The position numbers were made by a program, and so were the translations under genes. The notes under the pieces are model-generated. The model made no database searches, was not told the DNA's origin, and worked only from the letters and a program-made list of their open reading frames with translations. A DNA stretch of 60,000 nt, taken from Tubulanus polymorphus (Eukaryota; Nemertea; Palaeonemertea; Tubulaniformes; Tubulanidae). This document shows, one piece after another, positions 1 to 60,000 of this stretch. Every line of letters starts with the position of its first letter. Positions within the stretch are counted from its first letter, which is position 1. Location: positions 13,946,275 to 14,006,274 of the forward strand of contig NC_134032.1 in assembly GCF_964204645.1 (NCBI RefSeq). The letters run 5' to 3'.

Positions 1-270
1 CGTATACTTGAACTAACGAATGAGTAGTCATATACTTGAACTAACGAATGAGTAGTCATATACTTGAACTAACGAATGAGTAGTCATATACTTGAACTAA
101 CGAATGAGTAGTCGTATACTTGAACTAACAAATGAGTAGTCGTATACTTGAACTAACGAATGAGTAGTCGTATACCTGAACTAACGAATGAGTAGTCGTA
201 TACTTGAACTAACGAATGAGTAGTCATATACTTGAACTAACGAATGAGTAGTCATACTCTTTGAACTAAC
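1..270. repeat. 28-bp minisatellite
   Basis: About 9.5 head-to-tail copies of a 28-bp unit beginning cgtatacttgaactaacgaa, with few substitutions (cgtata/catata). The array is cut by the window start. The last unit decays near 270 (atactctttgaac). Confidence 0.95.
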
Positions 271-509
271 GAACACACTTAGTTTTACATCCAAGATAAA
301 AGCTTGGTTTAGTTGTAGTGAGTATGTTGTAAACATACTTACATCAAAAATATTGAAAATATTCCTGGATAAGATGCAGAAAGCGAGTGCAACTTCATAC
401 ATAGAGAAAGGCTAATGCCTGAACTTTTAACTTGAATAACTGCATCGTACTGTAAACTCATTAAGAATTACTACCAATTAATGAAACGAATATCTCGGCA
501 TTTTTATAT

Positions 510-3500
510 ATAGGGGTTATAGTTTATCTTACCCCAAAGTGAAGAAATGATTCTTGTGGAGCTTATCTTACTCCAAAGAGAAGATCCATGTATTACTAAA
601 TAAATAGGGGTTATATTCATCTTACCTCAAAGTAAAAGATTCTTACAGGAGCAGCTTGTCTTGTATTACTTATGTTATATTTATCTTACCCGTAGGAAAA
701 ATGAGATTCTAACAGGGGTGGCTTATCTTACCCCATAGTGAAATGATTCTGACAGGAGTAGCTCATCTTACCCCAAAGTGAAGATTCATGTATTACTAAA
801 TAAATAGGGGTTATATTCATCTTACCCCAAAGTAAAAGATTCTTACAGGGGTAGCTCATCTTACCCCAAAGTGAAGATTCGTGTATTACTAAATAAATAG
901 GGGTTATATTCATCTTACCCCAAAGTAAAAGATTCTTACAGGGGTAGTTTATCTGACCCCAAAGAGAAGATCCATGTATTACTAAATAAAAAGGGGTTAT
1001 ATTTATCTTACCCTAAAGGTAAAAGATTCTTACAGGGGTAGTTTATCTTACCCCAAAGTAAAAGATTCTTACAGGGGTAGCTTATATCTTACCCCAAAAA
1101 GAAGATTGGGGTTTGAACTCAATGACTGAGCTCAAACTAGTAAGCCATCCCTCTCCTCAAGGATAGCTATGCTATATCATAACATACACCAAGCTTATCT
1201 TACACCAAAGTGAAACCTTTTTACAGGGGTTGTAGCCTTATCTTACCCCAAAGTGAAGAAAAGATTCTGACAAGTTTTTCTTTTATTACTAATGTTATAT
1301 TTATCTTACCCGTAGGAGAAATGAGATTCTAGGAGTAGTTTACCCCTAAGTGATATGATTCTTACAGGGGTAGCTTATCTTACCCCAAAGATTCTCACAG
1401 GGGAAGTATGTCTTACCCCAAAGAAAAGATTGTTTGGGGTTTGAACTCATCTAGTTAGCCATACCTTTCCTCAAGGGTACTTAACATACATCAAGCTTAT
1501 CTTACCCCAAGTGAAACATTTTTACAGGGGTTACATTTATCTTACCCCAAAGTAAAAATAGATTCTTACATGAACAGTTTATCTTTCCCCAAAAAGAAGA
1601 AAAGATTCATGTATTACTAAACAAGGGTTGTAGTTTATTTTACCCAAAAGGTAAAAAAACACTTTTACAGGACTATTTTATCTAGGTTAAAAGCATATAT
1701 CACCACAAAGTACAGATTCATGCCTTACTAAACAGGGGTTGTAGCTTATCTTACCCCAAAGTAATAAGATTCTTACAGGGGTAGCTTATCTCACCCCAAA
1801 AAGAAGATTGGGGTCTGAACTCACAGACTGAGCTCAAACTAGTAAGCCATCCCTCTCCTCAAGGATAGCTATATCATAACATACACCAAGCTTATCTTAC
1901 ACCAAAGTGAAACATTTTTACAGGGGTTACATTTATCTTACCCAAACGTAAAAAGTTTCTTGCAGGGGTAGTTTATCTTACCCCAAAAAGTAGATTCATG
2001 TATTTCTAAATAAACAGGGTTATAGCTTATCTTACCTCAAAGAGTAAACAGATTCTTACATGAACAGTTTATCTTTCCCCAAAAAGAAGAAAAGATTCAT
2101 GTATTACTAAACAAGGGTTGTAGTTTATTTTACCCAAAAGGTAAAAAAACACTTTTACAGGACTAGTTTATCTAGGTCAAAAGTGAAAAGTATATATCAC
2201 CACAAAGTACAGTTTCATGCCTTACTAAACAGGGTTTGTAGCTTAACCTACCCCAAAGTAATAAGATTCTTACAGGAGAAGGTTATCTTACCCCAAAAAG
2301 AAGATTGGGGTTTGAACTCACTGACTGAGCTCAAACTAGTAAGCCATCCCTCTCTTCAAGGAAAGCTATACATAACATACACCAAGCTTATTTATTCATT
2401 TATTAATTATCTATCTTACCCGTAGGAGAAAAGAGATTCTTACAGGGGTAGCTTATCTTACCCCAAAGATTCTCACAGGGGTAGTTTGTCTTACCCCAAA
2501 ATAAACAGATTCTTACAGGGGTAGCTTATCTTACCCCCAAAGAAAAGATTCACTGAATAAACAGGGTAGCTCATCTTACCCCAAAGTGAAGATTCGTGTA
2601 TTACTAAATAAATAGGGGTTATATTCATCTTACCCCAAAGTAAAAAAATTCTTACAGGGGTAGTTTATCTTACCCCAAAGTAATAAGATTCTTACAGGGG
2701 TAGCTTATATCTTACCCCAAAAAGAAGATTGGGGTTTGAACTCAATGACTGAGCTCAAACTAGTAAGCCATCCCTCTCCTCAAGGATAGCTATGCTATAT
2801 CATAACATACACCAAGCTTATCTTACACCAAAGTGAAACCTTTTTACAGGGGTTGTAGCGTTATCTTACCCCAAAGTGAAGAAAAGATTCTGACAAGTTT
2901 TTCTTTTATTACTAATGTTATATTTATCTTACCCGTAGGAGAAATGAGATTCTAGGAGTAGTTTACCCCTAAGTGATATGATTCTTACAGGGGTAGCTTA
3001 TCTTACCCCAAAGATTCTCACAGGGGAAGTATGTCTTACCCCAAAGAAAAGATTGTTTGGGGTTTGAACTCATCTAGTTAGCCATACCTCTCCTCAAGGG
3101 TACTTAACATACATCAAGCTTATCTTACCCCAAGTGAAACATTTTTACAGGGGTTACATTTATCTTACCCCAACGGAAAAATAGATTCTTACATGAACAG
3201 TTTATCTTACTCCAAAAAGAAGAAAAGATTCATGTATTACTAAACAAGGGTTGTAGTTTATTTTACCCAAAAGGTTAAAAAAAAACACTTTTACAGGACT
3301 AGTTTATCTAGGTTAAAAGCATATATCACCACAAAGTACATATTCATGCCTTACTAAACAGGGTTTGTAGCTTAACCTACCCCAAAGTAATAAGATTTTT
3401 TTACCGGGGTAGCTTATCTTACCCCAAAGAGAAGATTCACTGAATAAACAGGTTAGCTTATCTTACCCTAAAGTAAAAATAGATTCTCACATGAACAGTT

Positions 3501-4960
3501 TATCTTTCCCCAAAAAGAAGAAAAGATTCATGTATTACTAAACAAGGGTTGTAGTTTATTTTACCCAAAAGGTAAAAAAAAAACTTTTACAGGACTAGCT
3601 TATCTAGGTTAAAAGCATATATCACCACAAAGTACAGATTCATGCCTTACTAAACAGGGTTTGTAGCTTAACCTACCCCAAAATTATAAGATTCTTACAG
3701 GGGAAGCTTATCTCGCCCCAAAAAGAAGATTGGGGTTTGAACTCACTGACTGAGCTCAAACTAGTAAACCATCCCTCTCCTCAAGGATAGCTATACTTAA
3801 CATACACCAAGCTTATTTATTCATTTATTAATTATCTATCTTACCCGTAGGAGAAAAGAGATTCTTACAGGGGTAGCTTATCTTACCCCAAAGATTCTCA
3901 CAGGGGTAGTTTGTCTTACCCCAAAATAAATAGATTCTTACAGGGGTAGCTTATCTTACCCCCAAAGAAAAGATTCACTGAATAAACAGGGTAGCTACCC
4001 CAAAGAGAAGATTCACTGAATAAACATGGGTTGTAGCTTATCTACCCCAAAGATTCTGACAGGGGAAGTATGTCTTACCCCAAAGAGAAGATTGTTTGGG
4101 GTTTGAACTCATCTAGTTAGCCATACCTCTCCTCAAGGGTACTTAACATACATCAAGCTTATCTTACCCCAAGTGAAACATTTTTACAGGGGTTACATTT
4201 ATCTTACCCCAACGGAAAAAGTTTCTTGCAGGGGTAGTTTATCTTACCCCAAAGTAAGAATGGATTCTTACATGAACAGTTTATCTTTCCCCAAAAGGAA
4301 AAGATTCATGTATTAATAAAGGGTTGTAGTTTAAACACTTATACAGGACCATCTAGCTCAAAAGTGAAAAGCATATATCACCACAAAGAACAGATTCATG
4401 CATTACTAAACAGGGGTTGTAGCTTTTATCTTACTCTTACAGGCGCAGTATATTGATCTTTTACCCAAAAAGAAGATTCTTGTATCAATAAATAAACATG
4501 GGTATATCTTACCCAAAGAGATTCTAACAGGGGTAGTCACCCTAATAATAAAAAGATTCTAACAGGAGCAGTTTATCTTGCCCCAAAGTGAAAAATGTTT
4601 TTATAGGTAAAGCTTATCTTACTTCAAAGAAAGAATTCATGTACTACTAAATAAACAGGGGTAGCTTATCTTACCCTAAAGAGAAGAGGGGTAGTTTATC
4701 TAATCCAAAGTGGAAATATTTTTACAGGTGCAGTTTATCTAGGTCAAAAGTGAAAAGCTTATATTACCACAAAGTACAGATTCATGTATTGCTAAACAGG
4801 GGTTGATAGCTTAAATCTTACCCCAAAGTGATTCCAACAGGTGCAGTTTATCTTACTTCAAAAAGAAGATTCTTGTATTACTAAACTGGGGCGGTATTCA
4901 ACTTATCCCAAAGTGAAAAAAGATTCGTATGATAATAACCGAAGCATCATTAACCGGGTA
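510..4960. repeat. ~39-bp satellite with higher-order structure
   Basis: Degenerate units built round 'gattcttacaggggtagctt' followed by 'atcttaccccaaagtaaaa' fill 4.4 kb. Longer blocks recur on top of these. The marker 'ggggtttgaactca' occurs near 1108, 1435, 2307, 2731, 3059, 3731 and 4097, and the segment from about 1073 to 1600 is repeated from about 2695 to 3220, an offset of about 1.62 kb. Short open frames inside it (for example 2183-2425 and 728-913) are repeat artefacts. Confidence 0.9.
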
Positions 4961-6000
4961 TTGATACAAAAATAAGTGTTAGATACGCATATTCTCAAAT
5001 TATAGACACCACACAAAAACCATAAGATTCTACTGCATTTGAATCGAACTATAACGTTGTCCGCCCTTCGCGGAGGAAATAGTAAAGGGCGCAGAATTCA
5101 TACAGAAAACCATAGTTTCAACGACAGTCTTAATAACGAACCAGCTAAATTCTGGGAAGTAAAACCCATTTGGAAATATGGTTATGAACGTCCATTTCAA
5201 TCGTAATCTAATTTTGCTAGATTTTAATCTAAGTTTGCTCCGAATTGGTAATGAACGTCTCCATTTCAATTCTAATGAAATAAATAATTTTGCAAAATTA
5301 TCGAAGTCTAATTATACTTTTTCTTCCTAAGTTATAATATGGCTGCCTCCTCTTTAGGCTTTGTTTTAACTGATTATCGCGCTCTCAACTTCCGCGCGTT
5401 GAATGACAGAAGAAACTAAGCTATTTGTAACACAGCCAAGACGACTCAATGGTTACCGGGAAGAGCCCAGACACACTTCTCTATTCCCTAATAAAAATCT
5501 GGGTGCGGGTAACAAAGTTATTATAGGAAAAGACTTAACTTCGTTCTACTTTTGAGCAACTGGTTGTACTCAATCGCAGTCATATCCGTCGATGCGCGCG
5601 CTCTGGATCTCGACGATCGACACGCGCCATGCAGTTGCTGCAACTGACCGGTTGTAACTAGATTTCGATGTGCGCGGGGTAATCGTTCGGTAGCAACTAG
5701 TTGTCTCCAATCGCAGTGTCGATGTGCCCTAGGCTTAATAAAAATTTGAGTGCGGGTAACAAAGTTGTTATAGGAAAAGGCCAGCAGACTTAAAATTGGC
5801 CGACCTGAAGGAAAGAATTCTCAATGTCACCAATTGATGCAGATCTCTAGATAAACGAATGCGCACATCCTGTCGTGCTGAACGATAAATTTCTCAGCTA
5901 TATGATATTTTATATCATTTTATAACTCATTTCTATATTTTCAACTATATTTTCATTTTAGGTTCTATATAAGTCGAAGAATCGTTGATCGTCATTTAAG
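4961..6000. other. unique sequence with a short direct repeat, no gene
   Basis: No supported exon. A ~44-bp segment ending 'gggtaacaaagttattatag' at about 5489-5532 recurs at about 5739-5782. Both copies lie in a CpG-bearing stretch. The element may be a 5' flank, but no initiator or TATA box is convincing. Confidence 0.4.
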
Positions 6001-6209
6001 ATCCGCGCGATCAAAGAATGTCATTTCAGGTGTAGAAATGAAAAAGCGTGCCGCCATGTGCATGAAGAGGTTTAAACATCGACACATGAAAGTTAAGGCA
6101 ATTTACAGCAAAAGTATGAAATATATAACTTTTACGAATCATAGAAGGAAACGAACAGCTGTACCAGCTGCCCCGTACCTGCACCAGCTGCAATGCAGGT
6201 TTTCTTTTA

Positions 6210-6551
6210 TTGCACGCGCACCGATCATCATAGAAGACGTCGCCGTCCGGCTGTTCGTCGCGGTGGTTGTCGCCTCCCGAGGGGGAGCGACGCGGTGGCA
6301 GAGAGGACGAGATCAGCGTCGTAGCAGTTCCTGAGGTGGTGGAGGCGGAGCCGGAGCCGGAACCCGTGGTTGAACCGGACCTGGAGCCGGTAGTGGAGGA
6401 TGAGGAGGTAAGAGGAGTTCCTCCTGCCCCCGTGGAGCCGTTGGCCACTGCCGCAGTTTCGGCGCTGGACAGAGTTCGTAGCGGTGGTGTGGCGCCTCCC
6501 GAGGGGGAGCGACGCGGTGGCGGAGAGGACGTGATCGGCGGATGGCTTTAG
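6210..6551 (+). pseudogene. broken copy of terminal exon 35
   Basis: Plus-strand relative of 15274-15741. It shares the Arg-rich start, the VAVPEVVEAEPEPEP acidic run and the GVPPAPVEPLA segment. The reading frame is not maintained from end to end, and the start of the exon is repeated again at 6476-6551. Another fragment (GVPPVPVEPLAAA) lies at 6680-6775 and ends in a TGA. Confidence 0.75.
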
Positions 6552-6891
6552 AGTTTTGCTGTACTCTGATTTCATTATCTACTTTGCAATGAAATAGATT
6601 GCTGTTGCTGATGTTGAAGGTTTACAATTTTTACTGAAACCAGAGAGACATAGTTGAGGAGGTAGTCATGGAGAATGAGGAAGTAAGAGGAGTTCCTCCT
6701 GTCCCCGTGGAGCCATTAGCCGCTGCCCTGGTTTCGGCGCTGGACAGAGTTCTAAAGAAGGTGTACTGAAAGGGCACACAAGCACTCGTGAGGGCACCTC
6801 AAGATATTAAAGGCGGGGGACTGGATCCGCCCTTGATATATTAATTGTTTCTCCTGATTGTTAATGTATTTCTTTATTTTATATTTTACAG

Positions 6892-7120
6892 TGGAACCTA
6901 TATTAATTGAGACAGTGGAGGATGGTCCGGAGGACGTGAAAGAGGCCATAGACCTCTTTCACTTGAACCTTGGTCCTGTCTTGGACGACCAGCTGGCAGA
7001 CCCCGTTCCAGCTGCTGCCTCCCCGGATAGGCGCCCTAGGCAGCGGACCCTCCGGCAGCCGCACCCTGCTGCGCAAAGGTGGTCCCGTCGTGTGGACGGG
7101 CGGCTGTGGGAGGGGGAGTT
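6892..7120 (+). pseudogene. exon 34 copy 1 of a tandem array
   Basis: Preceded by a good acceptor (tatattttacag at 6880-6891). It encodes the EPILIETVEDGPEDVKEAID segment and continues to RRVDGRLWEGE. The donor that follows this exon in the main gene (GGGAG then gtaag) is missing: the sequence runs straight into the next copy's polypyrimidine tract. Confidence 0.8.
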
Positions 7121-7145
7121 TTATATTATATTTTATATTTTACAG

Positions 7146-7369
7146 TGGAACCTATATTAATTGAGACGGTGGAGGATGGTCCGGAGGACGTGAAAGAGGC
7201 CATAGACCTCTTTCACTTGAACCTTGGTCCTGTGTTGGACGACCAGTTGGCAGACTGCAATCCTGCTGCTGTCAGTTAGGCGCCCTAGGCAGCGGACCCT
7301 CCGGCAGCCGCACCCTGCTGCGCAAAGGTGGTCCCGTCGTGTGGACGGGCGGCTGTGGGAGGGGGAGTT
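7146..7369 (+). pseudogene. exon 34 copy 2 of the tandem array
   Basis: Second unit, about 254 bp after copy 1. The middle differs (DDQLADCNPAAVS then a stop), from a small rearrangement where DPVPAAASPDRR should be. The donor is again missing. Confidence 0.8.
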
Positions 7370-7394
7370 TTATATTATATTTTATATTTTACAG

Positions 7395-7545
7395 TGGAAC
7401 CTATATTAATTGAGACGGTGGAGGATGGTCCGGAGGACGTGAAAGAGGCCATAGACCTCTTTCACTTGAACCTTGGTCCTGTCTTGGACGACCAGCTGGC
7501 AGATCCCGTTCCAGCTGCTGCCTCCCCGGATAGGCGTCCCATGCA
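7395..7545 (+). pseudogene. exon 34 copy 3, truncated
   Basis: Third unit, about 249 bp after copy 2. It follows the exon as far as ASPDRRP and then diverges (MQKAL, stop at about 7556). Confidence 0.75.
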
Positions 7546-7559
7546 GAAGGCCCTTTGAC

Positions 7560-7915
7560 AGCCGCACCAGGAGGCAGCTATATGTAGAGGTGGTGAGGCC
7601 AGACTGTGGGAGGGGGAGGTTCCTCCCCAGGGGAAGCAACGTGTCGGCAGAGAGGAGGTGATCAGTCATGAGGCAGTTCCGGAGGTGGTGGAGCCGGAGC
7701 TTGAACCAGAGCCAGAGCCGGTTGTTGTGGAGGATGAGGTAAGAGGAGTTCCTCCTGCCCCCGTGGAGCCGTTGGCCGCTGCCCCGATGCCGCACCGAAG
7801 TGCGGGTGGTGGCTCGCGGTTCCGTGGGAGGAGCTTCGATCTTCGGATAGATCGAAGGCTCTCCTACAAGATTTAAAATCAGTTTTATTTAGGCGTGGGT
7901 ACAGGGAGTAGATGA
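7560..7915 (+). pseudogene. second broken copy of terminal exon 35
   Basis: Carries VPEVVEPELEPEPEP, the GVPPAPVEPLAAAP segment, VVARGSVG and the terminal 'ggcgtgggtacagggagtag'. A frameshift after VVARGSVGG puts the C-terminal residues out of frame. The first part of the exon is rearranged. Confidence 0.75.
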
Positions 7916-8128
7916 ATCTGGATGATCCAGTAACAAGGTACAGGGTGGTGGAGCGAGAGCTGGAGCCACTTCATGGAGGAGATGCTAGTGGAAGTAAAGG
8001 TGGTAAGAGGAGTTTTCCGCAGAGCAATTAGCTGTTTTTGAATTTCCTCAGCTACAAAATTTCATGCTATTCCAACTGGTTATATTGTATGCATCTGTAA
8101 TTTGAAATCTTATCGTCATTTCAAATCA

Positions 8129-8218
8129 AGATTGAAAGGATGTCACAAGAGTGTCCAAGATTGAAAGGATGTCACTAGTGTCCAAGATTGAAAGGATGTC
8201 ACTGAAGTGTCCAAGAAT
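8129..8218. repeat. three-copy ~28-bp tandem repeat
   Basis: Three units of 'gattgaaaggatgtcac' plus variable 'tagtgtccaa', differing by small indels. Confidence 0.8.
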
Positions 8219-8531
8219 GAATATGCACTGTGTGCATAAGGAGGTTATGTGGAAAAAAAGGATTTACAACCATCGGCAATTTGTATATTCTTTTACAGGC
8301 AAAACTTACAGTGACGGTGTTGGACATGAAAAGAGGCTATCAACATCTTTCACCTGAATTTTTGACCAATTTTGGACGACCAGTTGGCAGACTGCAATCC
8401 TGCTGCTGTCAGTTAGGCGCCCTAGGCAGCGGACCCTCCGGCAGCCGCACCCTGCTGCGCAAAGGTGGTCCCGTCGTGTGGACGGGCGGCTGTGGGAGGG
8501 GGAGTTTTATATTATATTTTATATTTTACAG

Positions 8532-8768
8532 TGGAACCTATATTAATTGAGACGGTGGAGGATGGTCCGGAGGACGTGAAAGAGGCCATAGACCTCTTTC
8601 ACTTGAACCTTGGTCCTGTCTTGGACGACCAGCTGGCAGACCCCGTTCCAGCTGCTGCCTCCCCGGATAGGCGCCCTAGGCAGCAGACCCTCCGGCAGCC
8701 GCACCCTGCTGCACAGAGGTGGTCCCGTCGTGTGGGCGGGCGTTCTGTGGGAGGGGGAATTATGGGAG
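8532..8768 (+). pseudogene. exon 34 copy 4 with donor retained
   Basis: Acceptor tatattttacag before 8532 and donor gtaagc from 8769 are both present. Length is 237 nt against 236 in the main gene. One extra base after RRVGGR shifts the frame, so the end reads SVGGGIMGG rather than LWEGELRE. An extra fragment of the preceding unit's end lies at 8400-8510. Confidence 0.75.
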
Positions 8769-8980
8769 GTAAGCATCATCTCAACATCAATGAGATTTGA
8801 TATTGTACTAACCAGGTGGCGATCGCGTCACCGAAACCACCATGATGGCGATCCCACCATTTACGCCACCAGATGGAAATTTTACGCTTCATTAGCTAAT
8901 AACGAAAATGTTGCAGCCGCCGTGATATTTCAAGGTAAGACATATTCGATTTTAATCAATTAAATCTCGACATCGTCGAG

Positions 8981-9040
8981 AAGAAAATGCAGCCGTTGCA
9001 GCTGCCGCAGCTGCCCCAGCCGTCGATGCGACGGAAAATG
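8981..9040 (+). pseudogene. exon 32-like copy (Ala-rich)
   Basis: Relative of 18682-18727. It reads EENAAVAAAAAAPAVDATEN and is followed by gtaagt at 9041. The expected acceptor is weak (cgtcgag). Confidence 0.6.
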
Positions 9041-9555
9041 GTAAGTATACACATATTCATGATCCTATTTTAGATATGTCCGTTTGTAGCCAGACATTTT
9101 TCGTGGATGGGTTTATATATACTTATGTAAAAATCGCAATCGGCAAATCTCATTTGCCCGGGCGGAACCAAGAATTCTAAATAAGAGCTGAAACGTTCGT
9201 ATTTTCAGTTGTACATAATGTATACACGCATACCAAGCGGTCCAGTTCCAGTTAAGATTTGACTCTGTAGAGTTAAAACATTAAAACATCAAAACGAATT
9301 AATTCTATAAATAAATGATCGAAAATATCCATTTCGATTGTGATCAAATTGATAAGTTTAACTAGATTCTCAAAGTCCACCAGATGGCGATCCCACCAGT
9401 TACGCCACCAGATGGCGATCCCACCAGTTATTACCAGATGGAAATTTTACGCTTCATCAGCTAATAACCAAAATGTTGCGGCCGCCGTGACATCTTAAGA
9501 CGTATTCAATTTTAATCAATTAAATCCTAACATCATGATTATTATTATATTATAG

Positions 9556-9616
9556 GAAGAAAATGCAGCCCCTGCTGCAGCCGTCACCGCCGATGATAAT
9601 TATGCGACAGAAAATA
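9556..9616 (+). pseudogene. second exon 32-like copy
   Basis: Acceptor attatattatag and donor gtaagt are intact. It reads EENAAPAAAVTADDNYATEN, followed by one spare base before the donor, the same end phase as exon 32. Confidence 0.65.
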
Positions 9617-9727
9617 GTAAGTCTACACATATTCATGATCCTATTTTAGATCCGTCCGTTTGTAGCCAGACATTTTTGGCTGAGCTGCCCAAACTGTTAC
9701 TGATTTGTTGTCGCCGCACCTGCACCT

Positions 9728-9769
9728 GAACCAGTGAGCTCTAAACGGGCTCGAGTCGGACCAATTAAA
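9728..9769 (+). pseudogene. exon 29-like copy
   Basis: Reads EPVSSKRARVGPIK just before gtaagt at 9770, against DPVSPKRARIGPVK in the main gene. The acceptor is uncertain; the open frame extends upstream as VAAPAP. Confidence 0.6.
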
Positions 9770-9959
9770 GTAAGTTTGATTTGTGTCAAATCATTTTCAA
9801 GCTAATTTCAAATAAGTTTATTGATAATCTGGGCAGGGTTTTATAGACCACATCATTTTCTCCTAGGGGTAAATCCTCAACCTTCGCCCGATTTCATAGA
9901 CCGGGTTTCAATGTTGCCCCTAGCTGTAAATCCTCAACATAGGTGACAACCACCATTGT

Positions 9960-10260
9960 AACAATGATAAACTATGGTAATAACTGACAAATTTTTAAAT
10001 GTTTCCAATTGTCCGAGCGTTCGAACCACTTTTCAAGTGATGTTCACGTCTCTGCACCCACAGTTCATGGTTATTCATGAAGACTTGACCATTATTTCCT
10101 GTTTTAAGTCATGTAGATTATTATCATTGTGGTTCACCAATGATTATGAGGATATTCTATTTTTTTCAAAATCTGCATCGGAAAAAGAATTATCCCTGAA
10201 TCTCTCTGGTCCTACCGAGCTAATTCTGATACCGAACTCTCCAAACAGTAAGAAATCATT
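9960..10260 (+). repeat. intron core shared with other introns of the locus
   Basis: The stretch containing 'cagttcatggttattcatga' recurs, in the orientation of the exons, at 20265-20500 (-), 20800-20930 (-, weaker), 24140-24310 (-) and 52920-53090 (+). The open frame here (MVITDKFLNVSNC...) matches that at 20265-20489 because of recent duplication, not evident coding. Confidence 0.7.
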
Positions 10261-10307
10261 GAATGCTTCGATGATTTAGTCAATGTTGATCGTTTTGTTT
10301 TTTCCAG

Positions 10308-10358
10308 AGAGACGAGATACCGCCGTTAAGGCGATCACCGCGGCTTAGATGCCGTAGA
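10308..10358 (+). pseudogene. exon 31-like copy
   Basis: Acceptor ttttttccag, 51 nt, donor gtaagt: same length as exon 31. Reads RDEIPPLRRSPRLRCRR, one Arg to Cys change from the main gene. It is intact as an exon but lies in a scrambled context. Confidence 0.75.
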
Positions 10359-10514
10359 GTAAGTTTGAATCGTTTACTGAGTTAGTGGTATTCCAGATCT
10401 TATAACGACTTAGAGTAGTGCCTCCATTTTTAAGAGCTTTGAAATATCAAAATACTTTCAAGATCACAATGATTTCTAGTTGTGGTTATTTTTCGATCTC
10501 TTTCATCTGAACCT

Positions 10515-10541
10515 TGGCTGTGGGAGGGGGAGTTACGGAAG
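10515..10541 (+). pseudogene. 3' end fragment of exon 34
   Basis: The last ~27 nt of exon 34 ('gctgtgggagggggagttac' onward) with its gtaagc donor, joined to unrelated upstream sequence. It marks a rearrangement breakpoint. Confidence 0.6.
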
Positions 10542-10571
10542 GTAAGCATCATCCCAATTTGTTTATTCAAG

Positions 10572-10637
10572 TCATTGATGAGATAAGGCGGAATACTGCT
10601 GCGGATCCACGGTATCTTGTTAATTTCTTAACGAAAT
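10572..10637 (+). pseudogene. exon 33-like copy
   Basis: 66 nt, same length and phases as exon 33 (17937-18002), with acceptor tattcaag and donor gtaagt. Reads VIDEIRRNTAADPRYLVNFL then TK. This is half of the second KH-like segment. Exon 34 does not follow it downstream. Confidence 0.75.
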
Positions 10638-10639
10638 GT

Positions 10640-11265
10640 AAGTACAACTTTTTGCACTTATACTCTCTTACTCTCTCTTTTCACTGGTCACATCATTTTT
10701 AAAGTACTGGCTGTAATGTTGTAAAACTATCTTGTTTTACGTTATCAATTGTTCGACCGATAATCAGAAGATTATGTATCAAAAGAAATCCTAAATTATC
10801 TCAAATCCTGACAAAACTTGAGAGTGAGAAGCAAAAAACATTTTCATGCCGGTATCATGGTTCCCTCAGTTATATCAATTCAGAATTCCCAAGTATTTCA
10901 TGGGTGTTTTTCAATTTTCCCAAATGGCAATGAACACATATCGTCATGCAACAGTCAAAATTTTAGCGGTGACTGGTTGATAAAGGTGATTTTCAAGGGA
11001 AATTGCTGAAGAAAGTTGCCCTTGGCAAATACAACATGTGAAATATAATGAATTTCCCAAGTATTTTCCTGATATAAGGAAAATTTTTCAAATTCCCAAA
11101 TATTTCCAAACCGGGAATTATTTTTACAAAATTCCCAAGTTTTTCCCAATTTCCCTGTTCTGTGGGAACCATACGGTATAATCCGCACATCGTAAACGGA
11201 CGCGTAGCAAAAATCGAAAAAATAATTTGGTGTCTATAATATGAGAATGTACCTTTATAGGAATA
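10640..11265. other. dispersed repeat, no gene
   Basis: The segment from about 10840 to 11175 (aattcccaagtatttc..., ending near 'ctgttctgtgggaacc') is related to 36240-36540 plus 37003-37025, where an inverted-repeat element has inserted. No exon seen. Confidence 0.55.
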
Positions 11266-11267
11266 AC

Positions 11268-11450
11268 TAAGTATACATGCGACTAGACATACACATAACT
11301 AGACATACACAAACCTAGACATACACATGCCTAGACATACACATGCCTAGACATACACATGACTAGACATACACATGATTAGATACACACATGACTAGAC
11401 ATACACATGACTAGGTATACACGTGACTAAGTATTCAGGTGACTAGTCAG
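11268..11450. repeat. 16-bp minisatellite
   Basis: About 11 units of 'actagacatacacatg'. The same family occurs in the opposite orientation at 13985-14160. Confidence 0.9.
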
Positions 11451-11714
11451 AGACTGCATTCGTGTTTTAATAGTTGTTATCATTGTTTCCAGAGGGTTGG
11501 AGAAACCTCTGGGGAGTTACTGGACATATCCCTTGAATCGTAGCGGTCTAACCAGGAAGATGACCATATCCAGACCAACCAGAATACCCGCTTTTGTACA
11601 CCCTCTTACATCTTCCCATATTGCTGGCTGAATGCGTGCTCGAGGCGCGTGTTGGGCGTAAATTCTTGATATCTGCACCGGCAACGTGGACCTGAGTAAA
11701 GCTCAGCAACAATT

Positions 11715-12200
11715 TAGAGGGGAGTGGGTAGGCCAGGGAGGGAGTAGGGCAGGACTAAGAGGGAGAATTTGGGAGGGGAGCAGAAATGGGAGTAAGAGGG
11801 AGATAGAAAAGAGGTAAGGAAGAGGGCAGAGTAAAAAGAGAAGAGGATATGAGGGGGAGAGGGAGGGATGCAGGGAGGGAGGGATGCAGGGGGAAGGAGG
11901 CAGGGAGGGAGGGGAGGGAGGACAAGAAGAGGAAGTGAAAGAGGAGAGGCAGAGTGGAGGGAGATACAAGAGAGGAAAGGAGGAGGGCAGAGCATAGAGA
12001 GAAGAGATTAGGGCAGGGCAGGGCAGGGCAGGGCAGGGTAGGGAAGAGGAAAGGGAGAGAGGGAGGGTCAGGTATGGGAGAGGATGAGAGGAAGAGGGTT
12101 AGGGTAAGGAGAGGATGGTAAAGGAGAGAGGCAAGAAACGTGGAAGGGAGGAGGAAAAGAAGAGAGAGGAGGAGCAGGGTAGAGGATAGAGGAAAGAGGG
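11715..12200. repeat. polypurine tract, ~490 bp
   Basis: The plus strand is almost entirely A/G (gggagg, ggagaga, gggca runs) with scattered pyrimidines. Long open frames on the minus strand (Leu/Pro/Ser only) follow from the composition and are not genes. Confidence 0.85.
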
Positions 12201-13980
12201 AGCCAAAACTAGGGATGCAATATCCAGTTATACTAAGTGAAAATACCAAGAATTTGCGTGCCAAGATAAATGGGGAGGGCCTACAAAAAAAAGTCTAAGA
12301 AAAAAACCTAAGAAAACGAAATACCTAAAAAAAGAAAGTGTTTGGAAAAAAATCAGGAATTTCTGAAAATATTGTGACAAATTATGAATATTTTTGCTAC
12401 ATGATTTTTAAGAATGGTCTAAAGAGCAACGAACCCAGTTTCTCTTTGATTGGTTCTAACTCAATCCTAAACTGAATATCTTCGTGAAACTGGGCCCACA
12501 TAGGAATACCAACCACCCCCACAACCCGAACCCAGCCTCAACCATGTCCCTACACCCCATCCCAGGTTTAATGGGTTTAGACGACACGCGTGAAGAACTA
12601 ACAATCATTCTCGCAAAAACAGAACCAACATTCACTGTATACAACATTCACACACACACACATACTAAGAGAAGCTTCGTAATTGAAACGTTGAAATTAA
12701 TTTCGAATATTTCATTCAATTAATGGATTCACAAAAAAGTATCAACTCCTTAAACGAGTTTCCAACGTTTTTGTTTAACGTTGTCTACGATCGAAACATT
12801 ACGAATTGTTATGAAATCCAAACTACGAATCTATTTCAAATTTTCAATAACGTTCTTCTGAGAGAAAAAAAAGAAGACCAATCTTAATAATGATTATTTC
12901 AAAAATATTCTAAAATATCAAAACATTCTCAGTAGTTCCCGACGCAGATAAAATTTTGCCTAGAATTTTGCCTAAGTTAAACCTGATTTAACCTAATATA
13001 TTTCGTCTGGGATCGATTTTTTTCGGATATTTCTCTGAATCATTTGAACACTTGCCTCAAGTTGGGCTTAAACGACAAGTGAAACTGTGTACTCTGAATA
13101 AAACATTATTTCCCATAATACATTTTACACTGTATCGAAGAATTGTCAACAAGTCTAACAGGGAGAACAATACTCATTTTTTTTAAAATAAATCAAAAAT
13201 AAATTAAGTTCAGAAATTAGCCTACACCTTTCACGCCTAAATACTGAAATATTTTCCAAATGATCAAAATTATAATTTGTCGGCTTGAAAAAATTGGAAA
13301 CACATTGTTAGAAATGAAAAAAATGGAGTCTCTTTTCTCTTATTCAACTAGAGTAGATACTTTTTCTATCTTTCAATACAGCATAAAATGGATATAAAAG
13401 CTAGTTCATTTAGACTGCATCGTTTCACTATCATATCAAGACCAAATTCGAGGCATGCGTTCAAAAGATTAAGAAAATTATCCCGAAAAATCTACCACAG
13501 ACAGAAAAATATAAGACTTATGTTAGATAAGAAAAAAAAAAGAAAAAAAACCGAACTCCTTAAAATTGTAATACTAAAGCCTAAACTATCACTAAACCTA
13601 AACTATGAAAAAAAGGTAGAAAGAGGGGGGCCAAGATCTCGGCACAGCGAGCCAGGGGGGTTAGTGCACATCCTGCGCTCGCTAGGAGGGTACATGACCA
13701 TCCTCCTGCAACCTCGGGAGGACCTCCTACTGCAGCCTCGTGCTACAGCCTCGGGAGATTTTATACCTCCTATTCCGTCACTTCTGACGGAAATACGCCA
13801 TTGCCAGCTCTGGAAGAATGGGATGTATGTTTCGTGCGAGTTTATCTCCGGAAGGCCCGGATCTGCGGCCATCAACCCAGCACCGTACGATTCATATCGA
13901 GATATGACTAGTAACTCCGAGAGGTAGCCCAACCATAGAAACAATGATAGCAACTAGTAAAACAGAATACAGAGTCTGAC
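12201..13980. other. no gene recognised; dispersed repeats
   Basis: A segment at 13388-13480 ('gactgcatcgtttcac' region) is shared with 17025-17110 and 37865-37950, so it belongs to a dispersed repeat. An open frame at 13388-13927 starts inside that repeat and runs through a Lys-rich homopolymer-like stretch; I see no domain in it. Confidence 0.5.
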
Positions 13981-13984
13981 TAGT

Positions 13985-14165
13985 CACAAGAATACCTAGC
14001 CACGTATATACCTAGCCACGTATATACCTAGTCATGTGTACACCTAGTCATGCGTACATCCAGCCATGCGTACATCCAGCCATATGTACACCCAGCTATG
14101 TGTACATCCAGCTATGTGCACACCCAGCCATGTGTACAACTGGTCATATGCATACTTAGTACCTG
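13985..14165. repeat. 16-bp minisatellite, inverted relative of 11268-11450
   Basis: Units like 'cctagtcatgtgtaca', the reverse complement family of the 11.3-kb array, more diverged towards 14150. Confidence 0.85.
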
Positions 14166-14179
14166 AATACATATGTACC

Positions 14180-14285
14180 AAGCACCTAACAGCACCTGCA
14201 CCTAAAAGGATCTGTTCCTGTACCTGAGAGCATCTGCACCTGTACCTAAAAGGATCTGCACCTGTACCTTATAGTATCTGCACTT
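14180..14285. repeat. short ~31-bp tandem repeat
   Basis: Three to four units of 'aaaggatctgcacctgtacc'. Confidence 0.75.
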
Positions 14286-14509
14286 GGAAAATTGACCGCA
14301 ATTTTTGCAAAGAGTAATTTTTACTCAAATTGTTGAAAATTAGAAAATATTGACGAGGCGAACACGTCGAAAAACGTTTGAAACGCAAAATATTGTTTTA
14401 GAAGAAATCGGTTTAAAAAAATGCCGAGATATCGATCAATGGTTTTTCGAATGATCTGAACTCAATTGAGCTGATTATCAATTTATCGACTGATCGATTT
14501 TCAACTGAC

Positions 14510-15140
14510 TACTACGACCGAGTCACTGACTGACAAAGACTTACTGACAACTACTGAATATGATGACTTCGATGATTGAGTGACTACGACCGAGTCACTG
14601 ACTGACAAAGACTTACTGACTACTACTGATCATGACTACTGTGATTGAGTGACTGCTACAGAGTCACCAATACTATTACTATTAATGACAAAATGACTAC
14701 TACGAGTCACTGACTACAACTTAGTGACTACTATTAACCAAAAAATGACCACTACAACTGACTTATAAAGACTTACTGACTACTACTGATCATGACTGCT
14801 GTGATTGAGTGACTGCTACAGAGTCACCAATACTATTACTATTAATGACAAAATGACTACTACGAGTCACTGACTACAACTTAGTGACTACTATTAACCA
14901 AAAAATGACTACAAAAAATGACTACTACAACTGACTTATAAAGACTTACTGACTACTACTGATCATGACTACTGTGATTGAGTGACTGCTACAGAGTCAC
15001 CGATATTATTACTACTAGTAACAAAATGACTACTACGAGTCACTGACTACAACTTAGTGACTACTACTAACCAAAAAATGACTAGTATGACTGTGTAACT
15101 TTACTGAATGACTACACTACTACTGCTGATTAACTGACTA
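14510..15140. repeat. ~160-175-bp tandem repeat rich in gactac
   Basis: Blocks containing 'tgattgagtgactgctacag' recur near 14641, 14803 and 14978, each built from shorter gactac/tgact motifs. The array lies just 3' of the micro-exon gene. Confidence 0.85.
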
Positions 15141-15273
15141 CTATGACCGATGAAAAAAAACTGTTTCGTTGAACTGCTGGTTACCCGGATACAGGAAGCA
15201 GTTGAAACGTAAATGACCCAGTGAAGCAGTGAACAAACAAGCCTACCTCGTTACTGGATCATTTACGATTCAT

Positions 15274-15741
15274 CTACTCCCTGTACCCACGCCTAAATAG
15301 GACCGATTTTAGATCACGAAGAAGAGCCTTCGATCTATCCGAAGATAGAAGCTCCTCCCACGGTCCCACGGAACCGCGAGCCACCACCCGCACTTCGGCG
15401 CGGCATCGGTCGCTGGACAGAACTCTGTCCAGCGCCGAAACCGGGGCAGCGGCCAACGGCTCCACGGGGGCAGGAGGAACTCCTCTTACCTCCTCAACCT
15501 CCACGACCATCTCCTCTTCTACCGGTTCCGGCTCCGGCTCCGGCTCCGGGACCGGTTCAAACACCGGTTCCGGCTCCAGCTCCGGCTCCGGCACCGGCAC
15601 CGCCTCCACCACCTCCGGAACTGCCACGACGCCGATCTCCTCCCCTCTGCCACCGCGTCGCTCCCCCTCGGGAGGCGCCACACCACCGCGACGAACCGCC
15701 GGACGGCGTCGTCTTCGATGCCGAGCGGTGCGCGTGCCCGT
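15274..15741 (-). CDS. exon 35, terminal: Arg-rich, Glu-Pro-rich C-terminus
   Basis: 468 nt with stop TAG at 15276-15274, acceptor ttttttgcag. Starts TGTRTARHRRRRRPAVRRGG, passes through a Glu/Pro/Val repeat (PEPELEPEP and similar), then VRGVPPAPVEPLAAAP, and ends VLFRRGYRE. A possible alternative donor (GAGGAG then gtaagag) lies inside it, before the VRGVPPAP part. The same gtaagag is kept in the broken plus-strand copies. Confidence 0.75.
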   Translation of the reverse strand, partial: TGTRTARHRRRRRPAVRRGGVAPPEGERRGGRGEEIGVVAVPEVVEAVPVPEPELEPEPVFEPVPEPEPEPEPVEEEMVVEVEEVRGVPPAPVEPLAAAPVSALDRVLSSDRCRAEVRVVARGSVGPWEELLSSDRSKALLRDLKSVLFRRGYRE

Positions 15742-18700
15742 CTGCAAAAAAGAAAACATTCATTTACTAAATGATCGGTTGAAAAGTGATTTTTTACAGA
15801 AAATTTTCGGATCAGTAACCGAGCTGAAATAATGTAACAATATTCTAAAGGGTTAGAAAATAAAGCGAAAAAAAAAATGACGATGGCTCGCTGAAAATGA
15901 AAGTATTATTAAAGAAAAGATATTATAAGTGATTCACAAAAACTGTTCGTGTGAGAGAAATTGACATTCGAAATCAAAACCGAGAGAAATATAAAAAAAA
16001 CATGAGATGATGCTTACCTCCCGTAACTCCCCCTCCCACAGCCGCCCGTCCACACGACGGGACCACCTCTGTGCAGCAGGGTGCGGCTGCCGGAGGGTCC
16101 GCTGCCTAGGGCGCCTATCCGGGGAGGCAGCAGCTGGAACGGGGTCTGCCAGCTGGTCATCCAAGACAGGACCAAGGTTCAAGTGAAAGAGGTCTATGGC
16201 CTCTTTCACGTCCTCCGGACCATCCTCCACCGTCTCAATTAATATTGGTTCCACTGTAAAATATAAAATAGAAAGAAATACATTAACAATCAGGAGAAAC
16301 AATTAATATATCAAGGGCGGATCCAGTCCCCCGCCTTTAATATCTTGAGGTGCCCTCAAGATATTTTAGGAATTTCTTTTTCCATTTTATAAAGAAATAT
16401 CAAGTATTCCCTCATGATGGCTATCGAATAGCCTCGGGCAACAAAATTTCAAAATTTTCTGGGGAGAAACACTTAAGACCCCTTTCATCCCTTCACGAGT
16501 GCTCATGTGCCCTTCAGTAAACCTTCCAAAAATCCTGGCTCAGCCCTTGTAGATTTACAGTGAACCCAGTGTAGCTAGTAATCTCATTAATACAAAATGG
16601 TTGACTTTCCACTTGAAGCGTGATTGATTGCCAATAATTTGTGACATCATCATGCAGCAGAATGTGGGATGCGGAAAGAAGACAATATCAGTCTCCATGA
16701 GTGACAATGATGGGCTGGTTGAGAGTTTAGGTTTGTCGGGACAGGGTTACTACAGTACAGCACAGAAGTAACTAAACATTTCATCATTGTATTGTTCAGT
16801 CACATGAACAAATAAATAGGTGTCATACCATCAGCGAACCATCACTTAACCATCAGTGAACCCCTGCCATAACCGCAAACCATGATTCATGATGATTTGA
16901 AAATAATTCTAAATGGTAGGCATGGAAACTTGTTAAAATTGATCTAGTTCATAAAATGCAGTCTATTTTCTCCGATTCAAATCAGTTCAAGAAGACTTTT
17001 TTGGCAATGCTTCAATAAACAGCGTAAAATGGATGCAAAAACGATGGTTTATTCAGACCGCGCGATTTCACTGGTCGTATTTAAACCAAATTTGATGAGG
17101 TATGTGTTTAAAACAATGAGCGACGTATGGTATATGGAGTATATTACTTAACTAATTACTTACTCACCAAATTACTCAATTAACCTTTTCTTCTCTGTAT
17201 ATATATACCCCTGTTTTTAGTCTCACACCTGACGATGATCTCTAGGGTGAGATCGAAACGTCGTGTCCTTATGTTTTAGATTGTTTCAATAAATAAATTC
17301 TCGATTTTAGAATTCTTTTAATTTTATATTTATTTTTTTGTAAATAAAGTTGGTTTTTATCTTATTAACCCTTTCAGTGCCGACTGATCAATACCCTATA
17401 GTGCTGGAGATAATTTGAAAATTTTGAAAAATTCCGCCCTAGTGTGTTGAATAACGGGAATAGCACTACAGTGCGTCTACACCACGGCGCGGTATATCGT
17501 TAGTTACATTTCTAGGCTGTACCGTCAATAAGACCCGGGGCTTGATGAGGCAGTGGCTGCGTTACTGTGGCAAGCGAGGATCAGCTCGTGGTTACTCCTC
17601 AGTTACCGTGCTTCAATTTCGTCGACACTTCCCGATTGAACTGTAGCCGACTCATCGCTTTATCAATACGCGAAAGTTGCTCGAACAAAAATTCATTTGA
17701 TTATATTTGAATTTTGTAAGCCAAAAAATCGAGTTCGAAAAATAAACTAATTTCATCGCGTATCAACCAGTGTATTTTTGCGCCATCTGGTGTACGCAGC
17801 CAGTACCTTATTCAATGTACATTGAGGATACTTATCTCAACACGAGCGGCGGGGGGGGGGGGGGGGGGGGGATGAAAAATGATGTGATCAGTGGAAAGAG
17901 AGAGGAGAGAGTATAAATGCAAAAAGTTGTACTTACATCGCGTCAAAAAATTAAGTAAATACCGCGGATCCGCGGCGATATTCCGCCTTATTTCTTCGAT
18001 GACTGTAAAATAAATAAATGAGAAAAATTGTTAGTATTTCATTAAATCATGGACGATCAATAGGAGTTTTACGACGTGGACAATACAGTCAAAGTCCGTT
18101 ATACCGCCGCCATACTCCATCAGGAGTGACATGATTTTCGGCATTTTAACGTGCTGGATCCAGTTCCACAAATGAGTTAACTCTGAACTCAGAATCTAGT
18201 TCTACATTTGCGAGAGTTAACACTGAACTCAGAATCTAGTTCTACATTTGCGAGAGTTAACACTGAACTCAGAATCTAGTTCTACATTTGCGAGAGTTAA
18301 CTCTGAACTCAGAATCTAGTTCTACATTTGCGAGAGTTTATTCTGAACTCAGGATCCAGTTCCACAGATGAGTTAGATTTAACTCTGAACACAGAATCCA
18401 GTGCTACAGTTACGAGTTAAAGTTAACTCTGAACTCGGGATCCAGGACCCAGTTCCACAGTTGTGATTTAGAGTTAACTAAATTAATCATCAGTTATCAA
18501 CAGTAAGGCGCTCAGTAACATCTTTCATATTTCTGTTCAAATCAGAGACAAATTCAGTATTTCTTGTCATAAAATGGTAACACATACCGAAAAATCAGTA
18601 ACAGTTTGGGCAGCTCTGCTAAAAATGTCTGGCTACAAACGGACATATCTAAAATAGGATCATCAATATGTGTAGACTTACCATTTTCCGTCGCATCGAC

Positions 18701-21700
18701 GGCGGCTGCGGCAGCTGCATTTTCTGCCTATAATATAATAACAATCATGATGTTAAGGTTTAAGAAAACAACAAAAAACTTTGTCAAAATTTATGCAGTT
18801 TCTAAAAGCGTTTCGATAACACGAATCGTAATTAGAGAGATAATGGGGCTAATTCCCTATATGAAATCAAAAGCTGAAAGAGAGCCTGCAAACAAGAGCA
18901 TTTCAAGAGCTCAACTAATGCAGCGCAAAGTTTCCAAACAAACCAAGAAATCACAATTTCAAAGTTTTTCTTGATTTCTTGTTATAGTACATTCGCCGTT
19001 TATGTATAGCAGTTCCGGTCCATTGGATAATCCTTTCATTATCGCTTTCATGAAATTTGAATAGTAGGGAACTGGCACGCCAGCTATCCCTTCAGATGGC
19101 ACCGCTTAGGTATGTGAGACAATCTAATGGGACAGAAAGTGAATTTCACAGACGTCGTCTGTGCGACAAGAAGTCATCAAATTAGAGCATCGATATTTTG
19201 TCGCGCATCTCTTATTGTATTAATAGTGAGCACTGGATCATATCATTACGGTTAAAAATACCCGACTATTTGATATCTCTAATTTGAGTAGTTTTCACCT
19301 GAATATATGACAACGCAAGGGCTCTAATAACTTACTCTTCGGCGTCTCAGCCGCGGCGATCGCCTCAGCGGCGGTATCTCGTCTCTCTGGAAAAAACAAA
19401 ACAATCAACATTGATTAAATCATCGAAACATTAGATGATTTCTTACTGATTGGAGAATTCGGTATCAGAATAGCTCGGTAGGACCAGAGAGATTCAGGGA
19501 TTCTATATGTGAATAGCTCGGTAGGACCAGAGAGATTCAGGGATTCTATATGTGAATAGCTCGGTAGGACCGGAAAGGTTCAGGGATTCTACATATGAAT
19601 AGCTCGGTAGGACCGGAAAGGTTCAGGGATTCTACATGTGAATAGCTCGGTAGGACCGGAAAGGTTCAGGGATTCTATATGTGAATAGCTCGGTAGGACC
19701 GGAAAGGTTCAGGGATTCTATATGTGAATAGCTCGGTAGGACCAGAGATTCAGGGATTCTATATGTCTTCCTGTTCATTGACGTGTCAGTAATGATCAAC
19801 ACATTCAGTGTATTTGATGCATTATAATTATTTTCACTTATAGTTCAAACTTACATCAGCTTGCGGCGGCGGCGGCGGCGGCGTCGCAGGTGTTTCAGTC
19901 TAAAAAGTAAAAAAACGATATTTCCATCGGTTATAAAAAGATGAAAATGATTCATTTCAACTTAACATAATAAAACTTGGTTCCACAGTTCAGGACCCAG
20001 TCCCACAGTTACAGAACCTGCCTCCGCAGTACTGTTCTGGACCCAGTTCCACAGTTCAGAGTTATGATCTACTAAAGAGTTACAGATGCTGGATCCTAGT
20101 TTTCCAGCCAATGATATTCAGTTAGTTCCGTGCGCTGGTCATCAAGCCGATTGTCATAAATTTCTAGATCTCTCCCTGTCCCGCCGCCCCAGAATTAGGT
20201 ATTTTTACTTTTTTTTGGTTTAGATTTTTTGGTGCCACAAGATCCAAAGCAGAAGAATTCTACACTATTTTAATTCTTTTTCCGATGCAGATTTTGAAAA
20301 CAATAAAATATCCTCATAATCATTGGTGAACCACAATGATAATAATCTACATGACTTAAAACAGGAAATAATGGTCAAGTCTTCATGAATAACCATGAAC
20401 TGTGGGTGCAGAGACGCGAAAATCACTTGAAAAGTGGTTCGAACGCTCGGACAACTGGAAACATTTAAAAATTTGTCAGTTATTACCATAGTTTATCATT
20501 GTTACAATGGAGGTTGTCACCTATGTTGAGGATTTACCGCTAGGGGCAACATTGAAACCCGGTCTATGAAATCGGGCCACGGTTGAGGATTTACCCCTAG
20601 GAGAAAATAATGTGGTCTATAAAACCCTGCCCAGATTATCGAACTTAAAATGATTTGACGCAAATCAAACTTACTTTAACCGGTCCGATGCGTGCCCGTT
20701 TAGGGCTAACGGGGTCCTATAAAATAAAAACAAGTTGAAATCAACATCCAGAATTTTCAAACATATTTCTGAAGGAAATCTCAATTTCATATTATCTTAA
20801 TAATCTTTGGTGAGCCACGAAAATGATAATCTACACAACTAAAAAATGGAAATGAATAATCATGAACTGCGGGTGCAGAAACGACAACACCACTTGCAAA
20901 AAGGGCTTCAACAAACTCTCCACAATCACAAATTCAGAGGCACGTACTACCATCGCGAAAATCTTGTGCCATTTTTTCCATTCCCAAAATAGATGTTCAA
21001 GCCATTTGGAAAGTGGTTTTTTTTCACATCGACAAACTCTCGTCGCAATCACAAATCATACTTGTCGTAAGCTTAAACTTTCACAAGATCCCGTCGGCAG
21101 GCGGACAGACGGAGAGACAGGCACACAGACGGAGAGACAGGCACACAGACGGAGAGACAGGCACACAGACGAACGGACTGTAAAATGATTTGATGAAATT
21201 CAAACTCACCGATGCCGGTACCTTGAGCTTCCTCTTCTATAAAATGAAAAAATCAACTTTAGTTTAACGACGTCAACAAAAATTCAGACATATTTCATCT
21301 GCAGTCGTTTGTGTTCAACTGTTAATTCAATAGAAATGTTCACAATATTTACCGGCACATTCACGCACGTGTGGAATTCATTTCTCTACATAAAAAGAAA
21401 AACAAGAGCTCAATTTAGCATTTATGAAAATCAGAATAAATTATCTCAAATCTCGCATTTTTTTAATAGCTTGGTTGACAAGGTAGACTATTGAAATATC
21501 ATTTCCATATCATTTAAAAAAAAAAGAACTCGCTCAGCGCGATAAACACAGTTTTTGAAGGAAGAGGGAACTATCGATTGGGCAATATACATATGTCCAA
21601 AACAATGATCCTTGGAAAGTTCGAATTCTGCACACAAATGTGATCAAAAAAGAATAAACGTGTGTTTTTCAATTTTTCCATCATTCAAGCCGGGATTCTC

Positions 21701-24700
21701 ATTCGGCGAAGGTGAAAACTTTTTTGCTCGTTTTCCACTGAATTTGTTCCACGGATGGGAGTAAAAAAAAATTCTATTTTTGTTTGACTTTTCTTCAAAT
21801 TTCGGGAGGCGGTTCCCGTAAACCAAGCTATTATAGAAAAAGCCTCATCTGGTGAACCATCAAAAATAGTTATTATTACGTTATAGGTTGTTACTAATGA
21901 TCGGATTTATGAGAACCACAACGGTATAGTGTACATTATGGAATAAAGTTCAAGTTTTTGTCAGTAGATGGCAGGCAGGTGGTATTTATAAAGTGACTGG
22001 GTGTCAACATGTGTAACTGAAATTGTCTATTGAAAACTTACGTCAATTTGCACAATACGCGCGATTTCCGATTCCTAGAAATGTAAAGAAAAAAAATTCT
22101 GAAATCAAGTTTTGAATAACTATACCACGGATGAAAGATTCCATGATCTAAATTCTTAGTTGACCCTCGCTTTAGAGACTATTTTGAGGATAATTGAACC
22201 GATGGATGCTGCGCGACATGATTTCAATATTCTACTAACTCGGTCTGAAGAACATTCACATCGATACAAAACTGTGACCGAGCCGCAACTTTTAAACATT
22301 CTTAGTTTCACTTAAAAACATTGCTTCACGCTATTATCAATACCAATTTTACGAATAATATGAACTCGGTAAGATGAATATTCGCATCGATACAAACTGT
22401 GACCGAGTGCGACTACTTTCAAACACTCTTTAGATAATACTGGATTCAGCTGCGATTAATTTAGGACCGAAGATACTATTGTACATAGCTTAATCAGTAG
22501 CGGATCCAAACTAGATTCCATTGTATTCCGGAATATAGTCGGAATAACATATTTTTTTTTAAAGTAACTCGATCCAACAGAATGTCCCAGATACAAGGAA
22601 ATTAGATCATATTTCAAAATTTTTAATGGTTAGGACCCCTAAACTGCGGCAGCTGCAGCGGTCAGTCAGGCAAAAAATATCTTTAAGGAATATAGCCAAA
22701 TTCACCAGTCCCCCACGGAACTGCCCCTAAGTAATGACATTTTAGAATTGAACCCATGATACCGTATAGCGGCTGCAAACAGATCGGTCACAATTACCAG
22801 TGTTTATGTTTTCGAACAACAAATAAGCTAGCAAAAACTAGGTGCCTTTAGCCTACGAGCAAAATTGTTGAGCAAAATTGTTCGTAGCTTTAGCCAAGTT
22901 TGACCTTGGTGGAGATATGCTATGGGATCTCTTAGAACATGGATAACCTAGGGCGAACTCTTTTATCAAATCGGAGAATCCGTTTGCCTCCAGTCGTACT
23001 CTTTTATTGGTCACGTGACTTGTTGGAGTCTCCGAAAACTCCTTTCTGTCGAGGTGGTGTGATTCGGATTTTTTGGTGCCAACCGAAGATTTCGGACGGA
23101 GACTTCGGAGGTCATAAAAGAGTACGCCCTTAGGGATATTTCAGCAGGAAAATCAATATCAGATTATAATTATCTGGTAAACTACGAAAATAATTATCTT
23201 TTACAACTTACGATAATGGTAGGAGCCTCGGGCTCCGGCGGCGGCGGCTCTGGGAAATCATCATTCTAGTAATCAAAATGAAATATCATGAAAAATTCTA
23301 GCTAACCCTAAAAGCAAGTATATATGGAGCCACCCATTAATGAAAGGGATGGCTCCAAATTCACTGAGAACGAGTAGGCGATCAAAAGGATATTTACCCA
23401 AAGGTCGTCGAATAAGTTGATGTCCTATAAAAAAGAATACAAAAAATTTATTACGATAAAGTATACTTATGTTTTTGGTAAATGACGCTTACTGATCACA
23501 AGTGACATATGGTCACGATAGTATCACAATTGCTTGCCGGTGAGGCTAGGCGTTCACCAGAGCCAAGTTTCATAGATGTTGGGAAAAAATAATACCAGCT
23601 GGGATCATTTCGAAATTTTTCAGTTATTACCAAGGTTTTCATTATGAAGTTATCACCTATGTTGAAGATTTACCTATAGGCAACCAACACGGCTGCCAAC
23701 CTCTGAAAAGTGCTATCGGTAACAAATTGTAATATGAAAGTAAATGTTCAAATCAATCAGTAATCAACAGTAAGACCCTCAGTTAGATCTTTCATACTTC
23801 TCATATGCATCGAACAAATCAAATCAGTATTTCTTGTCATAAAAGAGTAACAAATACCGAAAATCAGGAACAGTTGGCAGCTCTGGGTAACATTCATATC
23901 CGGTTTACAAAATCGGGCTCAGGTTGAAGAAATACCTCGAGGGTATTATTGATATACAGTCTATGAAACAGGGCTAAGGTTATCAATATTTAACATCGAT
24001 ATCGAAAATGATTTAATGAAATTGAAACTTACCTCCTCGCGCCGAATTTTCGGCGGGCTTACAGGTTGCTGTAAAATATTTTAAAAAAAGTTGAAATCAA
24101 CATTCAGATGTTGATACACATTTCTTTAGTAAATCTCAACTTTCAGATAGTCGTAATCTATAGTGAACCACAATGATAATAATCTACACGACTTAAAACA
24201 GGAAATAATCGTCAAGTCTTCATGAATAACCATGAACTGTGGGTGCAGAGACGTGAACATCACTTGGAAAGTGGTTCCACCGACGCTCGGACAATCGGAC
24301 TTTTTTCAATATTCAAAAACCAACATACAGAAACCAATGACCTTTAATGTCGCCACAATCATAGAACATGTCGAAAGCATAAAACTTACGACCACAAGTC
24401 AGCACAACAAGATCCTGTCTACAAGACAGACACAGACAGACACAGACAGACACAGACAGACACAGACAGACACAGACAGACCGAGGGTAGACCACTTTTT
24501 TCCCTGATTTTGTAGTATTAAGAATTTATAAATCCCCTGTGTTTTCCAGGATTTTGGTAAAAATCTATCAAATTCCCCAATCTTTCTGATTCAATGAGAT
24601 TGCCAGGTTTTCTAGGACATTAGCACCCTTGAATTGCTGAACAATGCTTATACCACTGGCGATTGTGAGATCCTATCTATGGACGAAAAGACAGATTGAA

Positions 24701-27700
24701 AGTAATTACAGGAGAACGATTCGATAGAATTGAAACTGACCTCGTCGACGGATCGGCGTCGCTTTCTGGTGACCTATAAAATAAACAAGAAACATTGATT
24801 TAGATTTAATCATTTTTCAAGTTCATGATCACGTGTAGTTCGAACATGGAAAACATTTCATGAGAGAAATTGAGTGGAGCCGATTTAAGACTGCGAGGAA
24901 AGATATCAGTAATGTCAGCGATGAGCGAATACTAAAAACATGGCCAAAACTTACTTCTTTTGTTGTTGTTACTGTTTGTGAACACTGATGCCATGAAAGA
25001 AAAAAAGAGAATTAATTTTAGTTTTGTTATTTTATGTTCAGTAGCACACGTAGGTATCAATATACGTAATAAATGAGTTCTAAGTGACGGATGCCTCGTT
25101 ATAGATATTGTTTTGATTCCGTATCGTTATTTAATAAAACGAACAGGAGAATTTTTATGACTTTGTTCCCGGTATGAAATACATTGGCTGTCAGATAGAA
25201 ATGAACACGACAGAAAATCCATGATACAAAAAAATGCTGACTTACTTCCTTCGGTGACGCTGTTGGTTTCTGTTGCAATAAAAGAAAGAAAATTCAGTAA
25301 GTTTTTTTTTAAATATTTCATATACAGCAGCAAACGTTAATAAACACAGTAGACATAAAAACTGGACAGGTTTATATAGATATCTGTATCTGAAAAATGA
25401 TTTTGATGTCATTAGCATAAATATCTTACATTAAGTTAAGTGCAATTCCTGAGTGCTAATGGATTAAAGTTGACGTTAAGACAGGATCATCTACGCGGGC
25501 ATACACGGGAAACGAATGACGCTTAATTATAAAATTGAAACTTACTCGTGCAGGAATGGCCGCTGCCGCAGCTGTTGCTGTTGGTGTTGGTTTCTATTGC
25601 AATAAAAGAAAGAAAATTCAGCAAGTTTTTTTTTATATTTCATATTCAGCAGCAAACGTTAAACACAGAAGACACAAAAACTGGGCAGGTTTAATATCTG
25701 TGTCTGGAAATCGATGAAAATCACAAAAAATAATTGCCCATAGGCCAAGAGGTTTACCACAGCCTTATGAAATGCTTATATCAGGTAACGAAATAGGGAT
25801 GTAAAGTGTAAGGTGCGAGTAGTTTCGGTCTCGGTTAGAGAAATGAACGTTATCGCGGACCCAAGACAGAGCCGCTAAACCGCGCCGTTCATCAGTCAGA
25901 ATAGGACCAATTCCATCGCATCTCAGCTGCAGCCTCGGTACGGGAATTCAGAGCGTCGTTACGAAATGCGAGTTAAAAACACCTACTTCCCACTTAACCC
26001 ATTAGCACTCAAGCCGCCCGTATCCGCCCTGCCTATTACTCCTCAAGCCGCCCGAATCCGCCCCGGTACTTTTTTCGTATGCTGCACAAAAGTGGGATTC
26101 GAACCCGATAGCTTATAACAATCTACACACCTAAGTCCTCGAAATATCAAACAGAAAATCGACATCCTCCTATTTCAATTTCTCAAGTATTTCGAGTTTG
26201 AACATGACATATCTGAGCGTTCACTTAAAATCAATGTAGCAGTATGTTTGGATGAATTTCGGGGGGGGGGGGGCCCAAAAGGACACAAGGATTTTGGTGG
26301 CCCATCTCCTCAAATCTTACATCATATGAAAGCCTTGACTATTTACTACAAAATAACACTAACTTGTAATGCATGGAAATAAACAGCCAATGAGCTATTC
26401 GGTATCGCGATAAACTTGGATTTTAATTTTAATTTTCTGAGGAGTAATCGACACTACATAGTGCAATTCCTGAGTGCTAATGGATTAAAGTTGATGTTAA
26501 GACAGGATCATCTACGAGGGAATACACGGGAAACGAATGACGCTTAATTATAAAATTGAAACTTACTCGTGCCGGAATGGCCGCTGCTGTTGGTTTCTGC
26601 TGCAATAAAAGAAAGAAAATTCAGTTTTGTTTTATATTTCATATTCAGCAGCAAACGTTAATAAACACAGTAGACATAAAAACTGGACAGGTTTATAGAT
26701 ATCTGTATATGAAAAATGATTTTGATGTCATTAGCATAAATATCTTACATTAAGTTAAGTGCAATTCCTGAGTGCTAATGGATTAAAGTTGATGTTAAGA
26801 AAGGATCATCTACGAGGGAATACACGGGAAACGAATGACGCTTAATTATAAAATTGAAACTTACTCGTGCAGGAATGGCTGCTGCTGCAGCTGTTGGTTT
26901 CTGCTGCAATAAAAGAAAGAAAATTCAGTTTTGTTTTAAATTTCATATTCAGCAGCAAACGTTAAACACAGTAGACATAAAAACTGGACAGGTTTATATA
27001 GATATCTGTATCTGAAAAATGATTTTGATGTCATTAGCATAAATTTCTTACATGAAGTTAAAATCAAACATGGCACATGGTAAATCATTTTGAAGGGAAT
27101 CGAACTCAGATTAAATTCCGTAACTTTTGACAAAATTCTGATGAAAAGCTCTTTAAGAATCGATTGTTATATTATTTGATGATCATTGGTTTACATATAT
27201 CTGTTGGTTAATATTATCAATGAACTTGTGGTACAGTCGCCAATCCCACGCGAAAAATGATTTGGACGCTTGATAATCAGACTTATTTAATATTCAACGC
27301 CCCCTGGTGAAAATATACAAAAACCGTTGACCTTGAAACTCGTCACTATCATAGAAAATGTCGCAAGTGAACAGATGGAGAGATGAACGGACGGACAAAA
27401 AAGTCCATGATACAGAAAACTTCAAACTTACAAATGCTGCTGCTGTTGTTGCTGCTGCTGCTGTTGCTTTCATCTGCCATAAAAGAAAAGAGAATTCATG
27501 AATTTCTTGTGTTATTTCGTATTCAGTTGCAAACATTAAACATCGATCATATCTTGATTAAAACAACAACAAAAAACATGTTTTTTATCTGTGTTTGGAA
27601 AAGCTCTGATATTATGTAACTTTGAAATTGATATTTCTGTATGTTTGTTTTACGGTTTAAAAGATATAAAGTCCATTAAACAGAAAAAATTCAAACTTAC

Positions 27701-30700
27701 TTCTAATGCTTTTTTTTTCCTTTCCCTCTGTAAAAGAAAAGAGAATTCATTTATTTAGTTTTGTTATTTCAGACTCAGTAACTGTGTGACCTAAATCCGC
27801 CTGTAATTATTCGATAGAATTTACTTACTTCCATTTTTCTCTTCTCTTTCAGAGTCTATAAAGTAAAAACGATTCAATTAAATTTTTTTTCTATTTTCAA
27901 GAGTGATGAGAGTAATCAACAATAGAAATTTCAGCGACCTTAAACCAGAAATTATTGTGTGATTGTTTGGTATCAGCTGAGCTGTTAAAATGAGCAGAAA
28001 CTAAAACTTAGCAAAGTGGCAACAACTGGAAGACAGGTAGAGAATGTTGCAGTCTTCGTAAAAAACGACAGAGTTTACTTAATTTGTTATCGACTTCGAA
28101 AGAATTAAGCTTAGCCGTCTTAAAGCGAAGTTTCACGGGAATCCATCGAGAAATACAGGGCAAACTTTGGTTTTTTCGTAGCTAGTCGACCAATGGTTGG
28201 AAATCACTGAACGCGCAATAGCTCAGTCGAAACATATTCCAGCCATCTTGGAATCATGAAGTCCAAACTACAGCGACCGTGCTCAGTCGATCATTTCTGA
28301 CTATAGTTATAACTGACATTCTGTTGCACTTAGTTCACAAATAGTCGACTAAAAACTGCGATAACCAAAGTTCGTCCCGGCTGTGACGCGCTAAAAAGAA
28401 ATTCAAGATGGCCGCCGATGACATCCTTCAATAGGGGTTAACGTGTGCCCTATATCGCACCGAGGATTGCAGGCTGGATGATGCTGGGACTGCACACACT
28501 GAGTAAGATTAGATGGCCCCCACAACCGAAGAAACATTAATATACTCTCATATTTTAGTTGTCATAATCAAGTATGGATATTATTAACACTATTATTCTT
28601 ACCTCCTGCGCGACGAGTCGGTCGCGTAGTTCGTGGGCGTACTCGTAGCAGTTGTCAACTGCTACTTTCGGCCCACGAACTACTACAATTGGGTGTACCC
28701 TCGGCGTATCTACGATCACTTGCTGTAAATAGAGAACAAAAGAATCTGTATGAGCATTTTAAATCAGTAGCAGTTTGAAAGTGATGAGAAATAAACGTCA
28801 TTCACTGAAAGCTCGTTATGTACAACAATGAATTTCAGTAATCTGTTCGTTTATAATCGATATGAAATTATTAAAATGTTTTATTTTGGACGGAATTCTC
28901 AGGTTTATAATAAAACTAACAAATAGTTAGATAAGTCGTTATATCCAAAGTCATTTTAACGTGAAAGTAATGAATTGAATACAAAATGTATAGAGCATTT
29001 TAACCCTTTGACTGTTTAATTTATGTAATTAAAGTGGCTCCCCCTAGGGTAAGCTGCACTTCCTTTGAAATCAATCTTTCTCACATTACCGGATATTTTC
29101 TTGTCAGCGTTTTCTGGAACGAGGCCCTGAGCGACGTCCCCAACTTTAACTCGAAAACTGTTTCGATTTCCTGAAATATAAATGAAAAATTTTACATCTC
29201 CATAAATATCAATTAGAGGAAAACTGAAAGAGGTGTTTATTGACACCTTGAATGACACATGAATTGCTTGTCAACGATTGATGATATATGAATTAATCGG
29301 GGTCCAATTCTGTATTTTCCTTTCATAGGAATGAAAGTTACGAAAGCAGTGTTGTCGTATGTCAGTTACATCTTTATTCTTCAAGTTCTCCGTGTTCCTG
29401 TTCCGTCCGATGAGTCGGGGTAGTCAATCAGTGTGACTACTAGCAGGATCAATAAATATATGTTGATTTTGAATATATCGATGATTGAATTGAACTGACC
29501 GGCAAAATCTCTAGTCTCCAGCCCCGATATATCAACGAGGTAATACCGGTACACAAATGTCTATTGTCAATAAGACATATATAAAATTTATCGAACAGAA
29601 AACATACAGAATGAAATATGTTATATTACAAAATGGATAAGCGAACATTCACAATTGTAATTATTTTGAAATGCTCCAATATTGACATCTTCACCCGTCA
29701 AAGGATTCGAACCCACTACGCTAAAGCTGTTCCCCGAACCCCTTGACCTCACGAGTCGTTGGAGTCGTTACTAGCCGACCAGAATCCGGTCGTACCAATC
29801 ACAGCGCTTGTAACAAACCGTCAGTAGACTTCTGTTGGTTTTCCCGTTTAATGGACCAATCAGCGAACGTTTTACCGAACAAGGAAGTATTTCGCAAATC
29901 GATATATGACGTCACACGCAACAGCGCCAGTAATGAAATCACGCTTCGTGAGGCCAGGGGGCTGGTGGAAGCGAGTTCGGGAGTGAAACCGGACCCCTGG
30001 CAAGCGAGGATGCAATATTGATGACGTAGCACACATTGACTCACACAAAACCATAGGCGTCCCCGAGGGGGGTGCAGGGGTAGCGGACCCTCTTCAAGAT
30101 AGCTAACTTCTCAAGTTAACATGTAATCAATGTTCAAGATTTTTCTTGCCAATTTGACTTAAGTCCTTTAACTCTAAATGATTCATTTAGAGCCTGGAAA
30201 ACGTCTCTAAAGCGTCAAATTTAAAAATTGTTTTTGGGGGAGGCCCCCCAAACACCAGACATTGTGCTTGGATGCTTGATTGATGCTTATTCGAACCCCT
30301 TATGCAAATTCCTGGGGATGCCTATGAGAACCTGTTAAATAACGCACAGGTATGAATGTATATGAACATCTTTGTAATTCCGGTTTTTACGGCATCAAAA
30401 AAGTTGCGATATTTGCTTCGCTATTAACACTCCCGTTAAATTATACAGTCGAATTACTTAAGCTCATCTCTTACAGTTTTCACTCTATGGAGCTCGAAAG
30501 TTTCTATTGATTTTCCTACTTTTATGTTGACAATGATGGGCACTCTGAGGGTTTTTTTTTTATCATCTCTTACAGTTTTCACTCTATGGAGCTCGAAAGT
30601 TTCTATTGATTTTCCTACTTTTATGTTAACAATGATGGGCACTCTGAGGGTTTTTTTTTTTTATCAAATCACCCGTGAGTGCTGAAAGAGTTATGCCCTT

Positions 30701-33700
30701 GGATGATATATACCGGGAGGAGGGTTGATACGACGTGGCTCCTTAACTCATTTCCACCCAAACACGTACTCGTATGTTCGTTATCTCCCATCACATTCCT
30801 GTCAAAACCGTACTGGCAAAATGGTTGGCTTGTTTCTTAACTCAAAACCGTACTGATACGGTTGGCTTGTTTCTTAACTCTAAACTGTACCGATACGGTT
30901 GGCTTGATTCTTAACTCAAAACCGTACCGATACGGTTGGCTTGTTTCTTAACTCAAAACCGTACTGATACGGTTGGCTCGTTTCTTAACTCAAAACCGTA
31001 ATGATACGGTTGGCTTGATTCTTAACTCTAACGATAGATGGCGAATTCATCGCACAACACCAGTTAGTTTAATGCCTTTTACTACTAAACAAACTCATCA
31101 GTTGTTCTATACAGTGTGCGAGTGACATCATCTATTGAAATGGGGGCTGAACACGCATATATTCTGCAAAATACTCCCTCTGCACTGGTTATCGCTACAG
31201 ATTTTATCACTCTTAGACGAAATGCCGCTTATTTTACATGAAAATGCAAGACTAGATCAAAGATACAAAACAAATTTGATGAGAAGATATCTCTTCTAGT
31301 TTTTGTTTTATGAATCTCTGAAAAACACGGAAATCCTGGCAAAACGCAGCATTTCCTAAAAAAAATAGGCGTGGCAGGAAAAGAGTTACGAATTTTTTTC
31401 ATTTATATTCCCGCTTTTTTTTCTCATATACCCTAATTATTCATTCGCCTTAAGCCCGCCGCACCCGGCATAACATTTGTTTCGCCAAAACAGAAAACAC
31501 ACTTTTCAGAACACGTTTTGCCCACAAACAATAAAATGTTCAACGGACACGACATATTGCTGTTCGGCGTTTTGTGTTTTGCCTTCCCCGCACACGGCAT
31601 AACAAACAACAGGCTTAAACCTCATGTACTAACACAGTACAAATTATTTTCATCTCAAGTCTCAACATATTACAATTGATAACCAGCCAACAGAACGGAT
31701 ACATCTAAACTTACTTCGATGTCTGGGGACGCCAACTTGGACCTCGTTCCAGTGTGATGCTGTAAAAGAATAAAATTCATTAATACAAAGCCTAGGAATT
31801 GGTAAATCGACCTTCGAAAAAATCATCTTTTTTTGCAGAAAATCTACCAGGCAAAAGAAAAAAGCGAGTCGGAATCTATTCAATCGTTGCGCTTATGAAA
31901 ATCAGCACCAGTTTATGGGCATAAAAATGTGCGCCAAGAATTGAATTTGATGACCAATACAAATAAACCAAAAATAGACAGGTTTGATATCTGTAACCGA
32001 ATTGGATTTAGAGCCGCTTTTTTCAGGTCAAAAACGATAAGTTACGAAGGGAATCGAACTCTGATTAAATTCTGTAACTTTGATGATAATTCTGATGAAA
32101 AACTCATTAGAATCGGTTGTTTCAAGGTAACAGAAGAATTTATACTTACTGCCTTTGCTGCTGTTTGTTTACGCTGATGACATGAAAGAAAAAAAGAGAA
32201 TTCATTTTAGTTTTGTTATTTCACGTTCACACGTTAAATACAGTAAATATAAATACATCAATAAAAGAGATACATAAAATATATGCACATATATCCGTGA
32301 GCAAATGCTTCCAGATTTTACTGTGTGTGCTAATATTATATTAAAAAAACTTGATTTTAAAATAATTCTAAGTGACGGGAATTTATTTCATTGAAAGCAG
32401 GATTATTTTCATGACTTTGTTCCCGGTATGAAATATACGATGAAAATCACAAACAAATCATCGTCTGTCAGAAAGAAATAAACACCACAGAAATTCCATG
32501 ATACAAAAAACTTCTCACTTACCTCTGGTGCTGGTGCTGTTGTCGTCGTCGCTGAATTCTGTCGCAATAAAAAAAAGAAGAGAATTCATGAATTTCTTGC
32601 ATTATTTCATATTCACTAGCAAACATTAAACACAGGAGATCATATTATAATTAAAACAAAAGACAAGTTTTACATCTGTATTTGGAAAAACCCTGATATT
32701 TCTGTATTCGTTTGTTTGAGGGTTTTATTTAAACAATATAAAGTCCATTAAACAGAAAAATTCAAACTTACTGTATTTGTCGCTGTTGGTCTGTTCTGTT
32801 GCAATAAAAGAAAAGAGAATTCATTAATTTCTTGCATTAAAACTCTGATCTCTGTAACTTTGATATTTCTGTATTCATTTGTTTTACAGTTTGATTCAAA
32901 CGATATAGAGTCCATGAAACAGAAAAATTCAAACTTCTGTTGCTGCTGCTGCTGCTGCTGCTGCAGCAAACTGTCGCGATGAAAGTATAGTAATTAATTG
33001 CGTTGTTATTTCATATTGAGTAGCACACATTTAACAGAGATCATGATTAAAACGAATACCAGACAGGTTTAATATCTGGAAAAAGATTTCATCAGAGTAA
33101 ACTTGTTACAATGAGAGAAAACAAAAAACACCACGCGATAAATCAGTTTGATAATTCCTTTCATCGGGATATTTGCACTTTAAAAATGACAATTGTAATT
33201 ATTATCATTACTATTATCGTTATTACTACGAGTTTGATGATAATTATGAACTATACGTGCAAATATAAGCGTATGTGTAAGTGATCGCGCGCACAAATTG
33301 AAGACGAAATCAGTTGCAACTCGCTTAAAGAGTTATGAAGTTTCAATGACTCTCAGCGATAATGGTAGATATCATATTCCACCGAGGAGATTAATAGAAA
33401 ACTTACATTCACAAAATGTATTTCCGCTTCTACTGTAATCTAGAAAAGAGAATTAACATTCATATCTATAAAAATCATTCATTAAATGATCAATGAATCT
33501 AAGCGCCAGTTTTATGGAGACCAATGTTTACTTTAATAAATCTGGGTTAACTTGATTAAAAGTGAATTCAGTTAACTGAGCACGGGTTAAACATAATATC
33601 AGTCTAACCGGCTTCAGAGGACCAGGTTAAACAAAACAGGTTTATATAAAATGATATCATGAAATTGAAACTTACTGGCGGCGGAATTTCCTCCGGGACT

Positions 33701-34655
33701 TCTGGCTGTTAGAAAAGAACAATAACATTCACATTCAGGTCAAAATCGATAAGTTACGAAGGGTATCGAACTCCGATTAAATTCTGTAACTTTGATGATA
33801 ATTCTGACGAAAAACTCAAAAGAATCGGTTGTTTCAAGGTAACAGAAGAATTTATACTTACTGCCTTTGCTGCTGTTTGTTTACGCTGATGACATGAAAG
33901 AAAAAAAGAGAATTCATTTTAATTTTGTTATTTCACGTTCACACGTTAAATACAGTAAATATAAATACATCAATAAAAGAGATACATAAAATATATGCAC
34001 ATATATCCGTGAGCAAATGTTTCCAGATTTTACTGTGTGCTAATGTTATATAAAAAAAACTTGATTATAAAATAATTCTTAGTGACGGGAATTTATTTCA
34101 TTGAAAGCAGGATTATTTTCATGACTTTGTTCCTGGTATGAAATATACGATGAAAATCACAAACAAATCATCGTCTGTCAGAAAGAAATAAACACGACTA
34201 GAAATTCCATGATACAGAAAACTTCTCACTTACTTCTGGTGCAGCTGTTGTTGTTGTCGCTGAATTCTGTCGCAATAAAAAAAAAAGAGAATTCATGAAT
34301 TTCTTGCATTATTTCATATTCAGTAGCAAACATTAAACACAGGAGATCATATTATAATTAAAACAAAAGACAAGTTTTATATCTGTATTTGGAAAAACTC
34401 TGATATTTCTGTATTCGTTTGTTTTAGGGTTTTATTTAAACAATATAAAGTCCATTAAACAGAAAAATTCAAACTTACTGTATTCGTCGCTGTTGGTCTG
34501 TTCTGTTGCAATAAAAGAAAAGAGAATTCATTAATTTCTTGCATTAAAACTCTGATCTTTCTGTAACTTAGATATTTCTGTATTCGTTTGTTTTACAGTT
34601 TGATTCAAACGATATAGAGTCCATGAAACAGAAAAATTCAAACTTCTGTTGTCGT

Positions 34656-34694
<39 letters not shown>

Positions 34695-36024
34695 AGCAGC
34701 AGCAAACTGTCGCGATGAAAGAAAAGTAATTAATTGCGTTGTTATTTCATATTGAGTAGCACACATTTTTAATCATGATTAAAATTGAGATCATGATTAA
34801 AACGAATACCAGACAGGTTTAGGTTTAATATCTGGAAAAAGATTTCATCATAGTAAACTTGTTACAATGAGAGAAAACAAAAAACACCACGCGATAAATC
34901 AGTTTGATAATTCCTTTCATCGGGATATTTGCACTTTAAAAATGACAATTGTAATTATTATCATTACTATTATCGTTATTACTACGAGTTTGATGATAAT
35001 TATGAACTACACGCGCAAATATAAGCGTATGTGTAAGTGATCGCGCACACAAACTGAAGACGAAATCAGTTACAACTTGCTCAAAGAGTTATGAAGTTTC
35101 AATGACTCTCAGCGAAAATGGTTGATATCATATTCCACCGAGGAGATTAATAGAAAACTTACAAAATGAATTTCCGCTTCTACTGTTATCTAGAAAAGAG
35201 AATTAACATTCATATCTATAAAAATCATTCATTAAATGATCAATGAATCTAAGCGCCAGTTTTATGGAGACCCATGTTTACTTTAATAAAATCTGGGTTA
35301 ACTTGATTAAAAGTGAATTCAGTTAACTGAGCACGGGTTAAACATAATATCAGTCTAACCGGCTTCAGATGACCAGCTTAAACAAAACAGGTTTACATAA
35401 AATGATATCATAAAATCTAAACTTACTGGTGGCGGAATTTCCTCCGGGACTTCTGGCTGTTAGAAAAGAACAATAACATTCACGTTCATTAGAATTATTT
35501 GAAAAATAAGCATCTGGGGGCGGTTGCACGTCAATCGAGTCTTAAGTCCGAAAGTGGTCTTAAATCATAAGACTGGTCTTAAGTTGTTAGATTGGCTATA
35601 GAACCAAGTTGGTCTTAGACTGATCTTAAGTCTAAGCCCTGACTATGGAACCGGCCCCAGAAAATGTTTGTTTTGAATATTGATTGTAACATCAAATGAT
35701 AACCGGTCCCGGGTTCAAATCCACATTTAATTAAATATTCAATCTGTATCCTGGATGGTTAGTGAGGTGGAGATATCTTAACGGAGGAGTGGACGGTATC
35801 TTTGATGGGTTGGTATGAACGCCAACACCAGGGGGAGTGGGGGCGGGGTATTTAAATCTAGCTCCGATATATCAATGAAATACTGCGCACTATCTCAAAA
35901 ATATCGATGACGTAGTGCACATCTACTCAGGTAAGTATATTAGGTTTATCAATGTATATACAGACATATTATTGGAACAAAAAAAAAAATGAATACTTAC
36001 TATCTGCTTTCGTTTTGGAGCCAT
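15274..36024 (-). CDS. 35-exon micro-exon gene; basic, Ala/Pro-rich protein with two KH-like segments
   Basis: I do not recognise this gene. The model was built by pairing minus-strand acceptors (mostly ttttacag, ttttatag, ttgcaacag, ttctag) with donors (nearly all gtaag; gtcag at exon 23, gtgag at exon 28, gtaatg at exon 13). Exons 1-31 are all multiples of 3 in phase 0. Exons 32-35 join in phases 1, 1 and 0 with no stop. Predicted length is about 662 residues. The order is: N-terminal PKRK; an Ala/Thr/Pro block present twice (residues 9-54 and 55-103); KH-like segment A (119-185); Lys-rich 186-203; poly-Ala microexons 204-257; basic SP-type motifs 276-391; KH-like segment B (407 to about 465); an Arg-rich and then Glu-Pro-rich tail to 662. 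The many basic clusters suggest a nuclear protein that binds nucleic acid; this is inference. No poly(A) signal AATAAA is visible in the ~150 nt after the stop, and no TATA box upstream of the start. Some microexons could be alternative or skipped, and the exon list may be incomplete. Confidence 0.72.
16018..16253 (-). CDS. exon 34: second half of KH-like segment B plus Arg/Pro linker
   Basis: 236 nt, acceptor attttacag, donor gtaagc. With the base from exon 33 it reads L then EPILIETVEDGPEDVKEAID, LFHLNLGPVLDDQLA, and an Arg/Pro-rich linker ending LWEGELRE. The order strand (ILIETV), G-P-x-D-V-x-x-A helix, LNL resembles the last half of a vigilin KH domain. Four plus-strand copies lie at 6.9-8.8 kb. 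Confidence 0.8.
17165..17310 (+). mobile_element. possible retroelement 3' tail
   Basis: Contains 'cctgacgatgatctctaggg' followed closely by 'gagatcgaaacgtcgtgtcc' and a short AT-rich end. Tails of this kind recur at the 3' ends of invertebrate retroelements (recalled pattern). No open frame upstream. Confidence 0.3.
17365..17530. mobile_element. partial copy of the TTAA/CCCTTTCAGTGC element
   Basis: Begins 'ttaaccctttcagtgc' and shares the next ~150 bp, inverted, with the complete element at 37954-38247. The far terminus is not seen. Confidence 0.65.
17846..17871. repeat. poly-G run
   Basis: About 22-24 consecutive G after 'gagcggc', in intron 33; the length may be an assembly estimate. 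Confidence 0.9.
17937..18002 (-). CDS. exon 33: first half of KH-like segment B
   Basis: 66 nt, acceptor attttacag, donor gtaag. Reads VIEEIRRNIAADPRYLLNFL then TR, and leaves one base for exon 34. The same exon length and phases are kept in the copy at 10572-10637. Confidence 0.78.
18172..18475. repeat. 38-bp intronic minisatellite
   Basis: Units of 'gagttaactctgaactcag' plus 'aatctagttctacatttgc' in intron 32: five good copies, then two or three degenerate ones. Confidence 0.9.
18682..18727 (-). CDS. exon 32: AENAAAAAAVDATEN
   Basis: 46 nt, acceptor tattatag, donor gtaag. Leaves one base that pairs with exon 33 to give Val. Confidence 0.72.
19336..19386 (-). CDS. exon 31: RDEIPPLRRSPRLRRRR
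   Basis: 51 nt, acceptor gttttttccag, donor gtaag. Last of the phase-0 microexons. Confidence 0.72.
19456..19770. repeat. ~45-bp intronic minisatellite, about 7 copies
   Basis: Units of 'tgtgaatagctcggtaggac' plus 'cagagattcagggattctat' in intron 30. The 10.2-kb paralogue has the corresponding sequence once only (10195-10235), so the array grew after the duplication. Confidence 0.9.
19855..19899 (-). CDS. exon 30: TETPATPPPPPPQAD
   Basis: 45 nt, acceptor ctttttag, donor gtaag. A CCG run encodes six Pro. Confidence 0.68.
20265..20500 (-). repeat. shared intron core
   Basis: Minus-strand copy of the sequence described at 9960-10260, between exons 29 and 30. Confidence 0.7.
20675..20716 (-). 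CDS. exon 29: DPVSPKRARIGPVK
   Basis: 42 nt, acceptor ttttatag, donor gtaag. SPKRAR combines a Ser-Pro site with a basic run. Confidence 0.7.
21096..21178. repeat. 26-bp intronic minisatellite
   Basis: Units of 'acagacggagagacaggcac' in intron 28, about three copies. Confidence 0.8.
21210..21236 (-). CDS. exon 28: KRKLKVPAS
   Basis: 27 nt, acceptor ttttatag, donor gtgag. KRKLKV is a strong nuclear-localisation-type cluster. Confidence 0.65.
22042..22074 (-). CDS. exon 27: ESEIARIVQID
   Basis: 33 nt, acceptor catttctag, donor gtaag. Confidence 0.62.
22949..23133. mobile_element. ~185-bp inverted-repeat element (MITE-like)
   Basis: Left end 'agggcgaactcttttat' and right end 'ataaaagagtacgccct' are inverted copies with one mismatch in 17. 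It lies in intron 26 and has no coding capacity. Confidence 0.75.
23212..23265 (-). CDS. exon 26: NDDFPEPPPPEPEAPTII
   Basis: 54 nt, acceptor gattactag, donor gtaag. Confidence 0.65.
23398..23424 (-). CDS. exon 25: DINLFDDLW
   Basis: 27 nt, acceptor ttttatag, donor gtaaat. An acidic/hydrophobic peptide that stands out from the basic neighbours. Exon and phase fit; the donor is weaker. Confidence 0.55.
24033..24068 (-). CDS. exon 24: QPVSPPKIRREE
   Basis: 36 nt, acceptor ttttacag, donor gtaagt. It resembles exon 29 (DPVSPKRARIGPVK), and both have the shared intron core nearby. Confidence 0.72.
24420..24482. repeat. cagaca-type microsatellite
   Basis: Tandem 'cagacacagacaga' in intron 23. 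The homologous intron of the paralogue has 'ggtcggtc' and 'tgtctgtc' at 52736-52800, so the tract is conserved in place but not in unit. Confidence 0.85.
24741..24773 (-). CDS. exon 23: VTRKRRRSVDE
   Basis: 33 nt, acceptor ttttatag, donor gtcag (non-consensus at position 3, but also used in both paralogue copies). RKRRR is a nuclear-localisation-type cluster. Confidence 0.72.
24955..24984 (-). CDS. exon 22: CSQTVTTTKE
   Basis: 30 nt, acceptor catggcatcag, donor gtaag. Paralogue copy at 54231. Confidence 0.7.
25246..25269 (-). CDS. exon 21: KPTASPKE
   Basis: 24 nt, acceptor attgcaacag, donor gtaag. Related to exons 18-20 at its start. Confidence 0.7.
25546..25593 (-). CDS. exon 20: KPTPTATAAAAAIPAR
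   Basis: 48 nt, acceptor attgcaatag, donor gtaagt. Third member of the exon 18-19 family. The intron between it and exon 19 carries an extra ~0.7 kb (25.74-26.46 kb). Confidence 0.7.
25740..26470. other. ~0.7-kb insertion within the exon 18-20 repeat
   Basis: Sequence absent from the homologous introns. It contains two 'ctcaagccgcccg' motifs near 26018-26060, a G12 run near 26263 and a 'gggattcgaaccc' tRNA-B-box-like motif (minus strand) near 26095. Its ends carry 'ccattagcactca' (26010) and 'tgagtgctaatgg' (26472) in inverted orientation. Confidence 0.5.
26567..26599 (-). CDS. exon 19: QKPTAAAIPAR
   Basis: 33 nt, same splice sites and flanking introns as exon 18, ~300 bp away: a recent exon-plus-intron duplicate. 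Confidence 0.7.
26865..26903 (-). CDS. exon 18: QKPTAAAAAIPAR
   Basis: 39 nt, acceptor ttattgcag, donor gtaagt. A second acceptor three bases in (cagcag) could drop the Gln. Confidence 0.7.
27432..27473 (-). CDS. exon 17: MKATAAAATTAAAF
   Basis: 42 nt, acceptor tttatggcag, donor gtaag. GCA/ACA repeat. Confidence 0.65.
27701..27727 (-). CDS. exon 16: RERKKKALE
   Basis: 27 nt, acceptor cttttacag, donor gtaag. Strongly basic. Confidence 0.65.
27829..27855 (-). CDS. exon 15: TLKEKRKME
   Basis: 27 nt, acceptor ctttatag, donor gtaag. The fused paralogue copies at 48.6-50.2 kb continue with a related sequence (TEKIREKED) without an intron. Confidence 0.65.
28603..28722 (-). CDS. exon 14: second half of KH-like segment A
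   Basis: 120 nt, acceptor ctatttacag, donor gtaag. Begins QVIVDTPRVHPIVVVRGPKV, followed by AVDNCYEYAHELRDRLVAQE. The pattern strand, turn, strand, RGPK, VD-x-C, helix LRDRL matches the C-terminal half of vigilin-type KH domains (strand, G-P-x-x-x-V, helix). This assignment is from memory of the family; confidence about 0.45 for KH, higher for the exon. Confidence 0.8.
29010..29085. other. conserved 3' flank of exon 13
   Basis: The ~75 bp after exon 13's donor (ttgatttcaaaggaagtg..., ending at 'taattaaagtggctcc') is kept in both plus-strand exon 13 copies (51404-51480 and 52178-52255). This shows duplication of exon plus intron. Confidence 0.7.
29090..29170 (-). CDS. exon 13: first half of KH-like segment A
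   Basis: 81 nt, acceptor ttatatttcag, donor gtaatg. Starts EIETVFELKLGTSLRASFQK and ends TLTRKYP. The hydrophobic strand (VFELKL), then the G-T-S-L turn and the following helix (LRASFQKTL) sit where the strand, GxxG loop and helix of a KH domain would. The canonical GxxG is not kept. If the donor is not used, a TGA follows two codons later. Confidence 0.7.
30053..30327. mobile_element. ~275-bp inverted-repeat element
   Basis: Ends 'cataggcgtcccc' and 'ggggatgcctatg', inverted with one mismatch. In intron 12. Non-coding. Confidence 0.65.
30463..30660 (-). repeat. 100-bp direct duplication containing an exon-like open frame
   Basis: Two nearly identical 100-bp units inside intron 12. On the minus strand each has ccctcag, an open stretch reading VPIIVNIKVGKSIETFELHR plus VKT, and then gtaaga. 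The open stretch would be 1 nt plus 23 codons, so it does not fit the phase-0 pattern. It is not included in the model. Confidence 0.5.
30805..31030. repeat. ~37-bp minisatellite with internal dyad
   Basis: About six units of 'aaaccgtaccgatacggttg' plus 'gcttgtttcttaactc'. Each unit carries the palindromic core accgtaccgatacggt. Confidence 0.9.
31715..31759 (-). CDS. exon 12: HHTGTRSKLASPDIE
   Basis: 45 nt, acceptor cttttacag, donor gtaag. It leads directly into KH-like segment A. Confidence 0.7.
32150..32173 (-). CDS. exon 11: RKQTAAKA
   Basis: 24 nt, acceptor catgtcatcag, donor gtaag. Confidence 0.7.
32523..32558 (-). CDS. exon 10: NSATTTTAPAPE
   Basis: 36 nt, acceptor attgcgacag, donor gtaag. 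Confidence 0.7.
32772..32795 (-). CDS. exon 9: NRPTATNT
   Basis: 24 nt, acceptor attgcaacag, donor gtaagt. Confidence 0.7.
32936..32970 (-). pseudogene. shorter CAG-repeat exon-like segment, donor lost
   Basis: Counterpart of 34641-34706 with about 9 triplets. Acceptor tcgcgacag is present; the donor position reads agaagttt. The frame runs open as poly-Gln towards exon 9, probably by chance. Confidence 0.45.
33407..33439 (-). CDS. exon 8: ITVEAEIHFVN
   Basis: 33 nt, acceptor cttttctag, donor gtaag. Six nt longer than exon 3 at its 3' end. Confidence 0.68.
33676..33705 (-). CDS. exon 7: PEVPEEIPPP
   Basis: 30 nt, acceptor tttctaacag, donor gtaag. First exon of the second copy of the N-terminal block. 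Confidence 0.7.
33862..33885 (-). CDS. exon 6: RKQTAAKA
   Basis: 24 nt, acceptor catgtcatcag, donor gtaag. Identical peptide in exon 11. Confidence 0.7.
34234..34266 (-). CDS. exon 5: NSATTTTAAPE
   Basis: 33 nt, acceptor attgcgacag, donor gtaag. Duplicate of exon 10, differing by one codon. Confidence 0.7.
34479..34502 (-). CDS. exon 4: NRPTATNT
   Basis: 24 nt, acceptor attgcaacag, donor gtaagt. Same peptide as exon 9. Confidence 0.7.
34641..34706 (-). pseudogene. CAG-repeat (poly-Ala or poly-Gln) exon-like segment, donor lost
   Basis: A clean acceptor (tcatcgcgacag) is followed by TTTGCTGCTGCTGCA and then a CAG/GCA run of about 14 triplets. Where the other exons have gtaagttt, this copy reads gaagttt, so no donor is visible. 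The copy at 32936-32970 has the same defect. Read in the acceptor's first frame it is poly-Ala; the next frame gives poly-Gln. Confidence 0.5.
35163..35189 (-). CDS. exon 3: ITVEAEIHF
   Basis: 27 nt, acceptor cttttctag, donor gtaag. Duplicated as exon 8, which keeps two more codons (VN). Confidence 0.65.
35427..35456 (-). CDS. exon 2: PEVPEEIPPP
   Basis: 30 nt between acceptor tttctaacag and donor gtaagt. A near-identical exon 7 lies 1.75 kb downstream. Confidence 0.7.
35514..35660. mobile_element. ~147-bp MITE-like element
   Basis: Ends 'ctgggggcggttgcac' and 'atggaaccggccccag' are imperfect inverted repeats. The inside is full of 'gtcttaag' motifs. It lies in intron 1. Confidence 0.7.
36001..36024 (-). 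CDS. exon 1, start: MAPKRKQI
   Basis: ATG at 36024-36022, donor gtaagt after 36001. A ttttctag acceptor precedes 36028, so an upstream non-coding exon is likely. PKRK resembles a nuclear localisation signal. The start is chosen as the only ATG in this exon in frame with the phase-0 downstream exons. Confidence 0.65.
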
Positions 36025-36028
36025 ATTT

Positions 36029-36535
36029 CTAGAAAACAAAATAGAGACATCATAAACATTTGAGCGACGACACTTATCATCATTTGAAAATTGGCATATC
36101 GATTGTAAACAAATCCGCCAGATGACAGATCTGTAATCAGTCAGTGCTATGGAGGGTAGCCCTTGGGTTTTAATAGAAACAATATCAGAGACAACACACA
36201 TTAACATCTGGCCCCAGTGTTACCGCACTATATCAGTATGCATGGTTACTGCAGTTACATGGTTAAAAAATTTCTAAGTATTTCATGGGTGATTTTTCAA
36301 TTTTCCAAAGCGGAACTGAACCGATATCATCATGCTTCAGTTAACATTTTAGCGGTGAATGGTTGATAAAGATGATTCTCAAGGGAATTCGCTGACGAAA
36401 GTTGCACTTGGCAAATACACAAAATATAAATGAATTACCCAAATATTTCCTTGATTTTAGGAAAATTTCCGAAATTTATTTTTGGAAATAATTCCAAACT
36501 AGGAGTTATCATTTCAAAATTCCAAAGTTTTTCCC
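36029..36535. other. 5' flank of the micro-exon gene, no clear promoter
   Basis: Minus-strand promoter position. No TATA box or initiator stands out. 36240-36535 is a dispersed repeat also found at 10.84-11.16 kb. Confidence 0.4.
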
Positions 36536-36536
36536 A

Positions 36537-37003
36537 ATAAAGAAGTTTCCAGTTTCTAGGCGCCATTTTGTGGCGGTCCCTCAAGATCCCCATTGTCCTC
36601 AGGAAAGATATTCAAAAAATTTTAAAGCAGGCCTAAACTGCAAATAACCCTTTTTAACCTCTGTGAAAATTGGAAATATAGCTTTAAGATATACTTAGAT
36701 ATTTCAAAATTAATGAATATCGCGATTTCATTTACGCGCGGTTAAGATATGCGGTCCTTGGTTTCATATCGTTACTGTTCTCAATTGTTGCGTTCAAAAA
36801 ATCCAAGAATTACCAACAAATATCTGCATTTCATTTCCTTTAAAATGGTGTATTAATTAAGTTAATCGAGCAAGGGACTGCAGAACTATATGATATTCAA
36901 TCTAAACTTATGTTTTAAAAATGAGCGCAAATTATCGCAACAATGGGGACCTCAAGGGACCGCCACAAAATGGCGCCTAGAAACTGGAAACTTCTTTATT
37001 TCC
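36537..37003. mobile_element. 467-bp inverted-repeat element, with an empty site in the window
   Basis: The ~60-bp terminal inverted repeats start 'aataaagaagtttccagt' and continue through 'ggcgccattttgtggcgg' and 'tccccattg', with very few mismatches between the ends. The surrounding repeat occurs without the insertion at about 11140-11170. Confidence 0.85.
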
Positions 37004-37953
37004 GCGTTCTGTGAGAACCATGAGTATGCCTGTTTATCTTAGTGCTGAGTGCTGGTGGAATTTTTTAAATCTTTACATCTCCAGCACTTTCGAGTATTGA
37101 TTAGTTCAATGAAATGCTTAACGCACCTTAACATTTCAACAAAATATTTTGTTTAGGGTTTCATTCAGTAAACCATCAGGCCATACATGTAGTTCAACAG
37201 TTTTGGACGCAATGGGATACCGGCAAGGCTAATGAATGAATAAGACCCTAAAGATATTTTCTGTTGAAGACATTTTGAGGGCACCAACGATTCCCTACCA
37301 TTTTTCATTACCAGTTGAAATTTGGTTTATTTCAGAATGTTTTAAATCTAAAAAACTGATCTAGAAATGTGGAACTGGGGGTCCACAACAGTGGAACTGG
37401 ATCCTGATAGCCGCTTTAAATGAAATCTTTTTTACATTTTGGTTGAAGAAATTAAATTTGTGTAGGGTGCCAAAAATCCCAGATCAGTTATCCAAAGTAA
37501 TACACACTAAATTTTTTATTTTCGTGTTTAAACTTTTCTCAACTTGGTCTCAACAGGACCAGCGAAACTGTGCAGTCCAGATAAACCATCGTTTCTATAT
37601 ACATTTTACACTGTTTTGAAGGATTGCCAAAAAATCGTCTTTAACTGATTTGAATCAGAGAAAAGAGACTCCATTTTATGAACTAAATAAATTTTAACAA
37701 TATGTTCCATGCCTACCATTTTAAATCATTTTCAAATCATAGAAAATCATATTTTATAGGCATGGAAACACAAGAAACATTTTGTTAGAATTTCAAAAAT
37801 GGCTGATCTTTTGTAATTGCAACATGAGAAAATGAAGACTTTTTGGCAATTCTTCAATATGGTGTAAAGTGGATGTAAATACAACTGTTTATTCAGACTG
37901 CACATTTTCACTCTGGTCGTATCGAGACCAAATTGAGGTGTGTTCAAAAGTTT

Positions 37954-38247
37954 AACCCTTTCAGTGCGTCTACACCGCAGTGTGGTATATAAATCGGTGA
38001 TGGATTTTGCTAGTACATCGCACTGCGGTGTCTTGATGTAATAAGTAATTAGTTTTTATCTCTATTGAAAGATGACAGCACCTGTCAAACACAGTGAAAT
38101 ACTAATAGCTAATGATACACCGTGCCGCGGTGTAGACGCACTACAGTGGTATTCCCGTTATTCAACAAACTAGGGCGGAATTTTTCAAAATTTTAAAATT
38201 ATCTCCAGCACTATAAAATTGATCAGTCAGCACTGAAAGGGTTAAGA
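37954..38247. mobile_element. 294-bp piggyBac-like MITE
   Basis: Flanked by TTAA on both sides, with ends CCCTTTCAGTGC and GCACTGAAAGGG. A TTAA target and CCC-starting ends are the known signature of piggyBac-type elements. No coding frame. Confidence 0.75.
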
Positions 38248-38384
38248 GAAATATCACAAAGTAATGGATGTCATGCAAAAATTATGAAGACATCGGTCCA
38301 TTCCGTTTCGTGAACGTAAAAATAAAACCCTGTAAATCAATTCGACATTCACTAAATTCACCTGCATTAATGAAGAAATTTAAA

Positions 38385-40000
38385 ATCGATTTTAAGTGTA
38401 AGATATTTTTTATCTAAGTGGGTCCTAGTCTAATTGGGTCTAACAGTCAGTTTCACAAAAATTTTATCGGCGAGATAAACTTTAGTTAATGATGAAATTT
38501 TGTAATCGATTCTAAGTGTAAGGCTAAACAAAAATGATACCTTGTTTCTCTGCAGCGGCCGGGTCATTTTTATAAAATATAAAATTTATAAACAGTTCAT
38601 TTCTATAGCGGCCGGGTCTGTTATGGTAAAATTGATCACGATTTTAAAAAAAGTAATGTATAGGGTAGATTGGCGGCCAGCCGGGTCAACATTTAAGCTC
38701 AGCAGAGCGGAGAAACAAGGCGGCCAGCCGGGTCAACATTTAAGCTCAGCAGAGCGGAGAAACAAGGCATCAATTTTTTTTTAGCCTAAGATATTCTTCA
38801 TCTAAGTGGGTCCAAGTCTAATTGGGTCCAAGAGTAAGTTTCTCGAAAATTGTACAGCTATTTTCTATTTCGACTTGACTTGCACATCAGGTGGCCTAGC
38901 TCAGTCAGTTTTAGTGGTATATACCTGATAGAAGTCTTATTAGGACCAGAAAGGACCGGCAGTTGATGAAAAACATTGTTTTCTGATCCATTATACACTG
39001 TATTTAAGGATTGCAAAAAAGTCTTCATTGAAAACAGTTAAAATAGAGAAAAGTGGCTCTATGATTCCAACATTAAATTCTAACTATTTATTTCCATGCC
39101 TACATAGCAAACTTCAGTTGCTAAGGCTTTTTTGTAATCATTTGATACAGTGTGCAATGGATTAAAAAACGACTGCCCCTCAGTAAGTTTAGGTAGTATA
39201 TACCTGATATTAAAGAAACGGGTCAAAAGGGTAAGCACAGATGGGCAGCTGATCTAAAAGCATCGGTTCCATTTAAACTGCATTGAGGGATAACCTAAAT
39301 ATTCTTTAACTCAAATGATCTTCAATACAACGTGAAATGGATTAAATATCAAAGTTTAAGGTTGGCCGCCTATCTGTGCCATCTCATTTGAGACCTTTAT
39401 AACAGGTTATGTACTACCAAAACTGACTGAGCTAGGCCACCTGATGTGCGGCCAAATCTAGTTGAAATAGAAATTAATCAAAAAACCAATATTCTTTACC
39501 AACACTAATGGATACAAAAATCTTGTAAAACCAGGGCCAACTAAAATCGGGGAAGCAATTTCATGACATAAATTTGACACCAAAATCTATTTCATGGCTC
39601 AGTATTTTATGAGAATAGATAATTCTAGAATATAATAATATTTTGCCTAGTATTTGTTCATTTGTATCAACATCATCCACAGCTAATAGTGATCTAAGGT
39701 CTCAGTGAGCTGTATTGTATTCAAACAACTGTAAGACATCATTATTAGATCATGCTGTTACATTTTGAGCAGCCAGGGTTTGACTAGTTCGCCATCTAGT
39801 GGATACTATGAATTCGTGTCTATCGGATTAAATTGTCAGCTGGCAGATGAGCTTGGGAAGAAAGTTTTTCAAATCGATTCTAAAAATATTTACATTTTAT
39901 TCAGTTTATCTCACCAATAAATTTTTTGTGAAACTGACCCCTGGACCTTATTAGACTAGGCCTACGTGAAGAATATCTTACTCTAAAATCGCTTTTAAAT
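38385..40000. mobile_element. ~1.6-kb segment with ~125-bp terminal inverted repeats
   Basis: The left 38385-38520 and right 39860-40000 are inverted relatives round 'gtcagtttcacaaaaa' and 'gagataaact'. A second inverted pair lies inside: 'aggtggcctagctcagtc' near 38890 and 'gactgagctaggccacct' near 39425. No transposase frame seen. Confidence 0.65.
38671..38767. repeat. 47-bp direct duplication
   Basis: Two copies of 'gcggccagccgggtcaacat' plus 'ttaagctcagcagagcggag' side by side. Confidence 0.85.
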
Positions 40001-40439
40001 TAGTTCAAAACAGGTGCATATTGAATCGATTTAGGATAAATTTCGTTTGGGGAAAATGTACCCAGGGTCGATTGAACTGGTATTTTCTCAGTTTTGAAAA
40101 ACGGACTTATTCAACAAAAATGTCCAAAAGGGTTTCATATAGGCAGCTATCAGGATCCAGTTTCACAGTTCTGGACCCAGTTCCACAGTTGCAAGTTAGA
40201 GCTAACTGAGTTCATTTTCAATGTTTTAACTACAATCAATTTTGAACTCAGATTTAGAGTTCAGGTTTAAAGCAAATTGAAATGAACTAATTTTAACTCA
40301 AAGTAAACCAAAGATGAAACCGAGATCGAATGCTGATTTTCAGATGCAGCTCTCAATTCAGAATAATTCTTATCAAAATAATTTCTGATCTTTAGGACTA
40401 ATGACCCTTCATTTCACACGCCTCAAAATTGGACAAAAA

Positions 40440-41265
40440 TGAACTCAGCTAGCTCTTCCCCAACCTGGAAGCTTTGTTTATTTTCTACCCTTAGCTACGT
40501 ATAAAGCTCGGGTCTAAAATCAAAACTTCACTTCAAAAACTTAGGCCTAGTTTACAAAAAAAATGGCCACCGGGCTGAAGAGGTATGAGGTAGGGAGAGG
40601 GATCGCCGCCGACGGGGCTTTGTTTCTTCAGTTTTCTTCTGCCGTTCGTTCGACCATCTCATTTTTTCAACCAGTCGCTGCTGTGATGATATTCTCCTGC
40701 AGAAATTTGAGATCTCAAAAAGATCGGCTTCAAAAACATCGGCGGCGATCAGGATTGAGGAGCGGGATGGGTGCGGAAAGTGGCGCCATTTCAGACGACA
40801 GAATATCGAGTTAAAACATCGTCTGAAATATCAGTTTACCTCAATAGATGATCGTCAAAAACTATTTCTGCGCCGTCCAAACGATCTCTTCTGTGATATT
40901 GGACGTAAAATCTACCGCAAAACGATCTGATTTAACGGATGTAAAGAGATTTAAATCGAAAAAATCGCCATCACGTTTACTTACATCGCTCGATTTAGCA
41001 TGAATGATAATGCGCGCAACGGGCGAGCCAATCACCGTGACGGAAACAATAGGATCCAATCAACGGAACGGATACTATCGGATGCCGGACCACGTGGTGT
41101 GTTTGAATCGGCGGCATTCGGATACGGATTCTATAACCGAACCGTCGAAATGATATATCATTATCAATTTCAATTGATGTATCGAAATATCAATTCGACT
41201 ATCGATAGAAATAGAAATGATTCTATCGTAGATCTTTTAATATCAGTATCGGATTTTTTTTAGAT
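40440..41265. repeat. CpG-rich segment duplicated at 58570-59400
   Basis: Direct repeat of about 0.8 kb. It contains AAAATGGCC(A/G)CC (YY1-like), gagccaatcacc (CCAAT), accacgtggt (E-box palindrome) and many CpG. The open frame at 40563-40814 (MATGLKR...) is stopped after seven codons in the other copy, so it is unlikely to be protein. It may be a promoter or first-exon region. Confidence 0.6.
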
Positions 41266-41383
41266 TTTACCGACGCCCGACGACCAAACAACTCACATCA
41301 TCCTCGATTGCCAGGGGCCGGATGAAACGTTGGACGCGGACCGCGTATCGGCCATCGGCACTATCTAGGCTATGAACCCAGGG

Positions 41384-42146
41384 GCGGATACAGGGGGTCG
41401 CACCTGCGGCACGTGCGACCCCTTGAATTTGTGAAGTGCCCTTTTCAAAAAGATTCTCATGAAAATACAGCGCCCGCAAAATCCGACGTCCGGACCTATG
41501 AAATGAATTAGAATTTGAATTATTGCGGAAAAGGGCACTTTATATTGCAAAAAATGGCACGTTTTATTGAATCAATTGCCAAAAGGCACGTTATATTGTC
41601 AAGAAGGGCACATATATTGCGAAAAAGGGCACGTTCATTTGCCAAAAATTAAGAAAAGGGCTCCAAAAATTGTTTGAAAAATCCTGTTATGGGCACGATT
41701 AATCTCCAAAATGAGGGCGCATTCAATCATATTACCGTACTGATGTGTTCTGACAGGGCACAACTCTGTGACTATCGGCACGTTCAAATTGCCAAAAAAA
41801 TCCTAAAGGCACATTGTATTGCCAAAAGGGCACGTTCATAAAAATTCAGAAAAGGGCTCAAAAATAGTTGTCTCAAAAAAATGACTAATAACTATCACAT
41901 TCTAAAAGGGGCACATTCAAATTGCAATAAATACTAAGAGTGGTTTGTTATTGCCTAAAATTCAGACAAGGGTATTTTTGCTATTTTGATGCCTCAGATG
42001 CTCTGATAGCTGGGCTTCAAATTTTTAACTGATTCTAAACCCCTTCGTACCTTCGGTGCTCGCCTCGTCGTCGTAATACAAATCCGGACAGGTGCCCTCT
42101 TGAATGAGTGCTACCCCTTGAATTTGGGCCTAGATCCGCCCCTGGA
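41384..42146. mobile_element. ~0.76-kb terminal-inverted-repeat element, copy A
   Basis: Ends 'caggggcggatac' and 'gatccgcccctg', flanked by GAACC on both sides (possible 5-bp target duplication). The inside is a degenerate run of 'gggcacgtt' and 'aaaaagggca' motifs without a gene. An inverted copy is at 54752-55503. Confidence 0.8.
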
Positions 42147-43720
42147 ACCGATACCAACCAAACACTTTCAAAAATAACTTGAAACCTTATTTAGAAATAA
42201 TTGCGATTAAGATTTCATCCCCGGCTTTAATTACTCTTGTTAGCTCATGTTTAATTAGTAAAAATGTTCATGTAAGTCCCAGACGAAGTCTCTTGATATT
42301 TCGGCTAAAACATTTACATGTCATTTGCGGTGTATCGTTTTTATATACTTGTAATCGATTTCAATAAATTAATCGATTTTCAATCGTCATTGTAATAATT
42401 TTGTTCTTTTTGAATAAATTTCTTTTTAATGTTTCGGATAATTCTATTGATTTTCCTTGTGTAACAATGAGTGAATTGCTAGCTACCTCCTGAGGGAGAG
42501 ACTCTCTTTAGTGCCTGCGGACCATGGGGGAGCTAAGAGGCTTCAGGATAAACGGGGGGTTGTACGCGGTTCGAACCCTGTACATCGATACTGATTCTTA
42601 GTGATTCCGCTACTGAAAGAGATGGACGGGGGTGTCCCAGGCTCAAATCCAATAGATAGTGACTGATTCTGAGTATTAACTGAAAAGAGGATGCTTTCTA
42701 TGTACTCGTCTATACTCAAACTGGAACCATTCAATGTCAACTAATATCTAGACTTCAAAAAGGTCGATTGAAGTGTTACCTTACAAACCTCAATCATACA
42801 CATGCAGCCCATTTATTAATTGATTAGACTTATTTCTTTTGAATATCATGCCTCAGTTCGGGGGTATATCATATTATCTAGGTCTAAACAGATTCCCAAA
42901 AAGTACGGGGATTTTAGCAGTGTACCGGTATAGCCGGTAGTATAGATATTTTCATAGGGATTGATAGTAGAAAATTGATATATGTGATAATTGAAAAATC
43001 GCCCATGAAATACTTGGTAAAAAGTTATAATGTGGGACTTCTGGGCTTTTGGTTCTATCATCTATCCTGCATGTTCCTTCTGCACACAAAATGAAATCCT
43101 CTTTTGGGAACAAAAATCCAGTTACGTAAACAAACAGCAAACATATCGTTTCGCATTAACCTTTTTCTATATTCAAATTCTAGTATTGAGTGATTTACAA
43201 TTCAATTGTTTATCGAAGATCTTTTTCTAAAAATCTCTAAACACTTATTCTGAATTTGACGGGGATCAATCGCTCAATGATATTTCTCAATAAGTTGTAC
43301 ACCTTAAAATCATAATCTTGAATATTTGAGCCAGTCATATCTATCTAAATCTTCAGTTGTACTTAGTTCCAAAATAAAGATTATAAAGCTAAAATCCATG
43401 AGGAGATCAAATTATTGAAATATTTTAGTTTCTTCAATCATTAAGAGATGGCGATAAGATCTGTTACACTCGTTTTGCACGTAACGGCCGTTAGGTGTTG
43501 TTGTAACTGTGCACTAGTTCATGAATAATCCATTAGATGGCGAAGTCATCTCATTATCATCTTATCTTATCTAAAACCGGCTTTGATGTATTGTAAATAG
43601 TTAATGGATATATTTTGTAAACTTTTTCATTCTCTAAATTTTAATCACTTCAGTGTTGTTTTGTAAATATTTGTATATACATGTGAAATAGTTTTCCTCC
43701 ATATACCATGGAAATGGTTG
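42147..43720. other. no gene; one SINE-like B-box
   Basis: A perfect tRNA-type B box (ggttcgaaccc) occurs at about 42570-42580 in a stretch that does not fold as a tRNA, so a decayed tRNA-derived SINE is possible. Nothing else supported. Confidence 0.3.
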
Positions 43721-43724
43721 GAGC

Positions 43725-43768
43725 GTGAATAAAATCGTAATCGTAATCGTAATCGTAATCGTAATCTT
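43725..43768. repeat. (atcgta)n tail
   Basis: Six hexamers 'atcgta' directly after 'gcgtgaataaa'. The preceding ~250 bp lacks a long frame. The arrangement looks like a non-LTR retroelement 3' end; only the repeat itself is certain. Confidence 0.6.
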
Positions 43769-43769
43769 T

Positions 43770-44890
43770 TGTAAGACTTTCAAACCTTCATTTACGCAGA
43801 AATGAATTTAAAAAAATAGCCTATAATTTGGGGATTTATAACATTGTCTATCTGATTATGACCAATTCTTGCTGAACTTGCGAAAACATTCCAAATTTAG
43901 ACACATTACTTAGAGCTTCAAATTTCCACTCAGCAAAATTGATCCAAGATGGTTTAGATATCATCATAGTAGTGTATAGTAAAGTATCTGTATATTTTGT
44001 CAATAACTTTCATGTCACCGATGTTTTCAAAATGTTTTTATTTTTATCTCGATTAACAAAATTATTTTTCCCCATTTACTATGTAAATATGGTAGGCGAG
44101 TAATGGCATTATCTTGGCGATCTGGTTTTAATTACTCCTCTTCAAAATGGTTTTAGCATTATATTTTTACTGTAAACATTTCAACCAGTTCACCATAGAT
44201 CAACAAGGGAGAGGAAATTCAGAATAAGCTCTATAGAAAAGGGAGGTGCTTGGGGTCTATCCCGAAGTGCTGGAGTTACATCTTCTTTCTTCACTTTTCC
44301 AAGATAAACCAAAAAATTCAGTGTCCAGGCTGGATCATTCCTAGGGTGTTGGCTTTTATCCTCTTTCCTTTCACCTTCTGTTCACAAATAAAATCCTGTG
44401 ATGAGAACAAAAATCCAATTGAACAAACAACAAATATCAAACAATCATAAAAGTCATGTTTTTCCAAATAAATTCGGACATAAATACATCTCTATTTACA
44501 TTTTAAGAAAATTTTCGATGTTCACATTTTTGAACCAAACCCTAAATTGTATATGAATATAATGATTATTATTAAAATGAAAAAAAAATTAACATACATT
44601 TTTGTAACGTAAACCTAAACAAAATTGAGCAAAAACTATCTAGAAAGCGAGGCAAACGTAATATAATCAGATTTCACCTTTTCTGAAAGAAAAAATGGAA
44701 TGTTTCTACTAGTATAAGATTCTTACACAGTTTTCATGATTTAACAATATTTATTTAATTGTATCATGGAAATGTTTCAATATTATCATACAACAATTAT
44801 CAAAATTTATTCAAACAACAAGAAAACTGCAATATTTCTTTCAATGATTATTTTCAATTCTTCCTTCAGTTTTAATCATATCAATGCATT
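43770..44890. other. AT-rich, nothing recognised
   Basis: No exon, structured RNA or repeat array identified. Confidence 0.4.
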
Positions 44891-44895
44891 CGGGA

Positions 44896-45029
44896 TCATT
44901 CATTTATTACGTACACATTAGGAGAGGGTTGGAGGGGTAGGAGTCAGTGCAATTGTGTACTGTAATGCTTAATGTATACGAAAAAATGAAAAATTCAAAT
45001 TTTATGCGTACGTAATTAATGAATGATCC
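44896..45029. mobile_element. ~134-bp MITE with gggatcattcatt ends, copy 1
   Basis: Ends 'gggatcattcatttattacg' and 'gtaattaatgaatgatccc' are inverted repeats. An inverted copy lies at 47208-47372. Confidence 0.8.
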
Positions 45030-45535
45030 CTTCATCAAAATTCAACTTTTTTCTTACCTACAAAAGATTTTTCGACCAACAAAAAATCCACACAAGAAAT
45101 TCATAATCTCCTTTTCAATGAAATATCTATACCATAGATTTCTATATACAATCAGTTTTTCTCCGATCGAGTCAAATTCAATAAAGTTCAAGTAATTAAA
45201 GATAATTCTATGAATATTCAACCACACAGATACAACAAATAATTAAAGATTATTAAATTCTATAGTATATAGTTTGTATTCAGACCATTCATTCCTTGTG
45301 ATCACCATCAAATTCCAAAATTGGCTGATTTGCATATTGCATGTATATATTTTCACTCACTTAAAATAATCATCTCTTTAGTCTTTTTACAATATGTTTT
45401 TGTAGAACATATAAAATTTTCACATTAAAGCCTTTTTTCAATTCCTAAATTTTTCGATCATTTATTCTAAGTTGCTGCTACTGCTGTTAACGAATATTTA
45501 AACAAATCCAATTTAGTGACTGAAGGAAAGAAGGG

Positions 45536-46467
45536 TGATACTGTCCACGAGACGCAACTGATAGCGGCACTGTCCACGAGACGCAGCTGATAGCGATACT
45601 GTCCACGAGACGCAACTGATAGCGATACTGTCCACGAGACGCAACTGATAGCGATACTGTCCACGAGACGCAACTGATAGCGATACTGTCCACGAGACGC
45701 AACTGATAGCGATACTGTCCACGAGACGCAACTGATAGCGATACTGTCCACGAGATGCAACAGATAGCGATACTGTACACGAGACGCAACTGATAGCGAT
45801 ACCGTCCACGAGATGCAACAGATAGCGATACCGTCCACGAGACGCAACTGATAGCGATACTGTACACGAGATGCAACTGATAGCGATACCGTCCACGAGA
45901 CGCAACTGATAGCGATACTGTCCACGAGACGCAACTGATAGCGATACTGTCCACGAGATGCAACTGATAGCGATACTGTACACGAGATGCAACTGATAGC
46001 GATACTGTACACGAGATGCAACTGATAGCGATACCGTCCACGAGACGCAACTGATAGCGATACCGTCCACGAGACACAACTGATAGCGATACTGTCCACG
46101 AGATGCAACTGATAGCGATACTGTCCACGAGACGCAACTGATAGCGATACTGTCCACGAGATGCAACTGATAGCGATACTGTCCACGAGACGCAGCTGAT
46201 AGCGGCACTGTCCACGAGACGCAACTGATAGCGATACTGTCCACGAGACGCAACTGATAGCGATACTGTCCACGAGACGCAACTGATAGCGATACTGTCC
46301 ACGAGATGCAACTGATAGCGATACTGTACACGAGATGCAACTGATAGCGATACTGTCCACGAGATGCAACAGATAGCGATACTGTACACGAGACGCAACT
46401 GATAGCGATACTGTCCACGAGATGCAACTGATAGCGATACTGTACACGAGACGCAACTGATAGCGAT
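45536..46467. repeat. 29-bp minisatellite, ~32 copies
   Basis: Units of 'cgatactgtccacgagacgc' plus 'aactgatag', with c/t and c/a variants. Because 29 is not a multiple of 3 and the unit has no minus-strand stop, three long minus-strand frames (up to 371 codons) are open. They are artefacts of the repeat. Confidence 0.95.
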
Positions 46468-47205
46468 ATACAAATTGTTGTTTTCGTGAAGCAGTCAGTG
46501 TCTTCCGGTTCACATCAATAACAGCAAATTGGAGAAACAGAAAAAAAAAATAAAACAAAATATTAAAAAAGATTTGAAACACATCAAAATATCAGAAAAC
46601 GAAGAGTGACGAGGTATTTACCTTATTTGCTTTTGCTGTTTGTCCAATTGGCCATTGAGCAAGTTGACAGTTGCATGTTGACCACAGGGAGAGTTGACAG
46701 TGTTCAAGTTGATCAGTTTGAGTTGAAAGTAGCAAGTAGTTGCCGTTCCTGTTGTTGTCATCGTCATTTTTTTACAATATAGGGGATATATATATATCCT
46801 TTCAGACATCATTTTTTTCATACACAATTTTTTTCTTACATAATCATAATCTATTTTGATTATAATAATTCTTTTAATTGTAAAAATGTTTCTGTTTTTT
46901 CCCTAAACATACTTGTTAGAACTCAAGTCAATCAAAATGTTGATTGTATCAAGATTTTCATAATTGACTTTCATGAGGTCACATGAGACTTGAAGTAATG
47001 TTTTTACAGGTTCGATCCCTGAAGATACACATTATTTTTCCTATTATTTATTTATTCTTTTTAACACTTTGGATTCTTTTGAACCCAGAATTAGTTCAAC
47101 AAAAAATTATTAAATGCGAAACACAATTCGCAAAAACAAATAAACAGAAGAATATTTCTCATTTTCGATAAATATAAAAATCTTTTACAAAAACTACAAA
47201 CACTA
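46468..47205. other. no gene recognised
   Basis: AT-rich, with a 'tatatata' run near 46785. No splice-bounded open frame found. Confidence 0.4.
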
Positions 47206-47207
47206 AG

Positions 47208-47372
47208 GGATCATTCATTTGTTACGTACGCATAAAATTTGAATTTTTCAACCCCCCCCTCCCCCTCCGTACGCAAAATCGGCCATTCTTTCATATACAT
47301 TAAGCATTACAGTACACAATTGCACTGATCCCCCTCCCCTAATGCGTACGTAATAAATGAACGAATGACCGA
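47208..47372. mobile_element. MITE with gggatcattcatt ends, copy 2
   Basis: Same family as 44896-45029, inverted. Ends 'gggatcattcatttgttacg' and 'cgtaataaatgaacgaatgacc', with a C/T-rich insertion in the middle. Confidence 0.75.
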
Positions 47373-48554
47373 TAAGGTTGTTGACCATTGCATGAATGCC
47401 ACTACAGCAAGAATTAAGGCGACATTTGTCCAATAGTAACTTCTATCAATGTTTGATATGGTTAATTTTAGCTTCCTTTCACTGATTCATCAAAGATTAA
47501 CATATCGTAAGCCTACAGTTATACTTGTTATACGGCCAATATTAACAGTTGACAACTGCCAATCAACCACAAACTACTGCGTTATGAAATGAGGATTTTA
47601 CACTATAGTTTCAATGTCAGATGTATATCTTATGATTATCAGTAAAATAACAATTGAAGTAGATACTCTATTGATTAAGTAATTACCAACTTTGGAGAAA
47701 GATAATTAATATCATCATAGTTCTGAAAAGTATATTGTAATTTTGGCACTCTCTCACATGTCAGTTTTACGCTTATGTCAACTCTAGTCATCACTTATAA
47801 ATATCTAATTAACATTTTTGAGATAGTTCAAAAAGTCCAGTCGAGCTCAGTGCAGTTGAGATCAGATCAGAACAGGGCCGACCTGCGAGTCGTGAGCTCC
47901 AGATACTATAACGAAAAGGCCGACCAACGAGTCGCGAGCTTTGACATACATCAATAAATAATATTCACGTCAGATCATCGAAAATATACTACATGTAGTT
48001 AGTATTCTCCTCGTCTGGATTCGGATTTTAAGAGATGTTCGACAAAGGATCGCGTCCGATAGTAGAGCACACCTCTTTAATAGTCTCTCTACAACATACG
48101 CACGGTATCAACTGGTCGACCAGCACGAAATTACACCTTTCTGCTGATCGTGGAATTGGACGAAAACAGTTTAAATCTATTCGTTTCAACTGCATCAATC
48201 ATCGTGTACCAGATACATGTACAGAGTGTTTGCAACTGTCACCTTGGTAAAGTGGGATAACTTGTATTCAGGTTGTTCGATATACATAGTCCTGGACCAA
48301 ACGCCCACGAACTACGGGACAGCCTTACCAAGGAGCAGGATCAACCAGCAAACAAGCCAAAAGAATATGAGGTTCTGTACACCACATAAGAAGTGTTTCT
48401 AATCAAGACTTTATATCATTGTAACTGTTTATTACCCCTTTATTTATATATTTCTAAGAATTTGAATTAATGTTTACCATTATTGACGTTTATCACTTTC
48501 AAACTGCTACTGATTTAAAATGCTCGTACAGATTCTTTTGTTCCCTATTGATAG
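47373..48554 (+). other. 5' side of the plus-strand paralogue, no coding exon fixed
   Basis: Contains a short internal repeat ('gccgacc.acgagtcg.gagct') at about 47878 and 47921, and an open frame at 48035-48250 with no recognisable motif. From about 48480 it matches the intron before exon 14. Confidence 0.35.
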
Positions 48555-48692
48555 GAAGTGATGGTAGAATGGCCGAGGTGGCCAACTGCCCCAGTCGTAG
48601 TTGGTGGGCTGAGAGTAGCAGTTGACAACTGCTACAAGTACGATGAACTACGACTTGCAGCAACTGAGAAAATCAGAGAAAAAGAAGACTAA
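48555..48692 (+). pseudogene. exon 14-like copy with a stop, unit 1
   Basis: Acceptor ctattgatag. Reads EVMVEWPRWPTAPVVVGGLR, VAVDNCYKYDELRLAA, TEKIREKED and stop. The end corresponds to exon 15 joined without an intron. Confidence 0.65.
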
Positions 48693-49307
48693 GGAATATG
48701 AGATTATAACAAACAGATTATCTCGCGCTCGCGATACTCTATCTATCAGTGGCCATAAAGAATGATTGCCATGTTTCCCACGGTGAATTTTGATCTAAGC
48801 CGAACCCGGTCTTTAATCTTTCAGAAAATGCCATGAACTGTTCCGGAAAGGATCACAAGGGTCCTCCAGGGGGCGAAGGAATCAATGGACACACCCTCCA
48901 CAGTCGCTCTATCAATAACTACAGGGACAGAATTTATCACGAGCGGACGCAGTAAAGGTGGTCAAGCAAAGGGGAAGAGTAAGAGCAGATCAAATAGAGC
49001 TAGTCCACCGGGACTTGGTAATTTTATCAATAACTACAGAGACAGAATTCATCACGAGCGGACGCGGTAAAAGTTGTCAAGCAAAGGGGAAGAGTAAGAG
49101 CAGATCAACTAGAGCTAGTCCACCTGGACCTAGTCATTTTATCAATAACTACAGAGACAGAATTCATCACGAGCGGACACGGTAAAAGTTGTCAAGCAAA
49201 GGGGAAGAGTAAGAGCAGATCAATTAGAGCTAGTCCACCTGGACCTAGTCATTTTATCAATAACTACAAAGACAGAATTTAACAAAAATTTGTCATTTAT
49301 ATTTCAG

Positions 49308-49522
49308 GAAATCGAAACAGTATTCGAGGTCAAGATGGGGCGTCAATTAGGGCCTCGTTTCAACGCACACTTGTGCGTAAATTTAAGGACATTGTGGTAG
49401 ATTTGCCCCGGGTGTACGCCATTGTGGTAGTTCGTGGGCCGAAAGTAGCAGTTGACAACTGCTACGAGTGCGATGAACTACGACTTGCAGCAACTGAGAA
49501 AATCAGAGAAAAAGAAGACTAA
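49308..49522 (+). pseudogene. fused exon 13+14(+15) copy, unit 2
   Basis: Acceptor ttatatttcag. Exons 13 and 14 are contiguous (RTLVRKFKD then IVVDLPRVYAIVVVRG) with no intron. One base is missing in 'ggggcg' (gggacg in the intact versions), shifting the frame after VKMG. Confidence 0.75.
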
Positions 49523-50031
49523 GGAATATGACTAAGGAATATGAGATTATAACAAACAGATTATCTCGAGCTCGCGATACTCTATCAGTGGCCATAAAGA
49601 ATGATTGCCATGTTTCCCACGGTGAATTTTGATCTAGGCCGAACCCGATCTTTAATCTTTCAGAAAATGCCATAAACTGTTCCGGAAAGGATCACAAGGG
49701 TCCTCCAGGGGGCGAAGGAATCAATGGACACACCCTCCACAGTCGCTCTATCAATAACTACAGGGACAGAATTTATCACGAGCGGACGCAGTAAAGGTGG
49801 TCAAGCAAAGGGGAAGAGTAAGAGCAGATCAACTAGAGCTAGTCCACCTGGACCTAGTCATTTTATCAATAACTATAGAGACAGAATTCATCACGAGCGG
49901 ACGCGGTAAAAGTTGTCAAGCAAAGGGGAAGAGTAAGAGCAGATCAACTAGAGCTAGTCCACCGGGACCTAGTCATTTTATCAATAACTATAGAGACAGA
50001 ATCTATCAAAAATTTGTCATTTATATTTCAG

Positions 50032-50246
50032 GAAATCGAAACAGTATTCGAGGTCAAGATGGGGCGTCAATTAGGGCCTCGTTTCAACGCACACTTGTGC
50101 GTAAATTTAAGGACATTGTAGTAGATTTGCCCCGGGTGTACGCCGTTGTGGTAGTTCGTGGGCTGAAAGTAGCAGTTGACAACTGCTACGAGTGCGATGA
50201 ACTACGACTTGCAGCAACTGAGAAAATCAGAGAAAAAGAAGACTAA
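50032..50246 (+). pseudogene. fused exon 13+14(+15) copy, unit 3
   Basis: Nearly identical to unit 2, with the same one-base deletion. Ends TEKIREKED and stop. Confidence 0.75.
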
Positions 50247-50743
50247 GGAATATGAGATTATAACAAACAGATTATCTCGTGCTCGCGATACTCTATCTAT
50301 CAGTGGCCATAAAGAATGATTGCAAAGTTTCCCACGGTGAATTTTGATCTAGGCCGAACCCGGTCTTTAATCTTTCAGAAAATGCCATGAACTGTTCCGG
50401 AAAGGATCACAAGGGTCCTCCAGGGGGTGAAGGAATCGATGAACACACCCTCCACAGTCGCTTTATCAATAACAGAGACAGAATTCATCACGAGCGGACG
50501 CAGTAAAGGTTGTCAAGCAAAGGGGAAGAGTAAAAGCAGATCAAATAGAGCTAGTCCACCTGGACCTAGTCATTTTATCAATAACTATAGAGACAGAATT
50601 CATCACGAGCGGACGCGGTAAAAGTTGTCAAGCAAAGGGGAAGAGTAAGAGCAGATCAACTAGAGCTAGTCCACCGGGACCTAGTTATTTTATCAATAAC
50701 TATAGAGACAGAATCTATCAAAAATTTGTCATTTATATTTCAG

Positions 50744-50923
50744 GAAATCGAAACAGTATTCGAGGTCAAGATGGGGACGTCAATTAGGGCCTCGTTCCAA
50801 CGCACACTTGTGCGAAAATTTAAGGACATAACCATTGATTTGCCGATAGCCGCGGTCGTATTTCGTGGGCCGAAAGTAGCAGTTGACAACAAGTGCAATG
50901 AACTAAGACTTGCAGCAACGTAG
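50744..50923 (+). pseudogene. fused exon 13+14 copy, unit 4, frame intact
   Basis: Acceptor ttatatttcag. No one-base deletion, so it is open from EIETVFEVKMGTSIRASFQR through FRGPKVAVDN to a TAG after LRLAAT (59 codons). Six residues are lost in the middle. Confidence 0.7.
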
Positions 50924-51323
50924 AAAATAAAAGAAATAGAAGACTAAAGAATATGAGAATATGAATATCAACAACAGAGACAGAATTCATCACGAGCGGA
51001 CGCGCCCAAGGTTGTCAAGCAAAGGGGAAGAGTAAGAGCAGATCAACTAGAGCTAGTCCACCTGGACCTAGTCATTTTCATTAACTACAGAGACAGAATT
51101 CATCACGAGCGGACGCGGTAAAAGTTGTCAAGCAAAGGGGAAGAGTAAGAGCAGATTAAGTAGAGCTAGTCCACCTGGACTTGGTCATTTTATCAATAAC
51201 TACAGAGACAGAATTTATCAAAAATTTGTCATTTATATTTTCAGGAAATCGAATCATAATTCGAATTAAAGGGGGGCATCAATTAGGGCCATGTTCCAAC
51301 GTACACTGAGACGTAAATTTCAG

Positions 51324-51404
51324 GAATTCGAAACAGTTTTCGAGTTGAAGTTGGGGACGTCGCTCAGGGCCTCGTTCCAGAAGACGCTAATGCGAAAAAA
51401 TCCG
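51324..51404 (+). pseudogene. exon 13-like copy
   Basis: 81 nt, acceptor aaatttcag, end AAAATCCG followed by gtcatg. A more decayed copy lies just upstream at 51245-51320. Confidence 0.6.
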
Positions 51405-51771
51405 GTCATGTGAAAAAGATTGATTTCAAAGGAAGTGTAGCTTACCCTAGGGGGAGCCACTTTGATTACATAAATTAAACAGTCAAAGGGTTAAAATGCT
51501 CTATACATTTTGTATTCAATTCTTTACTTTCACGTTAAAATGACTTTGGATATAACGACTTATCTAACTATTTGTTAGTTTTATTATAAACCTGAGAATT
51601 CCGTCCAAAATAAAACATTTTAATAATTTCATATCGATTATAAACGAACAGATTACTGAAATTCATTGTTGTATATAACGAGCTTTCAGTGAATGACGTT
51701 TATTTCTCATCACTTTCAAACTGCTACTGATTTAAAATGCTCATACAGATTCTTTTGTTCTCTATTTACAG

Positions 51772-51891
51772 CAAGTGATCGTAGATTTGCCGCGGGTTCA
51801 CGCAATTGTAGTAGTTCGTGGGCCGAAAGTAGCAGTTGACAACTGCTACGAGTACGCCCACGAACTACGCGACCGACTCGTCGCGCAGGAG
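51772..51891 (+). CDS. exon 14 of the plus-strand paralogue
   Basis: 120 nt with acceptor ctatttacag and donor gtaaga, the same size as the main-gene exon. Reads QVIVDLPRVHAIVVVRGPKV then AVDNCYEYAHELRDRLVAQE, two or three residues from the main copy. Confidence 0.65.
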
Positions 51892-52097
51892 GTAAGAATA
51901 ATAGTGTTAATAATATCCATACTTGATTATGACAACTAAAATATGAGAGTATATTAATGTTTCTTCGGTTGTGGGGGCCATCTAATCTTACTCAGTGTGT
52001 GCAGTCCCAGCATCATCCAGCCTGCAATCCTCGGTGCGATATAGGGCACACGTTAACCCCTATTGAAGGATGTCATCATTTTTCATTTATATTTCAG

Positions 52098-52178
52098 GAA
52101 ATCGAAACAGTTTTCGAGTTAAAGTTGGGGACGTCGCTCAGGGCCTCGTTCCAGAAAACGCTGACAAGAAAATATCCG
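52098..52178 (+). CDS. exon 13 copy placed after exon 14
   Basis: 81 nt with intact acceptor ttatatttcag and donor gtaatg. It follows exon 14 instead of preceding it: the order is reversed by a duplication whose left junction is at about 52075. If unspliced it meets TGA two codons later. Confidence 0.55.
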
Positions 52179-52443
52179 GTAATGTGAGAAAGATTGATTT
52201 CAAAGGAAGTGCAGCTTACCCTAGGGGGAGCCACTTTAATTACATAAATTAAACAGTCAAAGGGTTAAAATGCTCTATACATTTTGTATTCAATTCTTTA
52301 CTTTCACGTTAAAATGACTTTGGATATAACGACTTATCTAACTATTTGTTAGTTTTATTATAAACCTAGAACATGGAAATTTGAAATCATGAACTTGAAA
52401 ATGAAAAATGATTAAATCTAAATGTTGCTCGTTTATTTTATAG

Positions 52444-52476
52444 GTCACCAGAAAGCGACGCCGATCCGTCGACGAG
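52444..52476 (+). CDS. exon 23 copy: VTRKRRRSVDE
   Basis: 33 nt, acceptor ttttatag, donor gtcag. Identical peptide to the main gene. Confidence 0.65.
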
Positions 52477-52735
52477 GTCAGTTTGAATTCTATCGAATCG
52501 TTCTCCCGTTATTACTTTCAATCTGTCTTTTCGTCCATAGATAGGATCTCACAATCGCCAGTGGTATAAGCATTGTTCAGCAATTCAAGGGTGCTAATGT
52601 CCTTGAAAACCTGGCAATCTCATTGAATCAGAAAGATTGGGGAATTTGATAGATTTTTACCAAAATCCTGGAAAACACGGGGGATTTATAAATTCTTAAT
52701 ACTACAAAATCAAGGAAAAAAGTGGTCTACCCTCG

Positions 52736-52800
52736 GTCGGTCGGTCGGTCGGTCGGTCTGTGTCTGTCTGTCTGTGTCTGTCTGTCTGTGTCTGTCTTGT
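52736..52800. repeat. ggtc and tgtctgtc microsatellites
   Basis: Six ggtc/ggtcg units followed by a 'tgtctgtctg' run, in the intron homologous to intron 23. Confidence 0.85.
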
Positions 52801-53153
52801 AGACAGGATCTTGTTGTGCTGACTTGTGGTCGTAAGTTTTATGCTTTCGACATGTTCTATGATTGTGGCGACATTAAAGGTCATTGGTTTCTGTGTGTTG
52901 GTTTTTGAATATTGAAAAAAGTCCTATTGTCCGAGCGTCGGTGGAACCACTTTCCAAGTGATGTTCACGTCTCTGCACCCACAGTTCATGGTTATTCATG
53001 AAGACTTGACGATTATTTCCTGTTTTAAGTCGTGTAGATTATTATCATTGTGGTTCAATATAGATTACGACTATCTGAAAGTTGAGATTTACCAAAGAAA
53101 TGTGTATCAAAATTCTGAATGTTGATTTCAACTTTTTTTAAAATATTTTACAG

Positions 53154-53186
53154 CAACCTGTAAGCCCGAAAATTCGGCGAGACGAG
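53154..53186 (+). CDS. exon 24 copy: QPVSPKIRRDE
   Basis: 33 nt, acceptor attttacag, donor gtaagt. One codon shorter than the main gene. Confidence 0.65.
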
Positions 53187-53317
53187 GTAAGTTTCAATTT
53201 CATTAAATCATTTTCGATATTGATGTTAAATATTGATAACCTTAGCCCTGTTTCATAGACTGTATATGAAATATAAAAAAAAAAACTTACTGAATTTTCT
53301 TTCTTTTATTGCAACAG

Positions 53318-53359
53318 AAACCAATAGCTCCAGCAGCGGCAGCGGCCATTCCGGCACGA
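53318..53359 (+). CDS. exon 20-type copy: KPIAPAAAAAIPAR
   Basis: 42 nt, acceptor attgcaacag, donor gtaagt. Confidence 0.65.
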
Positions 53360-53626
53360 GTAAGTTTCAATTTTATAATTAAGCGTCATTCGTTTCCCGT
53401 GTATTCCCTCGTAGATGATCCTGTCTTAACATCAACTTTAATCCATTAGCACTCAGGAATTGCACTTAACTTTATGTAAGATATTTATGCTAATGACATC
53501 AAAATCATTTTTCATATACAGATATCTATATAAACCTGTCCAGTTTTTATGTCAACTGTGTTTATTAACGTTTGTTGCTGAACATGAAATTTAAAACAAA
53601 ACTGAATTTTCTTTCTTTTATTGCAG

Positions 53627-53668
53627 CAGAAACCAACAACAACAGCGACAGCAGCCATTCCTGCACGA
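53627..53668 (+). CDS. exon 18/19-type copy: QKPTTTATAAIPAR
   Basis: 42 nt, acceptor ttattgcag, donor gtaagt. Confidence 0.65.
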
Positions 53669-53942
53669 GTAAGTTTCAATTTTATAATTAAGCGTCATTC
53701 GTTTCCCGTGTATTCCCTCGTAGATGATCCTTTCTTAACATCAACTTTAATCCATTAGCACTCAGGAATTGCACTTAACTTAATGTAAGATATTTATGCT
53801 AATGACGTCAAAATCATTTTTCATATACAGATATCTATATAAACCTGTCCAGTTTTTATGTCTACTGTGTTTAACGTTTGCTGCTGAATATGAAATATAA
53901 AAAAAAAAAACTTACTGAATTTTCTTTCTTTTATTGCAACAG

Positions 53943-53969
53943 AAACCAACAGCAGCAGCACCGAAGGAA
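53943..53969 (+). CDS. exon 21 copy: KPTAAAPKE
   Basis: 27 nt, acceptor attgcaacag, donor gtaag. Confidence 0.65.
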
Positions 53970-54230
53970 GTAAGTCAGCATTTTTCTGTATCATGGATTT
54001 TCTGTCGTGTTCATTTCTATCTGACAGCCAATGTATTTCATACCGGGAACAAAGTCATAAAAATTCTCCTGTTCGTTTTATTGAATAACGTTACGGAATC
54101 AAAACAATATCTATAACGAAGCATCCGTCACTTAGAACTCATTTATTACGTATATTGATACCTACGTGTGCTACTGAACATAAAATAACAAAACTAAAAT
54201 TAATTCTCTTTTTTTCTTTCATGGCATCAG

Positions 54231-54263
54231 TGCAAACAAATAACAACAACAACAACGAAAGAA
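54231..54263 (+). CDS. exon 22 copy: CKQITTTTTKE
   Basis: 33 nt, acceptor catggcatcag, donor gtaagt. Confidence 0.65.
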
Positions 54264-54440
54264 GTAAGTTTTGGCCATGTTTTTAGTTTTCGCTCATCGC
54301 TGACATTACTGATATCTTTCCTCGCAGTCTTAAATCGGCTCCACTCAATTTCTCTCATGAAATGTTTTCCATGTTCGAACTACACGTGATCATGAACTTG
54401 AAAAATGATTAAATCTAAATGTTGCTCGTTTATTTTATAG

Positions 54441-54473
54441 GTCACCAGAAAGCGACAACGATCCGTCGATGAG
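54441..54473 (+). CDS. second exon 23 copy: VTRKRQRSVDE
   Basis: 33 nt, acceptor ttttatag, donor gtcag. Confidence 0.65.
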
Positions 54474-54609
54474 GTCAGTTTGAATTCGTGTAGATTATTA
54501 TCATTGTGGTTCAATATAGATTACGACTATCTGAAAGTTGAGATTTACTAAAGAAATGTGTATCAAAATTCTGAATGTTGATTTCAACTTTTTTAAAAAT
54601 ATTTTACAG

Positions 54610-54642
54610 CAACCTGTAAGCCCGAAAATTCGGCGAGACGAG
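54610..54642 (+). CDS. second exon 24 copy: QPVSPKIRRDE
   Basis: 33 nt, acceptor attttacag, donor gtaagt. Last recognisable exon of the paralogue; the inverted-repeat element at 54752 follows within 110 bp and no terminal exon is seen. Confidence 0.65.
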
Positions 54643-54751
54643 GTAAGTTTCAATTTCATTAAATCATTTTCGATATTGATGTTCAATATTGATAACCTTG
54701 ATAGCCCTGTTTCATCTGTATATCAATGATCAGCGTGCAGCACAAACACAG

Positions 54752-55503
54752 GGGCGGATCTAGGCCCAAATTCAAGGGGTAGCACTCATTCAAGAGGGCA
54801 CCTGCCCGGATTTGTATTACCACGGGGAGGTGAGCACCGAAGGTCGAAGCCACCAAGGGGTTTAGAATCAGTTTAAAATTTGAAGCCCAGCTATCAGAGC
54901 ATCTGAGGCATCAAAATAGCAAAAAATACCCTTGTCTGAATTTTAGGCAATATCAAACCACTTTCAGTATTTATTGCAATTTGAATGTGCCTATTTTAGA
55001 ATGTGATAGTTATTTAGTCATTTTTGAGCCGACTATTTTTTGAGCCCTTTTCTGAATTTTTATGAACGTGCCCTTTTGGCAATACAATGTGCCTTTGGGA
55101 TTTTTTTTGGCAATTTGAACGTGCCGAGTCATTGAGTCGTGCCCTGTCAGAGCACCTCAGTACGGTAATATGATTGAATGCGCCCTCATTTTGGAGATTA
55201 ATTCTGCCCATAGCAGGATTTTTCAAACTATTTTTGGGGCCCTTTTCTGAATTTTTGGCAAATTGCCCTTTTTCGCAACATAACATGCCCTTTTTCGCTA
55301 TATAACGTGCCATTTTTTGCAATATAACGTGCCCTTTTTGGCAATAATTCAAATTCAAATTTATTTCATAGGTCCGGACGTCGGATTTTGCGGGCGCTGT
55401 AGCGGGCCGACGGTATTTTCATGAGAATCTTTTTGAAAAAGGCACTTGACAAATTCAAGGGGTCGCACGTGCAGCAGGTGCGACCCCCTGTATCCGCCCC
55501 TGG
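54752..55503. mobile_element. terminal-inverted-repeat element, copy B (inverted)
   Basis: Inverted copy of 41384-42146, ends 'caggggcggatctagg' and 'tgtatccgcccctg'. No matching target duplication at its flanks. Short minus-strand frames (55014-55358, 55361-55609) are not kept in copy A. Confidence 0.8.
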
Positions 55504-55935
55504 ATAGATGCCCTATATATGACTGAGCTAATAGGACAGACTTGACTGCCCTGTTTTCTGTTTTACGAGAGTATGAACAGGTATTGCAGAAAAAGTAGCT
55601 ATCCCACAAGATAAGATAAGCGTGTGTTATTACTTCTCAGCTACAAGATTTGTATCATTCTAGCCGGCCCAACGTTTTTAATCAAAGTTTTCGGCAGAAA
55701 AATGCGACGCAAACACAAAAAGGTAATGTGGATAAAGAACAGTCCTATTGAAGGGATCAATCTTAACACAGAAGGATCAATCTAACAGAAGGAATTGATC
55801 TATCGCCATAAAGAAATTCCCGCTTCCAAAGAAGTCAGTCTAACATAAACTTCCAGCGACACATAAACGACAGGTAATGTGTAGGAAAAAAAGGGGACAT
55901 CAGTCTTACCAGAGAAATCAGTTTTATTTAAGATT
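55504..55935. other. no gene; run-in to satellite
   Basis: From about 55745 loose 'ggaatcaatctaacagaagg'-type units appear, becoming regular after 55970. Confidence 0.5.
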
Positions 55936-58110
55936 TTGCTTTCAATCAAAGATCAGTCTTACCAAAGGAAACACTGGAAATTGATCTCATCAAAGGAATA
56001 GATCCCACTGCAAGAACTGGTCTTTCCAGAGAAATGGATTTTTACCAAGGAAAAGATCGCACTGCAAGAATTGGTCTTTCCAGAAAAATGGAGTTTACCA
56101 AGGAATACATCGCACTGCAAGAATTGGTCTTTCCAGAGAAATGGATTTTACCAAGGAATAGATCGCACTGCAAGAATTGGTCTTTCCAGAGAAATTGATT
56201 TTACCAAGGAAAAGATCGCACTGCAAGAATAGGTCTTTCCAGAGAAATGGATTTTTACCAAGGAATAGATCCCACTGCAAGAACTGGTCTTACCAGAGAA
56301 ATGGATTTTACCAAGGAATAGATCGCACTGCAAGAATTGGTCTTTCCAGAGAAATGGATTTTACCATGGAATAGATTGCACTGCAAGAATTGGTCTTTCC
56401 AGAGAAATGGATTTTTACCAAGAAATAGATCGCACTGCAAGAATTGGTCTTTCCAGAGAAATTGATTTTACCAAGGAAAAGATCGCACTGCAAGAATAGG
56501 TCTTTCCAGAGAAATGGATTTTTACCAAGGAATAGATCGCACTGCAAGAATTGGTCTTTCCAGAGAAATGGATTTTACCATGGAATAGATCGCACTGCAA
56601 GAATTCGTTTTACCAGAGAAATGGATTTTACCAAGGAATAGATCGCACTGCAAGAATTGGTCTTTCCAGAGAAATGGATTTTACCATGGAAAAGATCGCA
56701 CTGCAAGAATTCGTTTTACCAGAGAAATGGATTTTACCAAGGAATAGATCGCACTGCAAGAATTGGTCTTTCCAGAGAAATGGATTTTACCATGGAATAG
56801 ATTGCACTGCAAGAATTGGTCTTTCCAGAGAAATGGATTTTTACCAAGAAATAGATCGCACTGCAAGAATTGGTCTTTCCAGAGAAATGGATTTTTACCA
56901 AGGAATAGATCGCACTGCAAGAATTGGTCTTTCCGGAGAAATGGATTTTACCAAGGAACAGATCGCACTGCAAGAACTGGTCTTACCAGAGAAATGGATT
57001 TTACCAAGTAACAGATCGCACTGCAAGAATTGGTCTTACCAGAGAAATGGATTTTTACCAAGGAATAGATCGCACTGCAAGAATTGGTCTTTCCGGAGAA
57101 ATGGATTTTACCAAGGAACAGATCGCACTGCAAGAACTGGTCTTACCAGAGAAATGGATTTTACCAAGTAACAGATCGCACTGCAAGAATTGGTCTTACC
57201 AGAGAAATGGATTTTTACCAAGGAATAGATCGCACTGCAAGAACTGGTCTTACCAGAGAAATGGATTTTACCAAGGAACAGATCGCACTGCAAGAATTGG
57301 TCTTACCAGAGAAATGGATTTTTACCAAGGAATAGATCGCACTGCAAGAATTTGTCTTACCAGAGAAATGGATTTTACCAAGGAACAGATTGCACTGCAA
57401 GAATTGGTCTTACCAGATAAATGGATTTTACCAAGGAACAGATCGCACTGCAAGAATTGGTCTTACCAGAGAAATGGATTTTACCAAGGAATAGATCGCA
57501 CTGCAAGAATTGGTCTTACCAGATAAATGGATTTTACCAAGGAACAGATCGCACTGCAAGAATTGGTCTTACCAGAGAAATGGATTTTACCAAGGAATAG
57601 ATCGCACTGCAAGAATTGGTCTTACCAGAGAAATGGATTTTACCAAGGAATAGATCGCACTGCAAGAATTGGTCTTACCAGAGAAATGGATTTTACCAAG
57701 GAACAGATCGCACTGCAAGAATTGGTCTTACCAGAGAAATGGATTTTACCAAGGAATAGATCGCACTGCAAGAATTGGTCTTACCAGAGAAATGGATTTT
57801 ACCAAGGAATAGATCGCACTGCAAGAATTCGTTTTACCAGAGAAATGGATTTTACCAAGGAACAGATCGCACTGCAAGAATTGGTCTTACCAGATAAATG
57901 GATTTTACCAAGGAACAGATCGCACTGCAAGAATTGGTCTTACCAGAGAAATGGATTTTACCAAGGAACAGATTGCACTGCAAGAATTGGTCTTACCAGA
58001 GAAATGGATTTTACCAAGGAATAGATCGCACTGCAAGAATTCGTTTTACCAGAGAAATAGATTTTACCAAGGAACAGATCGCACTGCAAGAATTGGTCTT
58101 GAACTTGTTT
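55936..58110. repeat. 53-bp satellite, ~40 copies
   Basis: Units of 'ggaatagatcgcactgcaag' plus 'aattggtcttaccagagaaa' plus 'tggattttaccaa'; some units are 54 bp with an extra t. Variants (ctttcc/cttacc, atggaata/aaggaaca) fall into local groups, indicating turnover of multi-unit blocks. Both strands are open over long stretches (up to 206 codons), which is a property of the repeat. Confidence 0.95.
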
Positions 58111-58565
58111 TTTACTAAAGAAATTTATCGATCTTAACGAAGAAATTGCTCTTATTCAAAGGAAAGATTTGGTCTTACCAAAGGAATCTGTCGATCTTAA
58201 TTGCTGCCCAGAAGTTATCAAAGGAATCAATCTTACAGAACGAATCAATCTTACTAGAGGAATCAACTCAAAGGCATTCTGTATTGTAGAACTCAACAGT
58301 GGAATTTATGTCCACAACGGTGGAACTGGATCAAGGATAGTTTTGTTGAAAAATTCTTGAAGGACACGAAAAACAACTTTTTTTCTAATCAGCTACCTAG
58401 GATTCACATATTTTTTTACCTTAAAATTCAGGGGCCGTTTTATACACGTGTGTTTAGTTTAATTGGAAAACTCTTTAAATCAAAAACATTTTGCGTCAGG
58501 CCCTGTATCTACCAGTCTTAACACACAGAAGAAAATTAAAAAATGGTGGAGATAATGAATAGCTT
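58111..58565. other. satellite edge and unique sequence, no gene
   Basis: Degenerate 'aaggaatc.atctta' units to about 58270, then nothing recognised. Confidence 0.45.
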
Positions 58566-58569
58566 AGCT

Positions 58570-59400
58570 GCTTAGCTAGATTTAGCCTGGAAGCTTTATT
58601 GATTTTCTACCCCTAGCTACGTATAAAGCTCGAGTCTAAATTCAAAACTTCATTTCAAAGACTTGGTTAGGCCTAGTTTAAAAACAAAATGGCCGCCGGG
58701 CTGAAGAGGTAGGAGGTAGGGAGAGGAGATCGCCGCCGACGGGGCTTTGTTTCTTCAGTTTTCTTCTGCCGTTCGTTCGACCATCTCATTTTCAACCAGT
58801 CACTGCTGTGATGATATTCTCCTGCAGAAATTTGAGATCTCAAAAAGATCGACCTCAAAAATATCGGCGACGATCAGGATTGAGGAGACTGGGAGCGGGA
58901 TGGATGCGGAAAGTTGGAATATCATGCTTACATAAAAAGTTGACGATCAGAATCTATGTCTGCGCCGACCAAACGATCTCTTCTGTGATATTGGCCGCAA
59001 TATCTACCGCTAAACGATCCGATTTAACGGATGTTGAGTGATTTAAATCGGAAAAATATCGCCATCACGTTTACTCGTCTTCCTCGATATGCGTGTATGC
59101 TAATGCGCGCAACGTGCGAGCCAATCACCGTGACGGAAACAATAGGAGTCCAATCAGTGAAACGGAGACGAAGGATCCATCCAATCACCGTAGAGACAAT
59201 GAGACGCCGGACCACGTGGTGTGTTTGAATCAGCTGAGTTTTTGGAAAGCACGGGATCGATATTGGACCGAACCGACGAAATGATATATCAGTATCAATT
59301 TCTACTGAAATATCAATTTAATTCTCAAAAAGAGAGTATAATATCAATTTGTTACGTAATTTGTAATTTCAGTATCGGTTTTAACCACTGGGGGTTCAAG
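58570..59400. repeat. CpG-rich segment, second copy
   Basis: Direct copy of 40440-41265 with small indels. Keeps the YY1-like AAAATGGCCGCC, gagccaatcacc and accacgtggt motifs. The MAAGLKR frame stops at TAG. Confidence 0.6.
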
Positions 59401-60000
59401 TTCGGGAGAGACTAAGAATTGATCGACATTGAAGACCCTCCAAACTGGCATCTTTAGCCCTGATGGGCTTCATTGTTTCCATTCATTAGCATTAGTATCA
59501 TTAGCCATATAAATGTTGGTTAAATCATGGTGGCGAAATTTAGGTATTGTAGATGTTATCGTCACGTAGTGAATCTTTTAGAAAAAAATGCCCTATTTTG
59601 TAAGGCTGAAAAAATTCGAAATGAATTTACAAACTTTTCAAATGTTTTATCAGGCAAAATTGCTCGAGCGTACGCCTCCAAACAATATTAGTTTTCTCAA
59701 TCGTGCACATTGAGTTAAAGCAAATCGTTCAAAATGACGTTTACCGTGTGCATCGGGGTTAGTTGCTATAACGTGCCTCTTTTTGAAAAAAGTTCCCATT
59801 TTTCTATGGTGAGGCAGTCATTCAAAATTGGACCCTGGATCCGCCTCTGCATGGTATTAGAATGTTGAGAGTTTAATGAATAACTAGCTAAAAGACCGTT
59901 AGCGCTATGCTTGCCACCCTTGGCTTCTGGCCAAGCCTTGAATAGCGTCAGAGCCGTAGGTCACCAGTCCTAACAATATCTATAAAATTGTTTCAACCCC
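59401..60000. other. no gene recognised
   Basis: One 'cctggatccgcctctg' end of the 'caggggcggat' family at about 59825; otherwise nothing supported. Confidence 0.4.

Follow-up and report, generated by a model that had tools for sequence, protein, structure and literature searches.

A candidate multi-copy family of modular micro-exon genes with predicted 3′ hairpins in Tubulanus polymorphus

A stretch of 60,000 nucleotides of the Tubulanus polymorphus genome (C8:13946275-14006274, hereafter the window) carries, on its minus strand, a candidate gene whose coding region consists largely of very small frame-neutral exons and which has relatives on several other contigs. We propose that it belongs to a functional multi-copy family whose protein is largely of low complexity, probably nuclear, and modular by virtue of its symmetric exons, and we put the probability of this proposal as a whole at about 70%. 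The genome searched comprises 268 Mb in 77 contigs and, given that the whole-genome searches scored the best candidates only, all family counts below are lower bounds.

The gene was read directly, scanned and joined, and it runs from an ATG at 36024 to a TAG at 15274. Its 38 candidate exons join to 2121 nt, or 706 residues and a stop, in a single open frame. An earlier note on this DNA had given 35 exons and about 662 residues; its coding chain stands but its counts do not, and the figure of 662 is by arithmetic what the 706 would shrink to without exon 4 (63 nt), exon 10 (36 nt) and a single 33-nt exon. The description of the exons as symmetric, in phase 0 and multiples of 3 holds in the joined minus-strand frame for exons 1-34, which measure 24-120 nt and account for 1305 of the 2121 nt, and the joined frame also bears out that the last four (46, 66, 236 and 468 nt) switch phase and still join in frame.

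All exon positions that follow are on the minus strand, and exons were placed by the scan and the joined frame unless other evidence is named. Exon 1 (36001-36024, 24 nt, MAPKRKQI; also read directly, and identical in the C9 copy) begins 4 nt after a splice acceptor (36024-36028). The same arrangement, with the acceptor 3-4 nt ahead of the start codon, recurs in the genes of both subfamilies, A and B (see below), that were read (for B at C6:1162266), and points to a spliced leader or to a non-coding first exon at the 5′ end. Exons 2-7 form a module of about 1.7 kb, present twice in the window gene and three times in its paralogue on C9: exon 2 (35427-35456, 30 nt, PEVPEEIPPP), exon 3 (35163-35189, 27 nt, ITVEAEIHF), exon 4 (34644-34706, 63 nt, poly-Ala/Thr), exon 5 (34479-34502, 24 nt, NRPTATNT), exon 6 (34234-34266, 33 nt) and exon 7 (33862-33885, 24 nt, RKQTAAKA). 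The second copy consists of exons 8 (33676-33705, 30 nt), 9 (33407-33439, 33 nt), 11 (32772-32795, 24 nt), 12 (32523-32558, 36 nt) and 13 (32150-32173, 24 nt), recognised also by their intron flanks as copies of exons 2, 3, 5, 6 and 7, respectively, together with the poly-Ala exon 10 (32935-32970, 36 nt). Exons 4 and 10 were placed by reading and the joined frame; both have a good-looking acceptor and a weak donor, GTTTGA, which makes their use doubtful. Reading through either of them meets a stop one codon further. They could be off-switch exons or dead, and may simply be skipped; because they are symmetric, the frame of the gene does not depend on their use.

Exon 14 (31715-31759, 45 nt) precedes an intron holding a dispersed repeat (30052-30330) that recurs at 82-89% identity at no fewer than 30 places on C1-C10. 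Exons 15 (29090-29170, 81 nt) and 16 (28603-28722, 120 nt; placed by genome search rather than by the scan) encode the first and second halves of a vigilin-KH-like segment, identified by profile comparison. Next come exons 17 (27829-27855, 27 nt), 18 (27701-27727, 27 nt), 19 (27432-27473, 42 nt), 20 (26865-26903, 39 nt, QKPTAAAAAIPAR), 21 (26567-26599, 33 nt, QKPTAAAIPAR) and 22 (25546-25593, 48 nt), the last two supported by intron flanks as well, then 23 (25246-25269, 24 nt), 24 (24955-24984, 30 nt) and 25 (24741-24773, 33 nt), the last of which stands out in composition by its basic run, VTRKRRRSVDE. The remaining symmetric exons are 26 (24033-24068, 36 nt), 27 (23398-23424, 27 nt), 28 (23212-23265, 54 nt; placed by the joined frame and a genome search that found it at nine or more places), 29 (22042-22074, 33 nt), 30 (21353-21385, 33 nt), 31 (21210-21236, 27 nt, KRKLKVPAS), 32 (20675-20716, 42 nt, DPVSPKRARIGPVK), 33 (19855-19899, 45 nt) and 34 (19336-19386, 51 nt). 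Exons 35 (18682-18727, phase 0 to 1) and 36 (17937-18002, phase 1 to 1) rest on the joined frame, exon 37 (16018-16253, phase 1 to 0) on the frame and a genome search; their counterparts in a subfamily B gene on C6 measure 76 nt with the same phases, 66 nt and 230 nt. Exon 38 (15274-15741), placed by the joined frame, genome searches and a structural model, contains the stop and a conserved C-terminal domain (15277-15441). Elsewhere in the window lie two satellite-like arrays, one of about 40 copies of a 53-bp unit (55993-58100) and one of about 32 copies of a 29-bp unit (45537-46468).

That this gene is real and under constraint is, from comparison of its sequence with controls and with a paralogue, almost certain. 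At one splice threshold the minus strand between 36100 and 16300 yields 28 symmetric open exons, against none on the plus strand of the same stretch, 0-2 per strand in three control stretches of the window, and a mean of 1.08 and a maximum of 4 in 100 block-wise dinucleotide shuffles. The paralogue on C9 (C9:956001-982000), with exons placed by alignment to those of the window gene, joins 43 exons to 2295 nt with its sole stop at the end. Among indels shorter than 100 nt between the two copies, all 11 of those in exons have lengths divisible by 3, compared with 16 of the 92 that fall in introns. Read in the correct frame, the pair has a dN/dS of 0.30 (bootstrap 0.19-0.46; likewise 0.30 on a slightly smaller codon set); the value is 0.33 in exons 1-34, 0.22 in exons 35-38 and 0.25 once low-complexity exons are removed. 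The two wrong frames, interrupted by 28 and 23 stops, yield 0.48 and 2.35. These values point to a reading frame under constraint. Exons do not evolve more slowly than introns overall, given 84 differing sites in 2079 and 577 in 17307, and dS (0.088) exceeds the intron divergence rate, an excess to which misaligned copies of the repeated modules may contribute.

The lack of exon slowing, together with the broken partial copies in the window at 6.2-9.0 kb and 48.5-54.7 kb, is what one would expect of dead segmental duplications in which a formerly coding gene is copied passively. We regard this as highly improbable, as two copies are open across 38 and 43 exons; the frame-preserving indels, the open frame on C9 and the dN/dS value appear largely to refute it.

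The gene described in the earlier note is upheld, but it does not stand alone. Exon 16 has at least 15 matches, at least 11 of them at E <2e-18, on C8, C9 and C11, and the last domain has at least 59, of which at least nine are 96-100% identical (one on C8, two on C9, six on C11). Exons 16, 28, 37 and 38 and a hairpin termed HP2 occur together at the same nine or more places on these three contigs, which we call subfamily A; two of the nine genes, those of the window and of C9, were read whole. In subfamily B the C-terminal domain is 43-49% identical to that of A. At least 34 of its last exons are ≥98% identical to the C6 query (10 on C3, 18 on C6, 6 on C8) among at least 88 matches in all, several with stops, and pairing of two genome searches places an exon 37 counterpart within about 2 kb of 32 of the 34 (10 on C3, 18 on C6, 4 on C8). 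The one B gene read whole, on C6, has nine exons of 63, 90, 39, 27, 39, 76, 66, 230 and 393 nt, encodes 340 residues open to the stop, and shares the phases of its last four exons with the window gene. A B-type last exon at C8:15155402 was rejected as a whole B gene, since no further B exon was matched in the 17 kb read, and is regarded as a partial copy.

The arrays lie at 0.42-1.33 Mb on C3, 0.65-1.75 Mb on C6, 0.95-1.58 Mb on C9, 0.38-3.01 Mb on C11 and 13.95-16.3 of 16.68 Mb on C8, so that none of them is more than about 3 Mb away from the nearest contig end. Among nine contig ends examined, a CCCTAA array was found at the left end of C9, none at seven, and one reads N. Weak, broken family fragments occur at 7.76 Mb on C8 and 13.48 Mb on C11, the latter (C11:13481501-13482400) a solitary C-terminal-domain fragment with stops near the far end of the contig. 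Ten weak exon 37 matches in a tandem array on C12 (3294218-3340615; E 0.02-0.06) were not counted as family members because the frame is unclear in the stretch read, which holds a charged, coiled-coil-like open reading frame downstream of an exon 37 match.

Partial copies also occur within the window. On the plus strand, sequence comparison finds tandem inverted, truncated copies of the 3′ end of the gene, some with stops (6192-8963), and a rearranged partial copy (48540-54660) made up first of diverged exon 15-16 units that lack the intervening intron, a frame break or stop interrupting some of them, and then of pieces resembling exons 25, 26, the 20-23 type, 24, 25 and 26 in changed order. 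Inverted exon 37 fragments are likewise found about 6-7 kb past the gene ends on C9 and C11 and are therefore apparently part of the duplicated block. The C9 copy can be aligned to window positions 15064-39552 as a series of collinear pieces, 90-98% identical and separated by gaps, so that this copy, if no other, was made inside a larger duplicated segment.

The origin of the many small exons can be followed in their introns. Comparison of the flanking introns alone, 120 nt on each side of every exon, by single linkage, in which some links are weak, joins 15 of the 38 exons in one group (4-7, 10-13 and 18-24), exons 2, 8, 26, 31 and 32 in a second and exons 3 and 9 in a third. Duplication that carried the introns along thus gave rise to many of the symmetric phase-0 micro-exons and, because all units are symmetric, every gain or loss preserved the frame, as seen in the 38 exons of the window gene and the 43 of its C9 paralogue. 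It had been suggested that the skipping of any subset of such exons could give many isoforms; the gain and loss of units between paralogues would be the evolutionary counterpart of that idea, with the isoforms themselves being predicted only.

The 706-residue protein is rich in Ala (15%), Pro (12%), Glu (11%) and Arg (11%); it contains 108 basic residues, 104 acidic ones and 4 Cys. The motif K/R-K/R-x-K/R matches nine times, with overlaps, at seven places. The earlier impression of a nuclear protein is plausible on account of these basic runs and the few cysteines, and we consider a nuclear location probable, but the most hydrophobic stretch, a poly-Ala run that spans roughly residues 25-43 when exon 4 is included, could also serve membrane targeting. 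A Pfam search of the protein gave no convincing family.

Outside the family, the best genomic match of exon 16 is a gene on C7 (E 0.03), which we take to be vigilin (HDLBP) from its KH repeats. Against a profile of four repeats of this gene, the exon 15-16 segment scores 13.1-14.6 bits in three gene-like sequences, 11.2 in one diverged copy and 7.3 in another; the top score among 2000 shuffles, 7.7, exceeds that of the most diverged copy. An hhalign comparison of exons 15-16 with the vigilin repeats gives P 7.9e-07 at 14% identity, the likeness lying mainly over the second half of the KH domain, and the intron between the two exons matches, by eye, that of the C7 gene in position and phase. 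Unlike vigilin, the protein has a single such segment rather than many, the GxxG loop is missing from the alignment of exons 15-16 to the vigilin repeats, and Pfam KH gave no match up to E 10, with filters that drop most matches above about 0.1. Because of the missing loop and Pfam match we call the segment vigilin-KH-like and do not call the product a KH protein. A PDB sequence search for a relative of exons 15-16 gave nothing convincing.

The 3′ end of the gene codes for a conserved domain: the C-terminal 55 residues are predicted to be helical, though by a model of no more than fair quality (pLDDT 73.0 for the best of five and 58-66 for the others; pTM 0.46). Its Pfam matches are weak (best E 0.0088, to DUF6508, in 4 of 7 members) and a PDB sequence search gave nothing convincing. 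With the C-terminal part and the subfamily B domain as queries, no convincing relative was found among the best candidates scored in 5.8 billion proteins. The 234-residue C-terminal part gave one match (E 5.6e-6, 8000 candidates scored), a peptidoglycan-associated lipoprotein that we take to be a low-complexity match, and the B domain gave one candidate and zero hits. A vigilin exon of the same genome, used as a control query on the same database, found 102 hits among 105 candidates; exons of this kind are hence represented there, which suggests, without proving, that the family is narrow in distribution. Among the papers listed by a literature search, no title or abstract beginning pointed to an account of such a family.

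The best-known micro-exon genes belong to schistosomes and aphids and are secreted or host-facing (PMC4350168, PMC9168663). In schistosome micro-exon genes (MEGs) the coding region consists mostly of very small symmetric exons, and every product is said to carry a signal peptide (PMC4350168). The window gene shares this exon architecture. It does not seem to fit the schistosome genes as described there, in that its protein has, judged by composition only, no evident signal peptide, starting with MAPKRKQI and carrying basic runs, yet also the poly-Ala stretch; it is also set apart by its KH-like segment and its long 3′ hairpins. Aphid bicycle genes are described as having internal exons almost all of phase 2 and many products with signal sequences and CYC motifs, and megacycle as having over 100 micro-exons (PMC9168663). 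The many micro-exons of a single phase are a likeness here too, but in the window gene exons 1-34 are of phase 0; the string CYC is absent from the 706 residues. By that account, the window gene is not a bicycle gene.

A secreted, host-facing product would suit the small symmetric exons, the several copies and the poly-Ala stretch close to the N terminus. We nevertheless judge it very unlikely, in view of the basic start and runs, the scarcity of Cys, the differing phase (PMC9168663) and the dN/dS of 0.30, set against values above 1 reported for the mature parts of three schistosome MEGs (PMC4350168), a comparison that is not like-for-like because ours is between paralogues and theirs between species.

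Both subfamilies carry one hairpin in the last exon and one across the stop codon, alike in place and differing in sequence. In the window, HP2 (15187-15288, minus strand) spans the stop and folds at -63.3 kcal/mol (z -8.5); its counterpart on C9 has z -8.8 and the different-sequence hairpin across the stop of the B gene on C6 z -7.5, with 0 of 200 shuffles as low in each case. HP1 (15347-15484, minus strand) lies inside the coding part of exon 38, with z -7.2 in A and -7.9 in B against shuffles, and is below all 1000 synonymous recodings in both (z -4.8 and -6.2). Its apex falls on homologous codons (LDRVL in A, LAKKL in B), where nine pairs share one register and three have changed on both sides.

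Hairpin-RNA loci and ampliconic families of Drosophila are multi-copy genes with long hairpin transcripts. The family described here resembles them in its copy number and in predicted long hairpins beyond chance, and differs in that its hairpins sit in a coding exon and over a stop codon. One could accordingly place the hairpins at the centre, with Dicer- or Drosha-type cutting yielding small RNAs that restrain the amplified family in trans and the protein secondary or dual-coded. The folding statistics and the paired changes in HP1 argue for this, as does the distribution of HP2, whose A sequence was matched, among the candidates scored, only at the nine or more gene ends, with half of it at a truncated copy, and whose B sequence matches only within the B arrays among 40 of 48 candidates scored. 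Beyond the apex, however, the HP1 registers differ, so that just 9 pairs are common to the 64 of A and the 55 of B, and the longest perfect stem of A (10) is equalled by 157 of 1000 recodings, that of B (20) by none. HP2 in the window has a mismatch where C9 pairs, two copies on C11 break a pair, and B copies carry unmatched changes, two diverged ones folding less well. Strong folds are also not rare in this DNA, with 460 of 17276 windows below -40 kcal/mol, the hairpins included, palindromes can persist through template-switch repair, and an Rfam search of the window found no match. On balance we consider a central role of the hairpins quite unlikely.

The palindrome at the gene end and the many copies might also indicate a large mobile element that carries the gene and has the hairpins as its ends. 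This seems scarcely credible: the C9 alignment continues well past the gene, HP2 sequences were matched only at family gene ends among the candidates scored, and the Pfam scan of the 706-residue protein gave no transposase-like match.

We therefore return to the reading of a functional, modular family. Under it, the micro-exons would serve as interchangeable units setting the length or valency of a disordered chain, which would join a degenerate vigilin-type KH segment to the C-terminal domain, and the same units may also be varied by splicing. The protein would act in the nucleus with RNA or chromatin. Both 3′ hairpins would probably act on the message, through stability or small-RNA processing; this is the least certain step, and small-RNA processing is the boldest reading of the sequence. 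A fuller version, rather improbable in our view, is of a family amplified near chromosome ends with a dual-coded last exon, in which a conserved domain and two hairpins over the same codons and stop persist despite strong divergence between A and B, each copy giving rise to a modular nuclear protein as well as to a hairpin RNA that could regulate the whole family.

If the proposal is right, 34 frame-neutral exons in a probably nuclear protein, many of them visible duplicates, would mean that the micro-exon architecture can arise for another purpose than those best known. With paralogues of 38 and 43 exons and a B gene of nine, the growth of this architecture would be observable within one family, and its amplification near contig ends together with the paired 3′ hairpins would make self-regulation of the family directly testable.
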